From assembly GCA_945910395.1 (NCBI GenBank), contig CAMDYX010000018.1:1-46025 (forward strand): a DNA stretch of 46,025 nt, given 5' to 3'. The translations under genes were made by a program, and so were the position numbers. This DNA is from an uncultured Agathobacter sp. (GTDB lineage: Bacteria > Bacillota > Clostridia > Lachnospirales > Lachnospiraceae). Under the pieces are notes generated by a model. The model saw nothing but the letters and a program-made list of their open reading frames with translations, made no database searches and was not told the origin of the DNA. Of this stretch, positions 1 to 46,025 are shown piece by piece (position 1 is the first letter of the stretch; every line of letters starts with the position of its first letter).

Positions 1-66
1 CCGACGCTTTTTAAACGTTCTGATTCGAATAGCAAAATTCATTCTAAGGAACACATTTCCAAAAAG
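1..66 (+). repeat. Large intergenic palindrome, copy R1 (right half, cut by window edge)
   Basis: The window opens inside a copy of the palindromic repeat family. The inner-stem segment CCGACGCTTTTTAAACG is followed by the right arm GTTCTGATTCGAATAGC, then AAAATTCATTCTAAGGAACA. The left half, if present, lies outside the window. It is in the same orientation as all other copies and sits just upstream of dapA. Confidence 0.8.
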
Positions 67-132
67 AATATGTGAAAAGCAGGATTTTCTTGTAGTTTTA
101 GTTATATGAAAAGTAGAAAATGAGGTGGCGGC

Positions 133-1032
133 ATGGCAATATTTGAGGGTGCCGGAGTGGCACTAATCACACCATTTCATGAAGATAAAAGTGTAAATTA
201 CAAGATGCTTGGAACTCTGTTAGAACGGCAGATTTCGAATAAAACCGATGCAATTATCGTGTGCGGTACCACCGGAGAACCTGCCACTATGACAGAGGAA
301 GAACGATTTGCGGTAATCAGGTATGTTGTGGAAAAGGTAAACAAAAGAGTACCTGTAATTGCAGGCACAGGCTCAAACTGTACGGAAACGGCTATAAGAA
401 CCTCCAGAAAAGCAGAAGCTCTTGGCGTAGATGGGCTGCTTATCGTGACACCATATTATAATAAGGCAACACAGAAGGGACTTTATGAGCACTATAAAGA
501 AATAGCCGCTTCGGTTGAAAAGCCCATTATTATGTATAATGTTCCTTCCAGAACCGGATGTAATCTGCTGCCGGAAACGGTGGTGGCGCTGGCAAAGGAT
601 TTTAAAAACATATCGGGAATCAAGGAGGCAAGCGGTAATATCTCTCAGGTCGCAAAAATTGCTTCTTTAGGGAAAAATCTAATCGATATTTATTCCGGAA
701 ATGATGACCAGGTAGTACCGATTCTTTCCTTAGGTGGAAAAGGAGTCATTTCCGTTTTGGCAAATGTAATGCCTCAGGATATGCATGATATGGTCTTAGA
801 ATTCCTGGGTGGAAATGTAAAACGGGCTATGGAATTGCAGTTAAAATATGTAAATTTGATTCAGGCGCTTTTTTGTGAGGTAAATCCAATTCCGGTAAAG
901 GCAGCAATGAAGATAATCGGATATGAAGTGGGAGGGGTGAGACTTCCGCTTACGGAAATGGAAGAAAATCACCGGACATTATTAAAAGACCGAATGAAGG
1001 AAGCAGGATTAATCTGGCAGGATGCCTATTGA
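133..1032 (+). CDS. dapA: 4-hydroxy-tetrahydrodipicolinate synthase
   Basis: This cytosolic TIM-barrel lyase condenses pyruvate with aspartate semialdehyde, the first committed step of the lysine/diaminopimelate pathway. The 299-residue length is normal for the family. Visible motifs are the substrate-binding CGTTGEP around residues 44-50, the catalytic Tyr135 in MYNVPSRTG and the Schiff-base Lys164 in SGIKEASG. The ATG at 133 follows a GAGGTGG ribosome binding site. A flavin reductase gene follows after 42 nt and may be cotranscribed. No lysine riboswitch is visible in the 132 bases upstream, which hold the end of repeat R1 and only weak promoter-like sequence. Confidence 0.96.
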   Translation: MAIFEGAGVALITPFHEDKSVNYKMLGTLLERQISNKTDAIIVCGTTGEPATMTEEERFAVIRYVVEKVNKRVPVIAGTGSNCTETAIRTSRKAEALGVDGLLIVTPYYNKATQKGLYEHYKEIAASVEKPIIMYNVPSRTGCNLLPETVVALAKDFKNISGIKEASGNISQVAKIASLGKNLIDIYSGNDDQVVPILSLGGKGVISVLANVMPQDMHDMVLEFLGGNVKRAMELQLKYVNLIQALFCEVNPIPVKAAMKIIGYEVGGVRLPLTEMEENHRTLLKDRMKEAGLIWQDAY

Positions 1033-1074
1033 TGTAGTGAAAGACGCATGCCAGTGGAATTATAGGAGTATCAC

Positions 1075-1638
1075 ATGGGAAAACAGAATTGGAAGCCGGG
1101 GAATATGCTAAATCCGGTACCGGCAGTCATGGTAAGTGTAGCAGATAAGGCTGGAAATGCGAATATTATAACAGTAGCATGGGCGGGAACCGTATGTACG
1201 AATCCGCCCATGGTGTCTATTTCGGTCAGACCGGAACGCTTTTCCTATGACATGCTGGAAGAAACAAAGGAATTTGTAATCAATCTAACCACAGAAGCGT
1301 TGGTAAAGGCCTGTGACTATTGTGGTGTGACAAGCGGCCGGGATGTAGACAAATTTGAAAAAATGAATCTCACAAAGCTTCCCATGGAGCACGTGAAGGC
1401 TCCGGGAATTGCTGAAAGTCCTGTTAATATCGAATGTAAAGTGGTAGAAAAAAGGCCTCTTGGCAGTCATACCATGTTTCTTGCCGAAGTGGTCGGAGTA
1501 ACGGTTGATGATGCTTATATGGATGAAAATAATAAATTTCACATCAACAATACCGGACTCGTTATGTATTCCCACGGAGAGTATTTCAAGCTGGGAGAAA
1601 AATTAGGTTCTTTTGGATATAGTATTAGAAAAAAATAA
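1075..1638 (+). CDS. Flavin reductase family protein (FMN-binding split barrel)
   Basis: A 187-residue protein of the flavin reductase-like family, which binds FMN and passes electrons from NAD(P)H or a partner protein. Typical family segments are the N-terminal NPVPAVMVSV, NIITVAWAGTVCTNPPMVS, and SVRPERFSYDMLEET followed by FVINLTT. A Cys-rich stretch (KACDYCGVTSGRDVDKF) about one third in resembles clostridial members of unknown partner. The ATG at 1075 has AGGAG about 8 nt upstream. It lies directly after dapA, but nothing in the sequence ties it to lysine synthesis. The physiological electron acceptor cannot be told from sequence. Confidence 0.88.
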   Translation: MGKQNWKPGNMLNPVPAVMVSVADKAGNANIITVAWAGTVCTNPPMVSISVRPERFSYDMLEETKEFVINLTTEALVKACDYCGVTSGRDVDKFEKMNLTKLPMEHVKAPGIAESPVNIECKVVEKRPLGSHTMFLAEVVGVTVDDAYMDENNKFHINNTGLVMYSHGEYFKLGEKLGSFGYSIRKK

Positions 1639-1711
1639 ACTCTTTTGTGCGCAAGTTGATTCTGTATTTTTGCTCAAATAGTTTCGAATAACAAGTAAAG
1701 ATAGAAATCAT

Positions 1712-1855
1712 GGAGTTACATATAAGTGAAACGAAATTGTCCTTGTGAGAAGCCTTTGTCAACTCGAAATTACATATAAGAGACAACAAATCAATATGCT
1801 TATCTGTAAGCAATATTTTTCAGTGGTTTAATCCAAGCTAGAAACTACGTATAAC
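1712..1855. repeat. Cluster of a short ATTACAKATAAG-like motif (4 sites)
   Basis: Four related 12-15 bp sites lie in this intergenic stretch: GGAGTTACATATAAG (1712-1726), GAAATTACATATAAG (1766-1780), inverted GCTTATCTGTAAGC (1798-1811) and GAAACTACGTATAAC (1841-1855). A second cluster of the same motif is at 9158-9369. The rest of the gap 1639-2124 holds a possible small gene on the - strand (1893-2024) and a weak hairpin near 2064-2097. Confidence 0.6.
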
Positions 1856-1892
1856 AACTATAAAATAATGGATTTAGACGTAAACCTTATTT

Positions 1893-2024
1893 TTACTCTA
1901 CCAATGGACCAGAAGCTTCCAGTTTGTAGAAAACGACAACTCCCAATTTGTCAAATTTATAGATTGTAAATTCCTCTTTTCCATCATTGGTAACATAAAA
2001 ATAAGCTGATGCATATTTTTTCAT
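1893..2024 (-). CDS. Possible small hypothetical protein (43 aa)
   Basis: A short reading frame on the - strand encodes about 43 residues starting MKKYASAYFYVTNDGKEEF and ending in YKLEASGPLVE. An in-frame ATG at 2042 would add six residues. The alternation of charged and aromatic residues looks protein-like, and the stretch is more coherent than its AT-rich surroundings. No convincing ribosome binding site precedes either start and I recognise no family. It could be a remnant of a larger gene. Confidence 0.3.
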   Translation of the reverse strand: MKKYASAYFYVTNDGKEEFTIYKFDKLGVVVFYKLEASGPLVE

Positions 2025-2063
2025 TAATATGCACCAACTCATTTAATAAACATACTTTGTCTA

Positions 2064-2097
2064 CACTCTGAGCGCCCTGCTATAGCAGAGTGCTTTT
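2064..2097 (+). terminator. Weak hairpin, possible terminator between convergent genes
   Basis: CACTCTG (2064-2070) pairs with CAGAGTG (2086-2092) and is followed by CTTTTACTT on the + strand. An alternative inner palindrome, CTGCTATAGCAG, lies at 2078-2089. The stem is short and the T-run is broken, so function as a terminator is uncertain. Confidence 0.35.
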
Positions 2098-2124
2098 ACT
2101 TATTAACTGATTTATCTTTTAAAA

Positions 2125-2640
2125 TTATTTCAGCAATATATCCATCAGATATGCATACACATCTTCGTTGTTCTGCTTCCAATGAGAGCAAATCGTTTCC
2201 GCTTGTTCCTTTGTCTTAACGGTAAGTGTAAGATCAATCACATTGACTCCATCCGAGCGCACCTGACAGCGCACAGCATATTTCTGGTTTGTGGTCTTGT
2301 AATAATCTGCAATTGTGGAGTTTTCCTGACGGAAATCCAATTTGTTTTCTTCAAAAAAGGCTTTTACATCCTGTTCGATTCCATCCGTAATTTTATCCTT
2401 GAAAAAGCCCAAGGTCTCTTTTCCTGCGGCGGTAAGAGAGTACTGTGTATTGGAATGGGTGGTTACAGCCAGAATTAAGTCGGAATCCACCAGCTCTCCG
2501 ATGACCTCCTGAATACGGAAATAATCCGTGTAGTCTTTTTCTAAGAAAAAATTGGAAAGCTGTGTATTGGAAAGAGGGAATCCTGCCTTATCCAGCATGT
2601 ATAAAATTGTCATCTTGTATATGGTAAATGGTTCAGCCAT
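2125..2640 (-). CDS. DUF4364 family protein
   Basis: A 171-residue protein beginning MAEPFTIYKMTILYMLDKAG, which matches the clostridial DUF4364 family: an N-terminal winged-helix-like domain followed by an alpha/beta region. The N-terminal third (TNTQLSNFFLEKDYTDYFRIQEVIGELVDSD-like pattern) looks like a helix-turn-helix regulator, but its target is unknown. An AAAGAGG ribosome binding site lies 6 nt before the ATG. It starts 23 nt after the malic enzyme stop codon and is probably cotranscribed with it from the promoter at 3861-3889. Confidence 0.8.
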   Translation of the reverse strand: MAEPFTIYKMTILYMLDKAGFPLSNTQLSNFFLEKDYTDYFRIQEVIGELVDSDLILAVTTHSNTQYSLTAAGKETLGFFKDKITDGIEQDVKAFFEENKLDFRQENSTIADYYKTTNQKYAVRCQVRSDGVNVIDLTLTVKTKEQAETICSHWKQNNEDVYAYLMDILLK

Positions 2641-2663
2641 AAAATTCCTCTTTCTTTTAAAAA

Positions 2664-3818
2664 TTAATCGTGAATATGTTCCTTTACTGCATTACTTACA
2701 ACCTCTGCAACCCGTGGGTCAAAGGCTTCTGGCATAATGAACTCGTCACTTAGCTCTTCATCGCTGACAAGATTGGCAAGGGCATTTGCAGCGGCAAGCT
2801 TCATTTCTTCGGTAATCTGCGTAGCGCGGCCCTCCAAGGCGCCCTTGAAGATTCCGGGGAAAGCAATTACGTTGTTGACCTGATTTGGGAAATCGCTTCT
2901 TCCGGTTCCCACAACTCTTGCACCGGCAGCCTTTGCAACGTCCGGCATAATTTCCGGAACCGGATTTGCCATGGCAAAGAGGATAGAATCCTTATTCATA
3001 GAAGCAACCATCTCAGGAGTAACAATATTCGGAGCAGATACTCCGACAAAAATGTCAGCACCCTTAAGGGCATCAGCAAGGGTTCCGGTGGCATGCTCTA
3101 GGTTTGTCACTTCTGTCATTTTTTTCTGCATCCAGTTTAAGTTCGGATAGTCAGGACCGATGATTCCCATGCGGTCACACATAGTAACATGAGTAAATCC
3201 GTAGGTTAACAAAAGCTTTGTGATAGCAACTCCGGCGGAACCGGCGCCATTTACAACAACCTTGCAGTTTTCTTTTTTCTTACCGGTAAGGCGGAGACTG
3301 TTGATGATTCCGGCAAGAACAACGATTGCGGTTCCGTGCTGATCATCATGGAACACAGGAATATCTAACATTTCCTTCAAGCGCTCCTCGATTTCAAAGC
3401 AGCGTGGGGCAGAGATGTCTTCCAGATTGATTCCGCCAAATCCCGGAGCGATATTTTTAACTGCAGTAATGATCTCCTCGGTATCCTGGGTATCCAGACA
3501 GATCGGAACTGCATTTACATTTCCGAATTCCTTGAAAAGGACGCATTTTCCTTCCATAACAGGCATTGCTGCGTATGGTCCGATATTTCCAAGTCCGAGT
3601 ACGGCACTTCCGTCAGACACAACGGCAACGGTATTCGCTTTCCAGGTGTAGGTGTATGCAGCTTCCTTATCCTCTGCAATTACTTTACAAGGCTCAGCAA
3701 CTCCCGGAGTATATGCAATCGCAAGATCCTCTCTGGAACCTACTTTTGATTTCGCGGTTGTCTCAAGCTTTCCGTTCCATTCTTTATGCATAGCAAGTGC
3801 TTTTTCTTTATTATCCAT
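2664..3818 (-). CDS. NAD(P)-dependent malic enzyme (malate dehydrogenase, decarboxylating)
   Basis: This enzyme decarboxylates malate oxidatively to pyruvate, linking C4 acids to the pyruvate pool. The 384 residues fit the short prokaryotic form. Visible are AIAYTPGVAEPC with the catalytic Tyr, the metal-binding FHDDQHGTAIV, the dinucleotide-binding VVNGAGSAGVAI, and the C-terminal MANPVPEIMP followed by GTGRSDFPNQVNN. I chose the third in-frame ATG (3818) because GGGAG lies 8 nt upstream of it, while the first ATG (3833) overlaps that ribosome binding site. It is transcribed divergently from rho and followed closely by DUF4364. Cofactor preference (NAD or NADP) cannot be fixed by eye. Confidence 0.93.
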   Translation of the reverse strand: MDNKEKALAMHKEWNGKLETTAKSKVGSREDLAIAYTPGVAEPCKVIAEDKEAAYTYTWKANTVAVVSDGSAVLGLGNIGPYAAMPVMEGKCVLFKEFGNVNAVPICLDTQDTEEIITAVKNIAPGFGGINLEDISAPRCFEIEERLKEMLDIPVFHDDQHGTAIVVLAGIINSLRLTGKKKENCKVVVNGAGSAGVAITKLLLTYGFTHVTMCDRMGIIGPDYPNLNWMQKKMTEVTNLEHATGTLADALKGADIFVGVSAPNIVTPEMVASMNKDSILFAMANPVPEIMPDVAKAAGARVVGTGRSDFPNQVNNVIAFPGIFKGALEGRATQITEEMKLAAANALANLVSDEELSDEFIMPEAFDPRVAEVVSNAVKEHIHD

Positions 3819-3860
3819 GATCATTTCTCCCATATGTAGATTTGTATTTGCAACGTGTTT

Positions 3861-3889
3861 ATGATACCATTGTTACCCGGACAAATCAA
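3861..3889 (-). promoter_or_regulatory. Sigma-A promoter for malic enzyme/DUF4364
   Basis: On the - strand a -35 TTGATT (3884-3889) and a -10 TATCAT (3861-3866) are separated by 17 nt, a short distance upstream of the malic enzyme start. It is back-to-back with the rho promoter, the two -35 boxes lying 13 nt apart. Confidence 0.75.
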
Positions 3890-3902
3890 GGAAGTTTCCT
3901 AC

Positions 3903-3931
3903 TTGAAAAGTGTTAAAAAATTGTGTATGAT
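3903..3931 (+). promoter_or_regulatory. Sigma-A promoter for rho
   Basis: -35 TTGAAA (3903-3908), 17-nt spacer, -10 TATGAT (3926-3931). Transcription would start near 3938, giving a leader of about 120 nt before the rho ATG at 4057. Confidence 0.75.
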
Positions 3932-4056
3932 AAAAAGAAGAGTAAAGATATTTTTCAAACGCCACTTCAGGCAGATTACCCCAGAGAGAATAAAAAGAAA
4001 AATTGTGTTCAAGAGGATTGGCACATATATGCATGAAAAAATTGAAGGAGAACCGT

Positions 4057-5493
4057 ATGAGAGAAAAGTATGAAAGCCTGTCACTGAATATTTTGAAGGA
4101 CTTAGCGAAGGCTCGTGGATTAAAAGGAGTATCTTCTTTAAAAAAGGAAGAACTGATTGAACGTATGTTAGAGGAGGATGAGAAGGATAAAGAGCGCCAG
4201 AAGGTAAAGGAAGGCACAAAAAGCGTTGTAAGACAAAAGCCGGAGGGTGTGCATATTGCAAAAGGAACGGCAGCTTTCCAGCCGAAGACTCAGGAGGAGC
4301 CGGCAACAGAAAAAACTGCAGAAGAGGAGGAACCCGCAACCATAAAGGAAGATATCGCAGGACTTGACAGCGGAGTTTCGGTAAAGGGTATCCTTGAAGT
4401 CATGTCCGATGGATTTGGATTTATACGAAGTGATAATTATATGCCGGGAGAAAATGATATCTATGTGTCGCCATCCCAGATTCGCAGGTTCAATATGAAA
4501 ACCGGAGATATTATTTCAGGAAATACACGAATCAAGGGGGAAAAAGAAAAATTTGCAGCGCTTTTGTATGTGACTGCAGTAAACGGTGCAAATCCTAGTG
4601 ATAATTTGAAAAAGCCGAATTTTGAAGATCTGACACCGATTTTTCCAAATAAGAGACTTCGCTTGGAAAGACCGGGGGCCAGTGTTGCCATGCGTGTGGT
4701 TGATCTCATTTCACCCATCGGAAAAGGACAGCGTGGAATGATTGTCTCCCAACCCAAGGCCGGAAAAACAACTCTTTTAAAGGATGTGGCAAAGTCCGTT
4801 CTTATTAATAACCCGGAAATGCATCTGATTATTTTGTTGATTGATGAGCGACCGGAGGAGGTTACGGACATTAAGGAAGCCATTCAGGGCGATAACGTGG
4901 AAGTTATTTATTCTACCTTTGATGAGCTTCCGGAGCATCATAAGAGAGTTTCCGAGATGGTAATCGAGCGTGCAAAGCGTCTGGTAGAGAATAAAAAGGA
5001 CGTTATGATTCTGCTTGACAGCATCACAAGACTGGCAAGAGCATATAACCTTACCGTTCCGCCAAGTGGACGTACGCTTTCCGGTGGTCTTGATCCGGCT
5101 GCTCTGCATATGCCAAAGCGCTTTTTCGGAGCTGCCCGCAATATGAGAGAGGGTGGAAGTCTGACCATTCTTGCCACCGCACTTGTGGATACCGGAAGCA
5201 AGATGGATGATGTGGTATTCGAGGAATTTAAAGGAACCGGTAATATGGAGCTTGTTCTGGACCGGAAGCTTTCCGAAAAACGTATTTTCCCGGCTATCGA
5301 CATTGTAAAATCGGGTACGAGACGGGAGGACCTGCTTCTTGATGCGGACGAGATTTCTGCTGTTGAGATTATGCGGAAGGCCTTCAATGGAATGCGTTCC
5401 GATGAGGCAGTCGAAAATATCTTAAATATGTTCGCACACACAAAGAATAATCAGGAATTTATCAATCAGGTAAGAAAAAACAGAATTTTGTAA
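4057..5493 (+). CDS. rho: Transcription termination factor Rho
   Basis: Hexameric RNA-dependent ATPase/translocase that ends transcription. The 478-residue protein has an N-terminal Rho-N helical domain (LNILKDLAKARGLKGVSSL), then a charged Lys/Glu-rich linker to about residue 110, the cold-shock-like RNA-binding domain (GILEVMSDGFGFIRS, DIYVSPSQIRRF), and the RecA-type motor with Walker A QPKAGKTTL near residue 232, Walker B LILLIDERPEEV and the GKGQRG loop. Upstream in-frame ATGs at 4003 and 4033 lack a good site; the ATG at 4057 has AAGGAG with 6-nt spacing and fits the family N-terminus. The acidic/basic insert between Rho-N and the RNA-binding domain is a common variable element in Firmicutes. 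Confidence 0.97.
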   Translation: MREKYESLSLNILKDLAKARGLKGVSSLKKEELIERMLEEDEKDKERQKVKEGTKSVVRQKPEGVHIAKGTAAFQPKTQEEPATEKTAEEEEPATIKEDIAGLDSGVSVKGILEVMSDGFGFIRSDNYMPGENDIYVSPSQIRRFNMKTGDIISGNTRIKGEKEKFAALLYVTAVNGANPSDNLKKPNFEDLTPIFPNKRLRLERPGASVAMRVVDLISPIGKGQRGMIVSQPKAGKTTLLKDVAKSVLINNPEMHLIILLIDERPEEVTDIKEAIQGDNVEVIYSTFDELPEHHKRVSEMVIERAKRLVENKKDVMILLDSITRLARAYNLTVPPSGRTLSGGLDPAALHMPKRFFGAARNMREGGSLTILATALVDTGSKMDDVVFEEFKGTGNMELVLDRKLSEKRIFPAIDIVKSGTRREDLLLDADEISAVEIMRKAFNGMRSDEAVENILNMFAHTKNNQEFINQVRKNRIL

Positions 5494-5528
5494 AATGATG
5501 ATAAAATGTACAATTTGGAAAATAACTA

Positions 5529-5557
5529 TTGCATTCAACATTTTCCTGTGTTACAAT
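5529..5557 (+). promoter_or_regulatory. Promoter and leader of rpmE
   Basis: -35 TTGCAT (5529-5534), 17-nt spacer, -10 TACAAT (5552-5557). It produces a leader of about 125 nt before rpmE. Leaders of this size upstream of L31 genes are known autoregulatory elements in some Firmicutes. I see local pairing potential here but cannot match a consensus by eye. Confidence 0.6.
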
Positions 5558-5688
5558 AACTAAGCTGTTTATCGGGATGTAAACGGACGAAAGTGTCTTT
5601 CTTCGCAGTAAGTATCATATGCGGATCGGGCATACGGATATAGAAGATTGAAGCATAACAACGATAAGACATAAAAGAGGTGAAAATC

Positions 5689-5889
5689 ATGAGAGAAGGA
5701 ATCCATCCAGATTATTATCAGGCAACTGTAACCTGTAACTGCGGAAATACATTCGTTACAGGATCTACCAAGCCGGAGATTCACGTTGAAATCTGCTCAA
5801 AGTGTCATCCATTCTATACTGGACAGCAGAAGGCTAGCCAGGCACGTGGACGTATCGAACAGTTCAACAAGAAGTATGGTATGAACTAA
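5689..5889 (+). CDS. rpmE: 50S ribosomal protein L31
   Basis: A 66-residue ribosomal protein starting [20 protein letters not shown]. It is the zinc-containing (C+) type, with CNC near residue 16 and CSKC near residue 36, so it should bind one zinc ion. A GTG at 5680 is in frame but overlaps the AGAGG ribosome binding site (5676-5680), so the ATG at 5689 with 8-nt spacing is the start. It is followed by a strong terminator at 5909-5940. Location after rho and before DUF1385/prmC/prfA is the usual clostridial order. Confidence 0.97.
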
Positions 5890-5908
5890 TTACCAAGAGT
5901 GTGAGGAT

Positions 5909-5940
5909 AAGGTTGAGGTAGAAATGCCTCAACCTTTTTT
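5909..5940 (+). terminator. Rho-independent terminator after rpmE
   Basis: AAGGTTGAGG (5909-5918) pairs perfectly with CCTCAACCTT (5927-5936) and runs into a T-tract to 5940. The DUF1385 gene begins only 20 nt further on with its own ribosome binding site, so part of the transcription may read through to the prmC-prfA genes. Confidence 0.92.
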
Positions 5941-5959
5941 CGCTTATAGGAGTAACAGA

Positions 5960-6931
5960 ATGAAGTATTCAGGTGTTGGCGGACAGGCAGTAATGGAAGG
6001 CGTCATGATGAAAAATGGCGATCAGTATGCTGTGGCGGTTCGAAAACCAGATGGACAGATAGAAGTAAAAGTAGATAAGTATAAAGGACCGGGGGCTAAG
6101 AACAAGCTTCGGAATATCCCAATTGTAAGAGGCGTGATTAGCTTTATTGACTCTTTGTATCTTGGGATGAGTACGCTTATGTATTCTTCTTCCTTTTATG
6201 AGGAAGAGGAGGAGCTTACGGAAAAGCAAAAGGAGAAGCAGCGGAAAAAAGAAGAGGGCTTAACCCAGGAAGAAATCCAAAAGAAAAAGGAGAAGGAAGA
6301 CAAGGCATTGATGGGAGGAACGGTTGCATTTTCCATTGTGTTAGCCCTTGGGATTTTCTTTGCAATTCCCTATTTTTTGTCAGGATTTTTCCGTAGCATC
6401 ATCTCTTCGGAAATGCTGATTGCTCTGATTGAGGGCCTGATTCGTCTGGTAATTTTTCTTGCATATATTGCCCTGATTTCCTTTATGCCGGACATCAAAA
6501 GAGTGTTCATGTATCATGGCGCAGAGCATAAATGCATCAACTGTATAGAACATGGGCTGGAGCTTAATCCGGAGAATGTTAGAAAAAGCTCCAAGCAGCA
6601 TAAGAGATGCGGAACAAGCTTTCTGCTGATCGTTATGCTGATAAGCATTGTCTTTTTTATGTTCATTCAGGTAGACTCAAAGCTCTTACGGCTGTTACTT
6701 CGACTTGCTTTGATTCCGGTCATCGCAGGAGTATCCTATGAATTTATACGTCTTGCCGGGCGGTATGACAATTGGTTTGTGAACGCATTAAGCCAGCCGG
6801 GATTGTGGATGCAGCGGCTTACTACCCGCGAACCTGAGGATGATATGATAGAAGTTGGCATCGCTTCCGTTGAAGCAGTGTTTGACTGGGAAAAGTGGCA
6901 AGAGGAAGAATTAAGGGAACAGAAACTATGA
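5960..6931 (+). CDS. DUF1385 family membrane protein
   Basis: A 323-residue member of the DUF1385 family, found next to prmC/prfA in many Firmicutes; its biochemical role is not established. The start MKYSGVGGQAVMEGVMMKNG is the family hallmark. A very charged Glu/Lys-rich stretch near residues 75-115 precedes about four hydrophobic segments, with the conserved MYHGAEHKCINCIEHG and SKQHKRCGTSF motifs between them; the His/Cys residues suggest metal binding. The ATG at 5960 has AGGAG with 7-nt spacing. A longer frame would start inside the rpmE terminator and is unlikely. The stop codon overlaps the prmC start (ATGA). Confidence 0.92.
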   Translation: MKYSGVGGQAVMEGVMMKNGDQYAVAVRKPDGQIEVKVDKYKGPGAKNKLRNIPIVRGVISFIDSLYLGMSTLMYSSSFYEEEEELTEKQKEKQRKKEEGLTQEEIQKKKEKEDKALMGGTVAFSIVLALGIFFAIPYFLSGFFRSIISSEMLIALIEGLIRLVIFLAYIALISFMPDIKRVFMYHGAEHKCINCIEHGLELNPENVRKSSKQHKRCGTSFLLIVMLISIVFFMFIQVDSKLLRLLLRLALIPVIAGVSYEFIRLAGRYDNWFVNALSQPGLWMQRLTTREPEDDMIEVGIASVEAVFDWEKWQEEELREQKL

Positions 6932-7755
6932 CTTATCGTGAAGCGATTGAGCTTGGTGAAAAAATATTGAATATGGCAAATATCGTGGATGCTAAGAACG
7001 ACGCATGGCTACTTCTTACTGCTGCCTGCAAAATCGATCATACCTTTTACTATATGCATATGGATGAGGATATGGATAGCCAGCAGGTAAAGGAATTTGA
7101 GTGTTTGATTAAAAAGCGTGCGGAGCATATTCCGTTACAGTATATTACCGGCGAGCAGGAATTTATGGGAATGACTTTTCATGTAAATTCCAATGTGCTG
7201 ATTCCAAGACAGGATACGGAGACCCTGGTAGAACAGGCACTGAAAAGAGTTAAGCCGGGAATGCATATTCTGGATATGTGTACCGGTTCGGGCTGCGTGC
7301 TGATCAGTATATTAAAAAATGCGCCGAAAACCACGGGCGTAGGGTGCGATGTCTCAAAACAGGCCCTTATTGTGGCGAAGGAAAATGCGAAGCGAAATGA
7401 TGTTTCGGCGGAATTTGAGCGAAGCGATTTGTTTGAGAATGTAATTGATAAATTTGATATGATTGTGTCCAATCCACCATATATCTGTACTGATATTATT
7501 CCAACGTTAATGCCGGAGGTCGCTCAATTTGAGCCTCTGATTGCGTTGGACGGAAAAGAGGATGGATTGTATTTTTACCGCAGGATTGTATCTGAAAGTA
7601 AGGAATATTTAAACGAAAGCGGTATGCTTTTATTTGAAATAGGTTATGATCAGGGACAGGAGGTCAGCGACATGATGAAAGAGGCTGGTTTTTCCGATGT
7701 ATGTGTAATCAAGGATTTAGCGAGAAATGATCGTGTTGTGTATGGTATGCTTTAG
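6928..7755 (+). CDS. prmC: Release factor glutamine methyltransferase
   Basis: Class I SAM-dependent methyltransferase that N5-methylates the glutamine of the GGQ motif in peptide release factors. The 275-residue protein has an N-terminal helical substrate-binding domain, the MTase motif ILDMCTGSGCVLISI and the signature NPPY in IVSNPPYICTD. The ATG overlaps the stop of DUF1385 and AAGGGAA lies upstream. Its substrate prfA is the next gene, 74 nt downstream, a classic functional pairing. Confidence 0.96.
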   Translation: MTYREAIELGEKILNMANIVDAKNDAWLLLTAACKIDHTFYYMHMDEDMDSQQVKEFECLIKKRAEHIPLQYITGEQEFMGMTFHVNSNVLIPRQDTETLVEQALKRVKPGMHILDMCTGSGCVLISILKNAPKTTGVGCDVSKQALIVAKENAKRNDVSAEFERSDLFENVIDKFDMIVSNPPYICTDIIPTLMPEVAQFEPLIALDGKEDGLYFYRRIVSESKEYLNESGMLLFEIGYDQGQEVSDMMKEAGFSDVCVIKDLARNDRVVYGML

Positions 7756-7829
7756 CTGTTTTATCATGTAATTCTGATGAGCTATGGAAACCATATACAA
7801 CATAAAACACAAAAAAGAGGGAAAAGAAC

Positions 7830-8900
7830 ATGTTTGACAAATTAGAAGATTTACTTCATCACTATGAGGAATTAATGAATACCTTAAGCGAGCCGGATGT
7901 TGCAAATGATCCTGCCCGTTTTAAAAAGCTTATGAAGGAGCAGAGCGATCTTGCTCCGATCGTGGAAGCGTACACGGAATACAAGAAGTGTAAGCAGAAC
8001 ATTGAGGACTCTCTTATGATGCTCGAAGAGGAATCTGATGAGGAGATGAGAGAGCTTGCAAAAGAAGAATTGAATGATTCAAAAGCCCGTTTGGAAGAAT
8101 TGGAAAATGAGCTTAAGATATTGCTCCTTCCAAAGGACCCCAATGATGATAAGAACGTTATTGTTGAAATCCGTGCAGGTGCAGGCGGCGAGGAAGCAGC
8201 ACTTTTTGCCGCTGAAATCTATCGCATGTATGTACATTATGCAGAGAGCCGCCGTTGGAAGGTAGAGACCTTAGAAGCAGATGAGACCGGAATCGGTGGA
8301 ATGAAGTCTGTGGACTTTATGGTAACCGGACAGGGAGCTTATTCCGTATTGAAATATGAATCCGGAGTACATCGAGTACAGCGTGTTCCGGAGACGGAAT
8401 CCCAGGGAAGAATCCAGACCTCCACCTGTTCTGTTGCAGTTATGCCGGAGGCAGAGGATGTTGAGATTGAGATTGATGAAAAAGACATTCGTATCGATGT
8501 AATGAGAGCATCCGGAAACGGTGGACAGTGTGTCAATACCACAGACTCTGCAGTACGACTTACCCATTATCCGACAGGAATTGTGATCTACAGTCAGACA
8601 GAAAAGTCACAGCTTCAGAATAAGGATAAGGCATTTGCACTTCTTCGTGCAAAGCTGTACGACTTAGAGCTGCAGAAGAAGCAGGACGCTGAATCCGAGA
8701 TGCGCCGCAGCCAGATCGGAACCGGTGACCGTGCAGAGAAGATTCGTACCTACAACTTCCCCCAGGGCCGTGTGACGGACCACCGTATCAACTTAACTCT
8801 TTACAAACTGGATAAAATTATGAATGGTGACATTCAGGAAATTATCGATGCATGTATTGCGGCAGACCAGGCGAAGAAGCTGGCAAATATGAACGAATAG
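7830..8900 (+). CDS. prfA: Peptide chain release factor 1
   Basis: Decodes UAA/UAG and triggers peptide release. At 356 residues it has the normal RF1 length. The codon-recognition PxT motif appears as P-E-T in [16 protein letters not shown], and the catalytic GGQ lies in [17 protein letters not shown]. The RF1-type PxT (not SPF) excludes RF2. Its stop codon TAG is part of a 12-mer, TAGCACGAACGC, whose inverted complement occurs twice downstream (9019-9030, 9109-9120). A terminator-like hairpin follows at 8920-8960. Confidence 0.97.
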
Positions 8901-8919
8901 CACGAACGCGACAGATGGT

Positions 8920-8960
8920 AAAAAGAGAGGCTACAAGCTTGCTTGTATGCCTCTCTTTTT
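8920..8960 (+). terminator. Terminator after prfA
   Basis: AAAAGAGAGGC (8921-8931) pairs with GCCTCTCTTTT (8949-8959), flanked by A-run and T-run, so it could act on either strand. A secondary ACAAGC/GCTTGT pairing extends the stem inward. Confidence 0.85.
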
Positions 8961-9014
8961 GGCAGAAGGCATGTGAGTCAAATGAACCACGAGGAAATGC
9001 TGAAGCATTTTCGA

Positions 9015-9126
9015 GTGGGCGTTCGTGCTATGAGTATAAACGACAGCGAGACGGAGCGAAGCGGAATCGAGCAAAGCGGTTGCATGGCACTCATAGCTTA
9101 TGAGGTGGGCGTTCGTGCTATGAGTA
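9015..9126 (+). repeat. Direct repeat pair with a shared inverted partner
   Basis: The unit GTGGGCGTTCGTGCTATGAG plus TA occurs at 9015-9036 and again at 9105-9126, 90 nt apart. Between them, ACTCATAGC (9089-9097) can pair with GCTATGAGT of either copy (9027-9035 or 9117-9125), so two mutually exclusive hairpins are possible. The enclosed stretch is unusually GC-rich for this region and carries short GAGCGAAGCGG-like repeats. No gene is visible. Confidence 0.7.
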
Positions 9127-9157
9127 GCTTTCAACATATAAAATAAAGAAAACTGGT

Positions 9158-9369
9158 GAAATTATATGTAATTTTTTGCTTGTAGATGTATATTCTGGAA
9201 CATGAAATACAGATAAACAATAGAGGATTATTGGAATTATATGTAATATCAACTTTTACGGGTGGTGTTTTGGAACAGAAATTACAGATAAACAAGGAAC
9301 TATCATAGAGCTTATCTGTAGATTGAGGTTTTCAAGAGTTGTGGCATAAATAAAAACTACATATAAATG
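9158..9369. repeat. Cluster of the short ATTACAKATAAG-like motif (6 sites, alternating)
   Basis: Six sites alternate in orientation: inverted near 9158-9174, direct 9204-9218 (GAAATACAGATAAAC), inverted 9233-9250, direct 9278-9293 (GAAATTACAGATAAAC), inverted CTTATCTGTA 9311-9320, direct near 9353-9369 (AACTACATATAAATG). Consecutive sites start 29-46 nt apart. It is the same motif as in the 1712-1855 cluster. Confidence 0.65.
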
Positions 9370-9431
9370 AAGAAAAAAAGGATGGCTTATATATACTCAC
9401 TTTTTTTTACATATGCTATATTTAATTCATA

Positions 9432-9569
9432 ATGTTGTCAGATAAAAGGAAACTTAGGCCGAATAAAACATATCCGGTTATTACTTTGTGCGGCAGTACA
9501 CGTTTTAGAAAAGAATTCGAGAAGGCACAAAAAGAACTGACGCTTCAGGGGAATATTAATGTTACATAG
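9432..9569 (+). pseudogene. Truncated remnant of a CGSTRF-type (nucleoside deoxyribosyltransferase-like) gene
   Basis: A 45-codon frame encodes a protein with the conserved N-terminal block YPVITLCGSTRFRKEFEKAQ, then KELTLQGNINVT and a stop. The CGSTRF motif followed by an amphipathic helix is typical of nucleotide-handling Rossmann proteins of the deoxyribosyltransferase-like type, normally 120-150 residues. Here the frame stops after the first strand-helix unit and no continuation is visible in the other frames before 9606. I take it as a decayed 5' end. Confidence 0.6.
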
Positions 9570-9605
9570 AGAGTAGAAAGATTTTTTGTGTGGAGATGAT
9601 GAAAA

Positions 9606-9950
9606 ATGACGGAAATGATTATTGGCTTTATCATATGGAGTCTTGTAGGATGCGTTTTTATTTTCATAGGAATCTATTCTTTCTTTTCCCAAAAAGCAGT
9701 GGGTTTTTGGGCGAACGTAAAGATGTTTGAAGTTACAGATGAAAAGAAATACAATGCGGCGGTTGGAAAGTTGTTTTGTGCTTTTGGCATAGTATTCATT
9801 GTTCTGGGACTTCCGTTACTGACAGAACAAAACTCCGGATGGGTTCTTCTTTCTGTTTTGGGAGTGATGTTTGAAATTATTGCTACCATGATTATTTACA
9901 CCATGGTTATTGAAAAGAAATATAGAAAGATAAAAGGGAAAAATCAATGA
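9606..9950 (+). CDS. DUF3784 family small membrane protein
   Basis: A 114-residue integral membrane protein with three hydrophobic segments (about residues 4-26, 55-74 and 80-101) and a basic C-terminus (KKYRKIKGK). The pattern, including FSQKAVGFWANVKMFEVTDEKKYN between segments 1 and 2 and NAAVGKLFCAFGIVFIVLGLP, matches the DUF3784 family of Firmicutes, whose function is unknown. The ATG overlaps nothing upstream, and the stop overlaps the next gene's ATG (ATGA), so the two are translationally coupled. Confidence 0.8.
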   Translation: MTEMIIGFIIWSLVGCVFIFIGIYSFFSQKAVGFWANVKMFEVTDEKKYNAAVGKLFCAFGIVFIVLGLPLLTEQNSGWVLLSVLGVMFEIIATMIIYTMVIEKKYRKIKGKNQ

Positions 9951-10744
9951 AAAAGAATCTGAAAAAAGTATTGCTAATAGGGTTAATATTGTTAACCTGT
10001 TGTACCGCATGTGCAGATAGTAGCAAAAATCATATAGATGATATTGCAGGGTCTGAAATAGAAAACGAAAATCATATAGATGATATTGCAGAGACAGAAA
10101 CAGAAAGCGAAAATCCTTCACAAGTGGAAGCTTCAGAAGAAGAACAAATAGATGAAGAAGTATATAATCTGGATGAGTATGCAGAATTAGACATTTTGGA
10201 AGAGAAATTCGAAAATTCGGATGGGGATGTGGTAATGACGATGGCGGTAAGTCATCTTACATTTACGGATCCAAAATATGAAAAAGTAAATGCAGCTTTA
10301 GAAAGCATAGAAGAAGCGTATATGGAAGAAACCAGAAGCTACTGCAAGGAACAGGCACCGGAAATGGAACTGGATATGTCCATAGAGAACGAAAACTGCC
10401 GTGTGGAAGAATATCAATGGTATTTTGTGCGGCTTTGTTATGTTGGAGAAGATTATGTAAGTATTCTTTACAATGATACGGTTTATTGGCCGGGCGCTGC
10501 ACATCCCCAGTCTTATTTTGCGCCCATTACCATAGATGTTAAGACCGGAGCCGTTGTTACCGACGAAGAGGTGTTAGGCTGTTCCTGGGAGGATATTTCC
10601 AGCAAAATCAAAGATTCGGTTCAAGAAAGCTATAGTGATAAGGGAGCCTTTGAACAAGATTATGGATTTTATCTGACGAAGAACAATTTGGTGTATAAAT
10701 ACAGATTTAGCTATCATGTGGATGAGATTGTATTAGAGAGGTAA
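9947..10744 (+). CDS. Lipoprotein with RsiV/PdaC-like (DUF4163-DUF3298) domain
   Basis: A 265-residue predicted lipoprotein. The basic N-terminus MKKNLKKVLLIGLILL leads to a weak lipobox (CTAC or LTCC). A low-complexity acidic linker contains two copies of a 14-residue unit (NHIDDIA followed by acidic residues). Then comes a domain like DUF4163 (VSHLTFTDPKYEKVNAALESI) and DUF3298 (WPGAAHPQSYFAPITIDV, TGAVVTDEEVLG), the fold of anti-sigma factor RsiV and the N-terminal part of PdaC. The C-terminus ends abruptly in YRFSYHVDEIVLER where family members usually continue, so it may be slightly truncated. Start overlaps the DUF3784 stop. Confidence 0.72.
   Translation: MKKNLKKVLLIGLILLTCCTACADSSKNHIDDIAGSEIENENHIDDIAETETESENPSQVEASEEEQIDEEVYNLDEYAELDILEEKFENSDGDVVMTMAVSHLTFTDPKYEKVNAALESIEEAYMEETRSYCKEQAPEMELDMSIENENCRVEEYQWYFVRLCYVGEDYVSILYNDTVYWPGAAHPQSYFAPITIDVKTGAVVTDEEVLGCSWEDISSKIKDSVQESYSDKGAFEQDYGFYLTKNNLVYKYRFSYHVDEIVLER
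10028..10111 (+). repeat. Two tandem 42-bp units inside the lipoprotein gene
   Basis: The unit beginning AATCATATAGATGATATTGC occurs at 10028-10069 and 10070-10111 with few differences, encoding two acidic 14-residue repeats in the linker after the lipid anchor. Confidence 0.85.
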
Positions 10745-10745
10745 C

Positions 10746-11264
10746 ATGAATATGAAAAAGCTGGAACTAGAAAAATTATCGAATCAGTATTACGTTCGAA
10801 AAATGGAAGATGCCGATGTGCAGATAATATATGATTTCTGCAAGGGCAATACGCAGTACTATCAATATTGTGGAAAGGATATTTCGGTTGAGATCATCGA
10901 AAATGATATTCATATTACACCACCCGGAATTCCATCGGCACAAAAGTATTACGTGGGATTTTTTGACGGAGAGACATTGGTTGCAATATTGGATCTGATT
11001 GACGGATATCCAAAAGAGGATGATGTATTTATTGGATTTTTTATGATGAATAGTTCCATGCAGGGAAAGAATGTTGGAACAAAAATCATGGATGGAGTGT
11101 TAAACTATTTGCAATCCATGGGATACACCATGTGCCAGTTAGGAATAGACAAGGATAATCCACAAGCCAATCATTTTTGGAAGAAAAATGGTTTTCAAAT
11201 TGTCCGGGAAGTGGAGCAGGAGGAAGGAACGATTCTTGTTGCGGAGAAAAGATTAGCCGGGTAG
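10746..11264 (+). CDS. GNAT family N-acetyltransferase
   Basis: A 172-residue acetyl-CoA-dependent acetyltransferase. The acetyl-CoA-binding motif A is MQGKNVGTKIMDGVLNYLQSM, with the Q-x-x-N-V-G pattern, and motif B is IDKDNPQANHFWKKNGFQ. The N-terminal YVRKMEDADVQIIYDFCKGN is the usual strand-helix start. The ATG lies right after the lipoprotein stop with GAGAGG upstream; a second ATG two codons later is also possible. The substrate is unknown. It looks like the last gene of a three-gene accessory unit. Confidence 0.86.
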   Translation: MNMKKLELEKLSNQYYVRKMEDADVQIIYDFCKGNTQYYQYCGKDISVEIIENDIHITPPGIPSAQKYYVGFFDGETLVAILDLIDGYPKEDDVFIGFFMMNSSMQGKNVGTKIMDGVLNYLQSMGYTMCQLGIDKDNPQANHFWKKNGFQIVREVEQEEGTILVAEKRLAG

Positions 11265-11277
11265 GAGGTAAGTAGCT

Positions 11278-11337
11278 ATTTAAACGTTCTGATTCAAATA
11301 AGCAAATTCATTCGGGAACACTTTTCCGAAATGGGAT
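11278..11337 (+). repeat. Large intergenic palindrome, copy R2 (right half only)
   Basis: TTTAAACGTTCTGATTC followed by AAATAAGCAAATTCATTC, then GGGAACACTTTTCCGAAATG, matches the right half of the repeat family. No left half precedes it; the GNAT stop codon lies 14 nt upstream. It ends about 40 nt before the -35 box of the lrg operon. Confidence 0.82.
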
Positions 11338-11374
11338 TAAAATAATTTTCTTTTTGTCAGGTATAGAAATCCCT

Positions 11375-11404
11375 TTGACAAAACATAATATATGTGCATA
11401 TAAT
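11375..11404 (+). promoter_or_regulatory. Sigma-A promoter of the HPr-like/lrgAB/regulator operon
   Basis: Both boxes are perfect consensus: -35 TTGACA (11375-11380), 18-nt spacer, -10 TATAAT (11399-11404). Such a strong promoter is usually kept in check by a repressor, and a palindromic operator begins at the very next base. Confidence 0.9.
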
Positions 11405-11434
11405 AAGTGGTACTACCAACTGGTAGTACCACTT
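11405..11434 (+). promoter_or_regulatory. Palindromic operator, probably bound by the FadR-type regulator
   Basis: Arms AAGTGGTACTACCA (11405-11418) and TGGTAGTACCACTT (11421-11434) are exact reverse complements around a 2-nt centre. Inside are two copies of TGGTnnnACCA (11408-11418, 11421-11431), the site type used by the FadR subfamily of GntR regulators. It covers the expected transcription start. No T-run follows, so it is not a terminator. The regulator is encoded at the end of the same operon (12863-13555), implying autoregulation. Confidence 0.85.
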
Positions 11435-11497
11435 GCTTCGCAAAAACCATTTTGGAGTGAAATGGTGTAAATCTTTAGATTCAGGAGGTTGTTGCAT

Positions 11498-11731
11498 ATG
11501 AATGAAATCATTATGCTGCCAAATCTTGAAGCAGTACAGGACTTTGTTAAAAATGCCGAAGAGATAGGCGAAAGTGTCATTGTTTCAAAGGTAGGATTTA
11601 AATATCAGATTGATGGGGCTTCTATCATGGGCATGATGGCTGTAATGGGAGAGATAATTAAGGTGGAATGCATGTGTGAATCCTTGAAATTTGAGAAAAT
11701 GCTGAAAAAATACTATGTAAATAGTAATTAG
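11498..11731 (+). CDS. HPr-like protein without the phosphorylatable histidine
   Basis: A 77-residue protein with the size and pattern of the PTS HPr fold: a helix around LEAVQDFVKNAEEI, a strand (SVIVSKVGFKYQIDG), then ASIMGMMAVMGEIIKVEC, which mirrors the Ser46 region of HPr (KSIMGVMSL). The active-site His15 of HPr has no counterpart, so it cannot act as a PTS phosphocarrier. A role as a regulator or structural relative is inference. The ATG at 11498 has a perfect AGGAGG at 11483-11488 with 9-nt spacing; a TTG nine bases upstream overlaps that spacing. It is the first gene of the operon with lrgA, lrgB and the FadR-type regulator. Confidence 0.7.
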   Translation: MNEIIMLPNLEAVQDFVKNAEEIGESVIVSKVGFKYQIDGASIMGMMAVMGEIIKVECMCESLKFEKMLKKYYVNSN

Positions 11732-11805
11732 AAAATTCTATCGCCCAGACGAGCGAAAGAAAGACAAACGATAGGAAACTAGAAAAAATTAGAAAGAGGA
11801 TTCGA

Positions 11806-12168
11806 ATGAAATATATCAAACAGTGTCTAATTATTCTTGTAATCTCTTTAGTGGGAGAAGCGTTGAACTATCTGCTGCCACTGCCAATCCCTGCCAGTAT
11901 TTATGGAATGGTACTTCTTTTTGCAGGACTTATGACGGGGCTCATTAAATTGGAGGCAGTAAAGGAAACGGGAACATTTTTGATTGAGATCATGCCGGTG
12001 ATGTTTATTCCTGCGGGAGTTGGATTAATAACAAGCTGGGGAACATTAAAAGCAATGCTTGTTCCGGTAAGTATTATTACTGTTATTACCATCCTTACGG
12101 TTATGTGCGTTACAGGACGAGTATCGCAGGCAATTATTAGAAAGTCAAAGGAAAAAGAAAATGAATGA
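11806..12168 (+). CDS. lrgA: LrgA/CidA family membrane protein
   Basis: A 120-residue holin-like membrane protein with four hydrophobic segments. The conserved LPLPIPASIYGMVLLFAGL is the family hallmark. Paired with LrgB it was first linked to murein hydrolase control. In Bacillus and Streptococcus the LrgAB-type pair acts as a pyruvate transporter. The 74 nt before it hold an imperfect CTATCG/CGATAG inverted repeat. The reading frame overlaps lrgB by 8 nt, so the two are translationally coupled. Confidence 0.9.
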   Translation: MKYIKQCLIILVISLVGEALNYLLPLPIPASIYGMVLLFAGLMTGLIKLEAVKETGTFLIEIMPVMFIPAGVGLITSWGTLKAMLVPVSIITVITILTVMCVTGRVSQAIIRKSKEKENE

Positions 12169-12853
12169 ATTTTTTCAAAATTCCATATTTGCAGGAGTTT
12201 CACTCAGTCTGATTGCTTACATGATTGGAGCTATGCTGAAAAAGAAACTAAAGCTAGGTTTTTTTAATCCGCTTTTGATATCTATTGTGATATCAATTTT
12301 GGTCCTTCTGGTTGGAAAAATTGATTATGATACGTATAATGAAGGAGCAAAGTATTTAAGCTGGCTGCTTACGCCGGCGACGGTTTGCCTTGCAATCCCC
12401 CTGTATGAGCAATGGGAACTGTTAAAGCATAACTATAAGGCAGTATTATTAGGACTGCTTGCCGGTACGGTAACAAGTCTTACAACAGTATTCGTTTTGG
12501 CAAAGATATTTAGATTTTCGCACGAGGAGTATGTGACTCTTCTGCCAAAATCCATTACAACGGCAATTGGAATGGGAGTTTCTGAAGAACTGGGTGGATA
12601 TGTTACCATTACGGTTGCGGTTATCATCATTACAGGTGTACTTGGAAATATGTTCGGAGAAGGAATCTGCAGATTGTGCAGGATTACGGAACCAATATCA
12701 AAGGGGCTTGCTTTTGGGGCTGCTTCCCATGCGATTGGAACTGCAAAAGCAATTGAACTCGGAGAGGTAGAGGGCGCTATGAGCGGTCTTGCCATCGCAG
12801 TATCCGGAATCATGACGGTAGTACTGGCTTCCTTATTTGCAAATTTGATTTAA
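12161..12853 (+). CDS. lrgB: LrgB family membrane protein
   Basis: A 230-residue polytopic membrane protein that partners LrgA. Family segments seen are LLTPATVCLAIPLYEQ, LLGLLAGTVTSLTTV, LPKSITTAIGMGVSEELGG and GAASHAIGTAKAIELGE near the C-terminus. With LrgA it probably forms a small-organic-acid carrier, pyruvate being the best supported substrate in other Firmicutes. The presence of a FadR-type regulator downstream fits control by an organic acid, which is inference here. Confidence 0.92.
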   Translation: MNEFFQNSIFAGVSLSLIAYMIGAMLKKKLKLGFFNPLLISIVISILVLLVGKIDYDTYNEGAKYLSWLLTPATVCLAIPLYEQWELLKHNYKAVLLGLLAGTVTSLTTVFVLAKIFRFSHEEYVTLLPKSITTAIGMGVSEELGGYVTITVAVIIITGVLGNMFGEGICRLCRITEPISKGLAFGAASHAIGTAKAIELGEVEGAMSGLAIAVSGIMTVVLASLFANLI

Positions 12854-12862
12854 GAAGACGAG

Positions 12863-13555
12863 ATGAAAAAAAACAGTACAACAATGGAATATCAGAAAGC
12901 AATTGAATATATCTTTCAGATGATAAAAGAGGGCAGACTGATTGTCGGGAGTAAGATCCCTTCCGAAAGAGATATTGCGGAAACCCTGGGAATCGGAAGA
13001 AATTCTACGAGAGAAGCAATAAGTATCCTACGGGGAATGGGACTGATAGAAAGTATGCACGGTTCCGGTAACTACATATCCAAGGATACCGGACGTTCCA
13101 TTTTAAGTATTGTATCCGTAATGCTTGCATTAGGAAGCATATCAATGATGGATATTGTAGAATTCAGAAGAGTGATGGCAAGGGCTATCATTGATCTGAT
13201 TTTTTTACATGGGTTATCAGAAGAGGATCGGGAATACATTGAAAAAATAGTAAATGAGATGGAAACACACTCGAAAGATGATCTTGTGGAGTTAGACCAG
13301 AAATTTCATGTTGCATTAATTCATGCTACACAAAATCCGCTGTTTATTACGGTAATGGAGGCTATTACCGAAGTTTATCATGAATCTATGCAAAAGGTAA
13401 TTCGGGAGTCTGATGAAGAAACATTAAGCGGGCTTCGAATGCTTCATGGAAAAATATACAGAAGCATTGTTGAGAAGAACAAGGACGCATGCATGAAATA
13501 TATAGAAGAACATTATGATCTTGTAGAAAACAAGCTGTTTGGTGCTTTACCTTAA
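12863..13555 (+). CDS. GntR family regulator, FadR subfamily
   Basis: A 230-residue transcription regulator. The N-terminal winged helix-turn-helix is clear (GRLIVGSKIPSERDIAETLG, then RNSTREAISILRGMGLIESMHGSGNYI), followed from about residue 85 by an all-helical FCD ligand-binding domain (MDIVEFRRVMARAIIDL, DQKFHVALIHATQNPLF, MLHGKIYRSI). FCD regulators of this kind sense carboxylic acids such as pyruvate, lactate or glycolate. It follows lrgB by 9 nt. The TGGTnnnACCA double operator on the operon promoter fits it as an autoregulated repressor. A terminator overlaps its stop codon. Confidence 0.92.
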   Translation: MKKNSTTMEYQKAIEYIFQMIKEGRLIVGSKIPSERDIAETLGIGRNSTREAISILRGMGLIESMHGSGNYISKDTGRSILSIVSVMLALGSISMMDIVEFRRVMARAIIDLIFLHGLSEEDREYIEKIVNEMETHSKDDLVELDQKFHVALIHATQNPLFITVMEAITEVYHESMQKVIRESDEETLSGLRMLHGKIYRSIVEKNKDACMKYIEEHYDLVENKLFGALP

Positions 13556-13587
13556 ACGTTCAACGTTTGGGTAAGGCACTTTTTTTA
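13542..13587 (+). terminator. Terminator of the lrg operon
   Basis: GTGCTTTACC (13542-13551) pairs with GGTAAGGCAC (13570-13579) with one G-T wobble, enclosing the inner palindrome AAACGTTCAACGTTT (13554-13568), and is followed by a T-run. The stem starts inside the regulator coding sequence and includes its TAA. Confidence 0.9.
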
Positions 13588-13631
13588 CGAAAACACTTTT
13601 TTAGGAATTTTTTCTACAGCATAAATGCTTA

Positions 13632-13659
13632 TTGTAGGTGGCGTAATTTGTGTTATGAT
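13632..13659 (+). promoter_or_regulatory. Probable promoter for the GH114-like gene
   Basis: TTGTAG (13632-13637), 16-nt spacer, TATGAT (13654-13659). It is the best sigma-A match in the 192 nt between the lrg terminator and the next gene. Confidence 0.5.
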
Positions 13660-13747
13660 ATATTTGGAAAACCTAAAGCTTTTATGCGATTAGAGTAAAT
13701 TTGCAATCTTAGAATATATCAAAGACAAAAAGGCGTATGGAGGAGAG

Positions 13748-14620
13748 TTGGCAAAACAATTGGTTTTGAAAATACCCTGGATAAAATATATAAAAAGAGG
13801 GTTCCTGCTATTTACAGGCCTTATCTTTGCTGCTTGCTGTATAACAGGCTGTTTGGCTGTACACGAGAATAGGCAGACTGAATACGCAGTGCTTCTGGGA
13901 GAAGATGCCTCTCAAATTCCATTGTTCCCACAGGCGGATGTACTGGTGGTGGATGGAGAGTATTTTACCGAAGCGGATGTCTTACAGCTTAAAGAACAAG
14001 GAGTAAAGCGCGTGTACAGCTATTTAAATGTTGGCTCCTTGGAAACCTTTCGTGACTATTATGCTGTATATGACCGATATACTCTGGGAGACTATGAAAA
14101 TTGGCCAGAGGAAAAATGGGTCGACGTATCACAGGAAAAATGGCAGGAGTTTGTGGTTGAAAGAGCAAATGAACTGATTTTGAAAGGCTTTGATGGATTG
14201 TTCATAGACAATATTGATGTATATTATCAGTATCCAAGGCAGGAAATCTATGAAGGAATTGTATCTATTCTTACAGAACTGCATGAGAGCGGTGTGTATA
14301 TCATGATAAACGGCGGAGACTTCTTCGTGCGGGAATACATTGAAAATGGTACGGAGCAAGGAAGAATTTTTGACGGAGTAAATCAGGAAAATGTATATAC
14401 CGCCTACAATTTTGAAAGGAAGACATATGGGGTAAATCCAGAGGAAGAGCGAGAGTATTGGACCGAATACCTAAGTTTTATTACGGTAAATGGATATGAG
14501 GCATATGACCTGGAGTATGCGACGGATGCAGAGATTGCAGAAGCGGCCCGAAAATATGCTTTTTCTAACGGGTGGAACTGTTATATTGCTGATAGTATCG
14601 AGCTTATAAATAAAAAGTGA
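13748..14620 (+). CDS. GH114-like (endo alpha-1,4-polygalactosaminidase-related) lipoprotein
   Basis: A 290-residue secreted lipoprotein. After a basic N-terminus and the hydrophobic GFLLFTGLIFAACC comes a lipobox ITGC, so it should be anchored outside the membrane. The mature part is a TIM-barrel of the GH114-like kind: VLVVDGEYFTEADV, RVYSYLNVGSLETFRDYY, GFDGLFIDNIDVYY, VYIMINGGDFF. Asp residues in the FIDNID strand are the likely catalytic or binding residues. The substrate may be an amino-sugar exopolysaccharide; this is inference. The start is TTG at 13748, with GGAGG close upstream (short spacing), because the signal peptide requires it and no in-frame ATG exists there. Confidence 0.78.
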   Translation: MAKQLVLKIPWIKYIKRGFLLFTGLIFAACCITGCLAVHENRQTEYAVLLGEDASQIPLFPQADVLVVDGEYFTEADVLQLKEQGVKRVYSYLNVGSLETFRDYYAVYDRYTLGDYENWPEEKWVDVSQEKWQEFVVERANELILKGFDGLFIDNIDVYYQYPRQEIYEGIVSILTELHESGVYIMINGGDFFVREYIENGTEQGRIFDGVNQENVYTAYNFERKTYGVNPEEEREYWTEYLSFITVNGYEAYDLEYATDAEIAEAARKYAFSNGWNCYIADSIELINKK

Positions 14621-14653
14621 TGCAGAACTTATGAAAATCAAGGAGGAGAAGCA

Positions 14654-15688
14654 ATGCCGGATTTCGTAGAAAACAGAGAGGATAATAGCAAAGAAAGCAA
14701 GGAGCCGATTGTCCGTGCAGAGGAAAGCATGCGCGTACAAAAGGCAATGTGGGTCAAGGAACAGTTTGAGGAGCAGCGAAAGAAAGAAGATGAAATGGTT
14801 GCCCGGATGTTTGAGGAACAGCGTATGCTAAACGAGCAGGCACGGGCAATGGCAGATGAGATCAGTGAAAACCGCCATCTAAAGCGCTACCATGAGAATT
14901 GCATGGAGGACTTAAACGAACAGGTTTATGCACTTCATGGAATCAGTATGGATAAATTGGAAGGTATGAAACAATACAAAAATGCCAGATATCAGGGGCT
15001 TACCATCGCATTGTTTTTGATGTCTGTGGTTTTACTTGGCGCCTGTGCATGGGCACATGGATTTCTTTCGGATATTACATTATTTATGTTGGCAGGACTT
15101 GGCATAGAAGGTGCCCTCTTATCACAGGACGGAAGAAGAGGAAAAATGATGGATTTTATATGTCGTATCTTATATGTGGTTCCGTTTCCGGTCATGCTGG
15201 TCACCTTTGTTTGCTTTGAAATGCATATAGAGCTTTACAGTCGGATCATGGAGGCCGGTGTCCTTGCAGGAGTAGGATTTCTTGTTGTAGGAACCATCAC
15301 CTTCTTTATACATAATCCATATCGCATGGAACAAAAAAAGGTTCGTGCGGCAGAGGCGGATCTAAAATCCCTGGAGAAAATTGCAAAGAAGAATGTCAGA
15401 AAGAACGAGAAAATCCGCATAAAGGAAGAAAACCGTCAGGCAAAGCAAGAGGAAAAGGAAGAAAATCGTCTGGCAAAACAAGCGGAGAAGGCGGAAAAAC
15501 GTTTGCTGCAACAGCAGCGTATGCAGAATGCTTTTTCTTTCGCAAAGGAGCATATGGTGGGCATTTTCCGGAAAAAAGCACAGTGGAATGAAATTGAGGA
15601 TGTGCAGGCGGAGACACAGAATGAGGCTGCGGTGGAAGAACAGTCGAACGAAAATATTATTCCTATGAAGGAAAAAAAGAATGCGTAG
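14654..15688 (+). CDS. Hypothetical membrane protein with charged coiled-coil ends
   Basis: A 344-residue protein I cannot assign to a family. Residues about 15-75 are highly charged (KEQFEEQRKKEDEMVARMFE), likely coiled coil. Four hydrophobic segments follow in about residues 115-225 (LTIALFLMSVVLLGACAWA, ITLFMLAGLGIEGALL, and others). The C-terminal third is again charged with repeated EENRQAKQEE/EENRLAKQAEKAEKR units. It starts 34 nt after the GH114-like gene with AAGGAGG upstream. A scaffold or stress-related role is possible, but there is no motif to support one. Confidence 0.65.
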   Translation: MPDFVENREDNSKESKEPIVRAEESMRVQKAMWVKEQFEEQRKKEDEMVARMFEEQRMLNEQARAMADEISENRHLKRYHENCMEDLNEQVYALHGISMDKLEGMKQYKNARYQGLTIALFLMSVVLLGACAWAHGFLSDITLFMLAGLGIEGALLSQDGRRGKMMDFICRILYVVPFPVMLVTFVCFEMHIELYSRIMEAGVLAGVGFLVVGTITFFIHNPYRMEQKKVRAAEADLKSLEKIAKKNVRKNEKIRIKEENRQAKQEEKEENRLAKQAEKAEKRLLQQQRMQNAFSFAKEHMVGIFRKKAQWNEIEDVQAETQNEAAVEEQSNENIIPMKEKKNA

Positions 15689-15697
15689 GGAATCAAA

Positions 15698-15729
15698 TTT
15701 ACCTCTTAACCCCAGTTTTTTACCTCTTA
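15698..15729 (+). promoter_or_regulatory. LytTR-type direct repeat operator
   Basis: TTTACCTCTTA occurs twice, at 15698-15708 and 15719-15729, exactly 21 bp apart (two helical turns). LytTR regulators bind pairs of such direct repeats just upstream of the -35 box. The -35 here begins 12 nt further on, and the first gene transcribed is a LytTR protein. Confidence 0.8.
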
Positions 15730-15740
15730 GCGAAAATATA

Positions 15741-15769
15741 TTTACACCCGGGGACCCATTTTCTATAAT
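15741..15769 (+). promoter_or_regulatory. Promoter of the LytTR/LiaF-like operon
   Basis: -35 TTTACA (15741-15746), 17-nt spacer, -10 TATAAT (15764-15769), located 45 nt upstream of the LytTR start codon. Confidence 0.85.
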
Positions 15770-15813
15770 TACTTTTGCTAGCAGGAAATCACACAAAGGA
15801 AATGGAGATTAGT

Positions 15814-16275
15814 ATGAAAGTCCGAATGGAGATGGATGAAAATCTACCGGAAGAAGAGATTGTCATTCATTGCAGGGAGCTAAGTGACGAAATTGTCATG
15901 CTGCAGCGGCAGATTGCGGAAGCGATACATGGGAAAATGAAGCTGCATGTGGCAAAAGGAGAAACGGCATATTTTCTGGATTTAGATGAGGTGCTGTTTT
16001 TAGAAACAAACGATACTAAGGTTGCGGTACATACGAAGGAGCAGATTTATGAGACGAAACAAAGGCTCTATGAGCTTGAGGAGCTGCTTCCGGGAAGTTT
16101 TGTGAGGGTATCAAAATCCTCCATTATCAATGTAAACACTATTCGTTCTATCCGTAAGAACATTACCGGAGCCAGCGAGGTGGAATTTATTGATTCCAAT
16201 AAGAAAACCTTTGTATCAAGAAATTATTTCAAACCATTAATGAGTAAAATAGAAGAAAAGAGGTTAAAGAGATGA
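15814..16275 (+). CDS. LytTR-type DNA-binding regulator
   Basis: A 153-residue transcription factor with no receiver domain. About 45 N-terminal residues (MKVRMEMDENLPEEEIVIHC) precede a LytTR DNA-binding domain: AYFLDLDEVLFLETNDTKV, LYELEELLPGSFVRVSKSSI, NVNTIRSIRKNITG, KKTFVSRNYFKPL. Short LytTR proteins of this type are usually coupled with a membrane partner that controls them. Here the next gene overlaps by 4 nt (ATGA) and encodes a LiaF-like membrane protein. The ATG at 15814 with GGAG upstream is preferred over an earlier non-ATG-supported frame that would cross the promoter. Autoregulation through the direct repeats at 15698-15729 is likely. Confidence 0.9.
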   Translation: MKVRMEMDENLPEEEIVIHCRELSDEIVMLQRQIAEAIHGKMKLHVAKGETAYFLDLDEVLFLETNDTKVAVHTKEQIYETKQRLYELEELLPGSFVRVSKSSIINVNTIRSIRKNITGASEVEFIDSNKKTFVSRNYFKPLMSKIEEKRLKR

Positions 16276-17009
16276 ATAAGAAAAATTTATTTTGGGGATT
16301 TGTTTTAATCGTTTTGGCAGTATATGTATTGATCAGCAGAATCGGAATCATTCCGGATCTTCCGGTTGGAAAAATACTGGTAAGCCTGATCTGTGTCTAC
16401 ATCATGATAAAAGGCGTGATCAACCGGAATTTTGCAGAAATTCTAATCCCGCTTGCGGTGATCGGATGCCAGTACGATGAAGTGCTTGGAATCACAAAAA
16501 TCACACCATGGCCCTTGCTTCTTGCAGCTGTTTTAATCAGTATCGGATTAAGCCTTATTTTCCCGGGAAAGAGAAAAAATGGTGTAAACATCACATATTA
16601 TAGCGATGGAAATGGAAAGACTGTTGAGCAGAATACCGTAAATGGAAAATTTGTTGAAGAGGGAACACAGGATGGAGAAATCGTTCATATTGAGAACAGC
16701 TTCAGTGGAAACAGTCAGTATGTAAATTCTCAGAATCTTCTTCGTGCAAAGGTGGAAAACAGCTTTGGACAGTGTAATGTCTATTTTCATAATGCTACAT
16801 TAAAAAACGGAAAGGCAACCATTGAGGCGGAAAACAGCTTTGGAGAAACAAATCTCTATATTCCGGGTGCATGGCGTGTTCAGATTGAGCAGGATGTGGC
16901 TTTGGGGGATGTGAAAGTTTATGGAAGCGGAAATGCAGATATGGATGCGCCTTCCGTTTTAGTTCACGCGGAATGCAGTCTCGGATGCATCAATATTTAT
17001 ATTGAATAA
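16272..17009 (+). CDS. LiaF-like membrane protein
   Basis: A 245-residue protein with an N-terminal membrane domain of four hydrophobic segments (LFWGFVLIVLAVYVLISRIG, ILVSLICVYIMIKGV, ILIPLAVIGCQ, LLLAAVLISIGLSLIF) and a C-terminal beta-rich domain with repeated ENSFG motifs (VENSFGQCNVYF, AENSFGETNLYIPG, ECSLGCINIYIE). This is the layout of LiaF/VraT-type regulators of envelope stress signalling. It is translationally coupled to the LytTR gene, so it is the likely membrane-side controller of that regulator. No histidine kinase or response regulator is next to it. Confidence 0.82.
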   Translation: MNKKNLFWGFVLIVLAVYVLISRIGIIPDLPVGKILVSLICVYIMIKGVINRNFAEILIPLAVIGCQYDEVLGITKITPWPLLLAAVLISIGLSLIFPGKRKNGVNITYYSDGNGKTVEQNTVNGKFVEEGTQDGEIVHIENSFSGNSQYVNSQNLLRAKVENSFGQCNVYFHNATLKNGKATIEAENSFGETNLYIPGAWRVQIEQDVALGDVKVYGSGNADMDAPSVLVHAECSLGCINIYIE

Positions 17010-17170
17010 TATCATCGCAAATCTGAAATGGAGGAAAATTAAAAAAATAATGGGAAGAACTGAGGGAATAGAAGCGGCTACAAAAGAATTTATAAGCAAC
17101 ATTTCCATTGTGAATCTTGTTTTTGCACCAAAATGCACAAAAAATTCAACTCAATAAAAATAAATACTAA

Positions 17171-17199
17171 TTGACAAAACAAGATAAATAGTATAAAAT
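17171..17199 (+). promoter_or_regulatory. Promoter of the perR-hydrogenase operon
   Basis: -35 TTGACA (17171-17176), 17-nt spacer, -10 TAAAAT (17194-17199), with an overlapping TATAAA at 15-nt spacing. No clear PerR box is recognisable by eye, although the region is AT-rich. No promoter is visible in the 50 nt between perR and the hydrogenase gene. Confidence 0.65.
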
Positions 17200-17241
17200 C
17201 TTATTAAAGACAGGTTTTAGAAATAAAAGGAGGCGAAAGGT

Positions 17242-17637
17242 ATGAAACGTAACACAATACAACGATCGCTTACTTTGGAAGCTGTAAAGAATCTTATGGA
17301 TCATCCGACTGCTGACGAGGTTTATGCAAAAGTCCATTCAGATCATCCGAATATCAGCAGGGGAACCATATACAGAAATCTGAATCAATTAGCGGAGGAC
17401 GGTAAGATCGCCGCGCGGGAGACTCCGGGGGTGGCAACGCATTTTGATCATATTGTCTTAGAACATTACCATACCAGGTGTGTAAAATGCGGAAAAATCT
17501 TTGACGTGGATATGGATGTGATACCGGATCTTTTGAATAAAATAAAAAATACCCATGGCTTTGCATTTAGCGGATATGACATTGTCTTTAAGGGAACCTG
17601 CAAGGAATGCCAAAAAGACGAGGGAAATCATTCATAG
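17242..17637 (+). CDS. perR: Fur family regulator, PerR-like
   Basis: A 131-residue metalloregulator. The N-terminal winged helix (LEAVKNLMDHPTADEVYAKV, SRGTIYRNLNQLAEDGKI) is followed by the metal-binding dimer domain with ATHFDHIVLEHYHTRCVKCG. The His/Asp cluster in that stretch is the regulatory metal site, and CVKC plus CKEC form the structural zinc site. Coupling with a rubrerythrin-containing gene supports a PerR peroxide-sensing role rather than iron uptake (Fur) or zinc (Zur); this is inference from context. GGAGG precedes the ATG at 17242. The hydrogenase-rubrerythrin gene follows after 50 nt. Confidence 0.85.
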   Translation: MKRNTIQRSLTLEAVKNLMDHPTADEVYAKVHSDHPNISRGTIYRNLNQLAEDGKIAARETPGVATHFDHIVLEHYHTRCVKCGKIFDVDMDVIPDLLNKIKNTHGFAFSGYDIVFKGTCKECQKDEGNHS

Positions 17638-17687
17638 ATACACAAAAGTAAAAAGAAAAATTTTTTTAACAGGAGAGGAGACTTACT

Positions 17688-19733
17688 ATGGAACATATGC
17701 CTATGTCTATAAGGGTTCCGATTGAACCGGATAATCCAAGCATTTGTCGAGATGAAGAAAAGTGCATAAAGTGTGGTATGTGTAAGGAAATATGCACACA
17801 GCAGATCGGAGTGCATGGGACCTATACCCTTGAGCAGACCAATGGAGAAGCGATTTGTATCAATTGTGGACAGTGCGCGAATGTTTGTCCGACGGATAGC
17901 ATCACGGAAAAATTCGAATATCAGAATGTGAAATCAGCAATTATGGATTCGGATAAAATCGTAATTGTCAGCACATCTCCATCTGTTCGGGCAGCCCTCG
18001 GGGAAGAGTTTGGCATGCCGGATGGAAGCTTTGTGCAGGGGAAAATGGTCTCATTACTGAGAAAATTAGGTGTGGACTATGTATTAGATACAAATTTTTC
18101 CGCAGATCTTACAATTATGGAGGAAGCCAGCGAATTCATTGAAAGAGTGACAAAAGGGACAGGACCATTGCCACAATTTACGAGCTGCTGCCCTGCATGG
18201 GTGAAATTTGTTGAGATTTATTATCCGGAGCTTCTTCCGAATATCTCTACGGCTAAGAGCCCGATCGGCATGCAGGGACCTACCATAAAGACCTATTTTG
18301 CAAAGAAAAAAGGAATTGATCCAAAGAAAATCGTAAATGTAGCCTTGACACCATGTACAGCCAAAAAGTTTGAAATTCGGCGAGATGAAATGCACGCGGC
18401 AGCTGACTATTTGCATGAACCGGATATGCGTGATATGGACATGGTCATTACCACAAGAGAGCTGGCAAAATGGGCAAAGGAAGAGAACATTGATTTTGCT
18501 TCCCTTGAGGATAGTGACTATGACACTCTTATGGGGGAGGCGTCCGGTGCGGGTGTAATCTTTGGAAATACCGGTGGAGTGATGGAGGCAGCCCTTCGAA
18601 GCGCCTATGAGTTCATTACAGGGCAACCTGCTCCGGAGGCACTTTTGGAATATGAGCCTGTCCGCGGATACGAAGGTGTCCGGGAAGCTGACGTACAGAT
18701 TGAGGATTTAGAGATTCATGTCGCAATCATATATGGAACAGAAAATGCCAGAAGGTTTATAAGTGATATGAAATCCGGTACAAAACAGTATCATTTTGTA
18801 GAGGTAATGACCTGTCCCGGTGGATGTATCGGTGGTGGCGGACAGCCAAAGGACATCATGAAGGATAAGGATGCTGTCAGAAAGGCCAGAATTGAGAGCT
18901 TATATGAAAAAGACAGAACAATGGAGCTTCGCTTAAGTCATAAGAATCCTGATATTATAAAGGTATATGAGGAGTTCTATGACAAGCCACTTAGTGAATT
19001 GGCAGAAAAAATGCTACACACTATCTATATGGATAGAAGTGATATATTAAAGAGTAAAGGAGAAAAAACAATGGCAACTTGGAAATGTAGTGTATGTGGT
19101 TATATTTACGAAGGAGAAGAGCTTCCGGCAGATTTTACCTGCCCAATATGTAAGCAGCCTGCTTCTGCATTTGAAAAGGTAGAGCCTCCAAAGCCGAGCA
19201 ATCCATATGCAGGAACACAGACAGAGAAAAATCTCGAAGCGGCATTCGCAGGAGAATCACAGGCAAGAAACAAATATACATATTTTGCTTCCAAAGCGAA
19301 AAAAGAAGGCTATGAGCAGATTGCAGCACTGTTTTTAAAGACCGCTGATAATGAAAAAGAACATGCAAAGATGTGGTTCAAGGAGTTAAATGGAATCGGA
19401 AGCACAGCAGAGAACCTTGCAGCTGCAGCAGAAGGTGAAAATTATGAGTGGACAGATATGTATGAAGGCTTTGCAAAGACTGCGGAGGAAGAAGGATTCC
19501 CGGAGCTTGCTGCTAAATTCAGAGGAGTAGCCGCAATTGAGAAGCATCATGAAGAGAGATATCGTGCACTTCTTCATAATGTTGAAATGCAGGAGGTTTT
19601 TGCTAAGAGCGAAGTAAAGATTTGGGAGTGCCGCAACTGCGGTCATATTGTAGTTGGAACGAATGCTCCTGAAATCTGCCCGGTATGTGCACATCCCCAG
19701 GCATATTTTGAACTGAATGCAAAGAATTACTAA
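17688..19733 (+). CDS. [FeFe] hydrogenase-rubrerythrin fusion protein
   Basis: A 681-residue two-enzyme protein. Residues 1-75 hold a 2[4Fe-4S] ferredoxin domain ([11 protein letters not shown] at 26-36, [12 protein letters not shown]). Residues about 80-440 form the H-cluster domain, with TSCCPAW near 165, TPCTAKKFE near 221 and [14 protein letters not shown] near 374. The L2 and L3 variants suggest the group B type rather than classical HydA. From Met462 a complete rubrerythrin follows: rubredoxin-like CSVCGY/CPICKQ, a ferritin-like diiron domain with [18 protein letters not shown] and IEKHHEERY, and a second rubredoxin-like CRNCGH/CPVCAH. This would couple H2 or ferredoxin electrons to peroxide reduction (inference). 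The linker is only about 12 residues and contains a ribosome binding site for Met462. It is cotranscribed with perR. Confidence 0.9.
19056..19073 (+). promoter_or_regulatory. Internal ribosome binding site and start for standalone rubrerythrin
   Basis: Inside the fusion gene AAAGGAG (19056-19062) lies 8 nt before an in-frame ATG (19071-19073), encoding [15 protein letters not shown], the normal N-terminus of a rubredoxin-rubrerythrin. Translation from here would give a free 220-residue rubrerythrin in addition to the fusion. It looks like the former intergenic region of two separate genes. Confidence 0.75.
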
Positions 19734-19758
19734 AGGAACACTCCTTGGTAATTTGCAG

Positions 19759-19805
19759 GACCGATTGTTTTCACATCTTTTGGGGTGAAAGCGATCGGTC
19801 TTTTT
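19759..19805 (+). terminator. Terminator after the hydrogenase-rubrerythrin gene
   Basis: GACCGATTGTTTTCAC (19759-19774) pairs with GTGAAAGCGATCGGTC (19785-19800), then a T-run to 19805. The palindromic repeat R3 begins immediately after it. Confidence 0.93.
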
Positions 19806-19807
19806 AT

Positions 19808-19992
19808 AAAACCCATTTCGAAAAAGTGTTCCTGAATGAATTTGCATATTTGAATCAGAACCCACTCTCGTTTGTAAAAAGCGTAGCGGTACTAAATTCG
19901 TAAGTATTTGCTCATTAAGTGCCGACGCTTTTTAAACGTTCTGATTCAAAGAGCAAAATTCATTCTTAGGAACACAATTTCAAAAAGGGTTT
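19808..19992 (+). repeat. Large intergenic palindrome, copy R3 (complete)
   Basis: A 185-bp near-palindrome. Outer arms AAACCCATTTCG and the GTGTTCCTGAATGAATTTG stretch pair with CATTCTTAGGAACACAATTT and AAAAAGGGTTT. Middle arms ATTTGAATCAGAAC/GTTCTGATTCAAA and inner arms AAAAAGCGTAGCGGTAC/GTGCCGACGCTTTTT follow, around a centre ACTAAATTCG...CTCATTAAGT. It fills most of the 361-nt gap between the hydrogenase terminator and the RNase H promoter; no gene is visible in that gap. Confidence 0.92.
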
Positions 19993-20005
19993 TTTTAAAA
20001 AACAA

Positions 20006-20035
20006 TTGAAAAGGATAGGAGATATATACTATAAT
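20006..20035 (+). promoter_or_regulatory. Promoter for the RNase H gene
   Basis: -35 TTGAAA (20006-20011), 18-nt spacer, -10 TATAAT (20030-20035), just downstream of repeat R3. Confidence 0.75.
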
Positions 20036-20094
20036 AAAACAAATAACTTTAGGAATTTAGTGTCTGAAAGCACAGGGCTTCAGATGGGGGATGA

Positions 20095-20688
20095 ATGGCA
20101 AGTAAGTATTATGCAGTAAAGATTGGAAAAACACCGGGGATTTATCTGACTTGGGATGATTGCAAGAAAATGGTGGATGGTTATCCCGGTGCAGTATATA
20201 AGAGCTTTAAGACAATTACAGAAGCCGAGGCTTTTCTTGATACCGACAGCAGAGAAGAAGGTTCGTTGGAGAATGAAACCTACGCATTTGTTGACGGCTC
20301 ATTTCGAGAAGATACCAAGGAATACGGTTATGGAGGCTTTCTGATTCATGAAGGAAATAAGTATATTCTTCAGGGAAAAGGAAACGATCCCCAAATGGCA
20401 TCCATGCACAATGTCGCAGGAGAGGTGCTTGGCAGTATGGCAGCGATTCAAAAGGCATTAGAGCTTGGACTAGATGAGCTTACCATTTATTATGACTATC
20501 TGGGAATCGAAATGTGGGCCACCGGCGCCTGGAAGCGGAACAAACCGGGAACCATTGCGTATTTTGACTATATACAAAAGGTGAAAAATCAAATCAGGCT
20601 GATTTTTATAAAAGTAAAAGGGCATTCTGGAATAGAGGGGAATGAAGAGGCAGATCGACTGGCAAAAGAATCGATTGGATTAGACTGA
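20095..20688 (+). CDS. Ribonuclease HI with N-terminal viroplasmin/RNA-binding domain
   Basis: A 197-residue enzyme that cuts the RNA strand of RNA-DNA hybrids. Residues 1-45 form the caulimovirus viroplasmin-like hybrid-binding domain (KYYAVKIGKTPGIYLTWDDC, VYKSFKTITEAEAFL). The RNase H fold follows with the carboxylate set in YAFVDGSFRED, AGEVLGSMAAI, YYDYLGIEMWATG and HSGIEGNEEADRLAK. This two-domain form is typical of Firmicutes. The ATG at 20095 has GGGGG close upstream. The EAL gene follows after 20 nt and aroB after that, so the three probably form an operon. Confidence 0.93.
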   Translation: MASKYYAVKIGKTPGIYLTWDDCKKMVDGYPGAVYKSFKTITEAEAFLDTDSREEGSLENETYAFVDGSFREDTKEYGYGGFLIHEGNKYILQGKGNDPQMASMHNVAGEVLGSMAAIQKALELGLDELTIYYDYLGIEMWATGAWKRNKPGTIAYFDYIQKVKNQIRLIFIKVKGHSGIEGNEEADRLAKESIGLD

Positions 20689-20708
20689 CAGAGGAAAACG
20701 GGGGTATT

Positions 20709-22385
20709 ATGGCAGAAGAGAAGGATTTACTGAAAATTAAAGCAGATGTGATTGATGAAATGGATAGCCCGGTGCTTATTTTTGGAAAAGATGATGTATT
20801 GGGCGTATGTAACAGGGCCGCAAAAGAATTGCTTGGTGCATCGGAAGGAACCAATCTTTGGGAATTTGCATCCTCAACAAATCTACGCTACATTTTAACA
20901 CCGGAACAACGGAGAACCGGGCAAAGCAAAGAGTTTCATTTGGCAGTGCATATCCGTGGAAAGGTGTATTTGATCCACGGAAAAGAAAAATGGGATGCAG
21001 ATTGCCGTTTTGAGGGGGTTTTTCTGATCTACAATGATATCACAGATCAGGAAAATATGAAGGATGAGGCAACCTATTATGCGACTCATGATAAGCTGAC
21101 CGGATTGTGGAATCGTGACTACTTTTTCGAGATGGTACAGAAGGTGCTGTACGAAAATCCGGACACCCCATTTTATATGATTGCCTCAGATATCAGTCAG
21201 TTTAAACTGTTTAATGAAATATTGGGAATTCGGGCAGGGAATGAATTGCTGCTCAGTATCTCTGAAAACTACAGAAAAGTGCGCCGGGCCAACTGGGTAT
21301 TCTCCAGATTTACAGCAGACCGGTTTGCTCTTCTGATGCCCAAGGCAGATTTTGATGAAAAGCGTTTTCTTGATTTTTGCGATGGAGTAGTGGAAAGCTC
21401 CAATTATTCTTTGCAAATTCATAATTATATAGGCGTCTATGAAATTACAAATCCGCGTATCGATCCGGAGCAGATGTATAACAGAGCATATCTGGCTCTG
21501 GAATCCATTAAAGGAAATCTGCAGCAGAAGGTTGCCTATTATGATGAAAAAATACGTGCGCGAAGAATGGCAGAACGTTTGACTATAGATGAGCTGGAGC
21601 ATGCCCTTAAGGATGAAGAGTTTGTAATCTATATCCAGCCTCAGATCGATTCAAGAAATAATAAGGTAATCGGTGGAGAAACCTTAGTCCGCTGGTTATC
21701 CCCAAAGAGAGGGCTGGTTCCGCCATCTGAATTTGTCCCTATTTTCGAAAAGAACGGAATGATTACAAAAATGGATTACCATGTCTGGGAGCTTGCCTGC
21801 AGACAGCTGGCGGAATGGAAAAAACAGGGACATCCGGAGCGCTCGTTATCCATCAATATTTCTGCCAAGAATTTTTACCTGACAGATTTGTATGAAAGAA
21901 TCACCGGACTTGTTGAAAAGTATGACATTGAACCTCAACGCTTAAAGCTTGAAATTACAGAGACTGCATTTGTGCTTGATATAAAGAAGCAAATGGCTCT
22001 TGTAAAGAAGCTGCAGGAGAGAGGATTTTTGGTGGAAATGGACGATTTCGGAAGCGGATTCTCTTCTCTTAACAGCTTAAAGGATATTTGTATAGATGTC
22101 TTGAAGCTGGATATGGATTTCTTTGTAAAGACAGAAAATCAGGACAGGAGCAGAAAAATTATTGCAAGTATGGTCAGCCTTGCCAACAAGCTGCACACAC
22201 CGGTAATAGCAGAGGGTGTTGAGATGGAAGAACAGATAGATTATTTAAGTAGCGTTGGCTGTCATATTGTGCAGGGATATTATTTCTCAAAACCAATGTC
22301 TGCGGCAGAATATGAAAAATTCATGGAGAATCATGAATCCGAGGATATCAGAGATGTGATTCGCGAGTTGAAGGAAAAGGAGTAA
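20709..22385 (+). CDS. Cyclic-di-GMP phosphodiesterase (PAS, degenerate GGDEF, EAL)
   Basis: A 558-residue cytosolic signalling protein with no membrane segment. Residues about 1-115 look like a PAS sensor (DVIDEMDSPVLIFGKDDVLG). The GGDEF domain (HDKLTGLWNRDYFF onward) has TADRF in place of GGDEF, so it should not make c-di-GMP. The EAL domain from about residue 300 keeps ETLVRW, NISAKNF, EITETAF, DDFGSGFSSL, LKLDMDFF and VIAEGVE, so it should hydrolyse c-di-GMP. It lies between the RNase H gene and aroB with short gaps. The PAS ligand is unknown. Confidence 0.93.
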   Translation: MAEEKDLLKIKADVIDEMDSPVLIFGKDDVLGVCNRAAKELLGASEGTNLWEFASSTNLRYILTPEQRRTGQSKEFHLAVHIRGKVYLIHGKEKWDADCRFEGVFLIYNDITDQENMKDEATYYATHDKLTGLWNRDYFFEMVQKVLYENPDTPFYMIASDISQFKLFNEILGIRAGNELLLSISENYRKVRRANWVFSRFTADRFALLMPKADFDEKRFLDFCDGVVESSNYSLQIHNYIGVYEITNPRIDPEQMYNRAYLALESIKGNLQQKVAYYDEKIRARRMAERLTIDELEHALKDEEFVIYIQPQIDSRNNKVIGGETLVRWLSPKRGLVPPSEFVPIFEKNGMITKMDYHVWELACRQLAEWKKQGHPERSLSINISAKNFYLTDLYERITGLVEKYDIEPQRLKLEITETAFVLDIKKQMALVKKLQERGFLVEMDDFGSGFSSLNSLKDICIDVLKLDMDFFVKTENQDRSRKIIASMVSLANKLHTPVIAEGVEMEEQIDYLSSVGCHIVQGYYFSKPMSAAEYEKFMENHESEDIRDVIRELKEKE

Positions 22386-22391
22386 GTAGTT

Positions 22392-23504
22392 TTGGGTATC
22401 TTTAATGTGGAGTTGAAAAAGGTTGTTGATGACAGCTATGATATTGAAATTGGATATGATCTGATCGGGGTGCTGATTGATGATATCGACAGAGGGCTGG
22501 TTGGTAAAATCAAAAAATTTGCTGTGATCACAGATTCCAATGTTGAAGAATTGTATGCAAAGCCAATATGTAATCTGCTGGTACAGTCAGGCTATAGTGT
22601 GGATATGTTTGTATTCCCGGCAGGGGAAAAAAGCAAAACAAGACAGACCAAGGAAAAACTGGAAGATGCCATGCTTAGCAGAGGTTTTCGAAGAGATTGC
22701 TGTGTGATTGCCGTTGGAGGCGGTGTGGTAACGGATATTTCCGGTTTTTTAGCGGGAACCTTTGGAAGAGGTGTTCCTTTCATTAATTATGCTACAACAC
22801 TTCTTGCAGCAGCGGATGCATCGGTAGGCGGAAAAACCGCGGTGGACACACCCCTTGCGACAAATCTGATTGGATTATTTAATCAGCCGAAAAAGGTATA
22901 TATTGATATTGCGGCATGGAAGAGCCTGCCAAAGCGCCAGTTGTCCAGCGGAATGGCGGAGACCATCAAGCATGCATGTCTTGCAAGCTATGATATGTTT
23001 GAATTTCTGGAAGAGAATATGGATGCAATTTTAGAGGGCGATAAATTTGCATGTGAATATATTGCGGAGAACAATTGCAGAATCAAGTACGAAGTGGTAA
23101 TGAAGGATGAAAAAGAGAGCGGACTTCGTGAGATTTTGAACCTCGGGCATACGGTTGGACGCGCCATAGAGACGGTCAGTGACTATCAGCTGCTGCACGG
23201 GGAAGCCCTTGCGATCGGGATGGCGGCGGAAGTCATGCTTTCTGCAAGACTTGGATATATGTCGGAGGAGGAAGCCGGCCGGGTGACTGCACTCTATGAA
23301 AAAGCTGGGCTTTCCACAAAAATTCCGGATTATATCGACAGAGAAGAGCTTGTGAAAAAACTCTATACGGATAAGAAGGTTCGGGATGGAAGACTGCGTT
23401 TTGTTCTTCAAAAAGGGATTGGAAGTGTGGTTGAATTTGAACCCGGTGTTTTTGCAAAACCAATCGAGGAGGAAACTGCAAGAGAAATCATTATGCAGTT
23501 ATAA
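22392..23504 (+). CDS. aroB: 3-dehydroquinate synthase
   Basis: Second enzyme of the shikimate pathway; NAD- and metal-dependent cyclisation of DAHP. The 370-residue protein shows the NAD-binding VIAVGGGVVTDISGFLAGTF, DASVGGKTAVD, and metal-ligand motifs SGMAETIKHACL (Glu), LNLGHTVGRAIE (His) and LLHGEALAIGM (His). The start is TTG at 22392, supported by AAAGGAG with about 9-nt spacing; an in-frame GTG at 22407 is a less likely alternative. Its TAA stop is the left tip of the palindrome R4, which separates it from the convergent tmcAL. Confidence 0.96.
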   Translation: MGIFNVELKKVVDDSYDIEIGYDLIGVLIDDIDRGLVGKIKKFAVITDSNVEELYAKPICNLLVQSGYSVDMFVFPAGEKSKTRQTKEKLEDAMLSRGFRRDCCVIAVGGGVVTDISGFLAGTFGRGVPFINYATTLLAAADASVGGKTAVDTPLATNLIGLFNQPKKVYIDIAAWKSLPKRQLSSGMAETIKHACLASYDMFEFLEENMDAILEGDKFACEYIAENNCRIKYEVVMKDEKESGLREILNLGHTVGRAIETVSDYQLLHGEALAIGMAAEVMLSARLGYMSEEEAGRVTALYEKAGLSTKIPDYIDREELVKKLYTDKKVRDGRLRFVLQKGIGSVVEFEPGVFAKPIEEETAREIIMQL

Positions 23505-23699
23505 CTCCCTCCATTTTACAAATGTGTGTCTGAATGAATTTTGCATATTCCAATCAGAACACACTCTCGTTTCGTAAAAAGCGTAACGGTACTAAATTCG
23601 CAATGAATTGCTCATTAAGTGCCGACGCTTTTTAAATGTTCTGATTGGAATATGCAAAATTCATTCATAGACACACAAATGTAAAAAAAGAAGTTATAA
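23500..23699 (+). repeat. Large intergenic palindrome, copy R4 (stop codon to stop codon)
   Basis: A 200-bp palindrome whose outermost paired bases TTATAACT (23500-23507) and AAGTTATAA (23691-23699) include the stop codons of both convergent genes, aroB and tmcAL. The arm GAATGAATTTTGCATATTCC followed by AATCAGAACA is matched perfectly on the other side for 30 bp, better than in any other copy. The distal arms (ATGTGTGTCT/AGACACACA) differ from those of R3, R5 and R9 yet still pair. It fills the whole intergenic region. Confidence 0.92.
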
Positions 23700-24935
23700 A
23701 ATAACGATTTCCTGTGAAAATTCGTTTTTTAATAATTGATCTGCGGAGCATGGAAAGTGAAGCCCGCGATATAAATCGGCAGCAAAGAGATCCTTTTTAA
23801 AAAATGCATAATCCGATGGAGATAGTATTTGTGAGGCATCTGCAACCTTGGTAATAAGAGGGGCGGATGCTTCCTTTTTTATTTCCTTAAGGAGGTCTTT
23901 TGCTTCATTCCGAAATCCTAATACACGAAGGTATGGGGGGTGATCAAGAGGCGTTTTACGGTTGTAATCCTCTTTTTTGATATCAAGAAGAATGTGCAAT
24001 AGCACACGGCTGATTCTGGTATAGGTTAAGTCCTTGCTTTTCAGATATTCGCAAAACTGGGAAAAGCTTCGAAAGGCATAGATGGAAGCTGCAATTTTAT
24101 TGGAAAGTGCGGCAGAACAGTCTGCAAATCCCTCATATCCCATATCCTTATAGACAAGGAGCCTCTCATAAAGAAGTGCTGAAATATCCTCCGGAAATAT
24201 GAAATTGTTCCTATTAATTTCTAAAACAGCAGCAACACTTGCAGGCACAAAAGGAGTGATGTCCCTGCCTTCCTGCAATAAATTGCGAATTGCGGTGGCC
24301 GATGCAAGGACAGAGTGTGCTTCTGCATCATGGTAGTTATCTCCCCTACGGAGCAGAGCACAACCTTCGATGGGAAAGCCGGCTGCCTGATTCCATTTTG
24401 CAATTGCTTTTTCGTATTCCAAAGCAAGAATATTGTTTGGCTTTGCCAGGAATAAAGTGACTTCTTCCATGGTGAAATCAGGAAGAAGGGTGCAGAGGGC
24501 AGAGGCTCTGGCAAGAGGAAAGGAAAGCCCCTCTTTTTGATAAGACAGCAGTTTTTCGTCATAGGATTTGGGGGCAGAAGATAACAGTTTGCACAATTCC
24601 TTTCGCAAAGCTGCATTTTCAGATTCCACACCATATCCAATCGTATTTACGACGCCGGTAGCGCCAAGGAGAGATACACCACCGGTGGCAAAGTATTCTG
24701 CCGAAGCGGTGGCCCAGACAGCGGGTAATTCCAGAACGAGGTCTGCTCCGTTTAGAAGTGCCATTTTTGCACGGGTATGTTTATCAAGAATTGCAGGAAC
24801 ACCTCGCTGCAAAAAGTCGCCGCTCATGGCAACGATCAGATAATCGGAACCTGTCTGTTTTTTTAATTCCTTTAATTGATATTCGTGCCCATTGTGGAAT
24901 GGATTGTATTCTGCGATAACTCCGGTTACCTTCAT
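23694..24935 (-). CDS. tmcAL: tRNA(Met) cytidine acetate ligase (nucleotidyltransferase)
   Basis: A 413-residue enzyme of the TmcAL family, which in Bacillus subtilis makes N4-acetylcytidine at the wobble base of elongator tRNA-Met from acetate and ATP. The N-terminus GVIAEYNPFHNGHEYQL carries the HxGH nucleotidyltransferase motif, followed by IVAMSGDFLQRGVPAI, ADLVLELP and SASAEYFATGG-like sequence. The C-terminal part is the tRNA-binding region (SRVLLHILLDIKKEDY). It is on the - strand, convergent with aroB and divergent from ackA. The acetate kinase next door shares acetate chemistry, but a functional link is inference. Confidence 0.93.
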   Translation of the reverse strand: MKVTGVIAEYNPFHNGHEYQLKELKKQTGSDYLIVAMSGDFLQRGVPAILDKHTRAKMALLNGADLVLELPAVWATASAEYFATGGVSLLGATGVVNTIGYGVESENAALRKELCKLLSSAPKSYDEKLLSYQKEGLSFPLARASALCTLLPDFTMEEVTLFLAKPNNILALEYEKAIAKWNQAAGFPIEGCALLRRGDNYHDAEAHSVLASATAIRNLLQEGRDITPFVPASVAAVLEINRNNFIFPEDISALLYERLLVYKDMGYEGFADCSAALSNKIAASIYAFRSFSQFCEYLKSKDLTYTRISRVLLHILLDIKKEDYNRKTPLDHPPYLRVLGFRNEAKDLLKEIKKEASAPLITKVADASQILSPSDYAFFKKDLFAADLYRGLHFPCSADQLLKNEFSQEIVIL

Positions 24936-24958
24936 AGCTGCTCCTTATAATTTGAAGT

Positions 24959-25133
24959 CACTTTCGGAATTGAGGGTCCGAATGAATTTGCATATTTGAA
25001 CCAGAACCCACTTGCCTTTGTAAAAAGCGTAGCGGTACTAAATTCGCAAGTACTTGCTCATTAAGTGCCGACGCTTTTTAAACGTTCTGATTTAAATAGC
25101 AAAATTCCTTCTCGGAAACCCAATTCCGAAATG
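24959..25133 (+). repeat. Large intergenic palindrome, copy R5 (complete, divergent region)
   Basis: Outer arms TTTCGGAATTGAGGGTCCGA and TTCTCGGAAACCCAATTCCG pair (with a small bulge), then ATTTGAACCAGAAC/GTTCTGATTTAAAT and the inner AAAAAGCGTAGCGGTAC/GTGCCGACGCTTTTT. Unlike the others it lies between divergent genes (tmcAL and ackA), so it cannot be just a terminator. In the 340-nt gap the rest is the ackA promoter. Confidence 0.9.
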
Positions 25134-25205
25134 GGATTTATTTGATAGAAAAAGTATAGCACATTCCCAAAGAAAATATAGGTCTTGTGAAAAAAATAAC
25201 ATAAC

Positions 25206-25234
25206 TTGTATGAGGTTTAAAATGAGTTTATAAT
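25206..25234 (+). promoter_or_regulatory. Promoter of ackA
   Basis: -35 TTGTAT (25206-25211), 17-nt spacer, -10 TATAAT (25229-25234), 41 nt upstream of the ackA start codon. Confidence 0.8.
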
Positions 25235-25275
25235 AGTAGCAGTTTGTAAATAATAACCAAGAAGGAGAAAAATAA

Positions 25276-26469
25276 ATGAATGTTTTAGTTATTAACTGCG
25301 GAAGTTCCTCTCTGAAATATCAGTTAATCAACTCTGAGTCGGAAGAGGTTCTTGCAAAGGGATTATGTGAGAGAATTGGAATCGATGGAAGACTGGTATA
25401 TCAGAAGGCCGGACTTGACAAAGAAATCACCGAGGCAGATATGCCTACCCATAAGCAGGCAATCCAGATGGTATTAGATGCGCTGGTAAATGAGAAGACC
25501 GGTGCAATTAAGTCCCTTTCTGAAATTGATGCGGTAGGACACCGTGTAGTGCATGGCGGAGAAAAATTCGCTTCCTCTACCATTCTTACAGAGGAAGTGT
25601 TGAAGGCCATTGAAGAGTGTAATGATCTTGCACCACTTCATAATCCGGCAAACTTAATCGGAATTGATGCCTGCAAGGAATTGATGCCGAACACACCGAT
25701 GGTTGGTGTATTTGATACCGCCTTCCACCAGACTATGCCGAAAAAAGCTTATCTTTATGGACTTCCATATGAATACTATGAGAAGTACAAGGTAAGAAGA
25801 TACGGATTCCACGGAACCAGCCACAGCTTCGTTTCAAAAAGAACTGCTGAGTTCTTAAACATGGATTTAAAAGCATCTAAGATCATTGTTGCACATCTTG
25901 GAAATGGTGCTTCCATCAGTGCTGTATTAAATGGAGAGTGTGTAGATACTTCCATGGGACTTACTCCACTTGAGGGTCTTGTGATGGGAACAAGATGCGG
26001 AGATATCGACCCTTCCATCGTGGAATTTATCGCCAACAAAGAAAACTTAACCATCGGCGAAGTACTTAGCATATTGAATAAGAAGTCCGGTGTTCAGGGA
26101 ATGTCAAGAGTATCCTCTGACTTCCGTGATCTTGAGGTTGCTTTCAATGAGGGAAATGAGCTCGCAATCAATGCAGTAGAAGTGTTCTGCTATAAGGTTG
26201 CAAAATATATTGGATCTTATGTTGCAGCCATGAACGGAGTGGACGCAATTGCATTCACAGCAGGAATCGGTGAGAATACCAGCTTTGTCCGGGCTAAGAT
26301 CTTAGAGTATCTTGGATATCTTGGAATTGAGGTTGATGAGGCTGCAAACGGAAAGCGCGGTGAAGATACAGTAATCTCTACTTCGGACTCCAAGGTTAAG
26401 GTTTGCGTAATTCCAACCAACGAAGAGCTTGCAATCTGCCGTGAAACCGTAGCATTGGTAAACGCATAA
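25276..26469 (+). CDS. ackA: Acetate kinase
   Basis: Transfers phosphate between acetyl phosphate and ADP, giving ATP and acetate in fermentation. The 397-residue protein has NCGSSSLKYQL at the N-terminus, VGHRVVHGGEKF, the catalytic-region GVFDTAFHQTMP, RRYGFHGTSH, HLGNGASISAV and FTAGIGENTSFVR. An AAGGAG site precedes the ATG. No phosphotransacetylase gene lies beside it; it appears to be a single-gene unit with its own promoter. The truncated repeat R6 follows. Confidence 0.98.
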   Translation: MNVLVINCGSSSLKYQLINSESEEVLAKGLCERIGIDGRLVYQKAGLDKEITEADMPTHKQAIQMVLDALVNEKTGAIKSLSEIDAVGHRVVHGGEKFASSTILTEEVLKAIEECNDLAPLHNPANLIGIDACKELMPNTPMVGVFDTAFHQTMPKKAYLYGLPYEYYEKYKVRRYGFHGTSHSFVSKRTAEFLNMDLKASKIIVAHLGNGASISAVLNGECVDTSMGLTPLEGLVMGTRCGDIDPSIVEFIANKENLTIGEVLSILNKKSGVQGMSRVSSDFRDLEVAFNEGNELAINAVEVFCYKVAKYIGSYVAAMNGVDAIAFTAGIGENTSFVRAKILEYLGYLGIEVDEAANGKRGEDTVISTSDSKVKVCVIPTNEELAICRETVALVNA

Positions 26470-26486
26470 TTTGTTTCTTGAAACTA

Positions 26487-26575
26487 CATGAATTGCTCAT
26501 TAAGTGTCGACGTTTTTTTAAAGTTCGGATTCGAATAGCAAAATTCGTTATGGAAAAACACAAATCCGAAATAGG
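26487..26575 (+). repeat. Large intergenic palindrome, copy R6 (right half only)
   Basis: Starts in the centre (GAATTGCTCATTAAGTGTCG), continues through ACGTTTTTTTAAAGTTCGG and TTCGAATAGCAAAATTCG to AACACAAATCCGAAATAGG. The left half is missing; the ackA stop codon lies 17 nt upstream. It ends about 20 nt before the DUF177 promoter. Confidence 0.85.
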
Positions 26576-26596
26576 CGTAAGAAAAAAAATTTGTTG

Positions 26597-26625
26597 TTGA
26601 CAAACAGTTATAGCATATGTATAAT
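26597..26625 (+). promoter_or_regulatory. Consensus promoter for DUF177-rpmF
   Basis: -35 TTGACA (26597-26602), exactly 17 nt, -10 TATAAT (26620-26625): a perfect sigma-A promoter. It excludes the upstream in-frame TTG at 26625 as a translation start because that codon overlaps the -10 box. Confidence 0.93.
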
Positions 26626-26651
26626 TGTCTAGGTGTGAATGGGAGAATACT

Positions 26652-27176
26652 GTGATTATCGATATTTCAGACGTTTTACAATCTGTGAATAAAGAAAGAA
26701 ATGAAGAAGTAAACCTTGAAATGACTACTTTTTCATCAAAGTTAGGTGATTTTCCGATTACGCAGAAAGCACCGATTTTACTTCATTTGGAGAATCGAGA
26801 GAATAAGCAGCTGTTTATTACAGGAGAGGTTTCCATCGAAGCTAAGATGCCGTGCGACAGGTGCCTTACAGAGGTTCCTGTAGATGTTCATTTCGAGATC
26901 AATAAGGAGCTTACGATCAAGGATGGCTCTGCAATTGATGAAGAGATGGAAGAAATGGACTACCTGATTGGGTTTGAACTGGATGTAGAAAAATTCGTCT
27001 ACGCCGAGATTTTGGTAAACTGGCCGATGAAAGTTCTGTGCAAGGATGATTGCAAAGGAATTTGCAAAGTCTGCGGGACGAACTTAAATGGTGGAGCCTG
27101 CGATTGCCAGAGAACAGAACTTGATCCAAGAATGGCAGCTTTCCAAGACATATTTAACAAGTTTAAGGAGGTGTAA
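26652..27176 (+). CDS. DUF177 (YceD) domain protein
   Basis: A 174-residue protein of the YceD/DUF177 family, found beside rpmF in most bacteria and implicated in large-subunit rRNA production. The C-terminal metal-binding-like pattern MPCDRCLTEVPVDV and CKDDCKGICKVCGTN, then CDC, is typical. The start is the GTG at 26652 with GGGAG 6 nt upstream; the leader from the promoter is only about 20 nt. Its end contains the rpmF ribosome binding site. Confidence 0.92.
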   Translation: MIIDISDVLQSVNKERNEEVNLEMTTFSSKLGDFPITQKAPILLHLENRENKQLFITGEVSIEAKMPCDRCLTEVPVDVHFEINKELTIKDGSAIDEEMEEMDYLIGFELDVEKFVYAEILVNWPMKVLCKDDCKGICKVCGTNLNGGACDCQRTELDPRMAAFQDIFNKFKEV

Positions 27177-27180
27177 ACAA

Positions 27181-27360
27181 ATGTCAATTTGTCCAAAGAA
27201 TAAATCTTCTAAGGGTAGAAGAGATAAGAGAAGAGCAAACTGGAAGATGTCTGCTCCAACTTTAGTTAAGTGCAGCAAGTGTGGAGAATTAATGATGCCA
27301 CATCGTGTATGCAAGAACTGTGGATCTTACAACAAAAAAGAAATCATTCCACAGGATTAA
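27181..27360 (+). CDS. rpmF: 50S ribosomal protein L32
   Basis: A 59-residue ribosomal protein starting MSICPKNKSSKGRRDKRRAN, with a zinc ribbon CSKCGE / CKNCGS, so it is the zinc-binding type. The ATG at 27181 is preceded by AAGGAGG (27165-27171) within the end of DUF177, giving tight coupling of the two genes. A terminator follows at 27385. Confidence 0.98.
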   Translation: MSICPKNKSSKGRRDKRRANWKMSAPTLVKCSKCGELMMPHRVCKNCGSYNKKEIIPQD

Positions 27361-27384
27361 TTTTTAGAGTAGTGGGTAAAAGGT

Positions 27385-27421
27385 GTAGGGATATGGAGAA
27401 ATCTGTATCCCTACTTTTTTG
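27385..27421 (+). terminator. Terminator after rpmF
   Basis: GTAGGGATA (27385-27393) pairs with TATCCCTAC (27406-27414), followed by six or more T. It separates rpmF from the inserted glycosidase gene. Confidence 0.93.
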
Positions 27422-27457
27422 TTATGGCGACGAGAAAAAGAGTTTGGAGATTTACGG

Positions 27458-29680
27458 ATGAAAAAAAATTGCAGAAAAAACAGGTTAAAAATTCTAATGA
27501 TGATAGGCTTATTTTCACTACTTGTTCTTCTTGCTGTTTTATATTTTCTGCCGGTTCGCCTGAATGCAAGTGTGGCTGTGGAACAGCTATATCAATATGA
27601 GGATCTTACTCCGGAAGAGTTATATGTTGAAGCGGAATCGGTGCTGGGGCGCACATATCAGGTGACGGATTTTGAACTGACCGGCACGGACCTGAATGAG
27701 GTAAACAACACCGCTCATCTGAAGAATTTCCTGCTTCAGACAGATTTGGAAATAGAAGTATCGCCACTTGTGGAAATCAAAAATCTGTATGATGAAAAGC
27801 AGGTATATGTCGGGCGTGATATAGACCAGTCCAAAATTCATGTATTTTATGTATATGAAGATGGGCATGAAGTAGAAAAGGACGAATTTTCTATGCCTGG
27901 TAAACCCCAATATGTAACTGGGGAAGAGTATGCGATTGAAACGAAGGCGGATGATCAGACGTTAGAATCGGTGCTGAAACTAAATATCGTTCCAATTGAA
28001 CATGTAGAGGCCCATGCAAAATATGACTGGTTTGCAGACGACGAGATTGAGCCGGACGGGTATACCGTTTTTTATTCAGACGGAGCAGAAAGCCAAATAG
28101 ACCCTTCTGAGGTAACGGTTACTTCCGAGGATAAAATCATTCAAAATGGTGAAAATACATTCCAAATTGAATATCATGATCTACCATATGAAATTCATGT
28201 GTTTGGTGTGGAAAAATTGCTCGTGGGAACGGAAGTGATTGAAAAGGAGGATTATTATATCGATCAGCCGATTCCTTATGATCAGTTAGTCTTTGTCATG
28301 CATTTCGAGGATGAGACGACAATCGAGATGGATAAAGAAGACAAGCGAATTACCGTTGAAGATGAAGAGCGATTATTAGATTACGGGGAAAATCTTTTTT
28401 GCGCGAAGTTTAAAGACCAGCCCTTTGAATTTACAGTTCATGCAATTGAAAAGGACATTGCCTCTGTTGAGCCTCTGACCTTTGAGGCTTATGCCGGAGA
28501 AATACTGAACTTAAACAGCATTCTGGTAAAATATGAAGATGGAACCGAAATTGAGAAGACGGATTTTGTGGTGGACCAGGATGATATTCTTGAATTGGGA
28601 GAAAATGACTGTGAGATTTTCTATCATGATCATACCTATCAGTTTGCCATTACTGCAACGTATCGACCGATTGTTGGTGCAACGGTTCAACAGCCCGCGG
28701 ATCTGTTGGAAGGGGATGTCCTATCGGTGGATACGATAACCATCGAATTGGATAACGGGGTAAAAGAAAGTATAGCTGCATCGGATGTGACTTTTAAATC
28801 AGATCTTACCATGATAAGCGGGAAAAATACCATTCATTTTGAATATCATGATCAGAATGTAAGCTTTGACGTGCAGGCACATCCGAGAACGAGCGCAAGG
28901 CTGGCATACCGGACCTACGCAGCAGAGTACGCAAACGCGCAGTTCAGACATATTTCGGATAACATATATGCCACATCCACAAAGGGAAGTACTGCTACAG
29001 GAGTATACTGGCTGACCCATGTTGTGATTAACAGTCCGACACAGATACACGGAGGTATGTCAAATGATACCTTTGGAGGTAGCAGGGAAAGACCCACAAA
29101 GGCAAGTAAGCGTCAAAACTGGGTAGTTGGAACTAATGGAAGCTTTTTCTACTATGAGGGGGGATGGCCGGCTTTAGCGGGGGTATTTATAAAGGATGGA
29201 CAGCACATTGGAGGAGCGCAGACGAACGGTAAGGAAATGTGTTTACGAAGTGATGGCACTTTATTTACTCCGCAACAAGGAACCTCAGCAGCAGATTTGC
29301 TGAATCAGGGGGTCGTTCAGAGCTGGGGCACCGCGCTGCCGCCACTTATTATTGATGGAGTAGGACAGGCTAAAGCGCCAACTGTAAATATAAAAGACAG
29401 GGGAACCTCACAGGACTATAATGTAAGCTATCCCAGAACTGCTTATGGTATGGTAAGACCCTGCGAGTACTACATTATTACGGCTGGAGAGAAGAGCTAT
29501 GATAATGGATTGACCCTGCAGGAACTGATAGACATCTTCCTTTCCAAGGGATGTGTATATGCAAGGGCCCTTGATGGAGGCGGAAGCTCTTCCCTGGTAT
29601 TTGAAAATACATTGGTAAATGTACCTTGTCCAAAGGGAAGCGAGAGGGCAGTTGCAGATTTTATCTATTTTACAGGGTAG
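27458..29680 (+). CDS. Phosphodiester glycosidase (NAGPA) domain protein with Ig-like repeats
   Basis: A 740-residue surface protein. A basic N-terminus and one hydrophobic segment (LMMIGLFSLLVLLAVLYFL) anchor it. Residues about 95-500 hold around five 70-80 residue repeats, each with a YEDG or FEDE-like turn, a DF/E-V strand and GENTFQIEYHD-like strand, resembling bacterial Ig-like wall domains. Residues about 520-740 match the NAGPA phosphodiester glycosidase domain: VVGTNGSFFYYEGG, AGVFIKDGQHIGG, RTAYGMVRPCEYYI, ARALDGGGSSSLVF. Proteins of this type trim sugar-phosphate diesters of cell-surface polymers. The ATG at 27458 has TTTGGAGA upstream. It is inserted between rpmF and plsX, normally neighbours. 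Confidence 0.87.
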   Translation: MKKNCRKNRLKILMMIGLFSLLVLLAVLYFLPVRLNASVAVEQLYQYEDLTPEELYVEAESVLGRTYQVTDFELTGTDLNEVNNTAHLKNFLLQTDLEIEVSPLVEIKNLYDEKQVYVGRDIDQSKIHVFYVYEDGHEVEKDEFSMPGKPQYVTGEEYAIETKADDQTLESVLKLNIVPIEHVEAHAKYDWFADDEIEPDGYTVFYSDGAESQIDPSEVTVTSEDKIIQNGENTFQIEYHDLPYEIHVFGVEKLLVGTEVIEKEDYYIDQPIPYDQLVFVMHFEDETTIEMDKEDKRITVEDEERLLDYGENLFCAKFKDQPFEFTVHAIEKDIASVEPLTFEAYAGEILNLNSILVKYEDGTEIEKTDFVVDQDDILELGENDCEIFYHDHTYQFAITATYRPIVGATVQQPADLLEGDVLSVDTITIELDNGVKESIAASDVTFKSDLTMISGKNTIHFEYHDQNVSFDVQAHPRTSARLAYRTYAAEYANAQFRHISDNIYATSTKGSTATGVYWLTHVVINSPTQIHGGMSNDTFGGSRERPTKASKRQNWVVGTNGSFFYYEGGWPALAGVFIKDGQHIGGAQTNGKEMCLRSDGTLFTPQQGTSAADLLNQGVVQSWGTALPPLIIDGVGQAKAPTVNIKDRGTSQDYNVSYPRTAYGMVRPCEYYIITAGEKSYDNGLTLQELIDIFLSKGCVYARALDGGGSSSLVFENTLVNVPCPKGSERAVADFIYFTG

Positions 29681-29713
29681 AAGAGCAGTGTACCAGGGGC
29701 TGCTTCTTTGTTC

Positions 29714-29742
29714 TTGACTTATACAGAAAGTTTATGTATATT
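29714..29742 (+). promoter_or_regulatory. Promoter of the plsX-acpP operon
   Basis: -35 TTGACT (29714-29719), 17-nt spacer, -10 TATATT (29737-29742), 31 nt upstream of plsX. No FapR-type operator is obvious. Confidence 0.8.
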
Positions 29743-29772
29743 TTCTATTAGACGTAAAAGGAGGGTTGTTTT

Positions 29773-30801
29773 ATGGAGATCGTTGCAAGAGTAGCATTAG
29801 ATGCTATGGGCGGTGACAATGCTCCGGCTGCTCCGGTTTTAGGAGCTGTAGAGGCAGTAAAAGAGCGAAGCGACATAAAAGTTTTCCTGGTTGGACAGGA
29901 AGATGTTATAAAAGAAGAGCTTGCGAAATATACTTATCCAGAGGAACAGATTGAAGTGGTCCATGCTCCGGAGGTAATCGAGATGGCAGAACCGCCGGTT
30001 GAGGCTATTCGTAAGAAAAAGCAGTCCTCTATTGTGGTTGGCATGAATATGGTAAAGCAGAAGGAAGCAGATGCTTTTGTTTCTGCAGGAAGCTCGGGAG
30101 CAATCTTAGTAGGAGGACAGCTGATCATAGGAAGAATTAAAGGAATCAAGAGACCTCCGCTTGCACCTCTCATCCCAACGGAGACCGGAGTGTCGTTACT
30201 TATTGATTGCGGCGCAAACGTGGATGCAAGATCAGAGCATCTGGTGCAATTTGCAAGGATGGGATCTATCTACATGGAGAATGTGGTGGGAATCAAGAAT
30301 CCAAAGGTAGCACTTGTCAATATCGGCGCCGAGGATGAAAAGGGAAATGCTTTAGTAAAGGAAACCCTGCCGCTTCTTCGAGAGTGCAAGGATATCAATT
30401 TTGTCGGAAGCATTGAATCAAGAGAAATTCCACATGGCGGCGCAGATGTAATTGTGTGTGAAGCCTTTACGGGAAATGTAATTCTCAAATTGTATGAGGG
30501 CTTAAGCGCAACCCTGATCCATGTGATTAAGCAGGGACTGATGAGTACCTTAAAGAGTAAGATCGGAGCGGCACTTGCCCTGCCGGCACTTAAAAAAACG
30601 CTGAAATCATTTGATGCATCCCAGTATGGCGGAGCACCTCTTTTGGGACTAAACGGTCTTGTGGTAAAGACCCATGGCAGTTCCAAGGAGGTAGAGATTA
30701 AGAATTCTATTTTCCAGTGTGTCATGTTCAATGAACAGGATATCAATGGAAAAATTAAAGAAAATATTATTGACTCAACAGAAAAGGAAGAGGAAGAGTA
30801 G
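29773..30801 (+). CDS. plsX: Phosphate acyltransferase PlsX
   Basis: Makes acyl-phosphate from acyl-ACP for phosphatidic acid synthesis. The 342-residue protein starts with ARVALDAMGGDNAP, the family signature, and has VSAGSSGAILVGG, LIDCGANVD, EAFTGNVILKL and a C-terminal GSSKEVEIKNSIFQC-like segment. AAAGGAGG precedes the ATG at 29773. It is followed 12 nt later by acpP. Confidence 0.96.
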   Translation: MEIVARVALDAMGGDNAPAAPVLGAVEAVKERSDIKVFLVGQEDVIKEELAKYTYPEEQIEVVHAPEVIEMAEPPVEAIRKKKQSSIVVGMNMVKQKEADAFVSAGSSGAILVGGQLIIGRIKGIKRPPLAPLIPTETGVSLLIDCGANVDARSEHLVQFARMGSIYMENVVGIKNPKVALVNIGAEDEKGNALVKETLPLLRECKDINFVGSIESREIPHGGADVIVCEAFTGNVILKLYEGLSATLIHVIKQGLMSTLKSKIGAALALPALKKTLKSFDASQYGGAPLLGLNGLVVKTHGSSKEVEIKNSIFQCVMFNEQDINGKIKENIIDSTEKEEEE

Positions 30802-30813
30802 AAAGGAAGAATT

Positions 30814-31044
30814 ATGGAATTTGAAAAATTAAGAGATATCATCGTGGAAGTATTGAACGTCGATGCTAGTGAGGTAAAAATGGAGTCAACATTTGTTGAC
30901 GATCTTGGAGCCGATTCACTGGATGTATTCCAGATTATTATGGGATTGGAAGAGGAATTTGATATTGAAATTCCAAATGAAGAGGCAGAGAAAATTGTTA
31001 CCGTTGGTGATGCAGTAGAGCAGATCAAAAAAGCGATTAACTAA
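30814..31044 (+). CDS. acpP: Acyl carrier protein
   Basis: A 76-residue acidic four-helix carrier of fatty acyl chains. The phosphopantetheine attachment Ser35 lies in [13 protein letters not shown]. Its partner PlsX uses acyl-ACP and is encoded just upstream. A strong terminator follows, although rnc and smc lie close behind. Confidence 0.98.
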
Positions 31045-31065
31045 TCGGAATAAGGAAATGATTAT

Positions 31066-31094
31066 AAAGCCCTTGATGATTCAAGGGCTTTTTT
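31066..31094 (+). terminator. Terminator after acpP
   Basis: AAAGCCCTTGA (31066-31076) pairs perfectly with TCAAGGGCTTT (31081-31091) and ends in a T-run. No separate promoter for rnc is obvious in the 42 nt that follow, so partial read-through is likely. Confidence 0.93.
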
Positions 31095-31135
31095 GTCAGT
31101 TATAGTGATAAGGAAAGAAAGATAGAGGAGCCGAT

Positions 31136-31816
31136 ATGAAGCAGTTAGCCGAGTTTCAGGAAAAAATCGGGTATTCCTTCAAAGAAGAAGGATTGCTTAG
31201 ACAAGCCTTGACCCATAGTTCCTATGCAAATGAGAAACATATGAAGAAGCTTTCAGATAACGAACGTTTAGAGTTTTTGGGAGATGCGGTGCTCGAAATC
31301 GTATCCAGTGACTTTCTGTATGCAAATTATCCGGATCTCCCGGAAGGAGATCTTACCAGACTTCGTGCCAGCATTGTCTGTGAACCAACACTTGCGATGT
31401 GCACGGATATGTTGAACCTTGGGGATTATCTTTTACTTGGAAAAGGAGAGGATCAGACCGGAGGTAGAAAGCGAAAATCCATTCTTTCGGATGCTCTTGA
31501 AGCAATTATTGGCGCAATTTATTTAGATGGTGGTTTTGCTAATGCAAAAGAATTTGTGCTAAAATATATTCTTACAGATATTGAGCATAAGAAACTCTTT
31601 TATGATAGCAAGACTATCCTGCAGGAAGTGGTACAAGGGGAACATGAGACACTTTCCTATGTGCTGGTAGAAGAGAGCGGACCGGATCATGACAAGAGCT
31701 TTTCCGTGAATGTCTGTGTGGGAGACAAAGTGATAGGAAGCGGAGTGGGACATACAAAAAAGGCCGCAGAACAGGAGGCCGCATATCGCGCGCTTCTGGT
31801 ATTAAGAGGAGAATAG
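31136..31816 (+). CDS. rnc: Ribonuclease III
   Basis: Endonuclease that cuts double-stranded RNA in rRNA processing and mRNA turnover. The 226-residue protein has the catalytic signature NERLEFLGDAVLEI at about residues 43-56, a second acidic site ILSDALEAIIGAIYLDGG, and a C-terminal dsRNA-binding domain from about residue 155 (LQEVVQGEHETLSYVLVEES, GSGVGHTKKAAEQEAAYRAL). Long palindromic RNAs such as transcripts of the R-family repeats would be natural substrates. The smc ATG follows only 3 nt after the stop. Confidence 0.97.
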   Translation: MKQLAEFQEKIGYSFKEEGLLRQALTHSSYANEKHMKKLSDNERLEFLGDAVLEIVSSDFLYANYPDLPEGDLTRLRASIVCEPTLAMCTDMLNLGDYLLLGKGEDQTGGRKRKSILSDALEAIIGAIYLDGGFANAKEFVLKYILTDIEHKKLFYDSKTILQEVVQGEHETLSYVLVEESGPDHDKSFSVNVCVGDKVIGSGVGHTKKAAEQEAAYRALLVLRGE

Positions 31817-31819
31817 TGA

Positions 31820-34800
31820 ATGTATTTAAAAAGTTTAGAGGTACATGGTTTTAAATCCTTTGCCAACAAAATCGTATTCGATTTTCACAATGGAATCACA
31901 GGTATCGTAGGACCAAACGGTAGTGGTAAGAGTAATGTAGCAGATGCCGTTCGCTGGGTATTAGGAGAGCAGAGCACAAAGCAGCTGCGTGGCTCCTCCA
32001 TGCAGGATGTTATTTTTGCCGGTACGGAAAACAGAAAACCATTGTCCTATGCATATGTTGCAATTACCCTGGATAACTCGGATCATCAGCTTGCGGTAGA
32101 CTATGAGGAAGTGACAATCGCAAGAAGATTATACCGCTCCGGTGAGAGTGAATACTTAATCAACGGAACTACCTGCCGTTTAAAGGAAGTAACGGAATTA
32201 TTCTATGATACCGGTATTGGTAAAGAGGGATATTCCATTATTGGACAGGGTCAGATTGACCGTATTTTAAGTGGTAAGCCGGAGGAACGCAGGGAGCTTT
32301 TTGATGAGGCAGCAGGTATTGTGAAGTACAAGAAGCGTAAGGCTACTGCACAGAAAAAGCTGGAAAGCGAGCAGGAAAATCTGGTTCGTGTCAATGATAT
32401 TCTTGCAGAATTGGAGCGTCAGGTGGGACCTCTGGAAAGACAGTCGGAGAAGGCAAAGATTTACCTGAAAAAGAAGGCAGATTTGAAAGAATACGATGTA
32501 AATATGTTCCTTCTGGAGGTAAACCGCATTGATACCCAACAAAAAGAGGTGGAAGGAAAGTATGCCATTGCCCAGGCCCAGCTGGACGAGACAAACGCTG
32601 CATATGAAAAAATCAAATCCGAATATGAGACCTTAGAGCAGAATATTGCCCAGATGGAAGAGCAGATCAATTCCATCCGGGAGAATATCAGCAATTCTAC
32701 GGTAAATAAACAGCGTCTGGAGAGCCAGATCAACATCTTAAATGAGCAGATTCATACGGCGGAAATGACCGATGAGCATTTGCAGAGCCGTTTGGATGCA
32801 ATCGATGCAGAAAAGGCAGAGCGCCTTTTAGCAAAGGGTGAATATGACGAAAAGAAGGCGGCTCTTGATGCTTCCATCGCTGAGGTGGAAGAGAAAAAGA
32901 AGGAAGCAGAAGAGGAGCTTGCTGCAATTACGGCTGAGATTTCCCGCTGTAATAACGGAATCGCAGAAGGCCAGACGGAGCTCTTTTCACTTCTGAACAA
33001 CAAGGCTTCCATAAAAGCGCGTCAGCAGAAATATGACACCATGTTGGAGCAGATCAACATCCGAAAAGCGGAGCTTACCAAGCGGCTTTTGGACCGGAAG
33101 ACAAAGGAAGCAGATCTTATGTCTGTTCTGGAGGGCTGTAAGAAGGAGCTTGCAGTCGTAAATGACAAGCTGGCAGAGTTAAAGAGCAAAGAAGAAGCGC
33201 TGATACAAAAGGATAAGGAATGGAAAAGTAAGCTTTTCGAGAATGAACAGAAGCTTGAAAAGGCACAGGAGGAATACCACAGAAAGCAGTCAAAATTAGA
33301 ATCACTTAAAAATATTGCGGAACGGTATGATGGATACGGAAACAGTATCAAAAAGGTCATGGAGCAGAAGGGGGAAAATCCGGGACTTCTTGGTGTTGTA
33401 TCTGATCTCATTCAGGTGGACAAGAAGTATGAAACTGCCATCGAGACTGCTCTTGGCGGAAATATCCAGAACATCGTTACGGAAGATGAAGATACGGCGA
33501 AGAAGATGATTGCTTTCCTAAAACAGAATCGTCTCGGCCGTGCAACGTTCCTTCCGCTTACCAGTGTAAGTGCAAGAGGTAATGGGAAAAATGAGGCAGC
33601 ATTGGGGGAACCCGGTGTGATCGGCCTTGCAAATGAGCTTGTAAAATGTGAGGCAAAGTATAACGAAGTGGCAGCTTATCTTCTTGGAAGAGTGCTTGTG
33701 GTAGATACGATTGATCACGCAATTGCGCTGGCAAAAAAGAATCATTACAGCTTACATATTGTAACATTAGAAGGAGAATACTTAAGTCCCGGAGGCTCTA
33801 TGACCGGTGGTGCATTTAAGAATTCCTCTAATCTGCTCGCAAGAAATCGTGAAATTGAGGAGATTGAGACCGAGATTTCAGAGCTTGAAAAGGTGCTTGC
33901 TGCTGCAAAGGACAGAAAGGAAGATATCTTAACGGCCCAGGCATTAGGGCAGGAAGAAATGGAGGAGTTAAAGACCATTCTTCAGGAACAGTACATTTTG
34001 CAGAATACGGCAAAGCTGAATGTAGAGCGTGCAAAGCAGCAGCAGGCAGAAAGTGAACATGTATTTTCAGGCCTAAAGAATGAGAGCAATGAGATTGAAC
34101 TGCAGCTTTCTGACATCAATCTGAATAAGCAGAAGATTTTGGATGAAATTGCCTATTCGAAGAAGCGCGAGGAAGAGATTGAAAAGGAGAAAAAAGAGTA
34201 CCAGAAAATCTTAGATGAGCAGAGCAAAAAAGAGGAAGCTGCAAAGGATAAGGTTTCAAAGGTTCTCCTGGAGCAGGCCAACTTAAGCCAGAGTGCAGGC
34301 TTTATTTTAGAGAATATCCAGCGTTTGAATCATGAAATTGAAAAGTTTGATACGGAAAGAAATGATTTGTTAGAAAACGCAAAGAATGCGAAGCTTGACG
34401 TTGAGAAGAAGAAGCAGGATATCGAGGAAATTCAAAAAACGATTGCTGCAAGCGATGATGTCTTCGTTAAGATGAACGAGGATTTAAAGGAGAATATCAA
34501 AAAGAAAGAAGAAATGTCTGCCGATTACAGAGGCTTTTTCCAGAAACAGGAGGAAATCTCAAAGCAGCAGAATGACCTGGATAAAGAAATTTTCCGATTG
34601 AATTCTCAGAGAGAAAAGTTAAAGGATGCAGCAGAATACCAGACAAACTATATGTGGGAAGAGTATGAGCTTACTCCCCACGCAGCAGAAGAGCTTCGCA
34701 AAGAGGAATATCAGGATCTTTCTGCATTAAAGAAAATGGTTGCCGAGGTAAAGGACGAAATTCGAAGGCTCGGAGACGTCAATGTAAATGCGATTGAGGA

Positions 34801-35380
34801 ATATAAAGAGGTATCCGAACGTTACACCTTCTTAAAGGGGCAGCATGACGATCTGGTGGAGGCGGAGCAGACCTTACTGGGAATTATTGCAGAACTGGAT
34901 ACCGGTATGCGAAATCAATTTACAGAGAAATTTGCCGAAATTCAGAAGGAGTTCGATAAGTCCTTTAAGCAGCTGTTCGGTGGAGGTCACGGCACCCTTG
35001 AGCTTGTGGAGGATGAAGATATCTTAGAGTGCGGAATCCGAATCATCGCACAGCCGCCGGGAAAGAAGCTTCAGAATATGATGCAGCTGTCCGGTGGAGA
35101 GAAGGCGCTTACTGCAATTGCGCTTTTATTTGCAATCCAGGCACTGAAGCCTTCCCCATTCTGTCTTTTGGATGAGATCGAGGCTGCGCTGGATGATTCA
35201 AATGTCGGACGCTTCGCATCCTACTTAAATAAACTGACCAAGAATACGCAGTTTATTGTCATCACACACAGACGTGGTACCATGACCGCAGCAGACCGTC
35301 TCTACGGTATTACCATGCAGGAGAAGGGGGTATCCACTCTGGTATCTGTGAACCTCATCGAAAATGATTTAACGGAATAA
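31820..35380 (+). CDS. smc: Chromosome segregation protein SMC
   Basis: A 1186-residue ATPase of the condensin complex that compacts and separates chromosomes. Walker [17 protein letters not shown] is near residue 31, followed by two long coiled coils (about 170-500 and 680-1000) around a hinge near 515-670 that ends in [11 protein letters not shown]. The C-terminal head has the ABC signature [10 protein letters not shown] near 1091 and Walker [13 protein letters not shown] near 1114. The kleisin partners ScpA and ScpB are not in the window. It is in the usual rnc-smc-ftsY order, but repeat R7 splits smc from ftsY. Confidence 0.98.
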
Positions 35381-35385
35381 TAAGA

Positions 35386-35575
35386 ATTTTCTCACTTTTT
35401 ATAATCGTGTGTCTGAATGAATTTGCATATTCTATTGCAGACACGCTTTCGCTTGGGACAGAACGTAGCGGTACTAAATTCGCAATGAATTGCTCATTAA
35501 GTACCGACGTTCCTTTACAGTCTGCAATTAGAATAGTCAAATTCATTCCTGAACACACATAAAAAGTGAGAAAAT
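35386..35575 (+). repeat. Large intergenic palindrome, copy R7 (complete, diverged)
   Basis: Outer arms ATTTTCTCACTTTTTAT (35386-35402) and ATAAAAAGTGAGAAAAT (35559-35575) are perfectly complementary and unrelated in sequence to the outer arms of other copies. The middle arms are TATTCTATTGCAGAC/GTCTGCAATTAGAATA and the inner ones GAACGTAGCGGTAC/GTACCGACGTTC; both differ from the family and both still pair. It fills the smc-ftsY gap together with the mini-palindrome at 35591. Confidence 0.92.
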
Positions 35576-35590
35576 ATATCATTTCGTATA

Positions 35591-35633
35591 TGGGCTCTCA
35601 AAAATGAATATGCAAATTCATTTGAGGAGCCCA
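35591..35633 (+). repeat. Mini-palindrome sharing the AATTTGCATATTC core
   Basis: A 43-nt near-palindrome: TGGGCTCTCAAAAATGAATA followed by TGCAAATTCATTTGAGGAGC and CCA. The core ATGAATATGCAAATTCAT resembles the arm tip of the R-family. No T-run follows, so it is not a standard terminator. It lies 45 nt upstream of ftsY. Confidence 0.8.
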
Positions 35634-35677
35634 AACTTGAAAAAGATAGAATATTTTAAGGAAAGTGAGAAAAATAC

Positions 35678-36664
35678 ATGAGCCTTGAATTGGAGAATGA
35701 AGTTTTAGAGGAGAATAAGACTGAGAAAAAGGGATTTTTCAAGAGGTTGGTGGAAGGATTGACCAAGACCAGAAACAACATTGTTTCCGGAATTGATGCT
35801 GTTTTTGGCGGTTTTTCTCATATCGATGAGGGGTTTTATGAGGAGCTGGAGGAAATCCTGATTATGGCAGACCTGGGGGTGAAGGCTACGGAAAGCATTC
35901 TGGATTCCCTTCGGGACAAGGTAAAGGAAAACCATATTAAGGAGCCGGCCGACTGCAAACAGCTTCTGATTGACAGTATCAGGGAACAGATGCAGGTGGA
36001 GGAAGCCGCTTATCGTTTTGAAAATGAAAAATCCGTTGTGCTCGTCATTGGTGTCAATGGTGTAGGAAAGACGACTACGGTGGGAAAGCTTGCAGGAAAG
36101 CTGGCAAAGCAGGGAAAAAAGGTGGTTCTTGCAGGTGCTGACACCTTCCGTGCGGCGGCAACCGATCAGCTGAAGGAGTGGGCAAACCGGGCCAATGTAG
36201 ATATGATCGGCGGAACAGAAGGCGCAGATCCGGGATCTGTGGTTTATGATGCTACTGCGGCAGCGAAGGCACGAAATGCAGACGTACTTCTTGTAGATAC
36301 TGCCGGACGTCTTCACAACAAAAAGAATCTGATGAATGAGCTTGGCAAAATCAATCGTATCCTAGAGAAGGAATACCCCGATGCATACCGTGAGACCTTA
36401 GTGGTGCTTGATGCTACCACAGGACAGAATGCGCTGGTGCAGGCAAAGGAATTTTCCGAGGTCGCAAAAATTACAGGTATAGTTCTTACCAAAATGGATG
36501 GAACCGCAAAGGGCGGAATTGCTGTTGCAATCCAGTCGGAGCTGTCGGTTCCTGTCAAATATATTGGTGTAGGTGAGACCATCGATGATCTTTCCAAATT
36601 TGATCCGGATGAGTTTGTAAATGCACTTTTTGATATCAAGAAAGAAGGAGAAGAAGCATGTTGA
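35678..36664 (+). CDS. ftsY: Signal recognition particle receptor FtsY
   Basis: Membrane-associated GTPase that receives SRP-ribosome complexes. The 328-residue protein has a short N-terminal acidic region, the N domain (FFKRLVEGLTKTRNNIVSGI), and the G domain with Walker A GVNGVGKTTTVGKLA near residue 126, DTAGRLHNKKNLM near 207, TKMDGTAKGG near 270 and GVGETIDDLSKFDPDEF at the end. The short N-terminus is usual in Gram-positives. Its last 7 nt overlap the start of the threonine ammonia-lyase gene. Its partner ffh is 3.7 kb downstream. Confidence 0.97.
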   Translation: MSLELENEVLEENKTEKKGFFKRLVEGLTKTRNNIVSGIDAVFGGFSHIDEGFYEELEEILIMADLGVKATESILDSLRDKVKENHIKEPADCKQLLIDSIREQMQVEEAAYRFENEKSVVLVIGVNGVGKTTTVGKLAGKLAKQGKKVVLAGADTFRAAATDQLKEWANRANVDMIGGTEGADPGSVVYDATAAAKARNADVLLVDTAGRLHNKKNLMNELGKINRILEKEYPDAYRETLVVLDATTGQNALVQAKEFSEVAKITGIVLTKMDGTAKGGIAVAIQSELSVPVKYIGVGETIDDLSKFDPDEFVNALFDIKKEGEEAC

Positions 36665-37869
36665 CTTTAGACGAATTCGAAGAAGCAAGCGAAAAGGTAA
36701 AGGAAGTCACATTAGAGACAAAGCTGGTTTACAGCGATTTCTTAAGTTCACAGACAGGAAACAAGGTATATTTAAAACCGGAAAACATGCAGTTTACCGG
36801 AGCATATAAGGTTCGTGGTGCCTATTATAAGATCAGCACCCTTACAGAGGAGGAAAGGGAGAGGGGACTGATCACAGCCTCCGCTGGAAACCATGCCCAG
36901 GGTGTTGCCTATGCGGCAAAATGTTATGGCTGTAAGGCTGTCATCGTAATGCCGACCACAACACCGCTGATCAAGGTAAACCGCACCAAGGGCTACGGCG
37001 CACAGGTCATCCTTCATGGGGATGTGTATGACGAGGCCTGCGCATATGCATTGGAGTTGGCAGAAAAGGAGGGATATACCTTTATTCATCCCTTTGATGA
37101 TCTTGCTGTGGCAACGGGGCAGGGAACTATTGCCATGGAGATCTTTAAAGAGCTTCCATTGGTGGAATACATTCTTGTTCCGATTGGCGGCGGCGGACTT
37201 GCAACAGGTGTATCGACCCTTGCAAAATTATTGAATCCTAAAATTAAGGTAATCGGAGTAGAGCCGGCAGGAGCAAACTGTATGCAGGCATCCTTTGCTG
37301 CGGGAAAAGTAACGACACTTCCAAGCGTAAGCACTATCGCTGACGGCACTGCGGTTAAGACACCGGGAAGCAAGATTTTCCCATATATTCAGAAAAACCT
37401 AGACGACATCATCACGGTTGAGGATGATGAGCTGGTCGTAGCTTTTCTGGATATGGTGGAAAATCACAAGATGGTCGTAGAAAACTCCGGACTTCTTACG
37501 GTGGCTGCATTAAAGCATTTGGATATTACAGATAAGAGAGTAGTATCCATTTTAAGCGGTGGAAATATGGATGTCATTACCATGTCCTCCGTTGTACAGC
37601 AGGGACTGATTTTCAGAGATCGTATTTTTACCGTATCGGTTCTTCTTCCGGATAAGCCGGGAGAGCTTGCAAAGGTTTCCTCTACCCTTGCAAAGGAGCA
37701 GGGAAATGTCATTAAGCTGGAGCATAATCAGTTTGTCTCTACCAACCGCAGTGCAGCAGTAGAGCTTCGCATAACCTTAGAGTGCTTTGGGACCGACCAC
37801 AAGAAGCAGATCCTAAAAGCACTGGAAAAGGCGGGATATCAGCCAAAGGTAGTAAGAACCGCAATCTAA
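36658..37869 (+). CDS. ilvA: Threonine ammonia-lyase (threonine dehydratase)
   Basis: PLP enzyme converting threonine to 2-oxobutyrate, which feeds isoleucine synthesis or propionate fermentation. The 403-residue protein has the PLP-lysine region MQFTGAYKVRGAYYK (Lys near residue 51), SAGNHAQGVAYAAK, the glycine-rich VPIGGGGLATG, and a C-terminal ACT domain from about residue 320 (FTVSVLLPDKPGELAKVSST). This length with one ACT-like domain is the common clostridial form; by eye one cannot say whether it is biosynthetic or catabolic. The ATG overlaps the ftsY stop (ATGTTGA), so translation is coupled. Confidence 0.92.
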   Translation: MLTLDEFEEASEKVKEVTLETKLVYSDFLSSQTGNKVYLKPENMQFTGAYKVRGAYYKISTLTEEERERGLITASAGNHAQGVAYAAKCYGCKAVIVMPTTTPLIKVNRTKGYGAQVILHGDVYDEACAYALELAEKEGYTFIHPFDDLAVATGQGTIAMEIFKELPLVEYILVPIGGGGLATGVSTLAKLLNPKIKVIGVEPAGANCMQASFAAGKVTTLPSVSTIADGTAVKTPGSKIFPYIQKNLDDIITVEDDELVVAFLDMVENHKMVVENSGLLTVAALKHLDITDKRVVSILSGGNMDVITMSSVVQQGLIFRDRIFTVSVLLPDKPGELAKVSSTLAKEQGNVIKLEHNQFVSTNRSAAVELRITLECFGTDHKKQILKALEKAGYQPKVVRTAI

Positions 37870-37892
37870 TATATAAAAGGAGAACAGAGTAC

Positions 37893-38792
37893 ATGGAATC
37901 TATGAAGGATTATGAAAAAGAACTGGAGCGTTCTTTTCGCAAAATAGGTGAGGGGGATATTCTCACAGGAACCGTTATTGCGGTGTCTGAGGAAGAGGTT
38001 ACGTTAGACTTAAATTATTACACCCAGGGTATTATCAAAGTGGAAAATTTAAGCAACGAGCCGGATTTTGATGTGTTTGCAAATATTTTTCCGGGAGACG
38101 TAATAGAAGCAACTGTTGTAAGAACAGACGATGGAAATGGAAATATTGAGCTTTCCAAGAAGGAAGCAAACGATATCTTATCCTGGGATAAGTTTAAAGA
38201 GATGATGGATAATGATACGGTGGTAAAGGTGAAGGTCAAAGAAGCCGTAAACGGTGGAGTGGTAGCTTACTTAGAAGGAATTCGCGGCTTCATTCCGGCT
38301 TCACAGATCGCGTTAGACTACGTGGAAGACACAAGCGCATGGGTTGGAAAGGAAATAGAGGCAAAAATCATTACCGCTGACCGCAAAAACGAAAAACTGG
38401 TATTATCCGGAAAAGCAGTTGCCAGAGAAAGGGAAGAAGAGGACAGAAATCACAAGATTTCCATGCTTGTTCCAGGCAGCGTTTTAGAAGGAACTGTTGA
38501 AAGCATTATGCCTTATGGCGCCTTTGTAAGTCTTGGAAACGGACTGAGTGGGTTGGTTCACATTTCACAAATCTGCCAGAAGAGAATTTCATCTCCTCAT
38601 GAGGTATTAAAAGAAGGACAGAAGGTCAAGGTAAAGATTTTAAACACCAACGACAATAAGATTTCCCTCAGTATGAAAGCGCTTGAGGAAGAGATGGTGG
38701 ACACTAAGACCGCAGGGGAAGTGGAAGAATATATCTCGAATGAGACTGCGGGAACAAGCCTTGGGGATTTGCTGTCAAAATTCAAATTCTAG
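37893..38792 (+). CDS. S1 RNA-binding domain protein (short RpsA-like)
   Basis: A 299-residue protein made of three S1 domains: [18 protein letters not shown] (about 20-90), [20 protein letters not shown] (about 105-180) and [20 protein letters not shown] (about 195-270). The third ends in [12 protein letters not shown] and is the most canonical. It resembles the short S1-like proteins of Firmicutes, which bind mRNA but need not be true ribosomal S1. The ATG at 37893 has AAAAGGAG upstream; the long upstream frame extension lies inside ilvA and is not real. It follows ilvA by 23 nt. Confidence 0.9.
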
Positions 38793-38821
38793 CATTCCAA
38801 TCTGGCGTAGGAGAATGTAGT

Positions 38822-39166
38822 ATGGATGAAAAGTTAAAACAGGCATATCTGTATGATTTTTACGGTGAAATGTTAAATGACCATCAACGCCGGATTTATG
38901 AAGATTTTGTATTTAATGATCTGTCCCTTGGGGAGATCGCTTCGGAGGAAGGAATCAGTAGACAGGGTGTTGCTGATATGGTCAAGCGATGCGAAAAGAA
39001 ATTGTTGGCTTATGAAGAAATGCTTCATCTGGTTGAAAAGTTCGTATCTGTCAAAAATGATGTAGAAAGAATTCACTCATTAACAGAGGAGTTTAAGACA
39101 ACGAAAAATGAAGAACTGATTGAGACCATTGAGGCAATTTCAACCGATATACTAAAGGTAATGTAA
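38822..39166 (+). CDS. ylxM: YlxM-type SRP-associated DNA-binding protein
   Basis: A 114-residue UPF0122 protein with a sigma-70 region 4-like helix-turn-helix: [20 protein letters not shown], then [20 protein letters not shown]. YlxM proteins are encoded next to ffh and in Streptococcus modulate SRP function. Here it is separated from ffh by ydcF and the R8 element. The stop codon touches the ydcF start codon. Confidence 0.93.
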
Positions 39167-39919
39167 ATGAAAAAGAGAATGCTTTTGTGGGGGCTGTGCG
39201 CCATACTATCAATCTTATATGCAATAAATTTAAAGAGCTTGAATACCGGAACGAACTTTTATCTTGTGTGGCTTGCGCTGGGATTTGCCTTTTTATTTTT
39301 CGGGCTTGCGGCAAGGCTTGAATTATGGAAGATGCTTCCGAAAATATTGCGCAGAATCATAACCATTCTGGTAGTCATTGGCGTAGCTGTATTTTTAATT
39401 ACCGAGGGCTTTGTCCTTAGCGGATTTGGCGCAAAAGGGAAAACGGATCTTGACTACATTATTGTGCTTGGTGCACAGGTGTACGAAAATGGGCCAAGTC
39501 CGGTGCTAAAATACCGACTAGATACAGCGGTGGATTATCTGAAAGAAAACCCGGATACTGTTTGTATTGTTTCCGGTGGTCAGGGGAAAAATGAACCTTT
39601 TTCCGAGGCAAAAGGAATGGCGGATTATCTGATGGAACAGGGAATTGATGAAAATCGGATTATCCGGGAAGACCAGTCAAAGAATACAATTGCAAATATC
39701 AGAAACAGCATGCAGTATATCGACAGCGCAAATGATACAGTAGGAATCGTAACGAATAATTTTCACGTGTTTCGGGCAACCGGAATCGCAAAAAAGCAGG
39801 GAATCGCACAGGTCTGTGGAATTTCAGCAAAGACCAATATCCTTTATGTGCCCAATAATATGTTTCGTGAATTCTTTGGGGTGTGGAAGGATACCTTGTT
39901 TGGAAATATGAAGTGGTAG
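39167..39919 (+). CDS. YdcF family membrane protein (DUF218/SanA-like)
   Basis: A 250-residue protein with three N-terminal hydrophobic segments (LLWGLCAILSILYAI, FYLVWLALGFAFLFFGLA, IITILVVIGVAVFLITEG) and a C-terminal DUF218 domain: DYIIVLGAQVYENGPSPVL, CIVSGGQGKNEPFSEAKGMA, NTIANIRNSMQYI, IVTNNFHVFRATGIAKKQG. Relatives affect envelope permeability or lipid-carrier cycling, with no defined reaction here. It starts directly after the ylxM stop and looks inserted into the ylxM-ffh pair. Confidence 0.88.
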   Translation: MKKRMLLWGLCAILSILYAINLKSLNTGTNFYLVWLALGFAFLFFGLAARLELWKMLPKILRRIITILVVIGVAVFLITEGFVLSGFGAKGKTDLDYIIVLGAQVYENGPSPVLKYRLDTAVDYLKENPDTVCIVSGGQGKNEPFSEAKGMADYLMEQGIDENRIIREDQSKNTIANIRNSMQYIDSANDTVGIVTNNFHVFRATGIAKKQGIAQVCGISAKTNILYVPNNMFREFFGVWKDTLFGNMKW

Positions 39920-39940
39920 GAAATAGCGGCTGAAAAATAA

Positions 39941-40312
39941 ATCCCATTTCGGAAAAGTGTTCCCGAATGAATTTGCATATTTGAACCAGAAATGTGAGAT
40001 TTGGCAAGATTTGTGGTTCTAGAACTGCCGTATACCTAAAATCTTTGAAAAACAGCTTCAAATTGCGGCTTTTTCGTGCGAATTGTATTATTTTTTAGAG
40101 AGAATTTCGCTGTCTACCTAATATTTGCAATTTTTTAGGTACAGGCTAAATTTGATCCGGCGAAAACATACAATCGACCATAAAAAGCGCTTAAAATGTC
40201 GCTTTTTGCATAAATTTTAGGTACCAGAAGAAAATCAATCAGCGAAATAATACAATTTACCAAACTAGCATGAAGTGAAATTCATTTTCACGAACACAAT
40301 TCCGAAAAGGGA
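39941..40312 (+). repeat. Large intergenic palindrome, copy R8 (core replaced)
   Basis: Left arm ATCCCATTTCGGAAAAGTGT plus TCCCGAATGAATTTGC (39941-39991) and right arm tip AATTCATTTTCACGAACACA, then ATTCCGAAAAGGGA (to 40312), still pair. The usual AAAAAGCGTAGCGGTAC core is missing and about 285 nt of unrelated sequence replaces it. No gene is visible in the 492-nt gap 39920-40411. Confidence 0.85.
40033..40257 (+). repeat. Structured insert inside R8 with its own inverted repeats
   Basis: AATTGTATTATTT (40081-40093) is exactly complementary to AAATAATACAATT (40245-40257); ATTTCGCTG (40104-40112) to CAGCGAAAT (40240-40248); TACCTAATATTTGC (40115-40128) pairs with GCATAAATTTTAGGTA (40208-40223); AAAAAGCG (40182-40189) with CGCTTTTT (40200-40207). 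TACCTAA/TTAGGTA occurs four times in all (40033, 40115, 40135, 40217). Confidence 0.75.
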
Positions 40313-40328
40313 GAAAAAAATATTTTGT

Positions 40329-40375
40329 GGTGTCAAGAAAAAATACTTGACACCTATTTTTATATATGATAATCT
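40329..40375 (+). promoter_or_regulatory. Inverted repeat with -35 box, upstream of ffh
   Basis: GGTGTCAAG (40329-40337) and CTTGACACC (40346-40354) are exact complements 8 nt apart. The right arm contains TTGACA (40347-40352), a perfect -35. A -10 is less clear: TAATCT at 17-nt spacing or GATAAT at 15. A TATTTTTATAT run follows the hairpin, so it might also end incoming transcription. Confidence 0.55.
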
Positions 40376-40411
40376 AACCAAGGTCACAAAATGTGCGAAG
40401 GAAGGGCGAAC

Positions 40412-41782
40412 ATGGCATTTGATAGCTTATCAGAAAAACTTCAGAACGTGTTTAAGAATCTTCGCAGTAAAGGAAGACTGACGGAGGATGATGTTAAGAC
40501 TGCCTTAAAGGAGGTCAAGATGGCACTCCTCGAAGCGGATGTAAACTTCCGTGTCGTTAAGCAGTTCACAAAGGATGTACAGGAACGGGCAATCGGACAG
40601 GATGTCATGAACGGCTTAAATCCCGGTCAGATGGTCATCAAGATTGTAAATGAAGAGATGGTCAAGCTGATGGGATCAGAGACCACCGAGATTGCGTTTC
40701 GTCCGGGAAAAGAGCTTACCGTCATTATGATGGTTGGTCTTCAGGGTGCAGGTAAGACCACCACCACAGCAAAGATCGCAGGAAAGCTCAAGCTGAAAGG
40801 AAAGAAAACACTTCTTGCAGCTTGTGACGTGTACAGGCCGGCGGCCATTGAACAATTACAGATCAATGGAGAAAAGCAGGGGGTAGAAGTATTTTCCCTT
40901 GGAGATAAAGAAAAGCCGGAGAATATTGCAAAGGCTGCGATGGAATATGCCAGAAAGCAGGAGTTTAACGTCCTGATTATTGATACTGCCGGTCGTCTTC
41001 ATGTAGATGAGGACATGATGGCAGAGCTTGTAAAAATCAAAGAAGCCGTAGATGTGTTCCAGACGATTCTGGTAGTGGATGCCATGACAGGACAGGATGC
41101 AGTCAATGTGGCAAGTACCTTTGATGAAAAGATTGGAATTGACGGGGTTGTACTTACCAAGTTAGATGGTGACACCAGAGGCGGTGCAGCTCTTTCTATA
41201 CGTGCCGTAACCGGAAAACCAATTCTTTATGCAGGTATGGGTGAGAAGCTTTCAGATCTGGAGCAGTTTTATCCGGACCGTATGGCGAGCAGAATTCTTG
41301 GTATGGGCGATGTTCTTACCATGATTGAGAAGGCTCAGGAGAATATCGACGAAGAGAAGGCAAAAGCACTTGAGCAGAAGATGCGAAAGAATGAGTTTGA
41401 CTTTGAGATGTATCTTGATTCCATGAGCCAGATGAAGAAAATGGGCGGTCTTTCCAGCATGATGGGAATGATGCCGGGGCTTGGACTTGGCGGCGGAAAA
41501 ATGCCGGATATCGATACCGATGCGGCAGAAAAGCAGATGGCAAGAACCGAAGCAATTATTTATTCGATGACGCCTCAGGAGAGACGGAATCCAAACATTA
41601 TGAATCCGAGCCGGAAGCAGCGTATTGCAAAGGGCGCAGGAGTTGATATTTCAGAGGTAAACCGTCTGATCAAGCAGTTTGAACAGATGAAGAAGCTGAT
41701 GAAGCAGATGCCGGGAATGATGGGCGGCAAGAAGGGCCGTCGCGGAGGCATGGGTGGAATATTCAAAGGACTTCCTTTTTAG
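40412..41782 (+). CDS. ffh: Signal recognition particle protein Ffh
   Basis: SRP54-type GTPase that binds signal sequences and 4.5S/6S-like SRP RNA. The 456-residue protein has the N domain (FDSLSEKLQNVFKNLRSKG), Walker A GLQGAGKTTTTAKIAGKL near residue 108, DTAGRLHVDEDMM near 191, TKLDGDTRGGAALSI near 249, and from about 300 the Met-rich M domain (MKKMGGLSSMMGMMPGLG, then NPNIMNPSRKQRIAKGAG). The ATG at 40412 has AAGGAAGGG upstream and matches the family start. The SRP RNA gene is not in the window. Confidence 0.97.
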   Translation: MAFDSLSEKLQNVFKNLRSKGRLTEDDVKTALKEVKMALLEADVNFRVVKQFTKDVQERAIGQDVMNGLNPGQMVIKIVNEEMVKLMGSETTEIAFRPGKELTVIMMVGLQGAGKTTTTAKIAGKLKLKGKKTLLAACDVYRPAAIEQLQINGEKQGVEVFSLGDKEKPENIAKAAMEYARKQEFNVLIIDTAGRLHVDEDMMAELVKIKEAVDVFQTILVVDAMTGQDAVNVASTFDEKIGIDGVVLTKLDGDTRGGAALSIRAVTGKPILYAGMGEKLSDLEQFYPDRMASRILGMGDVLTMIEKAQENIDEEKAKALEQKMRKNEFDFEMYLDSMSQMKKMGGLSSMMGMMPGLGLGGGKMPDIDTDAAEKQMARTEAIIYSMTPQERRNPNIMNPSRKQRIAKGAGVDISEVNRLIKQFEQMKKLMKQMPGMMGGKKGRRGGMGGIFKGLPF

Positions 41783-41830
41783 TCCTTTTGAATGATAAAT
41801 CAAACAAATATTTCAAGGAGGTGAAATGAC

Positions 41831-42076
41831 ATGGCAGTAAAGATCAGATTAAGAAGAATGGGACAGAAGAAGGCTCCTTTCTATAGAATTATCGTAGCAG
41901 ATTCCAGATCCCCAAGAGATGGAAGATGCATCGAGGAGATCGGAACTTATGATCCAACAAAGAATCCTACTGAATATCATGTAAATGAAGAGTTAGCAAA
42001 GAAGTGGTTAGCTAATGGCGCACAGCCAACGGAAACCGTTGCTAAGATTTTCAAGAACGCTGGTATTGAGAAATAG
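41831..42076 (+). CDS. rpsP: 30S ribosomal protein S16
   Basis: An 81-residue ribosomal protein starting [20 protein letters not shown], then [10 protein letters not shown] and [10 protein letters not shown], all conserved. AAGGAGGTGAAATGAC gives a strong ribosome binding site. It lies 48 nt after ffh in the standard ffh-rpsP-KH-rimM-trmD-rplS order. Confidence 0.98.
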
Positions 42077-42095
42077 GATTTGTGGGGTGAACGTA

Positions 42096-42326
42096 ATGAA
42101 AGAATTAGTTGAAGTAATTGCAAAATCATTAGTAGACAATCCGGAAGAAGTAGTTGTTACTGAAACCGAGAATGAGAAAGCAATTGTTTTGGAATTACGT
42201 GTTGCACAGTCTGATATGGGCAAAGTAATCGGCAAGCAGGGACGTATTGCAAAAGCAATCCGCGCCGTGGTAAAGGCCGCAGCCTCAAAGGAAGACAAAA
42301 AGGTTATTGTCGAGATTGTACAGTAA
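42096..42326 (+). CDS. khpA: KH domain RNA-binding protein (KhpA/YlqC)
   Basis: A 76-residue single-KH protein, MKELVEVIAKSLVDNPEEV followed by the KH loop VAQSDMGKVIGKQGRIAKAI. KhpA proteins bind RNA with partner KhpB/EloR and influence division and small RNA function. The ATG at 42096 is preceded by GTGGGGTGAACGT; a longer frame upstream lies inside rpsP. A terminator follows. Confidence 0.94.
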   Translation: MKELVEVIAKSLVDNPEEVVVTETENEKAIVLELRVAQSDMGKVIGKQGRIAKAIRAVVKAAASKEDKKVIVEIVQ

Positions 42327-42333
42327 ACCATAT

Positions 42334-42365
42334 AAGCCGTCTCAAGCTTTTGAGACGGCTTTTTT
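42334..42365 (+). terminator. Terminator after the KH gene
   Basis: AAGCCGTCTCAA (42334-42345) pairs perfectly with TTGAGACGGCTT (42350-42361) and ends in a T-run to 42365. rimM starts 33 nt further on, so its expression may rely on read-through. Confidence 0.95.
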
Positions 42366-42398
42366 CAAATTATGAAAAGACGGTTGAGAGGATAGTGT

Positions 42399-42905
42399 AT
42401 GGAAGAGTTATTACAGGTCGGGGCCATCACATCAACCCATGGAATAAGGGGAGAAGTCAAGGTGTTTCCTACGACAGATGATCCAAAGCGTTTTTGTAAA
42501 TTAAAGCAGGTGATTCTGGATGATGGAAAGTCAAAAAAGAATCTTGAGGTGGAAAGTGTTAAATTTTTTAAGAATCTTGTGATTCTGAAATTTAAGGGCC
42601 TTGATGATATTAATGAGGTAGAAAAGTACAGGAAGGCAACTCTTTGGGTGACAAGAGATCAGGCCGTTCCATTAAAAAAGGACGAATATTTTATCGCGGA
42701 TCTGATCGGTTTATCTGTTGTGACAGAGGACGGTGAAGAACTGGGAAATATTACAGATGTCATACAGACCGGAGCAAATGATGTGTATGTTGTAGCAAAA
42801 GAGGGGGAAGAGGAGCTTTTAATCCCTGCAATCAAGGACTGTGTGAAAAATGTGGATCTGGAGAATCGGGTAATGACGATTTTTCTTATGCCCGGGCTTC
42901 GATAG
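42399..42905 (+). CDS. rimM: Ribosome maturation factor RimM
   Basis: Assists 30S head assembly through S19. The 168-residue protein has the N-terminal barrel (LLQVGAITSTHGIRGEVKVF, PTTDDPKRF) and the PRC-like C-terminal barrel (EYFIADLIGLSVVTEDGEEL, VYVVAKEGEEELLIPAIKD). It is normally followed by trmD, but here a DUF4190 gene intervenes. Confidence 0.96.
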   Translation: MEELLQVGAITSTHGIRGEVKVFPTTDDPKRFCKLKQVILDDGKSKKNLEVESVKFFKNLVILKFKGLDDINEVEKYRKATLWVTRDQAVPLKKDEYFIADLIGLSVVTEDGEELGNITDVIQTGANDVYVVAKEGEEELLIPAIKDCVKNVDLENRVMTIFLMPGLR

Positions 42906-42950
42906 AAAACGGTTTGTACCAGATGATGTATAAAAAGTGGAGAAACGAAA

Positions 42951-43628
42951 ATGGCAAGATATATAAGGGAAGAAGTATTAAATCAGCCGGATGATTTTGT
43001 AAATTATATGATGAATGATTTTTTGACCAAGCATGGGTTTAAATATGAGAATTTTAAAGGTCAGATGGTCTACCGCGCAGGCGGAGGACTGATTGAGCTT
43101 CCGAAATTTATCACATGGAGCTATTTTAACGGAGTGATTCATATTGAAGCGTGGGTTCGCGTGCTATGGCTTCCGGGGGTTTATGGCAAAGAGAATGATA
43201 TGAGTGGTTTTTATGGCGCTGTTGTAAAGGATATGTACAAAAAGGATGTAGAGCAGTTGATTTCGTTGCTGCATCAGCCACTGAATCAGTCAGCAGTGCA
43301 GCCGGGAATGTCACAGCAGCCGGGAATGCCACCACAGCCTGGGATGCCACCGCAACCGGGAATGCCACAGAATGGTCCAATTCTGGTGCAGGGAGTGGAT
43401 ACTTCAAGATATGCAAATTTCGCTCTGGGATTTGGCATCGCAGGTCTTGTGTTAAGCTGGTCCTATTTGGGTATTGTATTTAATATTATCGCTATCATAT
43501 ATGCAGTAAAGGGAAAGACGTCTGCAAAGAAGGGTAGAGCAACCGCCGGTATGGTATGCGCCATCATTGGACTTGCAATTGTAGTACTTTGTTTCCTTGG
43601 TGGATTTATCATTGGACTTTTAGGATGA
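42951..43628 (+). CDS. DUF4190-type membrane protein with PQPGM repeats
   Basis: A 225-residue protein of unknown function. The N-terminal 110 residues form a soluble domain (ILNQPDDFVNYMMNDFLTKH-like, GLIELPKFITWSYFNGVIHI) that may bind a ligand or partner. A low-complexity linker repeats PGMPPQ four to five times. The C-terminus has two hydrophobic helices (ALGFGIAGLVLSWSYLGIV, MVCAIIGLAIVVLCFLGGF) with the small GRATAGMV loop of the DUF4190 family. It lies between rimM and trmD, four nt before trmD, an unusual place for it. Confidence 0.75.
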   Translation: MARYIREEVLNQPDDFVNYMMNDFLTKHGFKYENFKGQMVYRAGGGLIELPKFITWSYFNGVIHIEAWVRVLWLPGVYGKENDMSGFYGAVVKDMYKKDVEQLISLLHQPLNQSAVQPGMSQQPGMPPQPGMPPQPGMPQNGPILVQGVDTSRYANFALGFGIAGLVLSWSYLGIVFNIIAIIYAVKGKTSAKKGRATAGMVCAIIGLAIVVLCFLGGFIIGLLG

Positions 43629-43632
43629 TTAT

Positions 43633-45126
43633 ATGAACTTTCACATTTTATCCCTTTTTCCGGAAATGGTTCTGGGCGGTTTAGCCACCAGCATTACCGG
43701 AAGGGCAATGAAACAGGGAAAACTGAATATCGAAGCGGTTGACATTCGCGATTTTTCGAAAGACAGGAATAAAAGAGTGGATGACTATACCTATGGTGGC
43801 GGTGCCGGAATGCTGATGCAGGCTCAGCCGGTGTACGATGCCTGGGAATCGGTAGCAAAAAAGATTGCACAAAATAGTGTAACAAAAACCTTCCCGGGGG
43901 ACTGCTCAAAGAAAGTTCGTACCATTTATGTAACGCCCCAGGGAACGCCTTTTTCCCAAGCAATGGCGGAGGATTTTGCAAAGGAAGAGGAGCTTGTGAT
44001 TCTGTGCGGCCATTATGAAGGAATTGATGAGCGTGTGTTGGAAGAGATTGTCACGGATTATGTCTCCATCGGAGACTATGTGCTGACCGGCGGAGAATTA
44101 GCGGCAATGGTGATTGTTGACGCCGTATCAAGACTCGTTCCGGGAGTGCTTCACAATGAGGTCTCCGCAGAAACGGAATCCTTTCACGGAAATCTATTAG
44201 AGTATCCGCAGTACTCCAGACCCAGTGTGTGGCATGAAAAAGAGGTTCCAGCAATTCTCCTTACCGGAAACCAGAAGGAGATTGATAAATGGAGAAGAGA
44301 GCAGGCGGTTCTGCGAACAAGGCAGAGAAGACCGGATCTGTTTAGAACCTATTGCAGGCTTGAAAAAATAAAGGAAGCTCTTTGCACTGAAAAGCTTCTT
44401 CATACGGATATGATTGCCGCAATAGACCGGGGAAGTGCCAAAGTTGTTTTTTGGAAAAAGGAAGAGATTCTGTTATACGATCTGCAGACGGATATCTATT
44501 ATCATACAAATCTTTCCCAAAGTAGCAGGCAGAGCTTTTTGCAGGGATTTGTAATGGAGGAGAATGATGTTTTGTCCAAGCATCCCTGTAATTGTCTGGT
44601 ACTTCATCAGCAGAAATTTGTAAAAAGAGCGGAACTGCTTTTTGAATTAAAGAAAACTATGTCCTGCAATCAGGTCGTATACACCAGACATGAAAAGGCA
44701 CCGGTATCCGGATTGTATCGCCCGGATGGAAAATGTATGCCAAACGGACTTGTGATAAAGCAGCTTACAAAAGAACATGCCAAACTTGTATCAGAGGCTT
44801 ATCTTACGATGGATAAGGAGTATGTCGAGGAACGCATCCTGTCTGGCGCAATGATCGGCGCCTTTGTCGAAGAAAAAATGCTGGGATTTTGTGGAAACCA
44901 TAACGACGGGGAGATTGGCATGCTCTATGTATATCCGGACTACCGGAGACAGAAAGTAGCCAAGGCTTTGGTTACTTATCTGATCAATCAGAAGCTGGAT
45001 ACGGGGCAGGTGCCATTCGGTCAGATCGTTGATACGAATGAAAGCAGCAGGAAGCTAGCAGAAGGCTTAGGAATGTATACTTCCAAAACTCAGCTATACT
45101 GGCTGGAAAAAAAGGAAAATGCATAG
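43633..45126 (+). CDS. trmD: tRNA (guanine37-N1)-methyltransferase fused to a GNAT acetyltransferase
   Basis: A 497-residue two-domain protein. Residues 1-250 are a complete TrmD: MNFHILSLFPEMVLGGLATS, YGGGAGMLMQAQPV, ILCGHYEGIDERV, the trefoil-knot SIGDYVLTGGELAAMVIVD and RRPDLFRTYCR at the end. TrmD makes m1G37 in tRNAs and prevents frameshifting. After about residue 255 comes a second region of about 240 residues ending in a GNAT domain (NDGEIGMLYVYPDYRRQKVAKALVTYL, IVDTNESSRKLAEGLGMY). The middle part (residues 260-380) is not recognised. The frame is continuous with no internal ribosome binding site noticed. Substrate of the GNAT part is unknown. Confidence 0.93.
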   Translation: MNFHILSLFPEMVLGGLATSITGRAMKQGKLNIEAVDIRDFSKDRNKRVDDYTYGGGAGMLMQAQPVYDAWESVAKKIAQNSVTKTFPGDCSKKVRTIYVTPQGTPFSQAMAEDFAKEEELVILCGHYEGIDERVLEEIVTDYVSIGDYVLTGGELAAMVIVDAVSRLVPGVLHNEVSAETESFHGNLLEYPQYSRPSVWHEKEVPAILLTGNQKEIDKWRREQAVLRTRQRRPDLFRTYCRLEKIKEALCTEKLLHTDMIAAIDRGSAKVVFWKKEEILLYDLQTDIYYHTNLSQSSRQSFLQGFVMEENDVLSKHPCNCLVLHQQKFVKRAELLFELKKTMSCNQVVYTRHEKAPVSGLYRPDGKCMPNGLVIKQLTKEHAKLVSEAYLTMDKEYVEERILSGAMIGAFVEEKMLGFCGNHNDGEIGMLYVYPDYRRQKVAKALVTYLINQKLDTGQVPFGQIVDTNESSRKLAEGLGMYTSKTQLYWLEKKENA

Positions 45127-45129
45127 AGT

Positions 45130-45314
45130 AACTTTCATTTCGGATTTGTGTTACTGAATGAATTTGCATATTTGAATCAGAACCCACTCTCGTTTGTAAA
45201 AAGCGTAGCGGTACTAAATTCGCAATAAATTGCTCATTAAGTACCGACGCTTTTTAAACGTTCTGATTCAAATAGCAAAATTCATTCTCAGTAACACAAA
45301 TTCGAAAAGGAATT
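45130..45314 (+). repeat. Large intergenic palindrome, copy R9 (complete)
   Basis: AACTTTCATTTCGGATTTGT and GTTACTGAATGAATTTGC pair with ATTCATTCTCAGTAACACAA and ATTCGAAAAGGAATT. Middle arms ATTTGAATCAGAAC/GTTCTGATTCAAAT and inner AAAAAGCGTAGCGGTAC/GTACCGACGCTTTTT follow. The tip TTACTG/CAGTAA differs from R3 (TTCCTG) and R4 (GTCTG) on both sides. It occupies most of the 314-nt gap between trmD and rplS. Confidence 0.93.
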
Positions 45315-45324
45315 AAAATAATGC

Positions 45325-45353
45325 TTGATTTTGGCAAGGGATTGTGATAGAGT
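45325..45353 (+). promoter_or_regulatory. Probable promoter and leader of rplS
   Basis: -35 TTGATT (45325-45330), 17-nt spacer, weak -10 TAGAGT (45348-45353). A leader of about 80 nt follows before rplS. L19 leaders with autoregulatory structure are known in Firmicutes; I cannot confirm the consensus here. Confidence 0.55.
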
Positions 45354-45440
45354 ATCAATGTTGTGAATAAAAAGTGATGGTCCTCTGTTGCGAAGTAGTA
45401 GTAGCATTAAGAACGTCAAAATGATTAGGAGGTCACAAAA

Positions 45441-45794
45441 ATGAACGCAAGTGAAATTATTAAGAACATCGAAGCTGAGCAGTTAAAGGCAGAGGTACCG
45501 GAGTTCGCTGTTGGTGATACCGTTAAGGTCTACGGTAAAATCAAGGAAGGAAACCGCGAAAGAATTCAGATTTTCGAAGGAACTGTTATTAAGAAGCAGA
45601 ACGGAAGCAACCGTACAACATTTACTGTTAGAAAGCTTTCTAATGGTGTAGGTGTTGAGAAGACCTGGCCGCTCCACTCTCCAAACGTAGAGAAGATTGA
45701 AGTCGTACGTAACGGTAAAGTACGTCGTGCAAAGCTTTACTACTTAAGAGATCGTGTAGGTAAGTCTGCAAAGGTTAAAGAGTTAGTAAAATAA
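45441..45794 (+). CDS. rplS: 50S ribosomal protein L19
   Basis: A 117-residue protein of the subunit interface. The conserved stretches [55 protein letters not shown] and [20 protein letters not shown] identify it. AGGAGG lies 7 nt or so before the ATG. It has its own promoter because R9 separates it from trmD, and is followed by a strong terminator. Confidence 0.98.
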
Positions 45795-45808
45795 GCGTTT
45801 GAAACAGG

Positions 45809-45846
45809 AAACTGCCACTTTAGAATACTAAGGTGGCAGTTTTTTT
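45809..45846 (+). terminator. Terminator after rplS
   Basis: CTGCCACTTTAG (45812-45823) pairs with CTAAGGTGGCAG (45828-45839) with one G-T wobble, with AAA/TTT extension and a T-run to 45846. The remaining 179 nt to the window end hold no visible gene. Confidence 0.94.
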
Positions 45847-46025
45847 GGGCAATCTTTTTATATACATATCTAAAATTGTAAAATACTTTTTTAGTATGTA
45901 TGGATTTACGGACTGTACATACAAAGAAATAGCTAATCGCTTTTTGGGTATGTGTTTTTGTTACCGTTTTTGGTCAAGTCCTTTTTTGTGTGTAAATTCA
46001 CCTTTAGGCAACAACTGGCTATGCA

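Follow-up and report, generated by a model that had tools for sequence, protein, structure and literature searches.

A MITE-like repeat of an Agathobacter genome carries a conserved hairpin core between long arms that co-vary from copy to copy

The window analysed here, a stretch of 46,025 nucleotides from an uncultured Agathobacter sp. (contig CAMDYX010000018.1), contains scattered copies of a repeated element about 182 bp long (Table 1). Copy R7 sits between smc (31820-35380) and ftsY (35678-36664), and R6 begins shortly 3' of an open reading frame whose stop lies at 26469. The window copies are not all full palindromes, R1, R2 and R6 being partial and R8 a different element. For R3 the predicted fold has an energy of -75.4 kcal/mol (z -12.3) on the + strand and -73.7 kcal/mol (z -9.7) on the - strand, and on either strand none of 200 shuffled sequences equalled it.

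Table 1. Positions of the repeat copies and their parts in the window
Feature	Position	Strand	Remarks
R1, right-arm part	1..66	+	contig starts inside R1
R2, right-arm fragment	11286..11338	+	
R3, full element	19810..19991	+	about 182 bp; repeat, sequence and fold
R3 conserved core hairpin, ACTAAATTCG..CTCATTAAGT	19891..19920	+	
R4 left 8-bp target duplication AGTTATAA	23497..23504	+	
R4, full element, outer arms of TGTGTGTC type	23505..23691	+	core 23591-23620
R4 right 8-bp target duplication AGTTATAA	23692..23699	+	
R5, full element	24957..25137	+	core 25037-25066
R6, loop plus right arm (right half)	26487..26574	+	left arm lost
R7, full element, minority inner-arm subfamily	35391..35570	+	core 35473-35502
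R8, different element, about 373 bp	39941..40313	+	terminal arms as in other copies
R9, full element	45132..45313	+	core 45213-45242

The repeated element of the window is a MITE-like, non-autonomous transposon and carries the core hairpin. The element is short and bears terminal inverted repeats (ends TCCCATTT..AAATGGGA), its loop gives 228 matches, and all 107 copies examined lie outside open reading frames of at least 90 aa. Target duplications of a fixed length of 8 bp are exact in 17 of 78 copies against 0.36 expected and agree at 7 or 8 of the 8 positions in 27 against 1.9 expected; they are 95% A+T. No autonomous transposon sharing the ends was found in the window together with 71 stretches (450,550 bases) of the genome to which the window belongs, here called the own genome. 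These contain three inward-facing pairs of ends, of which one encloses trmK and a kinase and another trkH, an open reading frame without a Pfam match and a TPM protein, genes of housekeeping type in both cases, while the third is R8. End-like matches in congeners adjoin ordinary genes, as judged from translations read by eye, and were rejected as transposon ends. Joined flanks of own-genome copies gave no clear empty site, and relatives have a smc-ftsY spacer that is shorter but too diverged to serve as an exact one. In the genus G641, 20 copies showed no target duplication at any tested offset. A plasmid or phage origin was also rejected, the strict core having no match in IMG/VR and the own-genome consensus none in plasmids or phages.

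An earlier note, made from the window alone, had claimed that the arms of the palindrome differ from copy to copy and still pair. The arm sequences that it quoted are found in R3, R4, R5, R7 and R9, and the claim holds across the genome, since in 95 of 103 copies the left arm fits its own right arm better than that of a typical copy. We aligned 94 own-genome copies, leaving out 10 of the 104 loop copies that are cut by contig or stretch ends. Here 69 inner-stem cells are changed on both sides yet remain Watson-Crick, far beyond the 500 shuffles (10.8, maximum 19). In 32 of the 94 there is a compensated pair that no more than three copies have in common, counting R6, whose pair is meaningless as its left arm is lost. 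RNAalifold applied to 34 hand-picked copies gave 55 pairs, 22 of them with at least one compensated change. Arm complementarity is 34 within and 25 between own-genome copies, a smaller gap than among other elements, and the copies form subfamilies, two main types by the outer arm and one minority type by the inner arm.

Some details of the note need amendment. The distal 15-20 bp of R4 and R7 were described as unrelated to the other copies yet paired, which is true of R7 with its unusual, paired outer arm (CTCACTTTTTAT / ATAAAAAGTGAG), but not of R4. There the distal end is the target-site duplication AGTTATAA, which looks paired because TTATAA is self-complementary, and the arm inside it (TTTTACAA.TGTGTGTC / GACACACA) is common to several other copies. 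The inner arm of R7 does differ as described, but as a subfamily trait, found also in two others of the 94 own-genome copies (L021 and L029) and in another genus, G659 (L243, L253, L260 and L265). The left arm of copy L033 scores higher against the inverse of an R7-type right arm (48) than against the left arm of R7 itself (26), as expected from arm inversion by template switching.

Pairing is likewise kept across genera while the sequence drifts. Among 33 related elements from other Lachnospiraceae the median complementarity of an element's own arms is 24 against 8 between elements, and in 31 of them the own arm is the best partner. One G641 genome holds 66 different but paired arms among 77 copies, with complementarity of 16 within and 7 between copies, the own arm best in 50 of 77 and a mean percentile of 0.96; copies or elements within one genome are, however, not independent. 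The outcome by which the note would have counted its claim refuted, arms changing independently and pairing lost as often as kept, was not observed. In G641 we counted 90 paired double changes, 24 one-sided and 9 unpaired double (39 of 56 copies), in an ungapped comparison that small indels could inflate.

Inside the arms lies a short core, ACTA-NNN-TCG-hairpin-CTC-N'N'N'-AAGT, with fixed mismatches, which is widespread in Lachnospiraceae and in many other genomes occurs without the MITE ends. Core-bearing intergenic repeats adjoin ribosomal, tRNA and other genes. Of 150 listed cores, 125 have their two triplets fully paired, against 27.7 after shuffling, and the covariation score is 0.290 against 0.146, a value that none of 500 shuffles reached. 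Compensatory base pairs beyond chance, as expected of a structured RNA, are thus found in the core triplets, the inner stem and the core covariation score. A second TC/TC loop lies exactly 11 nt outward in 33 of 65 units. Selection on the short core is favoured because the helices co-vary around mismatches that persist. The triplets' wobbles on the minus strand (A-C 13, G-T 2; 8 to 2 when each distinct triplet pair counts only once) hint that the core is perhaps selected as the RNA of the other strand. No Rfam 15 family matched over the core in the window (gathering scores), in 16 loci (E up to 5) or in 20 loci (E up to 0.1), save for an rRNA match spanning locus L163. One GA-cis RNA match (RF02987; 40.6 bits, cut-off 34.7), the only one in 36 loci, lies directly beside the core in L184 without overlapping it, and we rejected the core as a GA-cis RNA since the match adjoins one core and does not cover it. 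A search of titles and abstract openings in one library found no paper that treats this repeat, nor any that treats GA-cis from Lachnospiraceae.

The note had named two possible causes, a selected fold or template switching, and our data favour different ones in different parts: selection in the core, and mostly copying from arm to arm in the long arms. If the whole hairpin, arms included, were selected as structured RNA or ssDNA, the arms would co-vary by stepwise compensation. The own genome lends this some support, its arms showing 178 G-T against 123 A-C (p 0.002; inner stem alone 70 against 60) and its co-directional copies favouring one orientation by 44 to 14 (47 to 12 in a smaller set), which could point to selection on RNA. 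The rare compensated pairs, the minus-strand wobble of the core and the sense orientation of short units (30 to 11, units of one locus counted apart and a few long-arm elements included) are on the same side. In G641, however, the arms hold 9 G-T and 10 A-C among 1448 cells (77 copies), an early excess of 11 to 3 on 24 copies having vanished, and the 32 other elements hold 65 and 74; orientation is neutral both in G641 (10 to 9) and in other long-arm elements (9 to 9). For tRNA stems of the same loci, 45 of 656 bracketed pairs are G-T, although the bracketing program may omit A-C. Paired double changes in G641 are mostly transversions (64 against 26 transitions), a share of 71% that is near that of unrelated sequence, while single changes inside the element comprise 101 transversions and 132 transitions. 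The even G-T and A-C counts and the transversion majority in G641 argue against stepwise RNA compensation and for one-step copying, and we consider selection of the whole hairpin unlikely; the co-variation of the arms probably comes from one arm being copied off the other in DNA.

A pure founder effect, in which a few sources that differed in their arms gave rise to the copies and each arm then mutated independently, fits the existence of subfamilies and the smaller gap between own and cross complementarity in the own genome. It is nevertheless improbable, given that single copies carry private compensated pairs, that the G641 genome alone has so many distinct paired arms and that its paired double changes outnumber the one-sided ones. 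Very doubtful is insertion into pre-existing hairpins such as terminators, the outer arms then being the stem of the target: a T run follows the outer arm in some elements (L179, L253 and L264), but in G641 the variable arms are flanked on both sides by conserved sequence, and the target duplications of the own genome enclose the arms. For that reading there is a precedent in REP dimers within longer palindromes, described for some bacteria in the available part of PMC3733652. We regard as the most improbable of these that a RAYT (HUH) transposase mobilises the repeats as REP-like elements, despite a hairpin with conserved mismatches, many intergenic copies and a CGTC adjoining the core on the minus strand like the tag of CGTC-REPs. 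Among 12 motif-rich genomes the Y1_Tnp domain (PF01797) has no match in 4, one of which is the own genome (89% complete), and it occurs in the other 8, against 6 of 12 motif-free genomes, so that such a partner was rejected as a necessity; 8-bp duplications are not known as a mark of HUH enzymes and speak against one too.

The elements of the window's genome thus combine terminal repeats and 8-bp A+T-rich duplications with a core that co-varies around fixed mismatches and with long arms that pair copy by copy. The explanation we propose, to which we give an even chance, is a MITE with a Lachnospiraceae-wide core that is itself selected and with long arms kept matched by arm-to-arm copying, together with selection for the presence of some stem. 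Something would recognise the folded strand of the core, most likely as RNA within transcripts of 3' untranslated regions and spacers, and a putative transposase would have carried one such element to some 200 sites in the window's species. Against this proposal, palindromes are prone to deletion, and the persistence of the long arms suggests selection of the stem itself. The long arms would otherwise drift and be matched again by template switching on the imperfect palindrome DNA, a process reported to homogenise inverted-repeat arms and to invert spacers (PMC8604942, available part). We observed no template-switch event between strains.

More tentatively, and with some doubt, the repeats may be family-wide functional hairpin RNAs whose 2x2 internal loops, 11 nt apart, present one face to a dedicated protein; some genomes would maintain them individually at over 100 sites, and self-correcting double-stranded arms would give each copy its own sequence. 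Eleven nucleotides make one turn of an RNA helix. Co-varying stems are normally read as proof of a functional RNA. The present repeats form a large natural set in which arms co-vary without a wobble excess and mostly by transversions, as DNA arm copying would give, and since this stands beside a co-varying core with fixed mismatches the two causes become separable within one element. They also constitute a gut-bacterial repeat family, without an Rfam match in the loci scanned, that turned MITE in one lineage.

With MITEs the window copies share terminal inverted repeats, target duplications, the lack of coding capacity and a high copy number, but their structured core is also found without these ends, and no parent transposon was found in the stretches searched. 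The enterobacterial ERIC and YPAL repeats, in the descriptions available, are likewise long imperfect intergenic hairpins (100-190 bp) in tens to hundreds of copies, and ERIC are said to act as RNA hairpins on adjacent genes (PMC2267715, available part); the present family differs in sequence and phylum, in its copy-specific paired arms and in a fixed-mismatch core common to many genera. REPs and CGTC-REPs, according to the available part of PMC3733652, resemble it as intergenic palindromes mostly 3' of genes, with CGTC beside the core and, for CGTC-REPs, without a known transposase. As described there, REP stems measure 5-13 bp and there is an unpaired tag; our elements are not GTAG/CGTC REPs, as the predicted fold pairs the CGT of CGTC and the helices are much longer. 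The words Firmicutes, Clostrid and Lachnospir are absent from the available text of that paper. Template switching at quasipalindromes, finally, is known from the accounts available as mutation events, whereas we propose it here as a standing process across a repeat family.

In the window's own genome, the long outer stems (arms) that enclose the hairpin core of the repeat vary together from copy to copy, which bears out the claim of the earlier note. In the inner stem 69 cells were changed on both sides yet still paired, against 10.8 after shuffling (maximum 19), and the own right arm scored above the row median in 95 of 103 copies (mean percentile 0.81; median score 34 vs 25). The sample comprised 51 stretches, to which 20 were later added; the first 51 together with the window gave 104 loop copies, 94 of them uncut by ends. 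Rare compensated pairs were found in 32 of these 94, many private to a single copy, and an alignment of 34 hand-picked copies gave 55 pairs, 22 with compensated changes. In one copy, in locus L033, an inverted version of an R7-type right arm forms the left arm and faces an ordinary right arm, as template switching would give.

The loop CTCATTAAGTRCCGACG has 228 matches at up to two mismatches in this draft assembly (3.14 Mb, 127 contigs, 89% complete) and 224 at up to one, compared with at most four in each of 39 other relatives. Among the contigs listed, at least seven (C2, C13, C14, C20, C22, C23 and C24) start within a copy, implying that assembly is interrupted at the repeat and that copy number is undercounted. 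All repeats and repeat pieces in the window share one orientation (+). The element has a consensus of about 182 bp with termini TCCCATTT...AAATGGGA, and flank repeats begin one base outside these. Both ends were found in 78 of 120 loop copies; 17 of the 78 carry exact 8-bp direct duplications (0.36 with permuted flanks) and 27 match at 7 or 8 of the 8 positions (1.9 with permuted flanks), an earlier, smaller count of exact duplications being 10 of 68. The duplications are 95% A+T. By analogy with known families they suggest that the element is a MITE mobilised by a DDE-type transposase; no transposase sharing its ends was found in the own-genome stretches and the window. The paired distal end that the earlier note ascribed to R4 proved to be the target duplication of that copy, AGTTATAA. 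Longer parts of the R8-type element also occur in L029, L053 and L059, and some short hairpins, about 36-80 bp long, consist of the terminal arms alone, with no core (L021, L039, L050, L056 and L064).

Features with coordinates in the window and in two further loci
Feature	Sequence	Position	Strand	Remark
R4	window	23505-23691	+	repeat copy
R7	window	35391-35570	+	repeat copy, in the smc-ftsY spacer
R8	window	39941-40313	+	separate element of about 373 bp, same terminal arms, different centre
rnc, smc, ftsY	window	31136-36664		consecutive genes (Pfam)
Inverted-arm copy	L033	1707-1835		
GA-cis RNA match (RF02987)	L184	1568-1627		above cut-off, directly adjoins core hairpin

Long arms also occur elsewhere. 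The signature CTCATTAAGTRMCGACG was found in 13 of 397 genomes from 12 genera; the own genome has 187 matches, G641 (a genome of another genus) 135 and the others 1-13 each. In other genomes, 33 elements gave a complementarity of 24 within the element vs 8 between elements, and the own arm was best, ties counted, in all except L174 and L261 (31/33). The G641 elements have a hypervariable pair of arms with conserved sequence between them and immediately beyond them; identity was 0.60-0.65 in the arms vs 0.90 inside (24 copies). Among 77 copies, a set that leaves out 15 cut copies, there were 66 distinct left arms; the own-arm score was 16 vs 7, with the own arm best in 50 (mean percentile 0.96). 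Palindromes in G007 and G023 (L009, L010, L014 and L016) extend outward with additional pairs of arms and with short loops, TACGAAA and TTTCTTAC, that are conserved.

The core itself (ACTA-NNN-TCG-hairpin-CTC-N'N'N'-AAGT, with fixed mismatches) is widespread. A search of 392 genomes of the order found its strict form, ACTAAATTCG..CTCATTAAGT, in 33, which fall within one family; this is Lachnospiraceae because the nearest matches of the window's FtsY (Agathobacter sp. 89%, Roseburia faecis 88%, Roseburia porci 84%) all belong there. The general form, ACTANNNTCG..CTCNNNAAGT, matches 139 of 296 Lachnospiraceae genomes; a lone match is no evidence, as the reversed control matches many genomes once or twice and at most 6 times. 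By a manual table count, about 50 genomes have at least five matches vs 2 for the control, the highest count outside the own genome being 74. Both triplets pair fully in 125 of the 150 listed cores (shuffled 27.7, maximum 42 in 1000 shuffles). In 43 distinct core 27-mers, where the search pattern allowed variation only in the triplets and apical stem, there were 30 doubly changed paired cells vs 9.0 and a covariation score of 0.290 vs 0.146, neither reached in 500 shuffles; both-sides-changed pairs and the number of pair types were not above shuffles. Rfam 15 placed no family on the core in the loci scanned.

Two architectures were seen. Long palindromes are solitary, like those of the window; short units are often tandem and lie near genes and in tRNA/rRNA clusters (L162, L163, L168, L190 and L193). 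Of 65 short units, 33 have a second TC/TC internal loop exactly 11 nt outward; every other shift between 1 and 13 gave 0-4. Read on the opposite strand, the loop becomes a tandem G-A mismatch in a sequence context known for its stability. Core units flanked by tRNA genes in L168, L190 and L193 have the opposite strand label, so that the tRNA transcript would carry the minus strand of the core.

The earlier note left two causes open, selection on a folded RNA or ssDNA and homogenisation of the arms by template switching, and we read each as holding for a different part, the core being selected and the arms homogenised. Stepwise RNA compensation is expected to leave G-U intermediates on a single strand and to favour transitions. 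The G641 arm cells comprise 1404 Watson-Crick, 9 G-T, 10 A-C and 25 other pairs; of the 656 pairs bracketed in tRNA stems of the same loci, 45 are G-T, only the G-T share being comparable as A-C pairs may be unbracketed. In the 39 of 56 G641 copies close to the common arm, arm changes were 90 paired doubles, 24 one-sided and 9 unpaired doubles. Transversions and transitions numbered 64 and 26 among the paired doubles, and 101 and 132 among single changes within the element. The 32 other elements gave 65 G-T and 74 A-C, and orientation bias was absent from long-arm elements both in G641 (10 to 9) and elsewhere (9 to 9). Own-genome arms, with 178 G-T vs 123 A-C and an orientation bias of 44 to 14, count against joint copying; the inner stem alone gave 70 G-T to 60 A-C. 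Besides homogenisation of the arms, some stem is probably required. In the core triplets A-C exceeded G-T by 13 to 2 (p 0.007; 8 to 2, p 0.11, with identical triplet pairs counted once), which together with an orientation bias of 30 to 11 points to an RNA of the minus strand.

The family resembles the ERIC/YPAL intergenic repeats and also REP repeats, but lacks both the tag and the type of stem that define tagged REPs; a Y1 transposase is absent from the 89% complete own genome. We file the family as a variant, itself new, of structured intergenic repeats, with MITE spread in the window's species.
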